Shown here one piece after another: positions 1 through 64,000 of a stretch of DNA of 64,000 nucleotides (position 1 is the first letter of the stretch; every line of letters begins with the position of its first letter). Under the pieces are notes generated by a model that was not told where the DNA came from, searched no databases, and worked only from the letters and a program-made list of their open reading frames with translations. Position numbers and translations under genes: made by a program. The DNA comes from Branchiostoma floridae (Eukaryota > Chordata > Leptocardii > Amphioxiformes > Branchiostomatidae). Location of the stretch: NCBI RefSeq assembly GCF_000003815.2, contig NC_049988.1, forward strand, positions 12,222,365 through 12,286,364, written 5' to 3'.

Positions 1-479
1 GGAAATGGAGTTCAAAGTTGGTAGGATTAGTAATCCATAAGCCTTGTGTGATAATGACGTTTTCATGTTGTAATTGCGGCATCTTAGGCGTATACAAAAT
101 GTATACGTATGTACGCTTATTCAATGCACCTTTATACAAAATGCTGACCTAACAACGATGCCACGGGCACTGAGCACACTGATACAATCAATATCCTCAC
201 GAAACCTGAACAAGTAAGATATTGAAACAGTTTCTGTTTACGTACCTTATGACACATGATAGAGAAATTACTTCCTGCGAAACGGAAACCTTCAGTCCAC
301 AACCGATTGATTGTCGACACATCTACAACTGATTGCCGACATAATTACAACTGATTGTCGACATGCCTATAGCTTACTAGTATCCTATTTCAGAGAAGCT
401 ACCTTGATCTCCACGAGAATTTCTCAATTTCCATTTCGGTTATGAGATGATACATGTATCCATATCTTTATTTCTGAAG
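1..479. other. Gene 1 upstream intron (partial)
   Basis: This stretch precedes the first visible acceptor (AG at 478-479). A short repeated motif TTGTCGACA (about 312-320 and 355-363) is seen. No exon could be supported. Confidence 0.5.
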
Positions 480-3400
480 TCAATTACTGGCACCGGGTGT
501 TCGCGACTGTAAGGGGGACAGGGCAGGATGTGTACGACGCCTGGACAGCCGGTGCTGGTGCAGACATTAAACACGACAAACACCCCATGGTCGAGCAGTG
601 GGGCTCGTTGGATATCGATGAGGTAACTTTGCCTGTCTTTTTTTAGGCCGTTTGTTTGTATTTCTGTCTGTCGGTTGGTATCTCTGACTGCCTGTCGGTA
701 TGTCTGTCTCTATGGCTGACTGTCTATCAGTTGGCCTATCTGTCTGTCTGTCTGTCTCTGCCATGTCTGTCGGTATGTCTGTCTGTCTGTTTATCGGTGG
801 GCCTGTCTGTCTGCCTCTGTCTGTTTGTCTGTTGGCCTGTCTGTCTGTCTGTCTGTATGGCGGCTGGCTGACTGTCGGTTGACCTGTCTGTCTGTCTAAC
901 TTACTATCTGTCGGTTGGCCTGTCTGCCTGTCTGTCTGTTAGCCTGTCTGTCTATATGTCTGACTTACTATCTGACAGTTGGCCTGTCTGTATGTATCGC
1001 TGGCTGGCTGATTGTCAGTGGCCCGTCTAGGTTGTTAGTATGCAGCACTTCCTTAGTCATTTTGTATTGTCTCATTTTCTTATAGTGATTCATCCTTGTT
1101 GTTTGATTCTAAGCTCATGGCATAATCCACCATAACTCAAGCGAAACTCTAATAACAATGTTCTACAAACAGTTGTACTTAGTAATACGTTAAGCTTGTA
1201 TGTTTTAGAATCAGAAGACTGTATCACTGTGCTCCCAGATAATGTTCAAACATTACCAAGCATTGTTCGAGAATCAAACTCCTATCTATTAACTTCCAAC
1301 AGGTGAAGATGGTATTTGAGTCTTCTGTCCAGGAGATAGAGCTCGTCTTCAATGGGCAGAACACCAACAAGAACAACTGGTTTACCAAGAACCGCCTGCG
1401 GACGTCGCCGTGGAACGACATCAAATCAGAATCCACAAACTATTTCTCTATCGAAGGACACTCAGATCTAAAAAGGTAACATCATGATACTACTACTCTG
1501 TTTCCAAACTAAAGCCTCTTGGAACTTTGTGTGATTTGTGTACGCCCATAATAACTAGTGTCGGATAGTGTAATAACTAAGCGCACTTTCACAAACATCC
1601 CGTCCATAAGTTTTACACGCAAGGCTTTCGCATTTGTCGCGCGATAGTTTTCAACAGAACTATCAATATTTGTTAGGCTATGTTGATATGATTGTATGGA
1701 TGACATCATGTAGGAACACAAAAAAAAACTGATGTGAGCATATGAATGAAAAGTTTGGCCAAAATATTTGCCTTCATCATGAAATATATATGTAAGTGGT
1801 TTAGAAGGTGGAACAAATGACTGAACATACAGACTAAGGTATACCGAACAATAGATTCTTCATTTTTCTTCTTTTAAATCTTCGTCTTTGATCTTGGAAT
1901 TGATATTGGAATTAACCTTGGCGATATCGTTTTTGCAATATTCGGCATACTTTTGCTCATTTTGCATCTGCTTTGCACGATTGGATTTTTTTAATGGCTG
2001 AAAATTGATGCACGCGCTGATGTCATCCATGTAATAAAATTAAAATATTATTGTCAAATAACAGCAAACTAGCATGTCACAAAATCAAGCGAACATCACA
2101 GACATTGCTTACCGTCCAACATGGCGTAAACATTCAGTTCTAACCACGGAATCACGGAACGAATGTAACAACAACTTCCTCACGGTCTAGAACATACCGT
2201 GAACCATTTGTTGTACTGGGGCACACAACGGTTGTCGTGCCGAGCCACCACCATAGCCCATTTGGCCGATTCCTTGCATCTGAATACCACGTCGAGCCCA
2301 GCGTGAAGTGCATTAGTATCGACTTGTCCTTTTGCAAGTATTGGGGTAGTTTGAAACATGATACACTAAAGAGAGATCAGTTCAATAACCGAATTGGAAC
2401 GACAATAGACACTGACGGGTCGCCATTTTCAAAACTGCCGCCTTGAGGTCAAAGGTTGTGCAGTGATGCCAACTGACGAACTGTTTAGGCATTGCAGAGT
2501 AATATATTGCCCTGCCAAATATTCTTAGGAAAAAGTTACAACTTATGTGACTTAGTCTCTATTTAAGTTCTTGAATAACATAGTTTATACATAATGTTAT
2601 ATGAATTACTATTGCTAAACTTAAAAAAACGACCAATGATGGTATTGTTGATATATTTGTTAACTGGCCTCTATACCTCTGTTGCTATGAAATTATCAGG
2701 CACAGACGTGTTACAGAACCACGATTATAGAAACTGAGTCTCTCCAACAAGACAGAACTCCCCGTGCCTCTGAGGGCTCCGTCCGCATGCGTGGACTGTT
2801 CCATTAATCAACGGGGGACCTAAACTATTCTAAGTAACCAAATTGTTGTATCACTTTCTTTTTTTTCATTGCAGACGTTTCTTCATCAACCGCCAGTATA
2901 ATACCTGTGATCGGGACATGGGGTGGCTTCTTGTGGCAGAGGAGGGACAGTCAGCTCCATGTAGTTGGGAGCGGACGTCAGCAAGTCAGCTGCCCTACAT
3001 CCGGGTCTCCAATGCAGGTAGAGCAGTCAACTGGAACAACGGTACGCGTTATGATAGAAGAACTTTATTGCGCAACGATCGCACACGGTACAATGTAATG
3101 CAAGAAGAAAATAGAAGAAACAAACTTATCATCCTGATTACTAAAAAAAGTATCAAACAAAGTACATATGCAGATTATGAATATAGAATGAAATTGATAT
3201 CCTAATTTCTAGAACAATAAGAGCTAGCCTAAATATTGTATTACAATTGAGTGGGGCTAATTATGATTTTCGGCATTTTTTCTTATGACAAAGCAGTATT
3301 TTATATATTTACCTATTTTAGCATTGTGGGGGTTGTTACATCTGAATATATAATCAAATCTGTCTGTAGCATTGAGTTTCTTAAAATCTGTTGTATTTGG

Positions 3401-3953
3401 TTCGAGGAATGTGAATAACTCATTACGTGAAACATTATATTGTACCTACTGCACATCATGACAAAGTGAAATTCATCTTCAGTTTGCTTTGGATTATGTT
3501 GGACTCTCTCTTCTCTCTCTCTCTCTCTTCTATGTCTCTCTCTCTCTCTGTCTCTCTGTCTCTCTCTCTCTCTCTAACTCCTTCTCTCTCACTCTCTTCC
3601 TCAATCTGTTCCTGTCTTCCTCCCCTCCCTCCATTTCTCAATCCCTCTCCCTCCTTCCTCTGCATCTCTCTCTCTCTCTTACATTAGACATATGACTCTT
3701 TACAACACTTTATATATACACAAAAGACAATAGGGTTACTGTCCACAAAATTTTAATGGATTTTTACATGTAGGCGGATCATCTGAAATAAGAGCTGAGC
3801 TTAGTGCTTTTGAAATATGTACAAATGTTATGAACGCTGCTTTTCTTTGCGATTGACTATACTGAGCATGTTCTTAACAATTGAATTTTCTTATGCTGCA
3901 TTCAGATAATGGTTTTACAACAGCGGATCGCATGGTCATCTATATCGCATCTG
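480..3953 (+). CDS. Gene 1 exons 1-4: N-terminal globular extracellular module
   Basis: Exons are 480-622, 1303-1475, 2875-3017 and 3906-3953 (phases 1-0, 0-2, 2-1, 1-1), all with AG/GT borders. The translation begins [20 protein letters not shown] and includes the segments [25 protein letters not shown] and APCSWE, ending MVIYIASG. The pattern GWLLV...PCSWE recalls an extracellular module seen with EGF domains in cnidarian and lancelet predicted proteins; this is a memory-based likeness without a family name. The module has only two cysteines (CDRD and PCSW). Gene 2 has an unrelated Cys-rich module at this position. Earlier exons are outside the window. Confidence 0.75.
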
Positions 3954-6900
3954 GTAAATATATTTCTTCCATTTTGCAAATTGTAAAATTATGTTCTTTA
4001 CACAATTGTCGGGTAGTAGACTTGATAAGATTAGAATTATTTGATACAAATAGGAACTGACAATCACGTGAAAATTTCGTGACAACTGTGACGTTTACAT
4101 ATGTCGCGAATCGTAATGGTAAAGGTAATCTCATCGCGTTTTGAGTGGGTTATTATCTACTATGTCTGGGACACAGTACTTAGTATTGGGAGGCGGAGCC
4201 CAACTCTATTCTTCCACCGCTTTTTACCTCCCAACCAAAGCCAGATACCCATGCATTTTTTGCACCTAGATGGAGTGAAGAGAAGTTGTGTAAAGTTCCT
4301 TTCCTAAGGACACGGAGTCTAGCCAGGAATGTATAGAATTGAATCTGTGACCTTTTGATTTCGTCACCGCTTGCTCTGATATTCGACGCCACATAACGCA
4401 AATTATTCGGACAATAAGTCAAACCGATATAAACTGTGATGTTCTGGACATTTTCAATCTCATGTCGATACTTTATGTAGGTTTTAACACAATTATTTCG
4501 ATGTTATACAGAGAGATGCAGCGCATGTGAACAGAACTGCACATACACAGACGGGGATTTCCAGTGTTCCTGTCATGCCGAATATACATTGAACGAAGAT
4601 GGAACTTCCTGTGACGGTACGTCATATTTTTCATCAAAATTTATGAATGGGTGAATGAACGAATGGCTTTTTTTATCATTATAACCAGATATAAAAGTAT
4701 ATCACAAACACAGAATTGCATTATTACTCTGTGACACTGGAGGGTAACCTCTAGTAACAGAGTCTTCTTTTTGTTTTGTTTGTACGCACAATACACAGCA
4801 TTGGACTATTCTTATACTGACTTGTCCTTGTTTTAATATAATGGTGGTCAGGAGATATTTGTGTTTACGTTAGTTGCTAGCATATCGCCGAATGCAGGTG
4901 CCAAACGGTTCCTGTATATCTCTGACTCGATTAGACGCTTTGCAAAGCTGCGACACAGGGCCCGACGCCAGGCTTCTAGTGTGGGTAGGTGTAGTCTGCT
5001 ACAGGCCTCCGTGTGGGTTGCGTATATATATATGCAGGACCAAGGATTACGACATGTTCTTCTCTGAACAGCCTCATTCTTGGCTCGTTGCGTTGCTGAT
5101 AAACCTGCACACCAGGTGCGTAGTCACATGCTGGTCGCACCGCTTAAGCTTGTAGCACCTCTTCTCGCACGGTTTTTTAGCACCGCTTGTTGCACGTAAG
5201 CAGTTCTTCATTGAAAGGTCGAAACTCACCAGTTTTCTAAGCAAGTTGCCCTTTTTGTCAACTAAACGTGGTTTACATGTTTGTCCACCATGAACTGCAC
5301 GCTAAGTAGTTTCACAGTTTTAACCTCCACCAGAGGTTCGTCGGCTAGACGGCTAGAGACAACGGTGGTCTTGGGACGGCGACTTTTGAGAAGGAAACAC
5401 CTTGTATTTGTGATGTTGAAGTACCGTCGATCATTCGGCTCCTTGCTAGGTTCGTGACGTTTACTACGCTTTATTGATGATGTCGAGGATGATGAGTAGA
5501 CCTAGCACGATTCCCTGGGGAACACCACAAGTGGTCACAGTTCAGTCCGAGTAGACTCCACAACCATTTGTGGGTTTTGTTTGTGAGAAAACTGCAGAGC
5601 CAGTTGGCTTGTGACGGTCACAGTCCAATGTCATGTAGGCTTGTTTCCGCTAGGCGGTGGTCAACATGGTCAAACGCCCGAGGCTTGTGATTGTTCCTCT
5701 CGATCTGGTCAGCCGTTTTCGCCTGAGCTGGTTTACAATGTCCACCAGGGAGTGTGTCGTTGGGTGTCCTTGGAGGGAACACGTTATTTTGCACAGGACA
5801 TTGTGATTACGTCAGCTGTAGTTTTTTTTTTTAATTCGGCGGAATGCCCTCGATGTTCAGGGTGAGTTTCTTCCTTGGTGTGTTAGTCATGTCCTTGATA
5901 TCTTAATTCCACTTTGATGGGTTTTCTATTTTAAGTACTTTAGTTTTGTTTCTGTTGAATTTTTATCTTGCTTTCCTGATTTTGTTAAAATGGCTCTTGT
6001 TTCGCAGTGTTCTCCGTTTTTCTTTGTTACCGGGCTGGAAGGTTTGTTGGCGTTCTTTATACATGGTGCTTTAGTCTTGGTGTTGATCCAATAATTGTCT
6101 GGTTACCTTCACTGAAAAGAGCTGGTCTATTTTCTCCATTTATGGAAGTATGTGATATTTGATTTTTTTTTTCTTTTTGTTTCAGACGTCGACGAGTGTT
6201 TGACAGAAAATGGCGGCTGTGATCACATCTGTACCAACACAGAGGGAAGCTTCCAGTGCTCCTGTAGTCCTGGCTACGTTTTGAATTCCAATGGGTTGGC
6301 ATGTGATGGTAAGAATATGTCTTCTTCAATTTTCCTGAAGTGTAAAGGAAATCTAAAACAACATGACTAACTCATAAATGGATAGAAATTAATTGACAAC
6401 TTAGCCAAGAACGAGTTAAAATGTCCAAAACAATATTTTCTACACATGACAGGCACACTTTTTGCATTATTTTAACTAAGAGGGGCAAAACTACCACTGA
6501 ATATATATGGCCTACCTAAACTTTGATATACTAACGGGAGGTGCCCCAACACGGTACGCTTTTTCTTGCGCTCAAACTCATGGCGCTCCATCGCTAGTTG
6601 CCTGAGAGTGGTCAAATTTTGATGACTGAATTTTTTACACATAGATTTGAACAACATACTTGAATAAGAAATGTATTCATGTGGTTCATGAACCTTTCGC
6701 GCTGCGTGTTACAAGCGGCAAACACTGTGAGACAATGTCGTGTATGTAACCTTCCAATTTTGTGCTACGCTGGACAGTGTGCCTAACTTGGTACGATTTG
6801 TTACATTTTGCTCTCTTCAGAAGTAAGTGGTAGATTTAAGTACACAGAAAAGAAATTTAATAGTATGATATTTTAACTTTCTTTTGACAGGAAAATCGTG

Positions 6901-9900
6901 ACTGTATGTACTTCTTGTCTCACATGAGGAAGGCTGTACCTAGAACAATCCAGCTGATGTTTTTACGGCAATGGACTGAATGCACTGATTGTGAATGCCC
7001 GACTAAAATAACCATTACGAAAAAACGACACCGCCAACATCAACAAAACTCTGTCTGATTATATGAAAATATCATCTACATCTCTCTATCAAGTCTTATT
7101 TTCATATTAGACAGCACGAATCATTTGTTACAGTCAAATAAATCTTTGGAGCGTTCTCTAGTCTGCCACCTTCACGGCCACACTCCACAATGGTGGCAAT
7201 GTTTATGTCGCTTCCTTTTGGTTGCTTTTCTACTCAACAAACATTTGAAGACCCATATTCATAGTGTTTTATGGAACTATATTTATGTGTATCATGGCAG
7301 TTGTGTGACTGCTTGGAATAGTTCGTATAGTTAGCGACACGAGCCGCCAAAACGCAGAGGCCGGTGACCTCAGTGATTCAGCACTGTCAACATTTCTGTT
7401 AGAATTCTGTTTTTAGAAAAACATGAAGTAAATATGTTAAAGTATACTTGGAATGCAAATTAAAGCTGGGTGCATGGACTTGGTTTATTTACCTTTGTAA
7501 TCAGCATAGTCAGTGGCAACAAACACGGTGTACTTATGGATAATAAGATCGGCAAAAAAGCCATACCGTCTTACGACGGGAACCATCTTAGGGCGACCCC
7601 CATTACAATACATACTTTCAATCCTGATTAGCCTCGTTTTGGCGGAATGGCCCCGGAAATCCAAAATGGCCGCCATAACTAGAAAGATGTAACTTTATTT
7701 CTTTCCCACCTCCACAGACGCGTGTCTGACGGCCACGCCCCTGTATGTTCCCCACCGTAGTACCGCGTACGCCACGGAACAGGAGCCGAACGTGTGTGAT
7801 AATGACATGGAGGAGGGCTGGTACCGCTTCACTCACGCTGGAGGCACCATCCCCACCAGCTGTGTACCGGTCTTCCACTGTAGCACAGAGTATACCATAT
7901 GGATGAACGGTTCACACCCAACTGGTAAGGTTTCTAATCCGGGGCCCGGCCGGGCAGCTTTCGGGAACGAGATATGTATGATATAAAATAAAAGACACAA
8001 AACTACACAATGCATTTCTATTTTTCGTTTCCACAAACAACCCGGCAAATGCGGCGGTAAAAATTTGGAAATGCGGCGTTAGAGTTGGGCACAGGATATT
8101 ACTCTCTAAGCAGACTGGTTCGGTTCCAGCTATTTTAAACATGTTTTTACTAGTTTTTGGTGGGGTTTCTATTCTGTACCGTTTTCCGTTGGTCGACAGA
8201 CATAAAGAAAACTGTACGAAATAGAAAGACCTAAAGGTGCGTCTAAAGGTGCGTCAAAAACCGCCGCAGCCGAACCTCTGCTTTGAGAGGAGTAATATCA
8301 CAAACCACACTAACCAGATGTAGCCATACAATCTGAATCTTACGTATTTACCAATGAATAGCCCCCGGCCCTGTATAGCTCATGCACAGATTTGCAGCCC
8401 AAGGGCTTTTGAAAGAGAGATGGGCGTAAAAGTAACCCTATACAGCACAAAGGGTTTGAATTACAATATAAGCTATTTTTATTGCTATTATTCATTATTT
8501 GCAGAACCTTTCATTGATTGTTTCTTTTGTTGTCATATAATGACCTATAGAACAATTTGGCAAATACAGAGTCTCTGTAACAACGTTGGTAATATCAACA
8601 ATTTGCACCTTTAAAATACGTAGATGACGACATCGTTGACCGCGTGGCGTGCGTCAATACCGGTGAGGGTGATAGTTGCTGCTCCGACCAGTACAGCATG
8701 ACCATACAAGTCAAGAGATGCCCCACCCCCGGACACACCTACTACGTCTACAAACTGGTGCCAGTTCCACAACCAGCAAGCACTGGTGGCGGTTATTATG
8801 GCTACTACGAAGAGTACTACAACCCCGAATACTACGAAGGGTATTATAACCAAGAATCGACACCAAGTCGATGTACAGCTTACTGTGCAGGTACGCCTTC
8901 CTTATTCCAATATCAGCAAATTATGAAAACATTTCTTATGTTTCTTGGGAATATGTGCTAACGTACCAATTAGCAAAGCTAGCATACTCTACACAAAGGG
9001 TGGACTGTTATTGATCTGTTCTCGCAGTTTGTGTCACTGTCAGGCTTTCTATTTTGGACTGTTTTCATTTTGTCTGCAGCCAAACAAAAAAGCCTGAAAC
9101 ACGTCAAAAACACTCACTCACTCACTCGTCCTCTTGCACGTGGTGCGTAGAGCCGACTTTCTGTACTGTGGTTCTCCACCATCCTCTGTTCGTGGCTGCT
9201 TGCTGCGCCTGGTGGAGAGTGATGTTAATGCTCTGCAGGTCACGGGTTACGACATCCATCCAGCGGGTGCGGGGGGCCCCTCTTGGTCGGCGCCATCCTG
9301 CCTTCTTAGGGTTAAAATCAAGTAGGGCTCTGGTGGGGTGCTCTGGAGGGAGTCGGAGGACGTGCCCGTACCAGCGAACCCTTCTCATGGCTGCAAGGGA
9401 GGAGGCGGGTGGTTGCCCGGTCTGTTCTCTAAGTTCAGTGTTGCGCACGCGCTCGTGCCAGCGGGTGCCCGTGATCCTCCTCAGGGCTCGAGAGTCAAAT
9501 CCGTCGAGCCGGGCTGCCAGAGTGTTGTTCATTGCCCAGGTTTCTGAGCCGTACAGGAGGACTGAGATAACTGAGGAGTTGTAGACTCGTTGTTTGGTGT
9601 GCAGGGAGATGTGGCGATGTCGCCAGAGAGGTTTCCACAGGGACTGTAGGACAGCTGAGGCCTGGGCGCGTCGTTGGTTGATCTCGGGTTTCAGGTCACC
9701 AGTCTTGGAGATTATTGACCCAAGGTACTTGAATGCCGAGACGAAGTTCACGGAGCACTGGTTGAAGATGAGGGGCTCAGGGTCAGGGCCATCTCCAATG
9801 TGCATGAGCTCAGTCTTGCTCCAGTTGATACTGAGGCCAAGCTTCTTGGCCTCCTCATTGTAGACCGTGAGGGCTTCTAACAGTTGGTCCAGGCCATCAG

Positions 9901-12900
9901 TAAGCAGGGAGGTGTCATCCGCATACTCCAGGTCTGCCAGGTTGTACTGTCCAAAGGACACTCCAGGGACTCGTTCGCAGACCTTCGTCATCAAGTAGTC
10001 AATGACACAGTTGAAGAGGTCCGGGGCAGCCACACATCCCTGTCTGACCCCACTGTTGATGGTGAACCACTCCGACTCTTTCCCATTCACTCTAACGCAG
10101 CTCTCCGCAGAGTTGTACAGCTGCTTGAAGAGGGAGATTGTCTTGTGAGGGGCACCAAGCAGTTTCAGGATCTTCCAGAGGGAGGCGTGGTCAACAGTGT
10201 CAAATGCAGCTCGGAGATCTATGAAGGCGATGTAAAGGTGACGGTCCTTTCTGAACTCCCGAGCCTTCTCGATAGCCAAACGGAGTGCGGAGATATGGTC
10301 CGTAGTAGAACGGTTTGGCATAAATCCTGCCTGTTGTGGGCGCCGTCTGCTCCTGATGGCGGGGATGGCTCTGGTGAGAAGGATGCGGGTGAAAAGCTTT
10401 CCTGGGATGGAGAGTAGGGTGATGCCCCTGTGGTTACTGCATACCAGCTGGTCTCCCTTCCTTTTCCAGAACGGTAGGATGATCCCTCGTCTCCAGTCAT
10501 CAGGGAGTGTCTCCAGGATCCACACATGGTTCAAAAACAGCCGGAGTTAAAACTCTACTTGGAGCATAAGTTAGGAATATGGCACATGCTGATGACAAAA
10601 TCACAACATGTTTCAATTGAGTGAATCGTATTTATATTTGCTCACTAAGCATTTGTTTGTTGTTTACAAGCAACACTTGTCTGTGCTTATCTACAGGCGA
10701 TAGCGAGCCTTGTCCGAACGGTGAAGAATACAACGTGTTCCATCGAGCCTGTGGAAGTGAGTTCCCTTTTCATATTTTCGGTTTTGTGGTGGTGATGTTT
10801 TTGTTGTAAGAACACATGGAGATAGACAGCAGCATCTTAACGTCTAGCTTAACGTTTAAGAAACACAAAACAGCACATTTACCGAGGCTTTGGAACATGT
10901 GACTTTTGTAACTTCCCATTCCTCCTGTTTGCAGACATATTTCCGTTGTTCGCTGACAACGTTACCCTCCACCCTCCTGAGTATGAAGTCAGCGCCAATC
11001 AAGTGACGTTTACGTGTGAGGTCCAATACGACCCTGATGACGTCACTGCCTGGTTTGACGTCATGTTCCTGTTCGATAATGAGTACTTTCCGGACGTGCC
11101 TAACGTGACCCTGACGGCCGGGAAAAGGCGCGCAAAGATGGACGCCAGTCATCTGGGTCTGAACCAGCTGTATCCGAACGTGCCGGCCTCCTGGCCGTCC
11201 AAGATGGGGAAGGACGTAAGTTAGACATCCAGATTGCTAAATCTAATCTTAAATGTTCTTTGGACTATAACCATTCATCCGCAATAAAATCTGTTCATGT
11301 ATCAAACCCCATGAGTACGTACGGTCTTTTCAGATGGGAAAAGCATACCGGAAGAGCAAACTAGCATACTATTAGGTCGATGAATATATATTTTATACAA
11401 TGGCTAGTAACACAAACTACGCCATGCTTTCTAATATCAGTGCCAAAATTGCGTTTCTTCTCTCTCTAAGGTTTCTTGTCAAGTAAGGTCCTACTGGGAA
11501 GGTACCCCGGATGTGAAAAGTGAGTGGCAGCAGAGCAACTCTTACTGGGCAGGCATTGAGGTAATGTCAACTTCACTAACTCTATAAATCTTAAAGGCAG
11601 AGTATTTCAGATTCATTTGGTGGTAAATTGGTGACTGAATTATGTAACAAGTCTGAATAGGGTTTGAATAAATACATACGTTAACGTCATTCTTACTTGT
11701 CAAACATTCTGTTTTTGTGTTTCCTAATAAGGCCGGAGGCACTGCTGAAGTTTACGAGTCTGCTGACCACTTCAAGCTGGAGCTGACCAGTACCGTCCCC
11801 TTTGTCTGCGAAGGTGGGGCACAAAGGACGGGGCAGTGTTACGCAGACGTTCCCTTAGCCTTCGACTCAAACGGAGACGACGTCTGCGTAGCTGACGGAT
11901 GTCACGTGAGGTTCTACGCCGGCAATTGGTCGGATACGGAACATAGGGTGAAAGGAGAAGCTGTGTTGGTTGCCGTGAAAGATGGACAACAAGATGGCGA
12001 CAAGTATATGAGCGTCAACTTCGGACAGATCTCGCATGCTCCCGTTGCGTACAACCTTCCTCACATCTTCCACGGTTACACACCACAGATTAACTTAGCA
12101 GTGAGTAGTTCCAATGTATTACAATGTCTTATTTACTATTCTAAACGTGGACTTCAGTTTCAGGTTTCTCCTCAAATTCCCCACGGTTCAAGGACGCCAC
12201 ATACACTCAGCGGAATGAAGCAGCACTACAGTCGTAGGTCACGGTATCTAAACCCAACAGGGTAATATCATCGGTATTGTCGCACATCAAACATTACTTT
12301 ATGCTGATTGGTCAAAGTAACATTAATCAACCAATCAATGCACAATTAATTTGGCGGTGTGGTCAAGTAGCTGCATTTATTTCTTTTGCTGCTAGGGTCG
12401 CTCATAGATGGCCAATTTAAAATCGTATTGATATATAGTATATAAATTACTTGGGTGCAATTCTGTTTGAATCCGCTTACAGACGTCCTTGACACACAGA
12501 GAAAAAAATTATGTTTGAATGTTTGGTTGAAGACAGTCTGACTCAGGTTTTTTTTTCAGGTTCGCACCATAGATGCCCTTGAGGCAACGTGCACGTACGC
12601 TGGTGATCCCCACGGAGTTTCCTTTGACGAACTCACCGGGTATGAACCACATACACTACTTAGTACTTACCTATAGAGCTGTAAACAAACGGATAGATTT
12701 TCAATAAATAACACTGGCTCACCCTTGATTGCTTGGTTTTATTGCATTATATTGACATTTTGCTTGTTTTTGTTGTTGTTGTTGTTAATGTTAGGCATTC
12801 ACGGTTTGTTCTGTTGTTACATCAAACTAAACCCGGTATCCATGTACAAAACCCTTTTTGTGATACATGTTACTACAAATTTGCTCCCCTTACGATGTTG

Positions 12901-15900
12901 CCTCCATAGACTCGTATAGTCATTGCATGGAGACGCGACGTAAAACGTTGGTATTTTTCAAAACCTTGTGAATAAACTTTGTGTCGTACCTCCTTTTTCC
13001 AGAGCTTGGCACAAACAAATTCACGTCATCAAACCGGGAGAATTCGTCCTGTACAGAAGTACTAAACCCGGCAGGAATTTCGAAGTAAGTGGAAGTGATG
13101 ACACCATACGTAACGCTAGTTCACCTTTATCCGCGGTAGTAACCTATATCCGTTGATTTTAAAAACAGGGCAATTAGGGATATCACGTCTATTGTAATTT
13201 GAATCCGGTGAGTTGATATCCCTATTATAATTACCTAGTTTTTAAAAACAACAGAAATAGGTTACCCGCGGATAAAGATGAACTAGCATTATGCACACAG
13301 CTGCATTGTATTATAATGTATCGTTACAGATAATGTGTTGAGTCTTAGTCTTCGACAGTGTCTGTTGCCTTGGAATCTTTTATCAACATTATACAAAACA
13401 ATCAAGTATGATTTTATTGCATGTATGGCATATAGGAATCGACAATAGTAAAGGATACAATGTGTGGCAACTTGTAGATACAAAACAGTTTAACTACATG
13501 AGTTAATATCCAACAATTACTAAGGAACTAATCGCCATTTTATGAATGATAAAAGTATAAACAATCGAGCTAGCGTTATGCGTGCTATGCCCTTGAAGAT
13601 TATGACAGTATGCTGCTCCAAGAAAGCATTGTCTCGAGTTGTACATAAATTGACCGATATAGATAGAGATACCAACAGGACATGATCGTAACATATTAAA
13701 CATTTCTATCTTGGTATGTGGTAACATTGTATCAGACTTGCATTTGATAGACTGTAACATTATGTAATCTCTATGAAGGTACACTCTCGGCTCAAGCGTT
13801 GCGGTAGTGGAAGATACACGAACAAAGTTTCCTGTAACTGCGGCGTGGCAGTGCGTGAGGACAATGATGTGGTGATAGTTGACTACTGCAACAGGAACTC
13901 TCCAACCATCGCCTACAAGACATCAAAGGGAGGGCCTCTCTCTCCGGGAGTTTTAGTCACTCAGGACAGCAATGGGAAATACATCAAGGTAGGAGAACAA
14001 GACGTTTTTCTGATATAGTCATCAGTACTATTTTGCAATATAATATCTTCGTTTCTATCAAAACTTTTTGTATTATTTCACATGTCTAAAGTACCTCCCT
14101 TTGTGAGTTTACATCATACCAATTTACCATGCCAAAGATAATACCCACAGGAAATTAATACTGTCACTATCTTTGTAGATTTCGATGCCGTCCGGTGCGT
14201 ACGTGGAAGTGGTGGGTTCTGGTTTCGTCACCCTCCGTGCACACGCGCCGGGGATAGACAAGGGGTACACCGAAGGGCTCTGTGGATTCTTCGATGGCAA
14301 TCCTAGAAACGATCGGAGGATGCCGGACGGCTCGACCTCCCGCCACTACGTTTGGCCACGATGGCACAGAGAGTTCTCCCTTGCTTGGCAGTAATTTGAT
14401 AACCCTTTACTAATGTAGCATAGTATGTCTCTACTTCTTCTACTGCTACTACTACTACTACTACTAACGTAGTTAATGTGCAGTCACAGGAGCGCGCGTA
14501 TATCAAGTCCACATATGATGTCCGTATTAACATTTTTTCCATACGCAGGCGTACACACAATACGTACCTCATACGCATCTTAATCGGTTTGGGGCAGTTT
14601 TGGGTACGCGAACTGCCCCGTACTGTGCGTATGCCTGCGTACCTGAAACGGATACAAAACGATTGAGATGCGTGTGATATGCGTATCGAACGCACGACTG
14701 CGTATGAAAAATGTCAATACGGACGTCCTACGTGTACGGACTTGATGTACACGACACTGTTGAACTATCATGCTAAGACCAACGTTGGTATTTGCTTGCA
14801 AAAACATATGATTCATTCAGGGCTATGTACCGATGAATGGCAATACTATCTGCCGTAGTAACTTCTTGTTTTGTCCTTGCTAGAATTCCGCGGGGAGAGA
14901 GTCTGTTCGACGTTGAGTGTCCAGAAGAAGTCACCAATCCGCTCTCCGAGTCACAGTTCTGCACGTGTGGGAACAGGGTCGAGTGTAGCCCGACCAAAAC
15001 TCGCAAAAACAACCACTTGAACCCAGCTTTGAACGTCATCCATCCGCTTCAAGATGAAAGAAACAAGAACTGCACTCCGCCACCGGAAGTGATCGAGGAA
15101 GATCCGGATCTGTACAATGACGATGTTTGTGACACGGAGTACGAGTTCGATTACGCTGAAGACGAAGAACCCGAAATTAACGACGAATGGCCGACCCCGA
15201 ACAGAGGGATCACGGAGGAGGAAGCGACAGGAACGTGTCAGCAAGGAATCTTGAACCTGACCATCGCTGAAGACTGTCGGGATGTGTACGGTGTTGATAT
15301 ATTCTCCGGAGTGGACTTCTGTGTAGCAGATGTGAAAGTGAGTTCTCTCCCTTATGATGGAAACTTGAGGACATTGACGTGTTTGTTCTTTTACACAGCC
15401 AATCAAGTCTCACCTGCTTACGTTTCGATGCCATCTTCCTTGGAGCTTCTAACCGGAGTGATGCTTCTCGCAGCCAATGTAGGTGGCGCTTTTGCGACGA
15501 GAACACAATCTTAAATGTATCGAAGCATCACTCCAGAGAAGTTCTGAGGAAGTCTGATAGGCATCGAAATATAAAAAAGTGAGACTTTACTGGATATGTA
15601 AAATGACACTCCAATGTCTTATCTGAGGAAATTATTTTCGGAAATGAAGAAAACTCGTTTTCCAATTTCACCAGTCTAAGAATAAGAAAAAAATGGTTAA
15701 AAGGAATCTGTACACAGATTTTGAATTGTTTTCATTGGTGTACCATTATTTTCAGGTGACTGAAGATTTCCAGTACGTTGACATCATCGTACAGAAGATT
15801 CAAGCAGAATGTGCTGAAAAAGCCTACAACAATGTCAGTCTGTACGAGACCAATGATGACGGAACCGCGAAGCCTCCAGCCTTCATCACTGAGAACGTGT

Positions 15901-18900
15901 GCCCGCGCCAGTGTAGTAACCAAGGCCGGTGTGTGAACAGTACGTGTGAGTGTAACCATGGTTACACGTCTGCAGACTGCTCCATACAGATCGGCAGGCC
16001 TCCAGTCGCGCTGGAACTCCCCTCGGACGGGCTGTGTGACGTCAGGAGTCGGCCTTGTATGAAGACGTCCTTCTTCGCTGAAGACGTGATGAACTCGGAG
16101 AACCTGACCTGTAGGGTCACCCAAGTTCAGGTTCGCTTGGTTCTCTTAACATTTCTTTTGCATACATTGTAATAGGTGCGTTGCCCTTTTCTATGATCAT
16201 TACAATGGTTCTTTCTTCCTCTTTGCCCATTAGATACAAGATGGGATAAAGACTGAAGCCAACTCCAGCGGCCGGTCCGAGGCGACGTTCCGCAGTTTTG
16301 GGGAGGTGTCGTGCGCCCTCCCCAGGTCTCCTGTACGGGACGGGACACCTGACACCAAGGAAGGCGCGGTGGCTCACGGGATGCTGGTGTCCGTCAGTAA
16401 CGATGGAGAACGGTTTAGTGAGGAGTTGTTCTTCACCGTGTACGACTCCGTCTGTCAGGAGTGTACTCAGGGAGGGGATTGTACTTGGAAGGTACGTTTT
16501 AACGTATTGTCGTAAGTCTCCTAATGTCTTTCGTCTTCTGGAAGTTTTTGGAGAATTCAATTCTCAAGTGACACGACGATTGTCTTAGATGGAAACTTTT
16601 TTAATTGCTTTAGAAAATCCTTTCTGTAGACCATTGAACTACAAAGGTCACGTCTATGACTAAGCGGTGTTTGATTTTGTCCACAGCCGGATACCTGCAT
16701 CATTCGAGGGCACTGTTTCAGGAATGAAGACCCGAATCCGTCCAACATTTGTGAGCAATGTGTGCCGAGTCTTTCAGGTTCAACATGGTCAGATCGGCCG
16801 GGTAGCTATCTCCTACGTACCTTTTTTGTAGGATAAAAACTGAAAACAAAATAAGTCAACAAGTGTACATTTTCAATGATCCGTTGAACGTTAGCCTCGT
16901 GAAAGTATGAATTTTGTTATCAAGCAAATCATTGAACTTGCTATTTGTTCCATTTTTAGACAACGAAGCCCCAATCTTTACAACGGACTCCACTATCACA
17001 AAACTTCCCGATGAAGATCTGACCATTGATTTGGGTGCTGAAGATCCCGAAGGAGGGCCTGTGACGTGTAATATGACGTCATTAGGTGACCATGGCGTTA
17101 CCCTACAGCCAAGCGGACAGCTGGACTGGACAGCAGGTGACGTCAGCTCTACTTCCATCAACGTCACAGTTGAAGACGAATGCGGCGCGTCATCCGAACA
17201 GACGTTCCACCTCACCACAATGTCGTGTCCTTGTGAGAACGGAGGGTCCTGTGTGCCCGATCCCGACATGCCCCGCGGACAAGGCTCCTACAGCTGCGTG
17301 TGTCCTTGGTACACCGGAGCCGTGTGTGAAACTGAGCTGGACGAATGTCAGTCCAGCCCCTGTGCAAATGACGGAACTTGTATCGATCTTGTGAACGGTT
17401 ATAACTGCACCTGCGCGGAAGGATACACCGGTAGTCATTGTGATGTGGAGGTTGAGGACAAGTGTGCGGCCCTGGACCCGTGTTTTCCCGAGGTTTCTTG
17501 CGTCAACCTGGACGATGGAGGCTACTTGTGTGGGCGGTGTCCTGAGGGATACTTTGGAAACGGATACGAATGCAAAGGTACAGCACTGCAGCCTTCTTCT
17601 CTAGTGTTGATTTTGCTATTCATAACTGTTCAAAGACTATGGCCCTTTGTACTACGGTTTCTTCTTTCAGATTGCATTCATTGTAGTAGATATGACGTAA
17701 AACAGACTATGTAGACAACCTACCGTCAAAAGAAGGTCAACTTTTGTTACATTTCGGAGCTCCAGTGCTTGTGTAATTTTACACAGATACGGATGAATGT
17801 GAGTCAGATGAACATGGCTGCCAGCATGGCTGTAACAACCTTCCCGGAACATACGAATGTACCTGTCCGGACGGCTTCGTGCTGATTGGTGAAGACTGTT
17901 TAGGTAAGACTCCAATCTCAATTTCATTCATTTTCATCTATCATGTCTTCGTAAGTGTGTGTGTATGAACAGCTTAACTCGAGAAGGCGTGAATAGATTT
18001 TATTGGTATTCGGTACGTGGGTAGGCCTGTTTTTGAGGTCCAAATAGGAGTAAATTTTGCATGGCCCCCTACCTTTTACGGTATTGCAGCGGGACTTCAA
18101 GTTTTTATATTTCTGGTTCAAGACATTCTATGGTCATGACATTTGAGTGATAGATAGCTCTTGTGGCGGAGAGGAAGTATTGTAGGTTTAGTTTCCCTTG
18201 CGACTGCTTTTTAAGTGCAGTAAAAAGCAATTCCTGATTTTTTAAACAGATGTGGACGAGTGTGAGGCAGACATCGACGAGTGTTCTCACGACTGCACCA
18301 ACACGGACGGGTCCTACACGTGTGGATGTCCGGATGGGTACGAACTGGACATAGACGAGATGACCTGCATCGGTATTCATTCAGATTACATTCGAACTTG
18401 TCTATGCGTCTGAAGCGACCGCCACTTTTTGAAGGATGGCTTTGTTGATCAAAACAGATACGGATTTTTTAAAACTGTACTGATTTCACGCTGATATCGT
18501 ATCTGTTGAATATGCAATGTTTAAAACGTATTCACCTTTATATTATCTATTTATATATCAATAATACTCTGTCACTAGCCTATAGATATGATCTTCGATC
18601 ACCTTTATGAATGTGATCATAATTTCTATCTATTGTTCAGATCAGAGATGTCCATCTCGAGTAAATATAACTAAAGAATCTGTCTGTTCTCCAGACATAG
18701 ACGAGTGTAGCCAGGATGACCCCGACTGTCATGAGTGCACTAACACCCCCGGCAGTTATGGGTGCTCCTGTAGGGACGAGTACGTGGTCGGGGACGATGG
18801 GACATCATGTGAAGGTTAGTTTCACTTCGTACGTTCAAACGAGTATAGGACACTGGAAACAATTCGGCTTCCTTTGACGTTTAGATTATACGTATTTCAA

Positions 18901-21900
18901 TATCTTAATGGGTTGCGATTGAGGATGATTTATCCGTATCGTAGATGAATTGCCCTTCGCCGTAACACACCAGCTTCGCAGGCAAGGGCGCGGTGGCAAC
19001 TGTCCATATTATACTACACGAACTGGCATTCCTAATCTTAGCACAAACGAGTTCCGCTTTACGATAGTTGAAAAACGAAATGATGATTATAGTACACTTT
19101 GAAATCTGACGAAACCTAACCAATATGGCGTCCAGGCTGCTTGTTTAAAAAACACGAAGAACAATTTCCTTACGTAAATAAGTATTAGCATGTATAATTT
19201 CCTGGGTGTCGTTGAAATACGGATATCGGAATGCTTATCTTTTTTGCTTTGTTCTTTCGTCTTATTGGTAAACAGATGTGGACGAGTGTGCTGAAGGGCT
19301 TGACGAGTGTTCTCACGAATGCATTAACACGGAAGGGTCCTACACATGCGACTGTCCTGAGGGGTATAATCTTACCTCTGACGGAATGAACTGTACAGGT
19401 AATCATTTCGACTTTTTCGTCACACCTTTTCCAAAAGCTTGTCTTCCTCATCAATACATCTATTTACCTGTTAGGGTAGGTTTGCGCGTGCGTATATATT
19501 CAAGTCCATAAAAGGTCCGTATGGAATTCATGGCCCCTACCAGGCTCCACGGGTCACTAAAAAATAATAGAAATCGGACATATAGTTTATTAGCCAGATA
19601 ATATGTCAGAGGAGCTAGCTGGTCGCAAACCAAACCCCTCGGACAGCTAAGTGACATGTTAGCGTCTATATTTGTCCAATTTCTAGTAGTTTCTAGCGAC
19701 CTATGAAGCCTGGAAGCCTTGAATGTATAGGCACGTGTCAACCCACCCTTTTATCCGATATGTGTGTCAATGTGAGGATTAATTTACGGCGTTTCAGTCA
19801 CGAAACAACCTATGATATCCTTTGTGCTGTTTTATTGTTGTTTTACATTGCCAGAAGGTGGACATTATCGATGACATTTATTGCTTTATTCTTTAGACAT
19901 AGATGAATGCAGTCTTGACACCATGGACTGTCACGAATGCCAGAACACCCAGGGAAGTTTCGAGTGTTCCTGTATGGACGGGTATGAAGTCCATGAGGAC
20001 GGGACATCATGCCAAGGTCGGTACAGCTAAACGAATCAGATATACAGTACAAGTCACTTGATTGCAAAACGGATTAGACTACTGCACACGTCTGCAGGGA
20101 ATTCCAATATCCATAAACCCGGTGCGGTCCAGCTGGATAACTTCGCATTGTTGCACCACCCGGATGATTGCACGAAATGCGCAGGCAAATAGGGTTTGCA
20201 ATTAAACGGCTTCTATTTTGGTGTATACGGTACCATAATTCATCGACGGTTCCTATAACCGGCCTATAACCACCAACTGAACGAGTCCCGAGTCGTAAGA
20301 TCCCCTATTCACTTATAGTTGACAATGGCCTGAGAACGAGATTTATACCCCGGATGCGGCTAGTCTATCGGGTATTAATGGCAAAATTGAGCCTTCTGGT
20401 TGGTCGAAATTGTCTGGCTATATGATAATATGAAGTAGATGCCCTCATCACCAACACTACAATTTTCTATAGTCCCTGTAGACTCTGCATTTGGTCTTAT
20501 ATGGTTTTCCTTTATTTTTCAACAGACGTGGACGAATGTGCTTCGGATCTTGACGAGTGTGCTCACGACTGTACCAACACAGACGGGAACTATACTTGCG
20601 ACTGTCGTGCAGGGTTTGAACTTGACTCAGACGAAAGGGCCTGCAACGGTAATCATTCCAATAATCTATTTGATCTGATACAACTGAAAACAGATGTCGT
20701 GATTTGGTTTCTTGGATCAATAGACAGTTAAGCGTTAACTTTTTTTTCATTTTATCCCTTAACAGACGTGGACGAGTGTGCGGCAGACATTGACGAGTGT
20801 TCTCATGACTGCACCAACACTGACGGGTCCTACACCTGTGAATGTCCGGATGGGTACGAACTGAGCTCGGACGAAAGGAACTGTAACGGTAACGATCCCC
20901 TACTTTCCAACCAGAGGTCCGGCTTCGGCTTTTGTTTGACGTGTTTCGGCGTTTTTGTCAGACTTTTCTATTTTGCCCCCTTTCCTTCATATCCACTGGT
21001 CATCGGAACAAAATAGAAAGGTCGGCAAAAACGCCTAGCCTGATTAAATCCCGTTTACAGCAGCCCGCCCAACAACGAGACAGCAGAGGTTGTGTTACAT
21101 TGACTAAAACGCCTAAAATCCGACGGAACCGTACCTTTGCTTGCAATCGGAGAGCAGATCTCCATTGTATGTCTTTAAGGTTATCTATTATCCAGTAGTC
21201 TCTTGTTGTTAACATCAATAATATCAAGAAACGCTATTTTGAAAAACTATTTTGTTTTATCTCTAATTAGATGTTGACGAATGTTCGTCTTCGAGTCTCA
21301 ATGACTGTTCTCACGAATGTACCAATACGGACGGGTCCTACACGTGCGGATGTCCCGATGGGTACACACTCAGCTCCGACGACAAGACCTGCAACGGTAA
21401 ATCTGAAATAATAGTTTTGCTCCATATTGTTATGCTTTGTTTGTTTTTGCATGTCAAATCGGCCACCATTTAACTTTTGTACTGCAATTGGACGGATTTT
21501 CATCATATTTTTAATTCATTTTCAAACAGATGTAGACGAGTGCGATTTGGAGCTGGATGAGTGTTCTCACGATTGTACCAACACGGATCTATCTTACACC
21601 TGTGAATGTCCCCAGGGATACCAACTCGGGTCGGACGACAGGACATGTGAAGGTATATACGTTACCAAGTTGACTGTTTTATTTTGCATTACAAAGTGAC
21701 TTGAATTGTCATCTAGTAGCCAGTGCGTGCATGTTTTCAGTTATATTCGTAATAACCTATTTCTTATCCTTCCACAGACGTGGACGAGTGTTCCACTAAT
21801 GCCCACGAGTGTTCTGACGATTGCACCAATACGGACGGGTCCTACACGTGTGCATGTTCTACAGGGTATGAACTCAACTCGGACGAAAGGACATGTGACG

Positions 21901-24900
21901 GTAGGTATATCTGAAAGAAAAAAAAATATAAGTAGTCAGTTTCATTTGAAGCCTTACTCAGTCCACAATATAAGAAATGGGGAACATTTTTTGTACTCTG
22001 ACTTCTTTTCTTTTTATATGGATTCTACCAGTATTCAAGAAACTTTTTCCCTTTTCAAACAGATGTAGACGAGTGTTCCACTGACACCCACGAGTGTTCT
22101 GACGACTGTGCCAATACGGACGGGTCCTACACCTGTTCATGTCCTACAGGGTACGAAATCGGCTCGGACGAAAGGACGTGTAACGGTAAGTATTTGAAAG
22201 AAAAAGAAACACGTTTAAGTAGCTGGTTTCATACTTGCTAAATGGTACCGTGTACGGAATGTTCATTTTTGTGGTACTTTGACTTATTTTCTTTCTATAT
22301 GTATTCAAGAAACTATTTTTGTACACACAGATGTAGACGAGTGTTTCACGAACGCTCACGAGTGTTCTGACGACTGCACCAACACGGAAGGATCCTACAC
22401 GTGTGGCTGTCCTACAGGGTATGAACTCGCCACGGACGGACTAAACTGTAACGGTAAGTATTTGTATGAATGTTTGTTTCCCCGTGCCATTCAAAACGAT
22501 AATAGGTGTTTGTGATTAGTGCAGGTACGATACGCGAAATTTTTACTTTTGATATGACTAAATATACAGTTACAAACATGTTCCTACCCATTTCCAAACA
22601 GATGTGGACGAGTGCGATTCGGATCAGGACGAGTGTTCTCACGACTGCACCAACACGGACGGGTCCTACACGTGCGGATGCCCTACCGGGTACGAACTCA
22701 GCTCGGACGACAAGACCTGCAACGGTAAGTATTTGGAAAAAAGACACACGCACATTAGTTACATTCATTTGAGCTCTTTCTCAATGCTACCATGTAAGAA
22801 CTGAAGATATTTTGTACTTTGACTTCTTTTCTTTCTTTCTTTCTTTCTTTCTTTCTGAAACTTTTTTTTCTTTTCACGCAGATGTGGACGAGTGTTCCAC
22901 GAATGCACACGAGTGTTCTGACGACTGCACGAACACGGAAGGGTCCTACACGTGTGGATGTCCTACAGGGTATGAAATCGCCACAGACGGACTGAACTGT
23001 AATGGTAAGTATATTTTGTATAAATGCAACTCAAAGTAATTTTGTACATTTCTCAGGTGCAATAATCAAAATGAGTACTCCAATGCTGTTCAATATACAG
23101 TTACAAACATGTTCCTACCCATTTCCGAACAGATGTGAACGAGTGTGATTCGGGGCAGGACGAGTGTTCTCACGACTGCACCAACACGGACGGGTCCTAC
23201 ACGTGTGGATGTCCTGAAGCTTTCGAACTTGACTCGGATGGATGGACCTGTAACGGTAACTATATGAAAGACCAAAACTTAATGTGTGTATCACTATGTG
23301 TAAACACTGAACGTTTGGGACCGCATCTTTTAGCAGCGCCACCTGTACTGCAGTACGTAATATTGCTCTGAGGAAGGTCACAGACGATCACCGAAATGTC
23401 GGCTTGAATTAAACACTTGGTTATATGAACAAAATCTTTGCTATCCAATGACGTATCAGCGTGGTGAAACTATTCACGGACGCTTAGCTTCTTTCAGTTT
23501 ATGTTCTGTTTTCTTTCTTTCAGTATTGGAAAATGTAAACATGTTTCTTCTTATTTTGAAACAGATGTGGATGAGTGTTCCTCGAATGCTCACGAGTGTT
23601 CTGACGACTGTACCAACACAGAAGGATCCTACACGTGTGGATGTCCTACAGGGTATGAACTCGATTCGGACGAGAGGAACTGTATTGGTAATTATTTCAT
23701 TCGCTTTGCTTGTTATGTGGCTATTTGGATGGCCTATACAGCATTTTTCTGCATTGTTATTGATCAGTGATTATTAGTTCATTGCGTTGGAGTGGCGTAT
23801 AGCTGGTAGAGAGTTGCGCTTGGAACCAAGAGGTCCTGGGGTTCGATACGCCCTCGACGTTCATCATATCGTTCCGTGCCAGTACTGCAGCCAGGCCACG
23901 GCCTTCTCGTTAGCTTCTAGTAGGTCCTGGTAGGAGGTGGTGGGGCCTAGTACACAGTTCTTTGTAATGTGTCCCTCGACGTTGTACCTTTGGGAAAGGC
24001 ACGTACTTTACACGATCTTCCTCACAACGCCCATGTCTAAACAGGCGTACCTCACTTCGGTTGGGGAGGCAAAAGGCGGTTGAAGGGGAGGGTTACGTTA
24101 GGCTCGGCCTTCCTATACTGTGTCCTACATGTAGACTCAGTGGATAGCAGTCTACTCTTCCCACGGCCATACAAAAGGCTACGTGCACGGCTATCTTTAC
24201 CTTGACATTTTATGCTAGTTCATCAACTATGTATGTTTATCCTACAACAGACGTGGACGAGTGTGCTGAAGGGATTGACGAGTGTTCTGATGACTGTATC
24301 AACACGGACGGGTCCTACACCTGCAGCTGTCCGACAGCAGGGTTCGAACTTGCCTCAAACGGAAAGACCTGCAACGGTAATCACGTTGATGTGACTTGAA
24401 TTAGCATTTTTATGAAAACCATCATTATTCTGTTGCAGTGGAGGTGTTGTGATCAATTGATTAATCTGTGATCGTTTTTGCCCTGGTGTAAGTCCTTAGT
24501 TTAGCAATTGACATAGAACGTCAGAGACACGAATGGAAGTTAGATGAAATGTACCAGAAGGGTCAGAAAGAGGTGCCAACATGAAGAAGTAAGGTAAGTA
24601 GGATGAAATGAAGTGAGTGGGAAGATGACCCCCCGGGCCAGGGTCTGACTTGCGGAGTCGCGGGAAATACAGTTCAAGAGTTGATAGTTTACACTGCATG
24701 CAGTACGTTTATATGTTTTCTATAGCAATGTTTCTGTTTAACGGTATGTATATGTACATGTATTACAGTTAACAACATACTGATTTAGACTATATTTCCA
24801 GACATCGACGAGTGCGCCAGCTCCCCCTGTCAGAACGGAGGTGAATGTCAGGACGCAGTTAACCAGTACACATGCTCGTGTGCCAGTGGTTGGGATGGGA

Positions 24901-27900
24901 CTCACTGCGATGAAGGTATTTGTTATTCAATCGTCACTTCATCTCTTTCGTTCCTTTTTCTTTGTATACTTTACTCTATTGTTTGTAAACGATTGTCCTC
25001 AGCATATCATGCATTTATTTCATTATGGAACATGATATCAAAGTTTTGTTCTTTCTTCTTCAGACATAGACGAATGCTCCCTTGACAGTAATAACTGTCA
25101 CGAGTGTCAGAACACTGAGGGTAGTTTTGAGTGCTCCTGTAGGGACGGGTACGTTGTGGACTCCGATGGAACATCATGTCAAGGTTCGTATAGTCAAATT
25201 TATAAAGTCCAGACTTAAACAGCACTCGGACGAAATGGAACGTATTGGTGAGTAGTTGATTTCTACGTTACTTTGTAGCGTTATCAGTTTAGATTATTTA
25301 TATTGCAATCCATACATAGTATGGGATTGCAATATATTGTTATATTGCAATCCATACATAGTATGGGATTGCAATATATTGTTTTTCCTTTCGTTCTCCT
25401 CCTGTCAAATCTTCAAATTGATTCAACTTTTTCATTTTTGGGCCAAATGAGCTGAAATATGGCAGGGTGGTAGAAGTAGCAAATACCCCCAGGCGTTTTT
25501 TTCACTTTCTTGATAGAGGCCTTAGAATTTATGATATTTAGGGTTTTTGGTCATTTTTAGACAAAATATGTATATTTTGGGCCCCTGTGCCCTGGTATTA
25601 CAAGCTAATGACCTGAAATTTGGTACAGATGTGCATTAAACATGTGAGCACAGAAAACCATCAACACTTTCTTCATAGATTGCTTAAAAAATGAGTTATT
25701 TTAGGGTTTTTGGCCATTTCTGACTAAAAATGTATATTTTTGGCTCCTATGCCCTTGTATTAAAACCAAATGACATGAAATTTGGTACATAGGTGCGTTT
25801 GACATATGACCACAGAACCCCATCAACGCTTTATTCATTGTTTACTCCAAAAATGAGTTATTTTAGGGTTTTGGGCCATTTTTTGACTAAAAATGTATAT
25901 TTTTGGCTCCTATACCCTTGTATGAAAACCAAATGACCTGAAATTTGGTACAGAGGTGCATTGAACATATGCTCACAGGACCCCATTGACACTTTCTTCA
26001 TAGATGACTTCAAAAATTAGTTATTTTGGGGTTTTCAGCCATTTTTGACTAGAAATGTATATTTTTGGCTTCTATGCCCTTGTATGTAAACCAAATCACC
26101 TAAAATTTGGTAGAAAGGTAAATTGGACATATGACAACAGGACCCCATCAACACTTTCTTCATAGAACACTCATAAAATGAGTTATTTTGGGATTTGTAG
26201 CCATTTTTATCTAAAAAATGTATATTTTTGGCTACTATGCCCTTATATTGAAACCAAATGACCTAAAATTCGGCATGAAGGTGTGTAGGACAAGTGCCCA
26301 CAGTACTTCATTTACCCATTGAGCAAACATTACTTCAAATTGTTGAATTTTGGGATTTTTTCAAGGATGAAGATGGATTGCAATATGCTGTATTTGCTCC
26401 TAAGCAAATGTCGGCCTTTCTAGTTATTTTCACTCCGCGTACCGTAGGTACGCTTCGAGTGAAAATATTGTTTTCATACGGTTTCTTCTTTCTTTCTTTC
26501 TTTCTTTCTCCTGTCGCGACCTTTAAAGTGATTCCTCTCCGTCGTTCCTGGACCAAATGGCCTGAAATTTGGCACAAGGGTACAGTTGGCCAATACCCAG
26601 ACCCGTTTTTCTCATTTTCTTGATAGATACCTTTACAATGATTTTAGGGATGTTTTAAGGTCGTTTTCTGGCCCGGCTGTATATTCATGTCTCCCGTGCC
26701 CAGGTATTACGTCCAGATGACTTGAAAGTTGGTATGATACTGCGTGAGATACTTATTAAAAGGACCCCGGTATTATTTTTGGCCAATCGTCACTTCAAAA
26801 TCATTTAAAAGCCAATTTGGCGGGGTATCTACGCATATTTTCACCGAGCTCGCGTTTCGCGCGTGTAACCATATATGGTCACGTTTGCACGTGCGTCCGT
26901 TGCACCATATATGGTTATGGACGTTTCCGCGCGTGACGTAAGCTGTTTACCTGCAGCTGTGCATTGTGGCTAATTGAATTTAGAAGGGAACCAATATGCG
27001 CCCGACACTTAGCGGAAGCGATGACCTGATTGGTCAGCTCGGGTACAGCCAATGAGGAAGGGTTTTTCAACTTAGCGGCTGGGAGTACATATATGTCGCC
27101 GGGAAGAAGTCCGTTAAAAGTAAGTGAAAAATTGTACTGTTTATCTTAAAATTGGCAACAATACACAAACGCAGTAACAAATTTGTGTAACTTGTCGTCG
27201 TTATTGTGTAGTTTTTGTTTGATTTACCCACGTTTAGAGTGTCTGGATAAGCGATACCGTAGCGTCAGAGTGCCGCGGTAAGTGGGAGCGCATGCATGGA
27301 ATATTGTTGCGCTTTGCAGTGACTGATGAGACAGTACTAGTATTGTATCATCAAGCTTTATTGACACGACAAAAAGTACAGTCAATTTTGTATGGCCAAC
27401 TTTAAACTGCAACGAAAAAAGAAAGAATACAGAGTATATCTTACAATTCTACTAATTAAACATTATGATATGATTCTACTAATTATCGGTGAAAAGTGTA
27501 CAGTAGTTCTCTTCCATAGTAACGTTATATGATAGTACAGATTTTCAAGGGCAAATCTACTAGTACAAACTTTACACTATGTTGTGAATTGTCCATTCAG
27601 GTTGGTTGTACAAGAATATATGTAATCAGGTGTGGCTTTTTTTCTAATCAACAAACAAAAAGGATCTTCCTTTTACTCTGGGTGGCAGTACATGAAATTA
27701 CACAAAGGAAATACTAATTATTGTATTCTATTCTATTTTCTACTGGAGGAAGAGGATACACCACCAGGACTGTTGTGCAGACAGGTGGGGTTGTGCCTTG
27801 ATAGAGGGTGTCAATTTGACAGTGCTAAATTCATTATTGGTCGGGTGCTCGAACTCAACTAATGCCACAAAGTCTGGCCTGTCAGAGAACACAATAGTCA

Positions 27901-30900
27901 ACTGGCTACAAAGGTGGCATCAACAGACACCAAGGAGAGGATAGCAAAGTCACGTACAAGAAGCGTTACTGTGACAGAAACACCAGCCTTATGTATGATT
28001 AGGCTATTTGGGACAATATTGTAACTAGTAAACTAAGTGACAATTAGAGATATTATTATACCAACCATGAGTTCAAACATTGTATTTCATGACAGACATG
28101 AATAAGTTTTTATGACTTTTCAGACACCACGTCATGGTATATGCTGTGTAATTTAGTAATGCACTGTACTACAAACAGTTAATCAGAATAATTAGATAAT
28201 CATAAACTGATTAGTTTATGTGGAAAATAAATGGGACGTTAAGTTTATAACAGACGTATAATAACTGCAATTGCTGCATCCTTTTTTCAGACAAAAAGCA
28301 TGCAAAACATTTAGATATGCAAAACAGACTCCGTGCAAACATACAGTCGCTAATTAGCTTTGTTCATCAATATAATGTATTAGCTGATTAACTCTAAGTA
28401 TAAAAACAGAATGCGATCCTTTTTGTCTGAATACAATGTGCATACATTTATATGTATTTGTAATGATAATGTAATTGCAGAGCAGCCATGATATCCAATC
28501 GGATTTTTTTTTAAATTGCACTTCGCTAAAAACGGCTAATAAGCATATCTTGGTAAAGAGTTAAAAGTGTAGTGCAGTTTGTTTGGAGAGGTCTGCTTGT
28601 ATGAAGATTAGTAATGCTTGTGACAACCTTGAATAAGCGCAGTAATTGCCCTTGCCTTGTGTAAATAAGCAGGAAAACTTTAATCATAACCACGCTATTG
28701 TCTGCTGTGGGTACGTAATACCAACGTTTAGGGTCACATAACGTGTTGCATCTGTAGAAAATTTCCGTTTGTGACATAATTTTTTTTTTTCTTGAAGTAA
28801 AACGGTGCTTGCTTTGTTAATGTGTGAAACATTAGCATGCTGTGTGCGTGTTGTAATAAAGAAATAAAAGTTTGATTACCGTACAGTACTCACATTGGAT
28901 TTTTCAAGTTCAATTTTGGAAAAGTCCATTTTTGCATAAAGGGGAGAGCGGAGTGAAAATAGTTGAATTTGCTCCTAAGCAAATACCGGCCTTTCTAGTT
29001 TTTGCTGAGTTTCTTCTTCTCCTGTCAAAATCTTCAAATTGATTCAACTTTTTCATTTTTTGGCCAAATGAGCTGAAATTTGGCAGGGTGGTAGAAATAG
29101 CAAATACCCCCAGGCGTTTTTTTCACTTTCTTGATAGAGGCCTTAGAATTTATGATATTTAGGGTTTTTGGTCATTTTTAGACCAATTATGTATATTTTG
29201 GGACCCTGTGCCCTGGTATTACAAGCTAATGACCTGAAAATTGGTACAGAGTTGCATTGGACATATGAGCACAGAAAACCATTAACACCTTCTTCATAGA
29301 TCACTTCAAAAATGAGTTATTTTAGGGTTTTTGGCCATTTTTGACTAAAAATGTATATTTATGGCTCCTATGCCCTTGTATTAAAACCAAAAGACCTGAA
29401 ATTTGGTACATAGGTGCGTTTGGCATATGACCACAGAGCCCCATCAAGGCTTTATTCATTGTTTACTCCAAAAATGAGTTATTTTAGGGTTTTTGGCCAT
29501 TTTTGACTAAAAATGTATATTTTTTGCTCTTATGCCCTTGTATGAAAACCTAATGACCTGAAATTTAGTACAGAGGTGCATTGAACATCTGCTCACAGGA
29601 CCTCATCGACACTTTCTTCATAGATCACTTCAAAAATTAGTTATTTTGGGGTTTTCTGTCATTTTTGACTAAAAATGTATATTTTTGGCCCCTATACCCT
29701 TGTATGTAAACCAAATGGCCTGAAATTTGGTACAGAGGTGCATTGGACATATGACAACAGGACCCCATCAACACTTTCTTCATAGAGCACTTATAAAATG
29801 AGTTATTTTGTTTTTTTTAGCCATTTTTGTCTAAAAATGCATATTTTTGGCATATATGCCCTTGTGATGAAACCAAATGACCAAAAACTCGGCATGAAGG
29901 TGTGTAGGACAAGTGCCCACAGTACTTCATTTTCCCTTTGAGCAAACATTACTTCAAATTGTTGAATTTTGGGATTTTTCAAGGATGAAGATGGATTGCA
30001 ATATGCTGTATTTGCTCCTAAGCAAATGTCGGCCTTTCTAGTTTGTAGTTTGTTTCATTCGAATTCTATGCAGGCAGATATGCACATGATTCTTTACACG
30101 TTTCTTTCTTCTTCTTCTTTTTCTTCCAAACAGACGTGAACGAGTGTGTGATAGATCAGGATGGCTGTTCTCACGACTGTGCCAACACGGACGGGTCCTA
30201 CACGTGCGAGTGTCCCACAGGGTACAAACTCAACTCGGACGAGAGGAACTGTGACGGTGATTATTATGATAATCTGTTTCACTTAAGTGGTCATACGTTA
30301 TATGCTTCATCATTTATATTATAATAACTATAATTACCTTCATACCACCATTATACTGGGGCTGCTGCCTCGCTGCGAGAGCGATGCGACCGAGCGATTT
30401 GATGGAGCGCTGAATTAATGTTTTAAAATTAGACCCGAAAAAGATGTATTTTGTAGTCTTTTCTGTCACACTTTTACATATTGCATTGCATTCCCGTCAC
30501 GAAGTTAATAGTTGTACAAATCCAGTTTAGGTCGCAATGTGATCGCTTACGCTGGCATCATATGTCTATGTAAATTTTAATTTACAAAATAAATTTAGTA
30601 GTAGCAGTACGGAGTAAGCTGTGGCAACATGATGAAGGTTAAAGCAGCAGAGATGTTAAGAGACATGCATGTTATCAGAATGAAAGGATCCTTAATAATC
30701 GATAGCAGCTGCATGTGGTGAATATTACATATTAAGATGCACTTACCTGAACCATCTTTAAGTTATTTATGATGTCTTCTTTAGAACTGATGAAAAAGGG
30801 ATGTGAGCTGTCCATCGAACAGATCGGAGGCGTGCCGCAGGTCTTCACATCGGCTCTGTCTGACACACAGTCGTTTGAGTTCAGGAGTTTCTCCTCACTT

Positions 30901-32350
30901 GTGGAGTCTGCGGTAAGGGCACGTTCTTCTCCACGAGTTCTGAAGAGACCTCCATTCCCTGTCTACTCACAGATAGTACAAGTATACAGATTTTAAGTGG
31001 TCTATATCGCTTCGCCACGACACCCTAGCATATATATGATCGACGAATGTCCCTGAAGGGAGCAAGAGAGGTGAATAAGGAAATGGGGATCACTAACATC
31101 TGTGATTAGAGAGGAAATGGTAGCGCTGCGTCTTTAACAAAGATTCTTGTAAGCTTTGTGTATGTCATGTACATGTTATGTAATGTGTAAATTACTGATA
31201 TGTATATTCGCTATCGGAGTAGATCTGTATACCTGCACTGTACATAGTCTATGTCTTAGATTAGGTTTTACTATCAGATTTGGGGCCCATTTGGGTATCT
31301 ATAGTTTGAAGTGTGAATTTTTTCCTATTTCAGCTGGACGAAAGTTTCATGTCCAGTAGTATCAGCCCGATGTACCATGGCTGCCAGGTGACGAGCTGCA
31401 GGGCGGGAAGTATCATCGTGAACTTCCAGGTGTTCCTGCTACAAGACTCCGCCTCCGTGGAGAACGTCACTAACGCGTTCCTGCAGGTGCTGAACGGCAG
31501 CACGTTCGGCTCGTCACAGATCACCATCGTGCCGTCGTCTTGGAGAGTCTATGAAATCGGTGAGCACTACTCTGATCCTTTCCAACACAGCACTAGACTC
31601 AATACAATACGTTGTACTAACCTGTACTATGACGAAGTATGCATGCATGTTACCACCATTACTGGTTGTGCTTGTTTATGATTATACATTTTTTGACACG
31701 TGTTATCTGACAGATTCATAATCTATAATATTTGTTCTTTTCAAAAACTGACAGTGATATGACTAACATCGTCGGAGATAGGTATAGAATCGATGTTCTG
31801 ATTTAATCCTGGAAATTATTGTTACAATTCTGACTGTTGTCTTTCGCATTAATTCCCAAAGTGTACTTTTTAATTGTCTATATATTTACCTCTTTACAAA
31901 AGGAGGTATTGTAATCGGTCATTTTGTTTGCTTGTCTGTGTGCCCGCAAGTATATGAATATTGTAGAGTGATAGGAGTGTGGAATATGGTAAAGCCTGAG
32001 GTTGGCAATATGGGAAAGTTGGTTTGGCTCGGGTCCAATGTTGTACCCAAAGGGTACGGGTCGGAAGGTTTGCTTGCTGTATATTTCGTTAATTTTGCTA
32101 CTGTTGATTCTTATCAGCCGAAGCGGACTCCAGCCGTCCCTGGCACACGGTAGAGCTGTACGTGGCCCTTGTGTCTGCGGCGTGCGCTGTTGTTCTAACC
32201 GCCGTGGTGGTAGCGATCGTCTGGTGGTGCGGCAAGCACGGCAGGCACCGCGGGAAAACCAGAACCGTCGAGGTCGCCCCTCACACCGACCCACCACCGC
32301 CGCCGTACGACGACAGGAAGACAGCGTGGAACGGTGGCGAGTTGACTTAG
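480..32350 (+). CDS. Gene 1: VWDE-like membrane protein (D8C, VWD, EGF array, SEA, TM), 5'-partial, 44 exons
   Basis: This is a large mosaic cell-surface protein, extracellular except for a short tail. The 44 visible exons join with consistent phase into 2,479 codons plus stop. Domain order is: N-terminal globular module (480-3953), two EGF exons (4512-6308), D8C (7718-8890), linker (10697-12100), VWD (12560-14390), acidic/EGF/Cys-rich region (14884-16801), cadherin/Ig-like module plus three EGFs (16960-17577), 20 EGF exons (17787-30256), SEA (30785-31559), membrane helix and tail (32118-32350). The first visible exon starts in phase 1, so the signal-peptide exon lies before the window. Nearly all exons from D8C to tail have a matching exon of equal or near-equal length and phase in gene 2. 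VWDE is the nearest family I recognise, but known VWDE proteins lack this SEA-TM end as far as I recall. The biological role is unknown; adhesion or matrix binding is inference. Confidence 0.85.
630..1000 (+). repeat. Imperfect (CTGT)n microsatellite
   Basis: A long run of CTGT units with CGGT and TATG interruptions starts soon after the donor at 622. Any reading frame across it is an artefact of the repeat. Confidence 0.9.
1476..2874. other. Gene 1 intron without recognised features
   Basis: A 1.4-kb AT-rich intron. A pyrimidine tract before the acceptor at 2874 supports the splice site. No repeat family or RNA gene was recognised. Confidence 0.5.
3505..3682 (+). repeat. (CT)n microsatellite
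   Basis: CT/TCTC-rich low-complexity tract in the intron between exons 3 and 4 of gene 1. Confidence 0.9.
4512..6308 (+). CDS. Gene 1 exons 5-6: two EGF-like modules
   Basis: Exon 4512-4616 (105 nt) encodes a short six-cysteine EGF starting [10 protein letters not shown] and ending DGTSCDG. Exon 6186-6308 (123 nt) encodes a calcium-binding type EGF starting [14 protein letters not shown] with the C-x-N-x4-F-x-C hydroxylation pattern. Both are phase 1-1. They pair with gene 2 exons 55329-55433 and 54846-54968 of the same lengths. The intron between them holds a decayed reverse transcriptase fragment. Confidence 0.85.
5440..5720 (-). mobile_element. Decayed non-LTR reverse transcriptase fragment
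   Basis: The minus strand reads [19 protein letters not shown], then a stop, then [14 protein letters not shown], then after a frame change [19 protein letters not shown]. These are RT motifs of CR1/Jockey-like LINEs ([SR]AFD.VDH; GVPQG.VLGPLL). Stops and frame changes show it is dead. It lies in the intron between the two N-terminal EGF exons. Plus-strand CYRPPCGL near 4990-5015 could be a remnant of an endonuclease part, but its orientation disagrees, so it is not included. Confidence 0.75.
6309..7717. other. Gene 1 intron 6309-7717
   Basis: A 1.4-kb intron with no reading frame or repeat family recognised. The acceptor before 7718 is CCTCCACAG. Confidence 0.4.
7718..8890 (+). CDS. Gene 1 exons 7-8: D8C (uromodulin/GP2-type) domain with Tyr-rich insertion
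   Basis: Exons are 7718-7924 and 8624-8890. The D8C hallmarks are [59 protein letters not shown] and a final CTAYCAG. In uromodulin, GP2 and oncoprotein-induced transcript 3 this eight-cysteine domain sits before ZP domains; here it leads to a VWD region. The second exon is 105 nt longer than its gene 2 partner (267 versus 162 nt), because about 35 residues rich in Gly and Tyr are inserted just before the last cysteines (about 8767-8866). The frame is open and splice sites are intact. Confidence 0.9.
7925..8623. other. Gene 1 intron 7925-8623 within D8C
   Basis: It splits D8C after the phase-1 G of HPTG, at the same place as gene 2. No repeat family was recognised. Confidence 0.5.
9112..10548 (-). 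mobile_element. 5'-truncated LINE with intact RT and C-terminal frame
   Basis: A 470-codon open frame on the minus strand (stop at 9122) lies in a gene 1 intron. It holds RT motifs: [42 protein letters not shown] and the catalytic [12 protein letters not shown]. The C-terminal part has SETWAMN and [16 protein letters not shown], typical of RTE-like elements and relatives. The frame begins inside the RT region at about 10545, where an upstream stop appears; no endonuclease is present, so the copy is 5'-truncated. A short GAGT repeat (9112-9125) sits where a 3' tail is expected. The open frame suggests a fairly recent insertion. The clade call is tentative. Confidence 0.85.
10697..12100 (+). 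CDS. Gene 1 exons 9-12: conserved linker preceding the VWD domain
   Basis: Exons are 10697-10756, 10935-11215, 11471-11560 and 11732-12100. All four have exactly equal-length partners in gene 2 (60, 281, 90 and 369 nt). The first encodes [20 protein letters not shown]. Later parts include a beta-rich segment ([20 protein letters not shown]), [19 protein letters not shown] and a Cys-containing region around FVCEGGAQ and [14 protein letters not shown]. The same layout (Cys-rich linker, then VWD) occurs in VWDE, which is the main reason for that comparison. The intron before 10697 carries an antisense LINE. Confidence 0.85.
12560..14390 (+). CDS. Gene 1 exons 13-16: von Willebrand factor type D (VWD) domain
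   Basis: Exons are 12560-12639, 13003-13084, 13779-13988 and 14179-14390. Family marks are [17 protein letters not shown] at the start, [10 protein letters not shown] in the middle and [13 protein letters not shown] with MPDG at the end, the usual GDPH...GLCG frame of VWD domains with Asp/Asn calcium ligands. Phases are 0-2, 2-0, 0-0 and 0-2, as in gene 2. The third exon is 70 codons here and 67 in gene 2. Two introns of this region contain foldback MITEs. Confidence 0.9.
13105..13300. mobile_element. Foldback MITE in VWD intron
   Basis: Left arm (GCTAGTTCACCTTTATCCGC, then TAACCTAT and TTTTAAAAAC) is mirrored on the right (GTTTTTAAAAACAACAG, ATAGGTTACCCGCGGATAAA, then GATGAACTAGC). Nearly the whole 190 bp folds on itself. 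No coding content. Confidence 0.75.
14490..14762. mobile_element. MITE with about 50-bp inverted terminal repeats
   Basis: The left end reads TATATCAAGTCCACATATGA, then GTCCGTATTAACATTTTTTC and CATACGCAG. The right end is its complement: CTGCGTATGAAAAATGTCAA, TACGGAC and GGACTTGATGTA. A related end (TATATTCAAGTCCATAAAAG, then GTCCGTATGGA) lies at 19493-19525. Confidence 0.75.
14884..16801 (+). CDS. Gene 1 exons 17-20: acidic segment, EGF and Cys-rich post-VWD region
   Basis: Exons are 14884-15337, 15756-16130, 16234-16491 and 16687-16801. Exon 17 has [10 protein letters not shown], then an acidic stretch ([22 protein letters not shown]) and [13 protein letters not shown]. Exon 18 has one EGF ([18 protein letters not shown]). 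Exons 19-20 include [14 protein letters not shown] and [12 protein letters not shown], a Cys-rich part typical of the region after VWD in these proteins. At the position where gene 2 has RRRKR, gene 1 has TPPPEV, so no basic cleavage site is seen here. Confidence 0.85.
16960..17577 (+). CDS. Gene 1 exon 21: cadherin/Ig-like module fused to three EGF domains
   Basis: This single 618-nt phase 1-1 exon encodes about 80 residues of a beta-sandwich-like module ([58 protein letters not shown]). Three EGF-type repeats follow ([46 protein letters not shown]). The pattern of AEDPEG with the later VTVEDE resembles cadherin or HYR-like repeats; the exact family was not resolved. The gene 2 partner (38974-39585) is two codons shorter. 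Confidence 0.85.
17787..30256 (+). CDS. Gene 1 exons 22-41: tandem array of 20 EGF exons
   Basis: Each exon is one EGF in phase 1-1: 17787-17903, 18250-18372, 18695-18814, 19276-19398, 19897-20016, 20526-20648, 20766-20888, 21271-21396, 21530-21652, 21778-21900, 22063-22185, 22331-22453, 22602-22724, 22882-23004, 23133-23255, 23565-23687, 24251-24376, 24802-24915, 25064-25183 and 30134-30256. Most are 123 nt and read DVDEC...[18 protein letters not shown]...GYEL: calcium-binding EGFs with the C-x-N-x4-Y-x-C hydroxylation pattern. Exon 24802-24915 is the [16 protein letters not shown] type with [11 protein letters not shown]. No stop or frame change was seen. Introns are mostly 100-500 nt; the last (25184-30133) is swollen by three repeat elements. 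Gene 2 has six exons here, so the array expanded in gene 1 or shrank in gene 2. Confidence 0.9.
20017..20525. other. EGF-array intron 20017-20525
   Basis: 509 nt between EGF exons. The unusually GC-balanced middle part (about 20090-20440) differs from the neighbouring AT-rich introns and may be an old insertion. No termini were recognised. Confidence 0.3.
20945..21040. repeat. Foldback repeat inside EGF-array intron
   Basis: GGCGTTTTTGTCAGACTTTT with CTATTTTG (from about 20949) is mirrored by CAAAATAGAAAGGTCGGCAA with AAACGCC (ending about 21036). It fits a small foldback element. Confidence 0.6.
22823..22858 (+). repeat. (CTTT)n microsatellite in EGF-array intron
   Basis: A short CTTT run in the polypyrimidine region upstream of the acceptor at 22881. 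Confidence 0.85.
23785..24190 (+). mobile_element. tRNA-derived SINE
   Basis: The head has an A-box-like TGGCGTATAGCTGGTAGAG (from about 23793) and a B-box GGTTCGATACGC (about 23840-23851) at tRNA-like spacing. It is followed by a body with TTTGGGAAAGGCACGTACTT, a motif common in SINE bodies. There is no anticodon arm good enough for a working tRNA. It sits between EGF exons 16 and 17 of the array. Confidence 0.7.
25297..26423 (+). mobile_element. Helitron-like element alpha-I
   Basis: The 5' end is a hairpin (ATTGCAATCCATAC, loop, GTATGGGATTGCAATAT) present twice in tandem. The 3' end has the same tag GGATTGCAATAT, then the small hairpin ATTTGCT-CCTA-AGCAAAT, ten bases, and CTAG followed by T. 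Hairpin plus CTRR-T is the Helitron 3' signature. The body contains five copies of a 162-bp repeat. No Rep/helicase reading frame, so non-autonomous. Confidence 0.6.
26424..28998 (+). mobile_element. Helitron-like element alpha-II
   Basis: It starts directly after alpha-I with a different hairpin (TTTTCACTCCGCGTACC, loop, GGTACGC then GAGTGAAAATA; 26425-26467) and a CTTT run. It ends with GGAGTGAAAATAG, then ATTTGCTCCTAAGCAAAT, CCGGCCTTT-like spacer and CTAG-T. The stem tag GAGTGAAAATA occurs at both ends. The 2.5-kb body lacks a credible coding frame; AATAAAG hexamers occur near 28855. Confidence 0.55.
28999..30041 (+). mobile_element. Helitron-like element alpha-III (5' hairpin missing)
   Basis: The body from about 29015 is a near copy, by eye, of alpha-I (25390-26423), including five 162-bp repeats and the 3' end GGATTGCAATATGCTG, hairpin and CTAG-T. 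The 5' hairpin is absent; the copy abuts alpha-II. It ends 92 nt before EGF exon 30134. Confidence 0.6.
30785..31559 (+). CDS. Gene 1 exons 42-43: SEA domain with self-cleavage motif
   Basis: Exons are 30785-30912 (phase 1-0) and 31334-31559 (phase 0-1), equal in length to gene 2's 128 and 226 nt exons. The domain starts [20 protein letters not shown] and has a G-S-I-I-V motif inside [11 protein letters not shown] (G/S codons at 31406-31411), followed by [12 protein letters not shown]. Self-cleaving SEA domains, as in MUC1, cut between G and S of G-S-[VI]-V-V, leaving two chains held non-covalently. The motif is directly seen; cleavage is inference. Confidence 0.85.
31886..32085 (+). mobile_element. 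Possible fragment of Helitron-like beta family
   Basis: A hairpin TTTACCTC...GAGGTATT (31886-31910) is followed by TTTGTTTGCTTGTCTGTGTG, as in the beta-type 5' ends elsewhere in the window. The 3' end was not found before the last gene 1 exon. Confidence 0.35.
32118..32350 (+). CDS. Gene 1 exon 44: transmembrane helix and cytoplasmic tail
   Basis: The last coding exon starts in phase 1 and ends at TAG 32348-32350. After a short juxtamembrane stretch ([12 protein letters not shown]) comes a helix of about 23 hydrophobic residues ([20 protein letters not shown] then IVWW), then a basic stop-transfer segment (KHGRHRGK). The tail is about 38 residues with a PPPPPY motif (32291-32308) and ends GGELT. 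PPxY motifs bind WW domains such as those of NEDD4-type ligases, which suggests tail-directed trafficking; this is inference. Gene 2's tail lacks PPxY. Confidence 0.85.
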
Positions 32351-33835
32351 TACAGATTACTGAAGTCTAAACCTGTCGACATATTTCCTGTTTGAAATGA
32401 AAACAATTTCTCACTTTGGAAGCAACAAGTAATGTCGGTGATGAGCATCTATGCAGCAATATGGACTGATAAAATTTTAGAAATATATTTCTTGGAAAGG
32501 TCTTCTCAGAGAATTAAAGACTATTACTAGGCTTGTGGCATATAAGACAATTTGTACTTTTCGTTCGACGAATAAACCCACATTCAGGGTTGTAAGAGTG
32601 GCGTTATACGCATTTGCTTTTGGAACTAAAAGGCAATTATTCAGGGGTTTGTAGATTTGTTGTGGTTGTCGCTGATGTGCGGTGATTTCAATGTGTGCCT
32701 TTTTTTTAAATTTCTTAACTATCGATTTGCTTGTTTGATTGATCCTAACTCTCTCTGTTCGGATCAGACTCTACGTCTATCACTTGATTTTTATGGTGAC
32801 AATGAGATCGTTGTTGTGTTTAACCGTACCTGTGGCGCAGGAAAACTGCCAAGTGCTTTGTAAACATAGGTTTTTGCCTACTTGATGGACGGACAACGAT
32901 AATTTCATGCTTTGTCACAGAAACCCGCAGCTGAACATGATGAAAGAGAATGCAATGTTGATCATTTTCATCATTTACCCATGTAAATTTGGCTTATTTT
33001 TTTAATTCATGAGAATCAGTAACACAAGAGACTGTGCCCGATGAATCAACCAGTCAATCATTGAATCAATCAGATATTTATTTGCAAATTTAGGGTAAGC
33101 CGTCACTACAAATGTTTATATCAAACATCAAAGATAAATCAACTCAAACCACAAGTTCGTAAAACTTTTTTTTTTTGCGAGTAGGCTTCTATATAATAAA
33201 AAATTATATAAAACTCACAACAAGCACTGTTTAAGTAATGGATCCAGATTACATGTTCAAATCAGATTACATGTTCAAATCAACTTGATTCAATTTTTGT
33301 ACGTGCAAAGAGCACAGTGTTCTAATCGAAGTGTTCTACGCTGACTCATTCAATGCCACAGTGTGATCTACAGTGTGATCTACTTATGCTTCAACACTGT
33401 TGTGCTTCTCATACGAGTAACATCAATGTTATAAAACACAATTAAAAATAAATTCACACACAGACGTCCCTCAATAAGGTACTCGTCACTGCAAAATGAT
33501 TAAAAGTTGCTGAGTGGTACTACCATCAAGATCATGATTGGTAAGATCACATTAAATGAGTAAAATAGCTACTATTTTGACTTATCCACCTGCTATAACT
33601 AATTCTGTACACGTCGGAAAATTGAATTTTTCCGTGATGGTCAGACACTGGTAGAAGGACAAAACAACGGGACAATACGTTCAAGTTGAACAAGGATAAC
33701 AATGATTTAACTTCAATTATTTTTATCCAAGCACAAACAACTATGCCACTGTTCGTGCTCTAAAACCTCTGCCGGATACAAAACCAAAAACACACATGTT
33801 ACGTTTAACCCTAAGTATTTCTACAGCAAAGGTTC
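32351..33835. other. Intergenic/3' UTR interval between convergent genes
   Basis: This 1.49-kb AT-rich interval lies between the two stop codons. It carries the gene 1 polyadenylation hexamer at 32571. A TTTATT at 33077-33082 could be the gene 2 signal on the minus strand but is far from the stop. A small direct repeat (GATTACATGTTCAAATCA twice, near 33246-33283) and a duplicated CAGTGTGATCTA (33359-33382) were noted. No open reading frame of interest is visible. Confidence 0.6.
32571..32576 (+). terminator. Likely polyadenylation signal of gene 1
   Basis: AATAAA lies about 220 nt after the stop codon. It is the first canonical hexamer downstream and fits a short 3' UTR. The cleavage site is not determined. 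Confidence 0.5.
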
Positions 33836-34110
33836 CTACTGATACATCGGTGCGACGAAGTTGAGCTTGACCGGCTGACGATCGTCAAACGGCTTGTTGG
33901 CCTCCCCGCGCAGCTCCTGCAGATGGACGGGCTCTAATCCATTTCCGTCGTCACCAGCAACGATGTGCAGTTTCCTCTGGCTGTTGTTCTTACAGTAGCA
34001 CATCAGCACCACCACAGCGATGGTCACACCTACAGCACAGCCGATACACACGAGTGCCAGGTACAGCGGCTCCTTGTACCAGGGGGTAGTTATAGGTAGG
34101 TCATCTTTGG
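33836..34110 (-). CDS. Gene 2 exon 29: transmembrane helix and cytoplasmic tail
   Basis: The exon has [13 protein letters not shown] outside, a helix [20 protein letters not shown] plus LMCY, then CKNNSQRK as stop-transfer and a tail of about 50 residues. The tail has [14 protein letters not shown] where gene 1 has [11 protein letters not shown], so DDR is shared but PPxY is missing, and it ends FVAPMYQ. Stop TAG is at 33838-33836. Confidence 0.87.
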
Positions 34111-37100
34111 CTGCAGAAACACACGCAAACACACACATTTATTTCCGTACACTTTCTTTGAAAACATATCTATGTCTAATAAACGGTCTATATAACAAAC
34201 ATGCGTCACTAGCAGGGACATGTCACCATTTACAAGTGAAGTATTCTAAACTTTCCTAAGTAGGTCTAGATTTACATTGTTCGGATCAATTATACGTGTT
34301 TTAGTTCAATTTCTTAACGAACAAAATTACATATGTAGTAATGAGTGTGTAGTCCTCTTAACTCATTTTTTCACTAATGTTGTCTTACTAGTGAAAAAAA
34401 TGAGTAGAGGAGCGCTATCTCATTAATTCTAACTTTACTTACTTTAATCATAACTATAGACCTAGTCTTTCTAAGTCTGGTGACTACTTAGGTGCCAAAT
34501 GTCCCTGAAACCTAAAGATGCACATTAAAATGTTGATGAACGTGTTTTGATGGTTTGCTAGAAAGGAATTGGAAAAACGAAAAAAAAATGTCAATGGCGC
34601 AACTTATAAAAGGAATACAAGCGATGCTTATCACTCGTTCTCATTAAAATGTCGAAAATGGCATTTTTTTGGTCGAAAAATAAATCGGCATTATTTTCAG
34701 TGAAAACTACCTGGTTGTTTAGGAAAATTCCTCTTTTAACCATAGCCAAAATATAGCAACTTATTATTTTCGGTCCCATTGGTAATACATTACAGGGCGG
34801 GTAACAAACGTTACCGGTAACGTTTGTTACAACAGTAAACTTTACCCTGTTTTCTTGTAAAGGACTTACCTTATTGACTACATCATTTAGGTATAAGTGG
34901 ATGTCCCAAGGAACATTTGAAAAGTGGGCAGCTTTTTTACACCAGGTCAAATAGAAAGCTTAGACAGCATCGAACAATGGTAACGTTTGTTACAGTCATT
35001 TCTGTACAACATTTTGTTAAGCAAGGTGGGATACAAATAACAGTCAACAACCCTTTCTTGTTTCTTAAGGAAGCCAGAAAACTGTACAGCGTCACAAAAA
35101 TGGTCATTTCTAGTCTTATACGTGGATAATATAACCGTGGCAACCATCGTACTAGTGGTGGTAACGTTTGTTACAGAATCTGGCGACAGGCATAACCAAC
35201 CTCACACAGCCTCCAAGATCAGTGACAGTAGCGATCTGACGTGATCGGTCAGAGGGCCTTGTTAGCTGGTTTCACCTGCCGAACAATTATTCTGGGAACT
35301 GAATTGTTACATTTTTGGCTACTATTTGAATTCTTCGTTTCTTCTCTGGCGACAGCCATTTTTTAGGGTGTGAAATCCGACCCGTGGCTATAATAACCGT
35401 CTAAGCCATCAACCAATACGAATGTTGTTGTGCATCTTTTGTAAAACATTACAGGGGTTATGGAAAAATGAAGGAACCAGTGATGTTGTCTATAATTTTC
35501 TCCATATCAAGCCGTAAAGTCAGGCGACAGCATTTCGACATTTAAATGAGAACGAGCCTTATGTAAACGCTGCTTAGGCACCTTTCTTATAAATTTAGCG
35601 AGAGATTATCACAACACAGAGCCTTTGATAACAGGAACGGTAACTGATAGCGGAAACATACCGACTTCAGAAACTCTCAGAGACGATGGCAGGACTGACA
35701 CTCGGGACGACCCGAAGGTGTTTCCCCGTAGGTTCCCGTAGAACGCCCCGGTGACCGTACTGACGGAGGCGGGGCCCTGGGACAGGTAGAGGTCAAACCG
35801 GACGATGACGCTTCCTGCCCGGAAGGATTTGATCTTCACTCCCTTGTACCGTCCAGCCAGGCTACCCGCCTCGAAATGTTCGTCAAGCTAGAAAGATACG
35901 TCCGATATGTTTTAGTGTTATATGATCATACCTAGCATCAAACACACTCTAACAAGTGTAAAACAATGCAAAAAGTTTTAACTTGATCATGAATGATAAT
36001 TAGTATTAGTATCTTGTAAGAAAACGTAAAATATTTCATTTTCCGGTCCCGAAAAATGGAACTCTGGAAGAGCTACAAAGGAATTTATGCTAATACGCCA
36101 ATTAATTTATCAAAGAAGTACGTCATATCAGTGTCTCCTTACCGCAATCCTTACAACTGAAGCCGTCCGCCGGAAATCCTGAGACTCTGTATCGCCCATT
36201 TCCGCTGTAAAGCTCTGCTTTACGCCACCAATTTCAATGATTGTCAGTTCAGCTTCGTACGTAATGGATTCTATAGAATATAAGATTCTAATGAGTAGAG
36301 TTCCCGGGATGTAATACTACATCTATATAACGTTAAGTGTATCTGCTGTGAGGGGAAAGGAAATTCTAGAAGCTTCAAACAAAGAAATATTACATTCTGT
36401 ACGGTAGATAAAACAAATTTCACTTCGCGAGAGATATAGTAAGCTATCATATCAGTCAAACATGTTAGTGTCACTGACAGTAGGTGCTGTTTTAAACGTC
36501 TGGCGTCATATCTATTTGATTGAGTAACTATTATTTGGCGTACCAGACAGTTGTAACAGTGTTTTACCTCTGCATGTGTCCGAAGTTCCGATGATTATGA
36601 AGTAGTATCCAACAGCACACTGGCAGCTGTAGGTTCCGCCATTCTCTACACATTCCTGGTGTTCAACTGTACATGGAGTCGACCTACAGTCACCCGCCAT
36701 CGCTTTAAAAAAGACAATATATATGTAAATCCTGACACATTCCAGTCCTGTAGTCAGCTAACGAAATGGTAGGGAACCTTGACAATATTGTTGCAATAGA
36801 TGATGTTCTTATTGCCATAATTGAAATAAAAGAAATATGTGAAGCCTTTCAAATATGGATCTTTATATCTTAAACATACCAGTGGTTGTCTGTATTGGTG
36901 GGTCTGTCGGTTGAAGATCTGAAAGACGCGTTATATAGTAGTCAAGTCAAAACAATCAAAGAATTCGAGAAACACATTAAACCTAGAAACAAGCTAAATC
37001 CAACACTGTACATTTGGATATCTACATTTTACGTTTCTATGTGTATTTCTTCTGAACATTAAAAGTACTGAGTAAAAGAAGAAAATCTTACACTTACAGC

Positions 37101-40100
37101 ATTCGTCTGTTTCAGGCAGGTACCCAGGCGGACAGATACAGTAGTAACTTCCCTCCGTGTTGATACACACGTACGAGCACACAGCGTCGTCTAGAAGACA
37201 CTCATTGACATCTGGTATGAAGAAAGAAAGTATACAAATACAAGTACACATTATAGCATCGAAAAGGTACCTGGCTATACATCTAATAGTATGTCCCACA
37301 CTATCAAACGCATAGCAATGATGTAAGCTGTAAACAATGATGTATATAAACTATACCTCTGTTATACATGTTGCCTGACCCTTACCACTTCCCTCATGAC
37401 CTCAATAAAAAGCGGCTTGTTTGGCTATTTCAGCTTTCATGAATAAACAATGGATACTAGTACATTGACCATTGGTACCAGTTGATGAGTAGATAGCTTT
37501 GAGAACGGACAAACCTATCATGATCAAATGGGTGAATGGTCGGCAACAACCCTCAGTACTGACCTTGGCATGATGTCCCACCGGTCCCCACCGCGTACCC
37601 GTCCCTACAAGAACACTCATAGCTGCCCGGGGTGTTGTTACACTCGTGACAGCCGTGGTTAGTCAGCCTACATTCATCCACGTCTGAAAATACCAAGATA
37701 ATCAAACAAAAATCAGTCACTATCGCTTGCATGGAGTATGTGCAATGGGAGAAACGGACAAAAATATTTCATCGTGATTATCCTACAAATGCTGTTAAAA
37801 ATTAAGTAAAAATGTACCAGGGACTGTTAGAAGGAGGTAACGAGGAAAGAAGTAAAAGATACACACCTTCCTCACAATGAGCTCCAACCCAGCCGCGGGC
37901 ACACGAACATGTGTACTGGTTGACTCCATCCTGACATTCACCTCCGTTTTGACAGGGGGAGCTGGCGCACTCGTTCACATCTGCAATAGTGTTAAATTAG
38001 CAAATACCAGTACAGTAGTTTGAATGATTACATGAGTAGATATAATCATCACATTATTCAATTTGCTTATGACAATCATCATAGATCATAATATATGTTT
38101 AAGCAGCATATTAGCATAGCAGCATCCTTAGCAGGTATATAATGTGATGGTTAAAATAAAAAAATAAGATATATAAGTGATATGAATAATAGCTTGCACA
38201 AAGAATATCGTATCATGTACAATAGAATGAAGAAGATTTGGTTGGAACCAATATAAAGTGTTTGTCTGGCCGTTGTAGTACCACATAATGAAATAAAATG
38301 ATTACCGTCACATGTCCTTCCGTCTGGGTTCAGCTCATACCCTGTAGGACACCCGCACGTGTAGGAGCCATTCGTATTGGTACAGGACTGCGAACAGTCG
38401 TCCAGATCTAGAGAACACTCGTCCACATCTGTTCAAGAATGGGGAAACACGTCACACAAAATGTCATGTAAAATGCTGAGAGAATACCTTTGATAAACAC
38501 TTGGCATCCACCAACATGTATAAGGTCAACCTATACTTTGCTAGGATAAGAAAAATGCTCGGGTAAGAGTGAAACATGCTAGTGTAATAGTAAGATACCC
38601 AGACAATCAATAACAAATGTAAGGATTTTGTGCAGGTCTCACCTAGGCAGTCCTCACCAATCAGCACGAAGCCGTCCGGACAGGTACATTCGTATGTTCC
38701 GGGAAGGTTGTTACAGCCGTGCTGGCAGCCATGGATACCTGACTTACATTCGTCGATATCTGTTCAATAAAGAGATAATTTGATATTGATGATCATAACT
38801 ATATTGATAGATATCCGCAAAAATATAAAACATGAAAACCACTTAAGAATTAGTATTAGTTTTTTTAAGAACTAACAAAGTGCTAGACTGAGTAGACTAG
38901 TTAAAAATCAACTTCACTTTTAAAAATCAACTTCAATATTACGTCAAATGCTACATACGAACGCTAGCGTTACCTTCGCACTGGTACCCGTTCCCAATGT
39001 ATCCCTCTGGACACCGTCCGCACGAGTAGCCCCCATCCTCTAAGTTGATACAGGAGACGTCGGGAAAACACGGGGCCAGGGCGCACCTGTTGTTTACGCT
39101 CACGTCACACCGGGTACCGATGTATCCTTCCGCGCAGGTGCAGTTATAACCATTGAGGAGGTCGGTACAGGTTCCGTTCACACACGGGCTGGACTGACAT
39201 TCGTCCGGCTCAGTTTCACACACGGCCCCGGTGTACCCAGGACACACGCAGGTGTAGAAGCCTTGTCCGCGGGGCATGTCGGGATCGGGCACACAGGACC
39301 CTCCGTTCTCACAAGGACACGGCATTGTGGTGAGGTGGAACGTCTGTTCGGATGACGCGCCGCACTCGTCTTCAACTGTGACGTTGATAGAAGAAGAGCT
39401 GACGTCATCTGCTGTCAAGTCCAGCTGTCCGTTTGGCTGTACGGTAACGCCATGGTCACCTGATGACGTCAGACGGAATGTTACGGGTCTTCCTTCGGGG
39501 TCTTCGGCGGTCAAAGTCAGTGTCAGATTCTCACCGTTAAGTTTTCTGATTGTGGCTGGTGTTGTGATCCTTGGAGCAACATTGACTGAAAAGAAATAAG
39601 GGTGAGATATTTTCAATGTATTAGGTACAAGGCCGCAAAGCATAGAAATTGATGCTTTAATATGTGCTTGTTGAAATTAATGCTTCAGTCCAAACAAATA
39701 TTGGTACCTGGTCGACTCGACCACGTTGAGTTGGAAAGCGCCGGCAAACACTGCTGGCACCAGTCGTTAGGATTTGCCTCTTCGTCCCTGAAACAGTGTC
39801 CTCGGATGATGCAGGTGTTTGGCTGTACAAACAAAAAAAGACTCACTCAAAAAAAGTTACATTCCCTAAAAATTTCACAACAGCAGCTTTGATTTAATAT
39901 AAAGTTAAAAATTACGATGAGTTTTCATGAAAAAGAGCGTACCTTCCAGGTACAGTTGCCTTCCTGAGTACACTCCTGACAGACGGAGTCGTACACGGTG
40001 AAGAACAACTCCTCACTGAACCGGTCTCCATCGTTACTAACGGACACCAGCATCCCATGAGCCACCGCGCCTTCCTTGGTGTCAGGTGTCCCGTCCCGTA

Positions 40101-43100
40101 CAGGAGACCTGGGGAGGGCGCACGACACCTCCCCAAAACTGCGGAACGTCGCCTCGGACCGGCCGCTGGAGTTGGTTGAAGTCTTTATTCCATCTTGTAT
40201 CTAATAGATAAAGAAGAAGAAAGAAAAAAAATTGTAATTATAATGGTAAAAAGTAATGCACTAGTAAGAAAATGCACTAGTAAGAAAAAGAAATGTTACG
40301 AGAACCAATCGAACCTGAACTTGAGTGACCCTACAGGTCAGGTTCTCCGAGTCCATCACGGGTTCGGCGAAGAAGGACGTCTTCATACAGGGCCGACTCC
40401 TGACGTCACACAGCCCGTCCGAGGGGAGTTCCAGCGCGACTGGAGGCCTGCCGATCTGTATGGAGCAGTCTGCAGACGTGTAACCATGGTTACACTCACA
40501 CGTACTGTTCACACACCGGCCTTGGTTACTACACTGGCGCGGACACAGGTTCTCAGTGATGAAGGCTGGAGGCACCGCTGTTCCGTTCTCGTTGGTCTCG
40601 TACAGACTGACATTGTTGTAGGCCTTTTCAGCACATTCTGCCTGAATCTGTTGCACGATGATGTCAACATACTGGAAATCCTCCGTTACCTGCAAAAAAA
40701 GACATATACATGCATGACTATCTGTTTCACATATCCAATTCCAGTGAATGTACTTACTGTTGGGAGCATTTATAAGAGAAAGATAAGACTCAGAGACTCA
40801 CTTTTACATCCGCCATGCAGAAGTCCACTCCAGAGAAGATGTCAACACCATAAACATCCCGACAGTCTTCAGCGATGGTCAGGTTCAAGATTCCTCCTTG
40901 ACACTTTCCTCTCGCTTCCTCCTCCGTTATTCCTCTGTTCGGAGTAGGCCACATGCTGTTGACGACCGGCACCGAGTCCAGGGCGTAGTCGAACTCGTAC
41001 TGTGTTGTGTCAACGTCGTCGTTATACAAGTCTGGGTCGTCTTCGATGTTGTCCAGGTCTCTCTTTCTTCTCCTTGCACAGTTCCTGTTCTTTACATCTT
41101 GATGTGGCTGGATGGTGTTGAAGACGGCGTTCAGGTTGTTGGTTTTGCGTGTTTTAGTCGGGCTACACTCGATTCTGTTTCCCTCCCCACACGTGCAGAA
41201 CTCTGACTCGGACACGGGGCTGCTGACCTCGTCTAGACACTCAACATCGAACAGACTCTGTCCGGGTTGGATTCTAAAAACAAAATGTAGAAGTCAGAAA
41301 ATCCCCCATCCAAGAACTCTGAAATGATACGCTGGTTGAAAAATAAACATGCAGCTCTGCGTGTTTTGGGTGCTATCGATACGCCATTGCTTTCACTACC
41401 TACATTCACTACTATTAATACAGTACATGATATACATAATATGTTTAATACTTGTCGTTTTGCTTACCGCCAGGCATAGGAGAAATCTCTATGCCAGTCC
41501 GGCCAGATGTGGTGAGTAGAAATGGTACCGTCCGGCATCATGGCATCATTGGCAGGGTTCCCGTCGAAGGTCCCGCAGAGCCCCTCGGTGTACCCCCTGT
41601 CTATCCCCGGCGCGTGGACACGGAGGGTGACGAAACCAGAGCCTATGATTTCCACGTAGGCTCCAGAAGTCATCGTGACCTGTAACAGTGTAAGAGGCGA
41701 GTAGGAACAGTCTCCCGGTTCCCGGAATTCGAACCCGGGCTGCCAGATCACAAATCCAACGCGTTAACAAAATCGTTACGCGAAAATGGTCAGGCCCATT
41801 TGGCATGGTCAGTTTGGCGGCGCTTGAACCCCTTGTTACAACAGTACCAGAGTCTGATGTCATTAACTGTGTTTCAAAACTAAATCTCAGACACATTACA
41901 ACGGCAACCATAAACTCTATGACGTTGTATTCTAAACAAACAACATTTCCTTACCCTGATGTACCGCCCATTCCTGTCCTGATTCACTATAACGCCCGGA
42001 GAGAGCGGCCCTCCTGTAACTGTTTTGTACCGAATCATTGGTGAAGTCCTGTGGCAGTAGTCCACGATCACGGCGTCGTTCCCCTCGCGGATAGCCGCGC
42101 CGCAGTTACAGGAGATGTCGAAATCCCAGCGGCAGCGCCTGTGTCGGGAGTGGACCTGGATACGGCAGAGAGGCGAAATCATAAGCAGGGTATTATGAAT
42201 GAAAGATCGAAGAGACTAGTAAAAGCATTAAGACTGTCAATTGTAAAATGAATATAGATTTGTCTGTATAGCATGTGATTTGACAACATAGCCCTAGTAT
42301 CGTAATGACCACTTACTTCGAACTTTCGACCTGGTCTTGTACTCCTGTAGAGAACGAATTCCCCAGGTAATATAACGTGGATTTGCTTTCGCCAATTCCT
42401 GAAAAATATCAATGTCATTTAAAGGCAATGATACATCTGAACTATTTCAACACAGATATGATTTAGACCGATATACGTATATGTAAATACGAGTATAGTG
42501 TATGGGTATCTAAATTAAGTTAAGACTGTCAAATACACATTTGCTGTCTCTAGTTTCTACATGGGGTAGCTTTTAATAGCATTTAACACAAAGTATGAGT
42601 TGTACGTACCCTGTGAGCTCGTCGAACGTAATGCCATGGGGATCGCCTGAATACGCGCACCTTGCTTCGACCGAATCAACTGTTCGAACCTGACATAGAC
42701 GAAAAGTATAAAAATAACATATTGAGTATCCTCTGCAAATAACCATGAATACAGAACATCAAGTGGAATAACAAAATATTTTTCTACAAAGCACTCCATA
42801 GTCATGATTGAATTGACAATTGACATGACATGAAACAAAACCTTGAAGTGAACATAGCCACCATATCTCTATGGCTATGCCTTTTTCGTTTTTGTGTATG
42901 CCTGTTTCGTTTTTGTGTGTGTGAGGGGGTGCACATAATACACTTTTACTGGCAAAAAGAAATGGTCAGCAAACGTGTAGTATGAGCCCCCCTAAGCCTG
43001 CTATGAAGGCCAAAGTAAACAAGTGAATACGCCATTGCAAACCATTGAAAGTACGTACCTGGATGTTGAACTGAGGCGTGTAGCCGTGGAAGATGTGAGG

Positions 43101-46100
43101 TTCTCTGATGGACACCGGAGCGTGGGTGATCCGTCCAAAGTTGATGAGCATGTGCTTGTCTCCGTCCCATTGGCCATCTTTTACGGCAACCAAGATGGCC
43201 TCCGCTTTCAGTCTATGTTCCGTATCCGACCACCTGTCGGCGTAAAACCTCACGTGACAACCTTCAGCTACGCAGACGTCGTCGTCGTTTGCGTCGAAAG
43301 CTAAGGGAACGTCTACGTAACACTGCCCCGCCCTTTGTGCCCCACCTCTACAGACGAACGGGACGGTACTGGTCAGCTCCAACTTGTAGTAGTCATCAGA
43401 CTCTTCAATAACGACAACGTCTTCTGCCTAAACACACACAAAGGATAATAAGAAATAGAGTTGGTTTGATTAGAAAAAAATAGTTCAGATGGATTGACCT
43501 ATGTTTTTTCAGACTTAATTCTGACTTTGAATGGTACCTTGAGAAGCACTACATAACGCAGCACAGTCCCTAAAGCAAATGGATAGATTTTGTAAACGAC
43601 CAGATATTTGAGGTCACAGTGACTGCATGTAACTTTCGTCAGTGACTGAGGTTCAAAAAATGTATCGAATTGTTAAGGCACTACGTTTCCAAACAATGTC
43701 GAAAACATTAGTTGCAAAATTACGACTATGAATGTCAATTTATGGTAATTTAGTAAAATACAGAAGCTGATGTTACCTCCATTCCTGCCCAGTAAGAGTT
43801 GCTTTGACGCCACTCACTTTTCACATCCGGGGTATCTTCCCAGTATGACCTCATTTGACAGGAAACCTTTGCGGGAAAAACATGTCATTGGTATGAAATA
43901 TTAAAGAGGGCTTTTTGAGCGCATAACATATGATCAGTAATCTAGAAGATAAAACTACATTGTTATATTTCAGCCATACCATAGGTATGGTGAAATATAT
44001 TGTATTCGTAATGTTTCTTCTTTCTTTCTTTCTCCTGTCAAATCTTCAGAACACGGTATCTCCGTTGTTCCTCAACCGAATGACTTGAAATTTGGCACAA
44101 GAGTAGAGTGGGCCAATACCCTCGGACCTTTTCTTTCATTTTTTCCATATCTGTCTCTTAAATGATTTTATTAAGGTTTTTTGGTCATCTTAAGACCAAA
44201 ACGGTATATTTTGGCCCCCTGTACCCTGGTCTTACAATGGAATGGCCTGAAATTTGGTGTAGATAGGCATTAGATAGTTGGTAAAATGATCCAAGTAAAA
44301 GATTTGACATAAACTACTTTAAAATGATTAATTTTGGCACTTTTCTGAGGGGAAATTTGTTTTCTTTTGGCCTCCTGACGTGACCTTCCGTGACCCCGCA
44401 CGGAGCCCACACCTGTGCGCGAAGAGGGCGAAGGCTAATTAATATTCATAAGCGGGGCCTCACGATTCCGTATATACTGCAGTGTTCCCGCCAGAATTTT
44501 TTACAGCGTCGGCGCCGGGGTCCACCGAAGAACGCCGAAGGCCCCGGCCCGGCAGGGTCCAGGGGCAGAGCCCCGTTGGGGGAAACTCTTGCACTTTGGG
44601 CTATTCAGAAGGCTTATTGTATCAGTTTTTAGGGGCATTTCTGTGATGCGATGGTATATTTTCCCTGCGCTGTTAGCTCCGTACGTTTTTAGAAGGTTCC
44701 GTTTATCACAGAACTGCTGTTGTTTCAGAAATCTCACGGACTTATGCTTACAAACACGTAAATTGCTAACTTTCAACCAGCGCTTTACTATATACAGTAA
44801 ATTTCAGCACTTTTCTGAGGGAAAATTGGTTTTCTTTCGGCCTTTTGCCGTGAGCAGAGCCCCGCACGTGCAAGTTAAATGAATTTAACGAGCCAGCCAA
44901 TCAGCGAAAAGGAAGACGAAGTCTAATTAATATTCAATAGCGGGGCCTTCCAACCCCGTTTATATAGAAACACGTGCATATCTTGACAACACAGCGGACG
45001 GATGTCACCTTACGCCCGGTTTTATATACATGTATATATAAACTAGAAAGGCCGACATTTGCTTGAGAGCAAATACAGCATATTTCAGCTATCTCCCTCC
45101 CCATGCAACAATAGACTATTTCAAAATCACCCATTTGAAAATCACTTTTACTGATGACGATTTAACCCAAAAATGAATCTTACAAAATCCCCCCGTTCAA
45201 GAATGGACTCAAGTGCACCCTATGTGAATTTGCACAATAGACCAGTCCAGAAATACTCACACTGAAACCTTGGCGTTTTGAATAAGAAACCAAATCCAAA
45301 ATTGAATTTAGCAAAACAGGTCCCAGTGCATGAAAAGGTATGATAGACCAGTCTAAAAACACTTCCACTAAAAATTGAATTTTGAATCATCACCCGTCCA
45401 AAAGTGAATTTGAAAAAATCCCCCTTCCGTGTGCAAAAATGGACTCTTCCATGTAAAGTAGAGCAGTCCAAAAATAAATCCGCTAAAATAGGACTTTGAC
45501 ATAATCACTGAAGTCCAAAAAAAGGGATTTTTAAAAAAGCCCCCCTCAATGCAAGAATGGACTCTTCCAGCACACCCATGTAAAATTGCAAATTAGACCA
45601 GTCCAAAAATAACCCTACTGAAAGACTTTGACAAACTAGAAGTCACCAAAGTCCAAAATATGACTTTTATAAAAATCCCCCCTCCGTGTGAGAATAGACT
45701 CTGCCAGCACACTTTCTGTAAAATTGCGAAATAGACCTGTCCAAAAATACATCCACTGAAAGACTTCACCAGTCCAATGATGAATTTAAAAAAAAAATGA
45801 ACCACTCCGTGTAAGAATGGACTCTTCCAGATAACACCGGGCTCGCTGATTGGCTGCCACCCCCCCTCTTTAGGATATAGATTCAGGCTAAGTGATTGGT
45901 TACCTATCTAATTAGATTAAATAGACATATATGCCAGTAGGTGCAATCTGCAGCTGGGGGTCAACGACCTTAAGGTCATTGACCCCTCTGGAAATTGGAA
46001 AATGACAAAAAAAATCCCCAAATATATCATTTTGACGTAGTCTATGACAAAAATTATACATGTGTCATTTGAATAAATATCTAGTGCACCCTTTTACCAA

Positions 46101-49100
46101 AATTTAGGTCATTTGGTTTTAAAACCAGAGCACAAGAGCCAAAAGTGTACTTTTTGCTCATAAAATGGCCAAATAATCGTAAAATTAAGCATTTTGTTGT
46201 ACTGTATGCCTCAAATGTTATTGAATCCATGTGCGCATATGTCTAGGGCACTCCTATACTAAATTTCAGGTCATCCGGTTCTAAAACCAAGGTACAGGAG
46301 CCAAAAGTGTCCTTTTTTGGTAAAAAAAAATGACCAAAAAATCGCAAAAATAAGCATTTCCTTATACTGTACACCAAAACTGATATTGAATCTATATGTG
46401 GGACTTATCAAGGCACATCTGTGCCAAATTTCAGCTCATTCGGTTATAATACCAGGGTACAGGGGGCCCAAATATACAGTTTTGGTCTTAAGATGACCAA
46501 AAAACCTTAATAAAATCATTTAAGAGACAGATATGGAAAAAATGAAAAAAACGTCCGAGGGTATTGGCCCACTCTACTCTTGTGCCAAATTTCAAGTCAT
46601 TCGGTTGAGGAACAACGAAGATACCGTGTTCTGAAGATTTGACAGGAGAAAGAAAGAAAGAAGAAACATTACGAATACTAGAGTTCAACGAACCCATCTC
46701 TTCGCCAAATAATCATGCCTTTATTCAAGACTTTAAGGTCTTATTCATGTATTACTAAATCATGCCTTTATTTAAGACTTTAAGGTCTTATTCATCTATT
46801 ACTAAATAGTACCTACCCCCAAACCCCACAAATGCTACCAAAACAAGACCTGATTGTACAAGATGACCTGATAGCACCCCTGGTCAATCAGAATTTCAAG
46901 CTTTTCAGTGTCCAGCTCACGGCTTGTCAGTGTTTCCTCCAGCAAAAACATCTGTCAAACAGATGTGTCCATAGATATAGGTCAAGTGAGATACATGTAT
47001 ATACAAAACAGTTTATTTCTGTTAATTGGCCACTGATTACAATTAAATGCATCTTTCCATGTAGATTATTATTTTAAGTACTCATTCTATCTACATACCA
47101 AAAAATCCTGATGATCCGTCAACACGTTCTCGAGTTATTCTCGTTCAAAGTTTGAAAGGAAATCGGTGCCTGCAGTTCCCAAAAAGCCGCTAGGGGGTCC
47201 AAACTCACAGCACTTACTCTCTGCCCCAAGGGCTATCTACCACTCAAAAATCATGACCACAGCATATCCAAAACACGAAGTGACAAAAATAAAAGTTTTG
47301 CTGCAGTACCTTAGGCAGTCACTAGGGGGCCCATTATCGAACTTGACCTTCGTTTTCTTGACCCCCACCCACCTACCAAATATCATCAGGATCCATTCAA
47401 GGGTTCTCGAGTTATCTTGCTTACAGACAAACGCACTTACATACAAATCCCGCTACAGCGCCGTAGGTAAGAGCCAGGTAAACCATTTTCGCACTTGACC
47501 TTCCTCTCCAAAACCGCTACACACCTACCAAGTTTCTTGAAAATCGCCCAGCTAGATTTTGACTTATGCTGCCCAAAACAAACTGCAAAAAACATACCAA
47601 GCTCGCTGCAGTACCGTAGGAAAACGCCAGGTAAACCGTTTTCGAACTTGGCATTCCTTTCGACAACCGCTACACACCTACCAAAAATCACAAAGTTCCA
47701 TCTACAATTTCTCGAGTTATATGCTGTTGACCTACATACAGACCCAAGTCGACAAAAACATACTCTATCGCCATTGGCGAAGAGAACTAGAGTTCCTCGA
47801 ACACACATCTTCGCCAAATAAACATTCTTTATCGAAGGTCGTTGTTTTTGAATGATTAATGTATGTAATTATGGCTATAATGGGCCGGATAAGCACCAAA
47901 TACAGCTTAATACGAGATGTTAATATAGCAAAGCTGGATGTAAGGTCTTTAGTTAGGCTAGGTTAGGCTAGGTCTTTAGTTTTATATAAGATTTCACTCT
48001 ACAAAATGTACATTGCAGTCTTTTCGTAAAAAAAGAAATAATAAACAAACTTTGAGTGACTGGCCTATATATTAGATAATAGGTCATCTAAGGGTTACCT
48101 AAGGGTCATACGTAAGGATTGTTACGGCCCCGCCTTGGTGAATGTTTGTGTCCATCTCATGAAAATAGTAAGTAAAGTTTTGCAATCGCGAGTTAAGTCA
48201 GAGGTATTTTACACAGTCTACCTGGCCTGGCTATCACGTCAGGCTACTCAGATCCCCCCATTCATAGCCCCGCAAAGACAAAATAGCTGATTGACATGAC
48301 AGGCATAGTAATTGCTAATCTCCAAGTATTAGTATATTCATAAGCCTTACTTAGATCCTCCTCTACAACCTAGCACAAACCGAGACAAGATACGATACCA
48401 CCCGCGTTCTATGACCGCACTCGTACAACCCGGAAGTATATGATATTGTCGTAATCGGTTGCACGGAAACCCCCATGCAGTGTGAAATCGAGGCCAAAAT
48501 CAGGCAAAAAGAGCCAGTTTGAAGGCCAACTTTGACTCTTCAAATCTCATCCCGAAATAGTATTTGAATCATTAAGCGTGCTGTATGCGATCGAACAACT
48601 CATGAGGATTACGTTGGCACCTTTGACAGCCTGATTTGGCCCACCGCGATGTTTTAATCTTTTTTTACGTGACCATGTCTTATGCCTCAAACGGGCGGGC
48701 GTGTAACACCCTGCCATGGCATGACGATTAGTTCTGCTCCACCTTTGATTTGTCTGTGCTAAGACCCGGAGACTGAGGGCAGGGGGTTAATTTGGTGTGA
48801 CTGGCCCTTGTCAGGGAAAGGAGATCAGGCTTCTGCTTCTGTCTGAAGGGCTTGAATGATAAATGAAGATTAATGGTCCACACATTAGTGCTGGACTAGG
48901 GTGACAATGGTGCCAGTGTCATGTTGCACTGCACACCACTTTTGTAAGGGATGTGGTTCTCTCCATGATAAGAATCCCAAAGTAATTATATTAAGTAGAT
49001 CGCAATTGACATAATTAGCATCTCATTATGTTGATAATCACCCTAAGTACCTACCTACCAAAAGCAAAGAATATCCATCAATCCCCTCTGCAGTTATCCT

Positions 49101-52100
49101 TTTTAAAAGTTACAAACTATAAGACCCACTGCAGTTCCAAACAAGCTGCTAGGGGGCCCAAAATTACACCATTCACTCCTAGTCCCAACAGCTATCCACC
49201 ACTTAAAAATCATGAACATGGCACTTCTGGAAAATTTAGGCGCAAGCTTTGACGCTCACTTGCAGTACCAAAACAAGTCGCTAGGAGGCCCATTATCGAA
49301 CTTGACCTTCCTTTCTGTGTCCCCTACCTATCAACAAAATATCATTAGCATCCATGTAGAACATCTCGAGTTATCGTGTTAACAGACAAACGCACTTACA
49401 TACAAAGCCAGCTACAGCACCATAGGTAAAAGCTAGCTAACCCATTCTCGCACATGACAATCCTTTACACAACCGCTACACACCTGCCAAATATCGTAGA
49501 AATCGCCCAGCTGCATTTTGAGTTATGCTTCTCGAAACAAACCTCGAAAAAATACAAAGGTCGCTGCTGTACCGTAGGAAAACGCCAGGTAAACCATTTT
49601 CAAACTAGGCATGCCTTTCGACAACCGCTACACACCTACAAAAAATCAAAAAGTTCCATCCACAATTTCTCGACTTATAAGCTGTTGACCTACATACAGA
49701 CCCAAGTAAGCAATCTTATAATCTTCGCTGGCGAAGATAACAATATATTTCACCATACCTATGGTATGGCTGAAATATAAATAGTTTTTTGCGAGGATTT
49801 GGAGTTAACGACAAGGTCATTTGGACGGTAGCAGAAGGTACGCGTTCCTTGAACGTCAGAGTACATGTCTTTGTCGATGAATTTGCCAACATTCCGCGTA
49901 GCAAGATCAATCATTTTCGGCAGATTTGACTTTGGCAGGGTAAGTTGAGACAATCGAGGAAATGTTACTTGGCGGAAATCGCGGGAAAATTGGCCAGTTT
50001 AGATTTGATAAGTAAGTTTAACAATGGTGAGAATGATTATTTCCTCATCAATATTTATCGTTAGAATGTTTTGAACTGTAAATCTAAACAATTGTGTTAC
50101 CTGTGCAATCTTTATATGAATAAACATACATTTTGCCAGCACGATGTTGCAGCAACATGATAACTTCATGTCTGTATCATGCCACTTTTATTGTTGAAGG
50201 CGCGTAAGCAAATGAACAAGCATGACAAAAGAAATATTATGATACTATTTATTCGGTAACATTCACTTTTATTCACGATTCTAATTTGCAATGCCTGCAA
50301 ACTCCGATCGGAATCACCCGGACCTTGTACGATTTAAAATGCATTTAACGTGAAATTGGAATTTATGACGAATCCGACACGTTAGTTCAAGGAGCTTTTA
50401 TCAGATAAAAGCTCCTTGGTTAGTTCAGATTCTTTTCTCAGTAGTCACGCTTCCTATTTTCATAGTTTAAAAACTATCGACAAAGGCAGCGTTAAAGAAT
50501 GTTTTTCTCCTGGTGCAAACTGTAAACACACGTCACCCACCACTCGTCTCCGATGTGACGAAGCCATTCGCGCCATTTTTATTGGATTTTAGACGGACTC
50601 GACAGTCGAGCCGTCCACCGCGGCCTTGGCATCGTTTCCTCGCGATCGGTGTCAGCCCTGACTGCACCGCTGCCCCTTGTCGTTGTCCCTCAACAGTTGT
50701 AGTAGAAGCAATAGTTTCCGCGTCGTCCACTTCTTGACAGGTCGACGCCTTAGCGAGATACTTGTGTATGTTATCCAGTCCCAAACATCGCAGTTTCTCG
50801 GTTTATTTTCGCAAAGTTTCGTGCCTCTTCTTGATTGACGTTATGTTACCGCCTTTGTTGGAGCCGCTGCTGGCTGTGATTGGTCGCAAGTTAATTCGAT
50901 TTTTCGCATAAAGTGGCACGCCCTGTCTAATCGGTATATCTAAAGACTGCAGCCAAGGCTGTTGTCATGGTAACGACACGTATAACAACGTTGTAGCGGT
51001 GTTTAACAGAGATAGAGTCAAAGGCGCGGCAGGAAAATATTACTGAGTGAATACTGAGCGAATTTTCAGCATGTGGAACGCCGAAGCCTCCAACTTTTTT
51101 TTTGCCTTGCCGGGCGCCGAACTCGGGCGCGAGGCGTCTCAAGCTTGTTGAGGCCTGGGAAATTTTGAAATCTTGACCCTCCGAAACGCCATTTCTGGCA
51201 TTTTGACGAACAAATTTCACTGATAGTCCGAGCAAAANNNNNNNNNNNNNNNNNNNNNNNNNNNNNNNNNNNNNNNNNNNNNNNNNNNNNNNNNNNNNNN
51301 NNNNNNNNNNNNNNNNNNNNNNNNNNNNNNNNNNNNNCAAAAAAAATTTTTCCTGGGGCCTCTCCCCCCCCCTCTAAAAATTTTTTTTTCTTAGGGCCCT
51401 CCCCCCGGGGTTCCATTTTTTTTTCCTAGGGCCCATACCCCCCCCCCCCCCCGACGGACCGCCCCCCCGCTAAATATCGACCAGTCCCTTAGTGCCCAGT
51501 TACTCAGTGTAAAATTAGCGTAGCGGATCCGCTGCTAGTATAAACTTCGACCCCTATATGTTGTTTTTGGTAAGTATTTGGCGACACATCTCGGCTTCCG
51601 GGTATCGCTCCGAGGACGCAAACAGTGAAGCGCCCCGGGCAGCTTGACCGATAATGTCATCGCTACGGGCTTTCGAAATTCATTAGGACATTGTGAGATT
51701 TTAGGTCCTACAATTTTCTTGCAAATCAGATATGTTAGACCAGATGGTACATTTTTACTTCCTGTATACTGTATAGGTGTAGTTCCCGGGGAAAATTTTG
51801 TTTGGAAATACGGTGTCGTTGAAAATAGTCTCTTAACTATACGTTTCAATGGGGGCGAGAAACTGGGGTGTGCCCCTAAATGTTCCATTTTCGAGCAGGG
51901 GTTATTTGAGACAGTTAAATGTTGTATGGGAAAAGCTATGGCTGAAATATGCTGTATTTGCTCCTAAGCAAATGTCGGCCTTTCTAGTATTACTTAATAT
52001 CTTGGTAACCAACTTACAGCTTTCCCCATCTTGGACGGCCAGGTGACAGGCAAGTTCGGATACAGCTGGTTCAGACCCAGGTGACTAGCGTCCATCTTTG

Positions 52101-55100
52101 CGCGCCTTTTCCCGGCCGTCAGGGTCACGTTAGGCACGTCCGGAAAGTACTCATTATCGAACAGAAACATGACGTCAAACCAGGCAGTGACGTCATCGGG
52201 GTCGTACTCAACCTGGCACGTGAAGGTCACCTGATTGCCGCTGACGTCATACTCAGGAGGGTGGAGGACAGGGCTGTCTGAGAACAACGGGATGATATCT
52301 GCAAACAAAAAACAATTTGGAGTTACAGTATAAGTTAAAGTAAAGCTTATATCAGAATTGGAAAAAGGGGTCTACCCGACATTTTAAGGGTTGTTTTGGC
52401 ATCTTCGGGCGTGACCCACAACGTGGCCCAACTGAACACCATGCAGCTACCGGGCTATGGCCCCGGATTTTTTAAACTCAGGTCGGGACCCGGTCGCAGA
52501 TAGACGCAGTGACCTACTAGTGAAAACACCGAGAGGTACCCCTGAGGCCTAGTCGTATGGCAGCCCACCGGGACAAATTTGTGGCTTCGGGGCACGGCCG
52601 GGGCCACACCGCCGACGGGCACTTAAGTATTAGATCGAAGTATTGTCTTGCAGGACTGTTCTTATCTTTGATTGTTGACACTATTGATCATAAATGTATT
52701 TTACGGTTTCCATTTGTAATAAAATTGTAACTTACTTCCGCAAGTCCGGTGGAATACGTTGTACACTTCACCGTTTGGGCAGGGTACGCTGTCACCTGTG
52801 GGAACGGACAAGAAAGTCTTCTGTAATCTATCGACTTACTCATTGTAAGGACCACTACCATCTTTTATCACAACAAAATCATTGCAGCACATGGCCTCTC
52901 AGATTTTACTTTCATGGTTTATTTATGGGTTGTTGTGTTGTAAATCTTGCAATCTTGCCCACAGTAGATGTATTCAAATTGCATCATTATCTTACATGTG
53001 ACCTACCTGCACAGTATGCCTCACAGAAGTTGGTCGGCACCAGTTTGTAGACGTAGTAGGTATGTCCGGGGGTGGGGCATCTCTTGACTTGAATGTTGTA
53101 TTGTTCTGTGCAACACTCGCCAGGGACACCGGTATTCGCACACACCGAACGATCAGCAATTGTGTCATCTGGGTAATGTTTGAATAAAAATGTTTCCTGT
53201 TTACTTCTAAAATGGCTTAATTCTTTGCATTACATAAGCTGTAACGGAGAGTGTATGAAAGCTAAATATATCTATCTTTTAATATATTGAGAAAGATATA
53301 CATGCAAGGAAGTTGAAAAGAGGTCACTCTTTTCAACTTCCTTGAATACATGTGGATTTAGGAACCAAGAGGTACTAGTATCTTTATGAAGTTCAACAAG
53401 AAGGCACATTGTATGTAAAATTACCTGTGGGGTGTTCTCCGTTCAACCACACAGGTGACTCTGTCCCGCAGCGGTAAGACTGTACACAGCTGGTGGGGAT
53501 GGTGCCTCCCACATGAGTGAAGCGGTACCAGCCCTCCTCTAACCCGCCGTCACACACGTTCGAGCCGTCCGACTCTGTGATGTACGCGGTACTACGGTGT
53601 GGCTCGTAAAGGGGTGTGGCGGTCAGACATGGGTCTGAGGAGGTCGAAATGAAATTATACGAGCGTGCCTCAAAAAGTAATGTCATTAGTTTTAGAAGAG
53701 GCTCATTTTTGGATCGAATGAGTTGAAATTTGGCACAAAGGTATAAAATTAAGGTATGTATTATTCTGAGATTGAAATCTTAATTTATTATTCAGGTTTT
53801 TATGAATGACTGAGTTGCGTTCAAGATGACCATACCCCTGGAAGAAATGAGAGGCTCAATTAACGTGTAATTGATAATGTCCCTGACTCACTCGTAGCTA
53901 TTATAAGACACTGAACCTTCTCATGAATCAAGCTGTATTTCTCTATTTAAGCCACATGCCTGTGTTCGCTTTAGAAATCCAATCAGTTTTTCTTTTTTTC
54001 GTTCCTGGAGTGAAAAGAGATATGGGAGCGGTCGTCAGGGTGGTGTATCAGGGGTAGGCTGATTAAATTTTCCGTAGCCGAATTTCTTATTATCTGAGAG
54101 GGATCAAACTTAATACAACTATTGGTATTTAAACAGTTAATACTTATGCTAAGTTTCGTCGCTTTTAAATCTAAAATCAGTCTACAAAAAAGTCTTAAAT
54201 CAACAAATAACGTATTTGGTTATCAATCAAACTGTCTGCAATATAGCAACTCTCTCCATTCTAGCGGCTGTAAAAGAGGAACCACCGGGAGTTCAGAAAT
54301 GAAAATTGGTATATAACCTGTAGTATACAGACACTCATTATTATACAGGTGAAAGTTTAGCTTCCAACAGAAGTTATAAGTGGCCATGGGTCAGATCTAA
54401 AGGGACTGATCTTCTGACAAGCTACCAAAGGTGTGGTCATCTTGAAATCAACTCAGTCACTTACATGTATAAAAACCTGAACGACAAATTGAGATATTTC
54501 AATCTCAGAGGGATACATGCCTTTACCTTTGTGCCAAATCTCAACTCATTTGATTAAAAAAAACAGTTATTGGAAACACAGGGATAAGTGACCTACTGAT
54601 AGAAGTGGATGTCAAATTTGTTACATACGAGCACAGTGTGTTTACAAAAGTACGAGCATGGAAGAGGAGTGCATCTCTAAGTTGCAGGTATCTTGCTATC
54701 GCCACGACAATCTTTCCACACGAGAAATGGCGTTGGGATTTCGTTTATTTTTACAAAGCTAATCAGGTATTTGCAGGTTGCAGTCCAATATCCCAAAATG
54801 CTGCATTTACCCACCACACCAAACAAACGAAAAAGAGATTCTAACCGTCACATGAAAATCCGTTTTCACTCAGAATGTAGGCAGCATCACAGGAACACTG
54901 GAAACTCCCCTCTGTGTTCGTGCAAACGTGTTCGCAGCCGCCATTTTCTCTCAAACATTCGTTGATGTCTGAAAAAGTAGGAACGCAAGATAGTTACTAC
55001 TGATAAGCCTCATAACGCCAAACGGAATTTCGAATTCTACTTCAGATAAGTATTGTTCATATTTCTGGAAAATGGTTTGATTTTTTTTTTCATTATTCTT

Positions 55101-58100
55101 AATCAAGCAGACGACAGAAGGGCATGGAGACAACTCTCCATCTTCATGGCTACCTTATCCCCCCCCCCCCAATGACCTGGAGGTCAATGGACTAGGTAGG
55201 TAGGTAGGTAATCAAGCTGTTTACAACCAGGGCCCCACTAGCTGATGACTTAAGTCTAGTACGAAGCGGTAGCCCTGGGAACTTAATCAGCAATGCATTT
55301 TACTATATGAACGGTGTATGATACTTACCGTCACATGGGCCATTTTCGTTAATGGGAAGCCCTCGTAACACAAAACACGGGAACCCCCCATTTGTAAATG
55401 TACAGGGAAAGGGCCCATTCCCGTCACATCCCTCTGTATTGGTTAATGACAAAATAATTCTACACATATAGCATGCATGCATACCTTTTTAGTTAAAGAT
55501 GTCGTCATAAACAAAATAACTTACTATAATTACATCCTTATTTGCTTAAGTAATCAATTAGGCAAGATGAAACAATTAATCTAGAAAGTCTCAAAACATC
55601 TCATGGGGGTATGAGGTCTCCTGTGTTGTTACAGGAGACTACTTGGAAAAGGCATAAAATGTACAAATTGAAACAAGTATGGTGTTAAAAAAACACAGGC
55701 GAAGAAAGGTTACGATGGAATAATTGTTTGTTTGTTTGTTTGTTTGTTTGTTTGCTTTATTATGATCTCCAGTAGTGATATTGTACAACTATTCTGCCTG
55801 GAGCCTGTGAATATTCACATAAAATAAAATAGAATTAAACAAAGTAACAAAATTTATACAAGAATAAGTAACAAAAAGTATGGTTCCTTAAAAAAACGAG
55901 ACGAATTTTAATTGTCATTCAAAGTTTAAGATGAGTGTAAGAATAGTTTCAAACATTTATTTGCACGATTTCAATGTGTTCCCCGTTTTCTGCTGTGTGT
56001 AAGGATGGTTCGCTGTCGTTGTAATGGCTGGGTATAGGTGTGATGCCTTTTCGTTCTAATTCATTTTTTGTTACCTGTGTTGAAAAAAAAGCAGGTATTG
56101 TTTTTGGTAGGGATCACGATATGTAGTTTTCGGACCGATATCTTTAGAACCTCTGGATGGATTACGATCACGTTTGCTATTGGGGTAGATACTGTGAGCC
56201 ATTGTGCTTTAGCGCGCATTAGAACTTTGCTGCTGTTTTGTGGTTCGTTTAAAAAAATATTTACACCCCTTTTCTTGATATGGAATGATCTGGTCGTCTT
56301 AACGGGGACAGCTGTGACATATGTTTTATGTTTACAGTAGCATGGGAGTGTGTGGGGAGTTTCCGGGACTATATCTCCAGAACAGAACACGTAATTGTAA
56401 TGATATTTATCTCCATGAATAATGAAGATATAGTTTTGGGTGTGTCGACGATGTCTGTGTGTTTGTCTGTCTATATTTATCTCCATGAATAATGGAGATA
56501 TAGTTTTGGGTGTGTCTGTGTGTTTGTCTGTGTGACCAGATTTTTGTAGTGAGCATAACTCAAGAACTTCTGGATGGATTACGATGATTTGGTTTGTGGG
56601 TAGGTGTTGGGAAGACAAAGGTCAAGGTCAATTTTGGGCTCCCTGGTATGTGACCTTGGTACTGCAGCAGAAATTCGTTTTTTGGATCTTGTGAATGTGC
56701 TATAGCTTGTGACATAAGAGATATGTGATGTATATTTCCCCCCCTCCCCTACGCAGGTTGCTCTGGAACTGCAGGGGCATTATTTTGAAAATGTTCTAAG
56801 GAGGATAACTGAAGAAGGGAACAACAACTTTACATGATATTTGGTGTGTAGGTAGCTTAGACAGAGATCATGAAGTGCAGATTATGCAAGTTGACACTTA
56901 ATTTGGATGTTTAATGAGGAAAATCTGTATTTGCAGTGTTTCTTTTATAGAACTCAAATACCTGTAAATATGTAGTTTGTGGCAGGTGGAACATTAGCAG
57001 ATATCAATTATGCAAATAAGTCCATAATCTTCATAATTAATGTAAAAGTGTCATAATTCATCTATGTGGTAAATGATTGTACAACCAACATAGTGACTAG
57101 CGTAGGTTATTTACAGGTCTACATAACTAAGCATAGATTATGCAAATGTGGAATCCATTTACATAATCAGACTATCTCATAGAGATATGATGTTCCCGAA
57201 CTCTTGTTGATCATCATCATCATCATACATGTGTTGGGTGTGGTTGCCTCAGGATTGATTTGGAGCTTCCTTGTGTTTGAACTTGACACTGCAGGTAGCC
57301 TTTTGTGTGTTGAAGGGGCGTACCTGTTTAAACACTGTCCTCCGATCAGGTCAGGATTCAGTTGTACAGGCGGTGGTGCGAGTGAAACGTTTTCTCAGAT
57401 GTTCCTATGAACTCCGAGTTCTAAGCTTGATAGTGGGTACCTGTTTAAACACTGCCCCCCAAGCTAGGGGTTTCTGTTGTGCAGGTGGTGCGAGTGTTAT
57501 GTTAATACATATGTCCCCAACATCACAGTATATTGGAATAGGCAGTAATTCCCCCTCCAAATGTCGATTGACAATGGTGACCCTAAGTAGCTCATATACT
57601 GTCACGGCACAGACAGTCCACATCAGAGACAAGGGGTGTCTATGACAGCACCAAAAAGTTGATAATATGGATACATGAGAAAAAAGAGTTCGGAGACCTC
57701 ATACCTCCATGAAATGACTTGCATATCTGCATAATTCATGTATGGTTCTATACACATTTAACTAATTAGCACAGGTCGCAATGCTTACAATCAAGTGTCC
57801 TAGACATATAATTACAAAACTTTAAAATCAACTCTAAACAGTGACAACAAACATCCACACGGAATCGACTCTATGTACATCTCTGCCAAAGATACCTGCA
57901 TGCTGAATAGCATGGAAATCTGTCCTTCCTATGTTCCGTTTTGCTCTTTGGAAGATTTTGGCCAGAATGCCCCTGCAGTTCCAGAGCAAGCCGCTAGGGG
58001 GCCCAAACATGCAGTACTTCTGCCTTACATCACAAGCAATCTGCCACACAAAAATCAAGACCATAGCATGTACAGCTCAAAAGATAAAAAAAAAAAATCG

Positions 58101-61100
58101 AAATTTAGCTGCAGTACCAAGGTCACACACCAGGGGGCCCAAAATCGACCCTGACCTTCGTTTTACAACACCTGCCCGCATACGAAATATCATAACGATC
58201 CATCCAGAGGTTCTAGAGTTATGGTGACCACAAATATCCGGAAACACAATCAAACAGACAGACAGACAGACGGACACATCAAAATGAATACCTCCATTTT
58301 TCATAGTCTGTGTAAAGCAAACTCCGCTGTCCAGGGCTGTAACTGGCCCCTCCCCGGGGGCCGGCTGATGTTTGGCGGGCTGCTATAAGCGAGATTTAAT
58401 CAGGCTACATTTTTCATGTAGGAAAAAAGTTCTAAGTAAGAGTAGTTAGTTAAAACAAGGAGGTTAAAAGCAGAACGTCTCAAAATACCTCTGGCACAGA
58501 AGGCGTACTCGTCTTGCTGTCCATTGCCATCGACGCACCAGTGTCCCGACTCTGCACCACAGGAGGCACCATTACGCCAGTTGTTCATGAACTGGTACAC
58601 GTCGTACAGCTGCGGACAGCTGCGTGGATCAGCACCACACAGCTGCTGGGATACTTCCTCCATGGGGTACCAACAGTTCACCAAGCCTGTTTGGAAGCAC
58701 GACGAGGAGGACAACCCACAGGCGCTGTCCCCGGGACACGGCGTCACGTACCCCGCTGCCTCACACGTTGCCTTCACGTTGGCCGAAGTCATACCTCCGG
58801 TTACAGGTACCTTGTAGTAGTGCCAGTCCTTGTAAGCTGTCAGATATGAGGCATCTCGTCCTGTAAACAGATAAAGAAAAAAATGTCAACCAAAAACTCT
58901 TTAAAAAATCACTTTGGACTCCCCCCACCCCCTCTTAGTCAAAAAGCACAAGCGTCGATTGAATGCATCCATCATATGTTGTTTCAATCTGAATATGAAC
59001 TAGAAAGGCCGACATTTGCTTAAGAGCAAATACAGCATATTTCAGCCATACCCCTTCCCACGCAACATTGGACTGTTCCAAATCACCCCTGCGCAAAAAT
59101 GGAACATCATATTAACAGTACATTATCCCCCAAAGTGGACTGGTATTGTGAATTGATTCCAGGTAAAAACAGAGCTTGCTTCTATTTTTGCAGAAAATGA
59201 CAATAATCACACCTTCCATTCAGAAAATTTTCATCATGACTGAAAATTGTTGAATGACTTCATGTAATGTCATTAACAATTTTCAGTACGATAACTAGGT
59301 GTAAGTTTAAAAAAGTATAAGCTCCTTGTGATGTGGGTACATTTATTATTGCAGTGAACTTTTTTTATTCAAGTAGGGCATACGATTTAATAATTATCAA
59401 GCAGGTGCAGGTACTGTAGGAGCGTTTGTTTTCTTCAAGCTGTAAAACTGTTAAACTGTTTTACTTTGTATGCAATCAGCCATCGAGCCTATTCTTATTT
59501 TAGTTTAACAACTTCCTGCCAGACCCGGAAGATACGATTGAACCTTGTTCGAGGATTTATTTTCGTCTGTCTGGTCAGTCTGTTCATACCCTGGCGCTGA
59601 GAGTGTTTTATTGGGCTGAAACTCTGGCAGTTTAAAGTTAGTTACAATTTAAATGTTCAAAGTTTATGTCAAACAACAACAGCACTAGGAAATGTGGCCA
59701 CTATAGACAGGTGGTCACTATAGAGAAAATGCTGATCTATTGACTAGGAGCCATACGTTACACATNNNNNNNNNNNNNNNNNNNNNNNNNNNNNNNNNNN
59801 NNNNNNNNNNNNNNNNNNNNNNNNNNNNNNNNNNNNNNNNNNNNNNNNNNNNNNNNNNNNNNNNNTCATATAAACATTGCACAGGTAAGCCAATTGTTTA
59901 GATGTACAATTAAGTTCAAATAATTCTGAAGAGAAATATTGATGAGAAAATAATCATTCTCGCCACTGTCTAACTTATAATTACGTATCAAAACTAAACG
60001 CAGATTTTCTAACTAACGCACCTTTCGCCGACTTCATCAAAGGACCGCCGGCTATCAATCAAACACGGCTGTTGATTAGACTTAGAGTTTCAAACAGTCA
60101 TGTGCTGTGTGCCAGTTGACAGCGAACTTCATGCTACGTGATGTTTTACATTGCTTGGACCTTCTTTCCTACAGCGGTGCTTTTACAAAATATTTAGACT
60201 GTAACACTGAGTCCCACATGTTTTATAGAATAGAATTTGACGCAGAACAGCGTTTTTGCTGGGTATTTTTCTTGAAAAATGTCCGTGGGAATATCAGCGA
60301 GGCGGCGACGTAGGGATATCAGACCGTCAACAAAAGTCGCACGGCGGCTAACGGCGCAGCGAAGATACTAGCGCTATAAATAAGCGCTTCAACTAAGGAT
60401 GGCAACCCGTACAATATTTTTGTATACTGTTGAGCTAAGTAAAGTTTGTTGTTTATGAGGTTTTAGTTGTCTTTGAAGCTTTGACCCGAAATATTCTAAA
60501 GTCAAACTGCTGAAGAGAAGTAAGTGACTGCTACGATTATCGTAGATATGGCCCTAAAAAAAACTGATAAAAGAAGCCTTCTCAATAGTCTAAAATGCAA
60601 GAGCTTCCGGGGGGGCTTCGCCCACCTGGGTCCCCCCCCACAGTGGCCCTGCCCCTGGACCCCGCCAGGGACATTCGGCGGCCCCCAGACCCCTGTCCGA
60701 CGCTTTGAAAAAATCCTGGCGAGAAGTCTGTACGGCCTGAGTCTTCAAGTTAACGTATTGTGTGGTCCCGCTTATGAATATTAATTAGCCTTCGCTTTCC
60801 TCTTCGCTGATTGGCTGAACCATTAATTGAATTAACTCTTCCTGCCGGCTAGACGCAGGTGCAGATGTCGGCTCTGTGGGGTGAACGTCCGAAAGGTCAT
60901 GGCATGGAGAACGAAAGAAAACCAATTTCCCCTAAAAAAAGTGCTGTAATTAAGCCTTTTACAGTACTTTATGCCAAAAATTTTACTTGGATCATTTTAC
61001 CAACTATCTTATGCCTATCTATACCAAATGTTACTCATACCAGGGTACAGGGGTGCAAAATATACCGTTATAAGACCGTCAACAACAGTCGCACGGAGCT

Positions 61101-63374
61101 AACAGCGCAGCGAAAATACCATCGCTAGCGTTTCAACTTCGGATAACAAGTTATAAGTACTGTTGAACTCAGTAACGTTAAAGTTTGTTTTTAGTTGCCT
61201 TTGACGGTTTGACCTGAAATAGTGTTACGCTAAACTCCTGAAGAGAAGTTAAGTGACTGCTGCGATTATCATAGATATGCCCCTAAGAACTGATACAATA
61301 TAAAGCCTTCATGAATAGTCTAAAATGCGAGAGCCTTAGGCGGGCTTCGCTCCCACTGGCGGGAACACTGCTATATACGGGATCATGAGGCCCCGCTTAT
61401 GAATATTAATTAGCCTTTGGCCTCCTCTTCGCTGATTGGCTAGGTCTTTGATTCAATTAACTCTCCGGCTGACGCGCACAGGTGTGGCTCTGTGCGGGGT
61501 CACGGAAGGTCACGTCAGGAGGCCAAAAGAAAACAAATTTCCCCTCAGAAAAGTGCCCAAATTAATCATTTTAAAGTTGTTTATGTCAAAAATTTTACTT
61601 GAATCTTGTTACCAAGTATCTAATGCCTATCTATACCAAATTTCAGGTCATTTAATTGTAATACCAGGGTACAGGAGCCAAAAGTGTCATTTTTTGGTCA
61701 AAAATTGGCCAAAAATCGCAAAAATAAGCATTTTGTTGCACTGTACACCAAAAGTGTTATTGAATTTATATGAAGGGATTATCAAGGCACATCTGTGTCA
61801 AATTTCAGCTCATTCGGTTGCAATACCAAGGTACAGGAGCCAAAAGTGTCCTTTTTTGGTCAAAAATTGGTCAAAAAATCGCAAAAATAAGCAGTTTGTT
61901 GTACTGTACACCAAAAGTGTTATCGAATTTATATGGGGGCATTATTAAGGCACATCTGTGTCAAATTTCAGCTCATTCGGTTGCAATACCAAGGTACAGG
62001 AGCCAAAAGTGTCCTTTTTTGGTCAAAAATTGGTCAAAAAATCGCAAAAATAAGCAGTTTGTTGTACTGTACACCAAAAGTGTTATCGAATTTATATGGG
62101 GGCATTATTAAGGCACATCTCTGTCAAATTTCAGCTCATTTGATTGTAATACCAGGGTACAGGGGCCAAAATATACAGTTTTGGTCTAAAATTGACCAAA
62201 AAATCTCAATAAAATCATTTTAGAGGCAGATATGAAAAAAAACTGAGAAAACATCATCAAGGTATTGGCCCATTCTACCCCTGTGCCAAATTTCAGGTCA
62301 TTCGGTCCAGGAACGGCGGAGATGAATCACTTTGAAGATTTGACAGGAGAAAGAAAGAAAGAAGAAAGAAACATTACGAATACAATATATTTCACCATAC
62401 TATGTATGGCTGAAATATAATTACGAATACAATATATTTCACCATACTATGTATGGCTGAAATATAAATATGTACAATGAATCTACAGTACTCAAAAATC
62501 GTATTCTATTACATGAATTCGACTTCTTCTCGTTTCTTTGTGATATTGAAAATATAGAAACAGATATGCTTTGTAAGTAAAGGTTTGTCTAACTTCATAA
62601 GGAATTTAAATTTGTCTATATTACTTAGTAGTATGAAGTGGGGGAACATATCAATCTATAGAGTTCAGCTCTCTCCTTCTTGTACAAACTACATTCTACT
62701 ACAAAATGATGTTCGTCTTCTAACTTACGTAGATTGCAGTATCTACATATTCGTTGTTCTAGAGGAGTGTGGTTATGTCCTCCGGTTTCAATGTGTAGTT
62801 TGTGGCAACTGATTCGTAGTTTTGTGACGGCCGTCCTGTGCCGAATATTGTCAATATCCATGTATTGTTCTGCATTATAGGTGGTTTTGAACAGTCTGTA
62901 AGACCTCAATTTGTTTTTAGCGGATCAGGCTTGACTGTATATGTAAAGTTTCGGCAAAATGTATGAGTTGTCAACTTGAGGTCGCCATCACTACCTTTGA
63001 TATGTCTTAAATAAAAATAAGAGCATATTCCCTTACGAAACATAAGAGACTGTCGATGCTATGGTTATGATCTTACACAGAGCTGTCTTGGGAACTATTT
63101 TGAAGTGACTGCTGTTTGTATTTCCGGGCGATGTCTGTCCGCACGTTAAGTAGAGAACGAATGGATAGATTGTTTTGATACTGTGTGATATATGTGGATA
63201 GGTCCATATAACACAATGAAGTGGTTTTGATTTTCTCCCCATAACACCATGAAGAATGTCTAAATAGTAAATAAACTCACCTCCAACGGTTGCCGCGAAA
63301 CATAATGCAATCAAGCAGATTGCTGGGACACCCAAACGTATCATGCCGAAGAACACCCCATATGGTGAGACCAT
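33836..63374 (-). CDS. Gene 2: VWDE-like membrane protein (Cys-rich module, D8C, VWD, EGFs, SEA, TM), 29 exons
   Basis: Gene 2 is a complete paralog of gene 1 on the other strand. Exons (high to low): 63281-63374, 58489-58860, 55329-55433, 54846-54968, 53425-53634, 53007-53168, 52736-52795, 52018-52298, 43777-43866, 43059-43427, 42610-42689, 42317-42398, 41955-42155, 41468-41679, 40802-41273, 40315-40689, 39943-40200, 39708-39822, 38974-39585, 38643-38759, 38306-38428, 37867-37980, 37564-37683, 37098-37211, 36880-36918, 36568-36702, 36143-36270, 35662-35887, 33836-34110. They sum to 5,664 nt, exactly 1,888 codons with stop. It encodes a signal peptide, Cys-rich module, two EGF-type exons, D8C, VWD, cadherin/Ig-like plus three EGFs, six EGF-type exons, SEA, one membrane helix and a tail. 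Its long introns hold Helitron-like elements. Function is unknown; a cell-surface or shed matrix role is inference. Confidence 0.87.
34600..35605. mobile_element. DNA element with inverted ends, 30-bp palindrome and iterons
   Basis: Ends are related as inverted repeats (CTCGTTCTCATTAAAATGTC, then GAAAATG, read outward near 34640-34670, and GCTCGTTCTCATTTAAATGT near 35530-35555). Inside, 34801-34830 is a perfect 30-bp palindrome made of GTAACAAACGTTACC and its complement. The half site GGTAACGTTTGTTACA recurs at about 34979 and 35160. CTGGCGACAG-like motifs are also repeated. It lies in the gene 2 intron before the membrane exon. Confidence 0.5.
35662..36270 (-). CDS. Gene 2 exons 27-28: SEA domain with self-cleavage motif
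   Basis: Exons 36143-36270 and 35662-35887 encode a SEA domain: [19 protein letters not shown], then [14 protein letters not shown] with G-S-V-I-V (35801-35815), then [17 protein letters not shown]. Lengths and phases equal gene 1. The motif fits self-cleaving SEA domains. Confidence 0.87.
36568..38759 (-). CDS. Gene 2 exons 20-26: six EGF-type exons and a Pro/Thr-rich micro-exon
   Basis: EGF-type exons are 38643-38759, 38306-38428, 37867-37980, 37564-37683, 37098-37211 and 36568-36702. A 39-nt exon 36880-36918 (phase 1-1, good AG and GT) encodes [13 protein letters not shown], a likely O-glycosylated spacer. The first four EGFs match gene 1 types (DIDEC...[50 protein letters not shown]). 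Exon 37098-37211 ([16 protein letters not shown]) and exon 36568-36702 ([18 protein letters not shown]) have no clear gene 1 partner. For 37098 the donor after TGC T was chosen because it has the better GTAAGT and keeps six cysteines. Confidence 0.82.
38974..39585 (-). CDS. Gene 2 exon 19: cadherin/Ig-like module plus three EGF domains
   Basis: This single 612-nt phase 1-1 exon starts [18 protein letters not shown], includes [20 protein letters not shown] and [15 protein letters not shown], and then has three EGF-type repeats ([45 protein letters not shown]). It is clearly homologous to gene 1 exon 21. Confidence 0.88.
39708..41273 (-). CDS. Gene 2 exons 15-18: post-VWD region with furin-like RRRKR site
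   Basis: Exons are 40802-41273, 40315-40689, 39943-40200 and 39708-39822. Exon 15 carries [12 protein letters not shown] (basic run at 41060-41074, about residues 881-885), then acidic [10 protein letters not shown] and [18 protein letters not shown] before D fits the R-x-[KR]-R furin rule. Exon 16 holds an EGF ([18 protein letters not shown]). Exons 17-18 hold the Cys-rich segments [14 protein letters not shown] and [12 protein letters not shown]. Cleavage here would split the D8C/VWD part from the EGF/SEA part unless disulfides hold them together; this is inference. Confidence 0.87.
41468..42689 (-). CDS. Gene 2 exons 11-14: VWD domain
   Basis: Exons are 42610-42689, 42317-42398, 41955-42155 and 41468-41679. 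Marks include [43 protein letters not shown] and MPDGT. Phases equal those of gene 1. The donor after 41955 follows an R codon (ATC AGG|GTAAGG). Confidence 0.9.
43059..52795 (-). CDS. Gene 2 exons 7-10: linker before VWD, split by an 8.2-kb intron
   Basis: Exons 52736-52795, 52018-52298, 43777-43866 and 43059-43427 match gene 1 exons 9-12 in length and phase. Segments include [58 protein letters not shown] and [16 protein letters not shown]. The intron between 52018 and 43866 is 8.15 kb, against 255 nt in gene 1; nearly all of the excess is nested Helitron-like DNA and includes an assembly gap. Confidence 0.87.
45180..45840 (-). repeat. Degenerate tandem repeat of about 117-131 bp
   Basis: The motif AATGGACTCTTCCAG or variants recurs at about 45194, 45438, 45555, 45685 and 45816, with AGTCCAAAAATA in between. 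It is inside alpha-D. Confidence 0.65.
46678..47786 (-). mobile_element. Helitron-like element beta-E1
   Basis: The minus-strand 5' hairpin is CTCTTCGCC-AAT-GGCGATAGAG (47763-47784). The 3' end is GGCGAAGAGATGG, a small GTTC-GTT-GAAC hairpin, then CTAG-T (plus coordinates 46678-46681). The tag GGCGAAGAG appears at both ends. Confidence 0.5.
47787..49740 (-). mobile_element. Helitron-like element beta-E2
   Basis: The 5' hairpin is ATCTTCGC-CA-GCGAAGAT (about 49721-49738). The 3' end is GGCGAAGATGTGT, GTTC-GAG-GAAC hairpin, CTAG-T (plus 47787-47790). Tag GCGAAGAT is at both ends and differs from E1's tag by one base. Segment 49090-49730 is related to most of E1, so E1 may be an internally deleted form. 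Confidence 0.5.
51238..51337. other. Assembly gap (100 N)
   Basis: Exactly 100 N, the usual placeholder for a gap of unknown size. The bases just after it (51338-51480) are homopolymer-rich and probably poor-quality. Confidence 0.98.
53007..53634 (-). CDS. Gene 2 exons 5-6: D8C domain
   Basis: Exons 53425-53634 and 53007-53168 encode a compact D8C domain: [75 protein letters not shown] and FCEAYCAG. The cysteine pattern matches gene 1 without its Tyr-rich insertion, so this is likely the ancestral length. Confidence 0.9.
53690..54580. mobile_element. Element with about 140-bp inverted terminal repeats
   Basis: The left arm (GAATGAGTTGAAATTTGGCA, CAAAGGTA, TCTGAGATTGAAAT, CAGGTTTTTAT, CAAGATGACCA) is mirrored by the right arm at about 54435-54570 (TGGTCATCTTGAAATCAACT, ATAAAAACCTGAACG, ATTTCAATCTCAGAGGGA, TTTGTGCCAAATCTCAACTC). 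The spacer carries no coding frame. It lies in the gene 2 intron between exons 4 and 5. Confidence 0.65.
54846..55433 (-). CDS. Gene 2 exons 3-4: divergent EGF and normal EGF
   Basis: Exon 54846-54968 is a normal 123-nt EGF ([20 protein letters not shown] start, CDG end). Exon 55329-55433 is 105 nt, the same as gene 1 exon 4512-4616, and aligns with it through [10 protein letters not shown] (gene 1: [10 protein letters not shown]) and INENGPCDG (gene 1: NEDGTSCDG). It keeps only four of six EGF cysteines. Its donor GTAAGT is excellent and the frame is open, so it is called as coding, with lower certainty that it is spliced in. Confidence 0.7.
55192..55210 (+). repeat. (TAGG)n microsatellite
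   Basis: Short TAGG tetranucleotide run in a gene 2 intron. Confidence 0.85.
55725..55790 (-). repeat. (CAAA)n tract, possible LINE 3' tail
   Basis: On the minus strand, GATCATAATAAAGCAAACAA is followed by a CAAA run, a polyadenylation-like hexamer with a simple tail, as seen at 3' ends of some non-LTR elements. Confidence 0.45.
56401..57206 (+). mobile_element. Helitron-like element beta-H with doubled 5' end
   Basis: The 5' hairpin TTTATCTCCATGAATAATGG, then AGATATA, occurs twice (about 56403 and 56472), each followed by GTTTTGGGTGTGTC. The 3' end reads AGAGATATGATGTTCCCGAA then CTCTTG-T. The tag AGATAT is at both ends. The tip CTTG departs from the Helitron CTRR rule, so this copy is less certain. 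Confidence 0.45.
57683..58307 (-). mobile_element. Helitron-like element beta-J
   Basis: The minus-strand 5' part is AATGGAGGTATTCATTTTGA, then CAGACAGA repeats. The 3' part is ATGGAGGTATGAGGTCTCCG, then AACTCT. Tag TGGAGGTAT occurs at both ends. The body shares CCGCTAGGGGGCCCAAAC with E1/E2. The first hairpin arm and a clean CTRR are missing. Confidence 0.4.
58489..58860 (-). CDS. Gene 2 exon 2: ten-cysteine N-terminal module
   Basis: This single 372-nt phase 1-1 exon encodes 124 residues with ten cysteines. It starts [20 protein letters not shown] and includes [43 protein letters not shown] and [18 protein letters not shown] believe I have seen similar WHYYKV...CEAAG modules in predicted lancelet EGF proteins, but I cannot name the family. 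It replaces the four-exon module found at this point in gene 1. A whole domain in one symmetric phase 1-1 exon is the classic unit for exon shuffling. Confidence 0.8.
59766..59865. other. Assembly gap (100 N)
   Basis: Exactly 100 N within element alpha-F in gene 2 intron 1; true size unknown. Confidence 0.98.
61590..62160. repeat. 163-bp tandem repeat inside alpha-F
   Basis: GTACACCAAAAGTGTTAT recurs at 61743, 61906 and 62069 (steps of 163). Each unit has AAATTTCAGCTCATT and GTACAGGAGCCAAAAGTGTC. The 170- and 113-codon open frames across it share the repeat unit and are not considered genes. Confidence 0.85.
62480..62945 (-). mobile_element. LINE 3'-region fragment (C-terminal RT polyprotein)
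   Basis: The minus strand reads [48 protein letters not shown], the Cys-His-containing C-terminal pattern (R.C..C....EDE.HF...C..Y) of many Jockey/CR1-like polyproteins. The 5' end is truncated and a frame change follows SPTSYY. It abuts alpha-F in gene 2 intron 1. Confidence 0.7.
63281..63374 (-). CDS. Gene 2 exon 1: start codon and signal peptide
   Basis: ATG at 63374-63372 opens [15 protein letters not shown], followed by a hydrophobic core [17 protein letters not shown], a good secretion signal. The exon ends in phase 1 before a GTGAGT donor. The frame upstream continues as TTG ACA GCA without another ATG nearby, so this start is preferred. Cleavage is probably near the AATVGG end. Confidence 0.85.
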
Positions 63375-64000
63375 TGCTGTCAAAATGTCCGAGTTTTACA
63401 TTGAGACGTTTTCAACTTGATGCTCTTTTTACTACTTCTGCTTTAAGTTACTCGTTGTTACAGCTGCGCACCCACTGTGAACGTTTCCTTGTTCCGACCA
63501 TTCCACCTGAGATGGTATTTTAGGGGTGGGCACAATATTTCCCCAGCAAATAATCCAAACCCCACGTCCATTTTTTTGCTTGATCATGAACCATTAACTG
63601 CACTACATAGTGATTTCGCGGCTCGACCTACCCTTACCAGTTTTACGCAGTCATGTTAGCAAGCTCTCCCCACTGTAAAATAAGCTAGCTAAGCCCAAGT
63701 TAGACGTTACTCACGGCTACAACCAATACTTGGACGACAAACAATACCTGTCACTTTTGTGACAAACCAGCGAAGCAAGGAGAGGTCAGGTGTGTCTTGT
63801 TACCTGATAGTCGAAACAAAGAATGACCGAGAATGTTGTCCGAACGTGCCTTGGGTACGAGTCGTAACAGGTACGTAATCAAATGCAGTGACACCAGGGC
63901 CTCTCGAGTACACTGACGGTGTCAATGAGAGTAGGAGTAAACTAGAATGTAAGCTGCTTGGATTCTAGCATTCTTCTTCATTAGATGATGTATGCTCCAA
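63375..64000. other. Upstream region of gene 2
   Basis: It should contain the gene 2 5' UTR and promoter. No convincing TATA box or initiator was picked out by eye. No other gene is visible to the window end. Confidence 0.4.

Follow-up and report, generated by a model that had tools for sequence, protein, structure and literature searches.

The cluster of repeats analysed here, in the Branchiostoma floridae genome (contig NC_049988.1, positions 12,222,365 to 12,286,364; this whole stretch of 64,000 nt is referred to as the window), raises the question of why a repeat should carry, in the hairpin at its 5' end, a short tag that recurs in inverted form near its own 3' end, and why repeats with the same 3' terminus should carry different tags. 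We consider the repeats, with a probability of roughly 0.85, to be non-autonomous rolling-circle transposons of the Helitron2 type (Helentron/HINE-like), the tag being their asymmetric terminal inverted repeat (ATIR); that the ends are of the Helitron2 type is nearly certain. What is demonstrated here is the anatomy, a strict match between the two ends, and the concerted change of tag bases beside a constant adjacent tail. The original prediction held that no rule had been described for a 5' hairpin carrying a tag that matches itself, which is wrong: Helitron2 is defined by such ends, and both the tag rule and a mechanism for tag matching were published in 2013 (PMC3627910), so that our finding confirms rather than reveals. 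Its reading of the repeats as Helitron-like, with ends that pair, was reasonable, end pairing being a published proposal (PMC3627910).

Results

Nine elements and their nesting

A shared plan of 5' hairpin, body, 3' tag, small 3' inverted repeat, and CTAG-T had been proposed for about ten elements. The plan is confirmed, and the tag pairs are present in the sequence within ~10 nt of where they had been placed, but the elements number nine: once the nesting is resolved, nine 3' ends have nine 5' ends. Because E1, E2, and others are nested, some of the coordinates proposed earlier need rereading; the hairpin at 25298, taken as the 5' end of E1, belongs to E3, and E1's own is the second copy at 25340. 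Nor does every element end in CTAG, since E7 ends in CTTG. The elements are as follows.

E3, 25298..30041, forward strand: host element, made up of a hairpin (25298-25339) and a body (28999-30041), with E1 and E2 inserted; 3' end with tag GGATTGCAATAT at 29993-30004, 3' hairpin, and CTAG.
E1, 25340..26423, forward strand: nested in E3; 5' hairpin at 25340-25378; central repeats of ~162 bp; 3' end with tag GGATTGCAATAT at 26375-26386, 3' hairpin, and CTAG.
E2, 26424..28998, forward strand: flush behind E1 and nested in E3; 5' TTATTTTCACTCCGC hairpin; 3' end with tag GGAGTGAAAATA at 28950-28961 and CTAG.
E4, 43963..51987, forward strand: contains E5; 5' hairpin at 43963-43999; 3' tag TGGCTGAAATAT at 51939-51950; CTAG.
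E5, 45043..49780, reverse strand: lies in E4; 5' hairpin at 49780-49741, the element resuming at 46677, with B and C inserted at ATATTG^T; 3' end with tag TAGCTGAAATAT at 45091-45080 and CTAG at 45043.
B, 47787..49740, reverse strand: 5' TTATCTTCGCC hairpin; 3' tag GGCGAAGAT at 47815-47807; GTTC..GAAC; CTAG.
C, 46678..47786, reverse strand: flush behind B; 5' TTCTCTTCGCC hairpin, whose right arm has one extra base; 3' end with tag GGCGAAGAG at 46706-46698, inverted repeat GTTC..GAAC, and CTAG.
E7, 56407..57206, forward strand: weakest member; two 5' hairpins (about 56407 and 56477); 3' end with weak tag AGAGATAT at 57181-57188, inverted repeat GTTC..GAAC, and CTTG.
E6, 59000..62467, reverse strand: two 5' hairpins (62467 and 62420); 3' tag TGGCTGAAATAT at 59048-59037; CTAG at 59000.

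When the two pieces of E3 (25298-25339 and 28999-30041) are joined, they run collinear with E1 without a break where they meet, 1012 of the 1081 aligned positions being identical. A simple tandem duplication of the 5' hairpin at 25298-25381 was rejected, as its first copy joins collinearly to a body that is left without a 5' end. In E5, B and C stand head to tail directly after ATATATTG of the E5 hairpin, a place that corresponds to that of E1 and E2 in E3. E4, within which E5 lies in the opposite orientation, provides the unoccupied site for B and C (43963-44003 aligned with 49780-49740, and 44002-44257 with 46678-46424), and this empty site sets the outer boundaries of the B-C stack. Runs of N at 51238 (in E4) and from 59766 (in E6) leave the bodies of these two elements not fully known.

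E6 (62373-62467) and E7 (56403-56531) each have two 5' hairpins but only one 3' end. Several 5' ends have been read as remnants of nested insertions in Fusarium elements (PMC5148889), and by analogy the doubled hairpins of E6 and E7 could be such remnants carried along in transposition, or duplications.

EGF domains are encoded by reading frames in the surroundings, where a uromodulin-type match below threshold also occurs. An EGF-domain gene is present as an inverted duplication (10926-18000 and 38600-52307 of the window, in pieces of ~72 to 91% identity), and in one copy, E4 with its nested elements separates two pieces that match the other. That other copy was searched for the empty site of E4, but its intron is too diverged. 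A reading frame of 474 amino acids at 9122-10546 on the reverse strand has a reverse transcriptase domain (RVT_1; E value, 5.5e-32) and is probably a retrotransposon fragment.

Two tails and a T-rich target

In tail I (E1 to E6), a short spacer separates ATTTGCT...AAGCAAAT from GGCCTTTCTAG; in tail II (B, C, and E7), GTTC...GAAC is followed by TCTAG or TCTTG, the tag ending 18 to 20 nt from the terminus and the 4-bp inverted repeat GTTC..GAAC coming after it. Across the genome (513 Mb in 431 contigs), one tail type has 2,680 matches at up to two mismatches. The base after CTAG is T in all 57 distinct tail-I tips (57 of 61 being distinct), and the second base is T in 46 of the 57. Collinear host pieces in E3, in E5, and at two loci designated L025 and L028 display no target duplication beyond an ambiguous T, which, together with the T-rich or TT target, is as in Helentrons and HINEs.

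Affiliation of the ends

Helitron2 elements are defined by ATIRs, the 5' copy lying in a terminal hairpin and the 3' copy directly before the 3' hairpin (PMC3627910); in work on Helentrons and HINEs, the same anatomy goes under the names subTIR and IR (PMC4067079, PMC7492417). All nine window elements have ATIRs in the Helitron2 range of 8 to 15 bp (10 to 15 aligned bases, that of E7 near the chance level), and in all nine the 5' ATIR begins 0 to 2 bp from the 5' end (after TT or T) within a predicted hairpin. After the 3' ATIR, a hairpin is predicted in each of the six tail-I elements, in which 37 nt separate the ATIR from the terminus, somewhat more than the 20 to 30 bp of the definition.

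In Helentron/HINE terms, E1 to E6 have a 5' subTIR with IR and a 3' subTIR with palindrome. The same end plan is less certain in B, C, and E7, whose 3' inverted repeat is only 4 bp long and whose GTTC..GAAC hairpin is absent from the lowest-energy fold predicted for the last 38 nt. TTTC runs lie behind the hairpin in E2, E4, E5, and E6, and central repeats of ~162 to 165 bp are present in E1, E3, E5, and E6, with neither feature in B, C, or E7; microsatellites and central tandem repeats are often but not always present in HINEs (PMC4067079, PMC7492417).

Canonical Helitron1 identity was rejected, the 5' TC of that type being absent and a 5' hairpin, which it lacks, being present: all nine elements begin with TT followed by a hairpin. 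Their CTRR-type 3' end (CTAG in eight of nine and CTTG in E7) is not exclusive to Helitron1. Pfam returned no Rep or helicase match for six reading frames (five inside elements and one just beyond E7), and the copies therefore appear to be non-autonomous. Rfam gave no matches at gathering scores, and viral and prokaryote contigs contained none of the exact tail patterns. The repeats thus add members to Helitron2/HINE-type families.

Each 5' tag matches the 3' tag of its own element

As a cognate score, we took the ungapped agreement between the 5' left arm and the reverse complement of the 3' tag. It is 14/14 in each of E1, E2, E3, and E4, 15/15 in E6, and 12/13 in E5; with tail II, it is 10/10 in B, 12/12 in C, and 10/11 in E7. 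The match is clear in eight of the nine elements and, taken alone, weak in E7. When all nine pairings are permuted exactly, the mean score is 60.9 (standard deviation, 10.4), compared with 112 observed, and 12 of 362,880 permutations reach the observed value, the number expected because E1 and E3, as well as E4, E5, and E6, share tags. With one element per tag (E1, E2, E6, B, C, and E7), 1 of 720 permutations does so; restricted to tail I (six elements), the figure is 12 of 720. For every element but E7, between 1 and 12 of 2,222 random 75-nt stretches drawn from the window, real ends included, score as high as the cognate pair; for E7, 31 of 2,222 do so, which makes this match weak by itself.

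A de novo scan that was blind to the elements, looking for a hairpin, a distant inverted copy, and CT[AT]GT, returned 10 matches in the window, compared with a mean of 0.2 and at most 2 in 30 dinucleotide shuffles. Nine of the 10 are end combinations of six elements, with doubled hairpins counted twice, and the remaining one lies inside the central repeats of E3 (29306/29702); the scan of the window recovered none of B, C, and E7. In none of E1 to E6 does the 5' left arm agree better with its own hairpin partner than with the 3' tag, on ungapped scores that cannot bridge bulges; the corresponding arm scores of B, C, and E7 are not usable, because part of the arm lies outside the stretch searched.

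Tag changes recur at the far end

Between E1 and E4, 4 of 12 tag positions differ, all four also at the 5' end, and none of the 37 positions of the adjoining spacer and tail does. Between E1 and E2, 5 of 12 tag positions differ, each of them at the 5' as well as the 3' end, and so do 4 of the 37 next door; for this comparison, the reading of the E2 5' arm is shifted one base toward the terminus relative to the other elements. The original prediction of a single-base difference between E1 and E2 fits the pair here called B and C, whose tags are ATCTTCGCC and CTCTTCGCC at the 5' end and GGCGAAGAT and GGCGAAGAG at the 3' end. E5 has a change at one tag position at its 3' end only. Compensatory mutations were reported by Bao and Jurka in 2013 between two related Helitron2 elements of Culex (PMC3627910).

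The E2 family carries a one-base tag variant that can be followed across the genome. Patterns for its 5' and 3' ends, which admit both variants and fix the other tag bases, each match 112 places; among the 100 listed of 112 in each case, the 3' ends comprise 80 with G and 20 with A and the 5' ends 82 with C and 18 with T. Pairing by coordinates, with 5' partners taken from the 100 listed of 112, joins 78 of the 100 listed 3' ends to a 5' end, yielding 61 C/G pairs, 17 T/A pairs, and no mixed pair; the other 22 have no listed 5' partner within 13 kb. Among the matches listed, 62 pairs fall within 3.5 kb, again with none mixed. For A-type tips, the 5' end lies within the 3 kb examined in three of eight cases, and in all three, which are among the 17 T/A pairs, both hairpin arms are changed. 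Among the matches listed, the T/A copies are mostly 1773-1931 and 3264-3522 nt long, compared with a mode near 2526 nt, and since these elements have lengths of their own, the pairs represent a few independent events seen many times, the change being mostly inherited.

In a second pairing, ends were located without reference to the tag and joined by nesting order, producing 36 pairs, of which 34 are distinct and free of overlaps. The two ends belong to the same tag family in 33 of the 34 and are identical at 12 of 12 positions in 30. One agreeing pair, the outer hairpin of E6 with the tip of E5, is false and agrees because both carry the same tag; without it, the count is 32 of 33. The discordant pair (L025, 3366/9720) probably arises from a surplus 5' end within a nested array. 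No 5' end was present in the DNA examined for 25 of the 61 tips. Three tag families cover most of the tail-I tags listed, as collected with a pattern that could not show the GCTGAAATAT type, and single-place variants such as GGATTGAAATAT occur among the 3' tags (3' ends only).

Whether the tags associate better than subfamily descent would have them do, the question on which the original prediction was to stand or fall, receives only a partial answer: coupling in the E2 family is perfect in the 78 listed pairs but inherited, and the contrast between E1 and E4, with its four two-end changes beside an unchanged tail, is hard to obtain from descent alone.

Self-insertion at the foot of the host hairpin

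Insertion of one element into another recurs at exactly the same site, the foot of the host's 5' hairpin (ATATTG^T; target pattern ATATTG^TATTCGTAATG), at 25339/25340 and 49741/49740 in the window, at 2568 in L025, and at 980 in L028. Among 60 distinct tips (57 with tail I plus B, C, and E7), 17 have their 3' flank in or flush against another such element: six are flush on a 5' end and nine lie within the first ~60 nt of a host and in the host's direction, the other two being E5 in E4 and a tip at L028 4026 in an E1-type body. These tips come from few loci, several of them from the same arrays, and so are not independent; the host hairpin upstream of the guests was verified in E3, E5, L025, and L028 only. 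L028 has three stacked guests, and its collinear host pieces are identical to E1 at 1015 of 1082 positions. The host pieces of L025 are identical to E6 at 3207 of 3319 positions; hosts of E4 type (47.8%) or E5 type (60.2%) were rejected, as only E6 fits.

Genome-wide, a 3' tip is joined to the sequence that follows a GCTGAAATAT-type hairpin at 69 exact junctions, a raw count. In a further set of 75 flush junctions, the tip is followed by the 5' end of an element with one of two tag types, the downstream type being ATTGCAAT in 69 and GCTGAAATAT in 6, although GCTGAAATAT is the commoner type among the tips examined. Several flush junctions ~1 to 3 kb apart form arrays, e.g., at G000:C11:12911343-12919641 and G000:C172:145076-151768. 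Terminator read-through was rejected as the source of flush arrays: B and C in E5, and E2 beside E1, are of different families, and read-through would also leave the unoccupied site of E4 unexplained.

Discussion

What keeps the tags matched

Bao and Jurka (2013) proposed that pairing between the 5' and 3' ATIRs melts the 5' hairpin and sets the end point of replication (PMC3627910), and we lean slightly toward this model for the window repeats. The 5' copy of the tag lies 1 to 2 nt inside the 5' end and the 3' copy just upstream of the 3' hairpin. On a displaced single strand, the 5' tag would first pair locally, forming a hairpin with adjacent sequence; the 3' tag, once exposed, would pair with the 5' tag and open that hairpin, and the resulting duplex would mark the end of strand transfer or the closure of a circle. 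Because complementarity, not a fixed sequence, would have to be kept, tags could diverge between families that share a 3' hairpin and tail, provided that the two ends of each agree. On predicted energies, which ignore the cost of bringing the two ends together, the switch is feasible for all tail-I elements but one (duplex, -15.2 to -18.1; hairpin, -9.5 to -14.0); in E5, the predicted duplex (-11.0) is not more stable than the hairpin (-11.3), and the duplex values of B, C, and E7 are meaningless because the 3' slice missed their tags.

A family-specific protein, or the copying of one end from the other, is a possible source of matching as well. Inverted repeats at both ends are the usual protein sites of cut-and-paste transposons, and were a transposase domain to bind the tag at both ends, a single protein reading both would explain the match, each tag family conceivably having its own transposase. 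The same 3' hairpin and terminus nonetheless accompany different tags, so that each switch would call for a new specificity, and in three of three elements the change of tag extends to the local hairpin arm, which makes such a protein an unlikely cause. A change of tag without a change of tail, alike at both ends, fits selected complementarity better than it fits a fixed protein site.

Descent of each subfamily from one founder that already had matching ends, both being conserved to the same degree and nothing maintaining complementarity, would account for the largely clonal E2-family result, in which lengths differ by tag type, and for the concentration of most listed tail-I tags in three families (the pattern being blind to the GCTGAAATAT type). 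It does not easily yield a pair of elements with an identical 37-nt spacer and tail in which 4 of 12 tag bases differ and each change recurs at the far end, and over the more than 1 kb that separates the ends, unconstrained drift would break the match; we judge it improbable. Equally improbable is that the ends are copied from each other by template switching or conversion on a circle, the coupling being a by-product of replication: the one-base change present in all three tag copies of three of three elements and the joined ends, suggestive of a circle, reported for Fusarium Helitron2 (PMC5148889) speak for it, yet the 3'-only change in E5 and the unrepaired hairpin arm of C mean that copies are not always homogenized, and end copying itself presupposes that the ends come together.

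A possible landing site

The repeated self-insertion at the hairpin foot is the least explained part of these results. Earlier work has described self-insertion, stacking in tandem, and elements that have more than one 5' end (PMC5148889, PMC4067079, PMC3288121); among the papers listed on self-insertion, the titles and opening lines of abstracts contain no hairpin-foot site that we recognized, and the exact recurrent site may be new. We suggest, tentatively, that an extruded hairpin or the adjoining single strand might act as a structural landing site, guests entering at the hairpin foot or flush at a 3' end. If so, each 5' end would be a magnet for further copies, and elements with unrelated tags would stack head to tail; coupled with tags that vary freely yet match within each element, such a site would imply that Helitron2 ends depend on the structure and self-complementarity of the DNA and not on fixed protein sites.

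The value of the locus lies in its material. With 2,680 tail matches, tags that differ on the same tail, and a family in which a one-base variant occurs at both ends, the 2013 pairing model becomes directly testable in a single host. How composite elements may arise can be seen from the stacked arrays and the doubled hairpins. The clean genome-wide coupling of the E2 family in the pairs listed and the self-insertion site are the points of note.

Comparison with known systems

Helitron1 elements have in common with the window repeats a 3' hairpin, a CTRR end, and a T after the insertion, but are described as lacking the 5' hairpin and ATIR, both of which the window repeats have, without a 5' TC (PMC3627910, PMC5148889). 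The Fusarium FoHeli elements, which are Helitron2, resemble the window repeats in their ATIRs, hairpins, and self-insertion, and several 5' termini occurring with one 3' terminus are there attributed to nested insertion; the recurrent exact site at the foot of the host 5' hairpin is a feature of the window repeats of which we found no mention in the available portions of the FoHeli report (PMC5148889).

Helentrons and HINE/DINE-1 elements are described as having a subTIR with a local IR, or a palindromic subTIR, as well as a 3' subTIR, a 3' palindrome, and a T-rich target, as in E1 to E6 and, less surely, in B, C, and E7, and share a microsatellite and central tandem repeats with several of the window elements (PMC4067079, PMC7492417). 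Identical subTIRs, 11 bp or longer, set the limits of their families (PMC4067079), and in oyster HINEs, the subTIR and the complementary IR change from element to element (PMC7492417). Helentrons have an autonomous partner encoding Rep/Hel/endonuclease, whereas none was seen in the six window frames given to Pfam. Helitron2 as described from algae, Culex, and other hosts has the 5' ATIR hairpin, the 3' ATIR before a 3' hairpin, and the T at the 5' end that characterize the window repeats, along with compensatory changes between relatives and a proposed pairing of the 5' and 3' ends; the window repeats add a different host and a 3' end of CTAG (PMC3627910).
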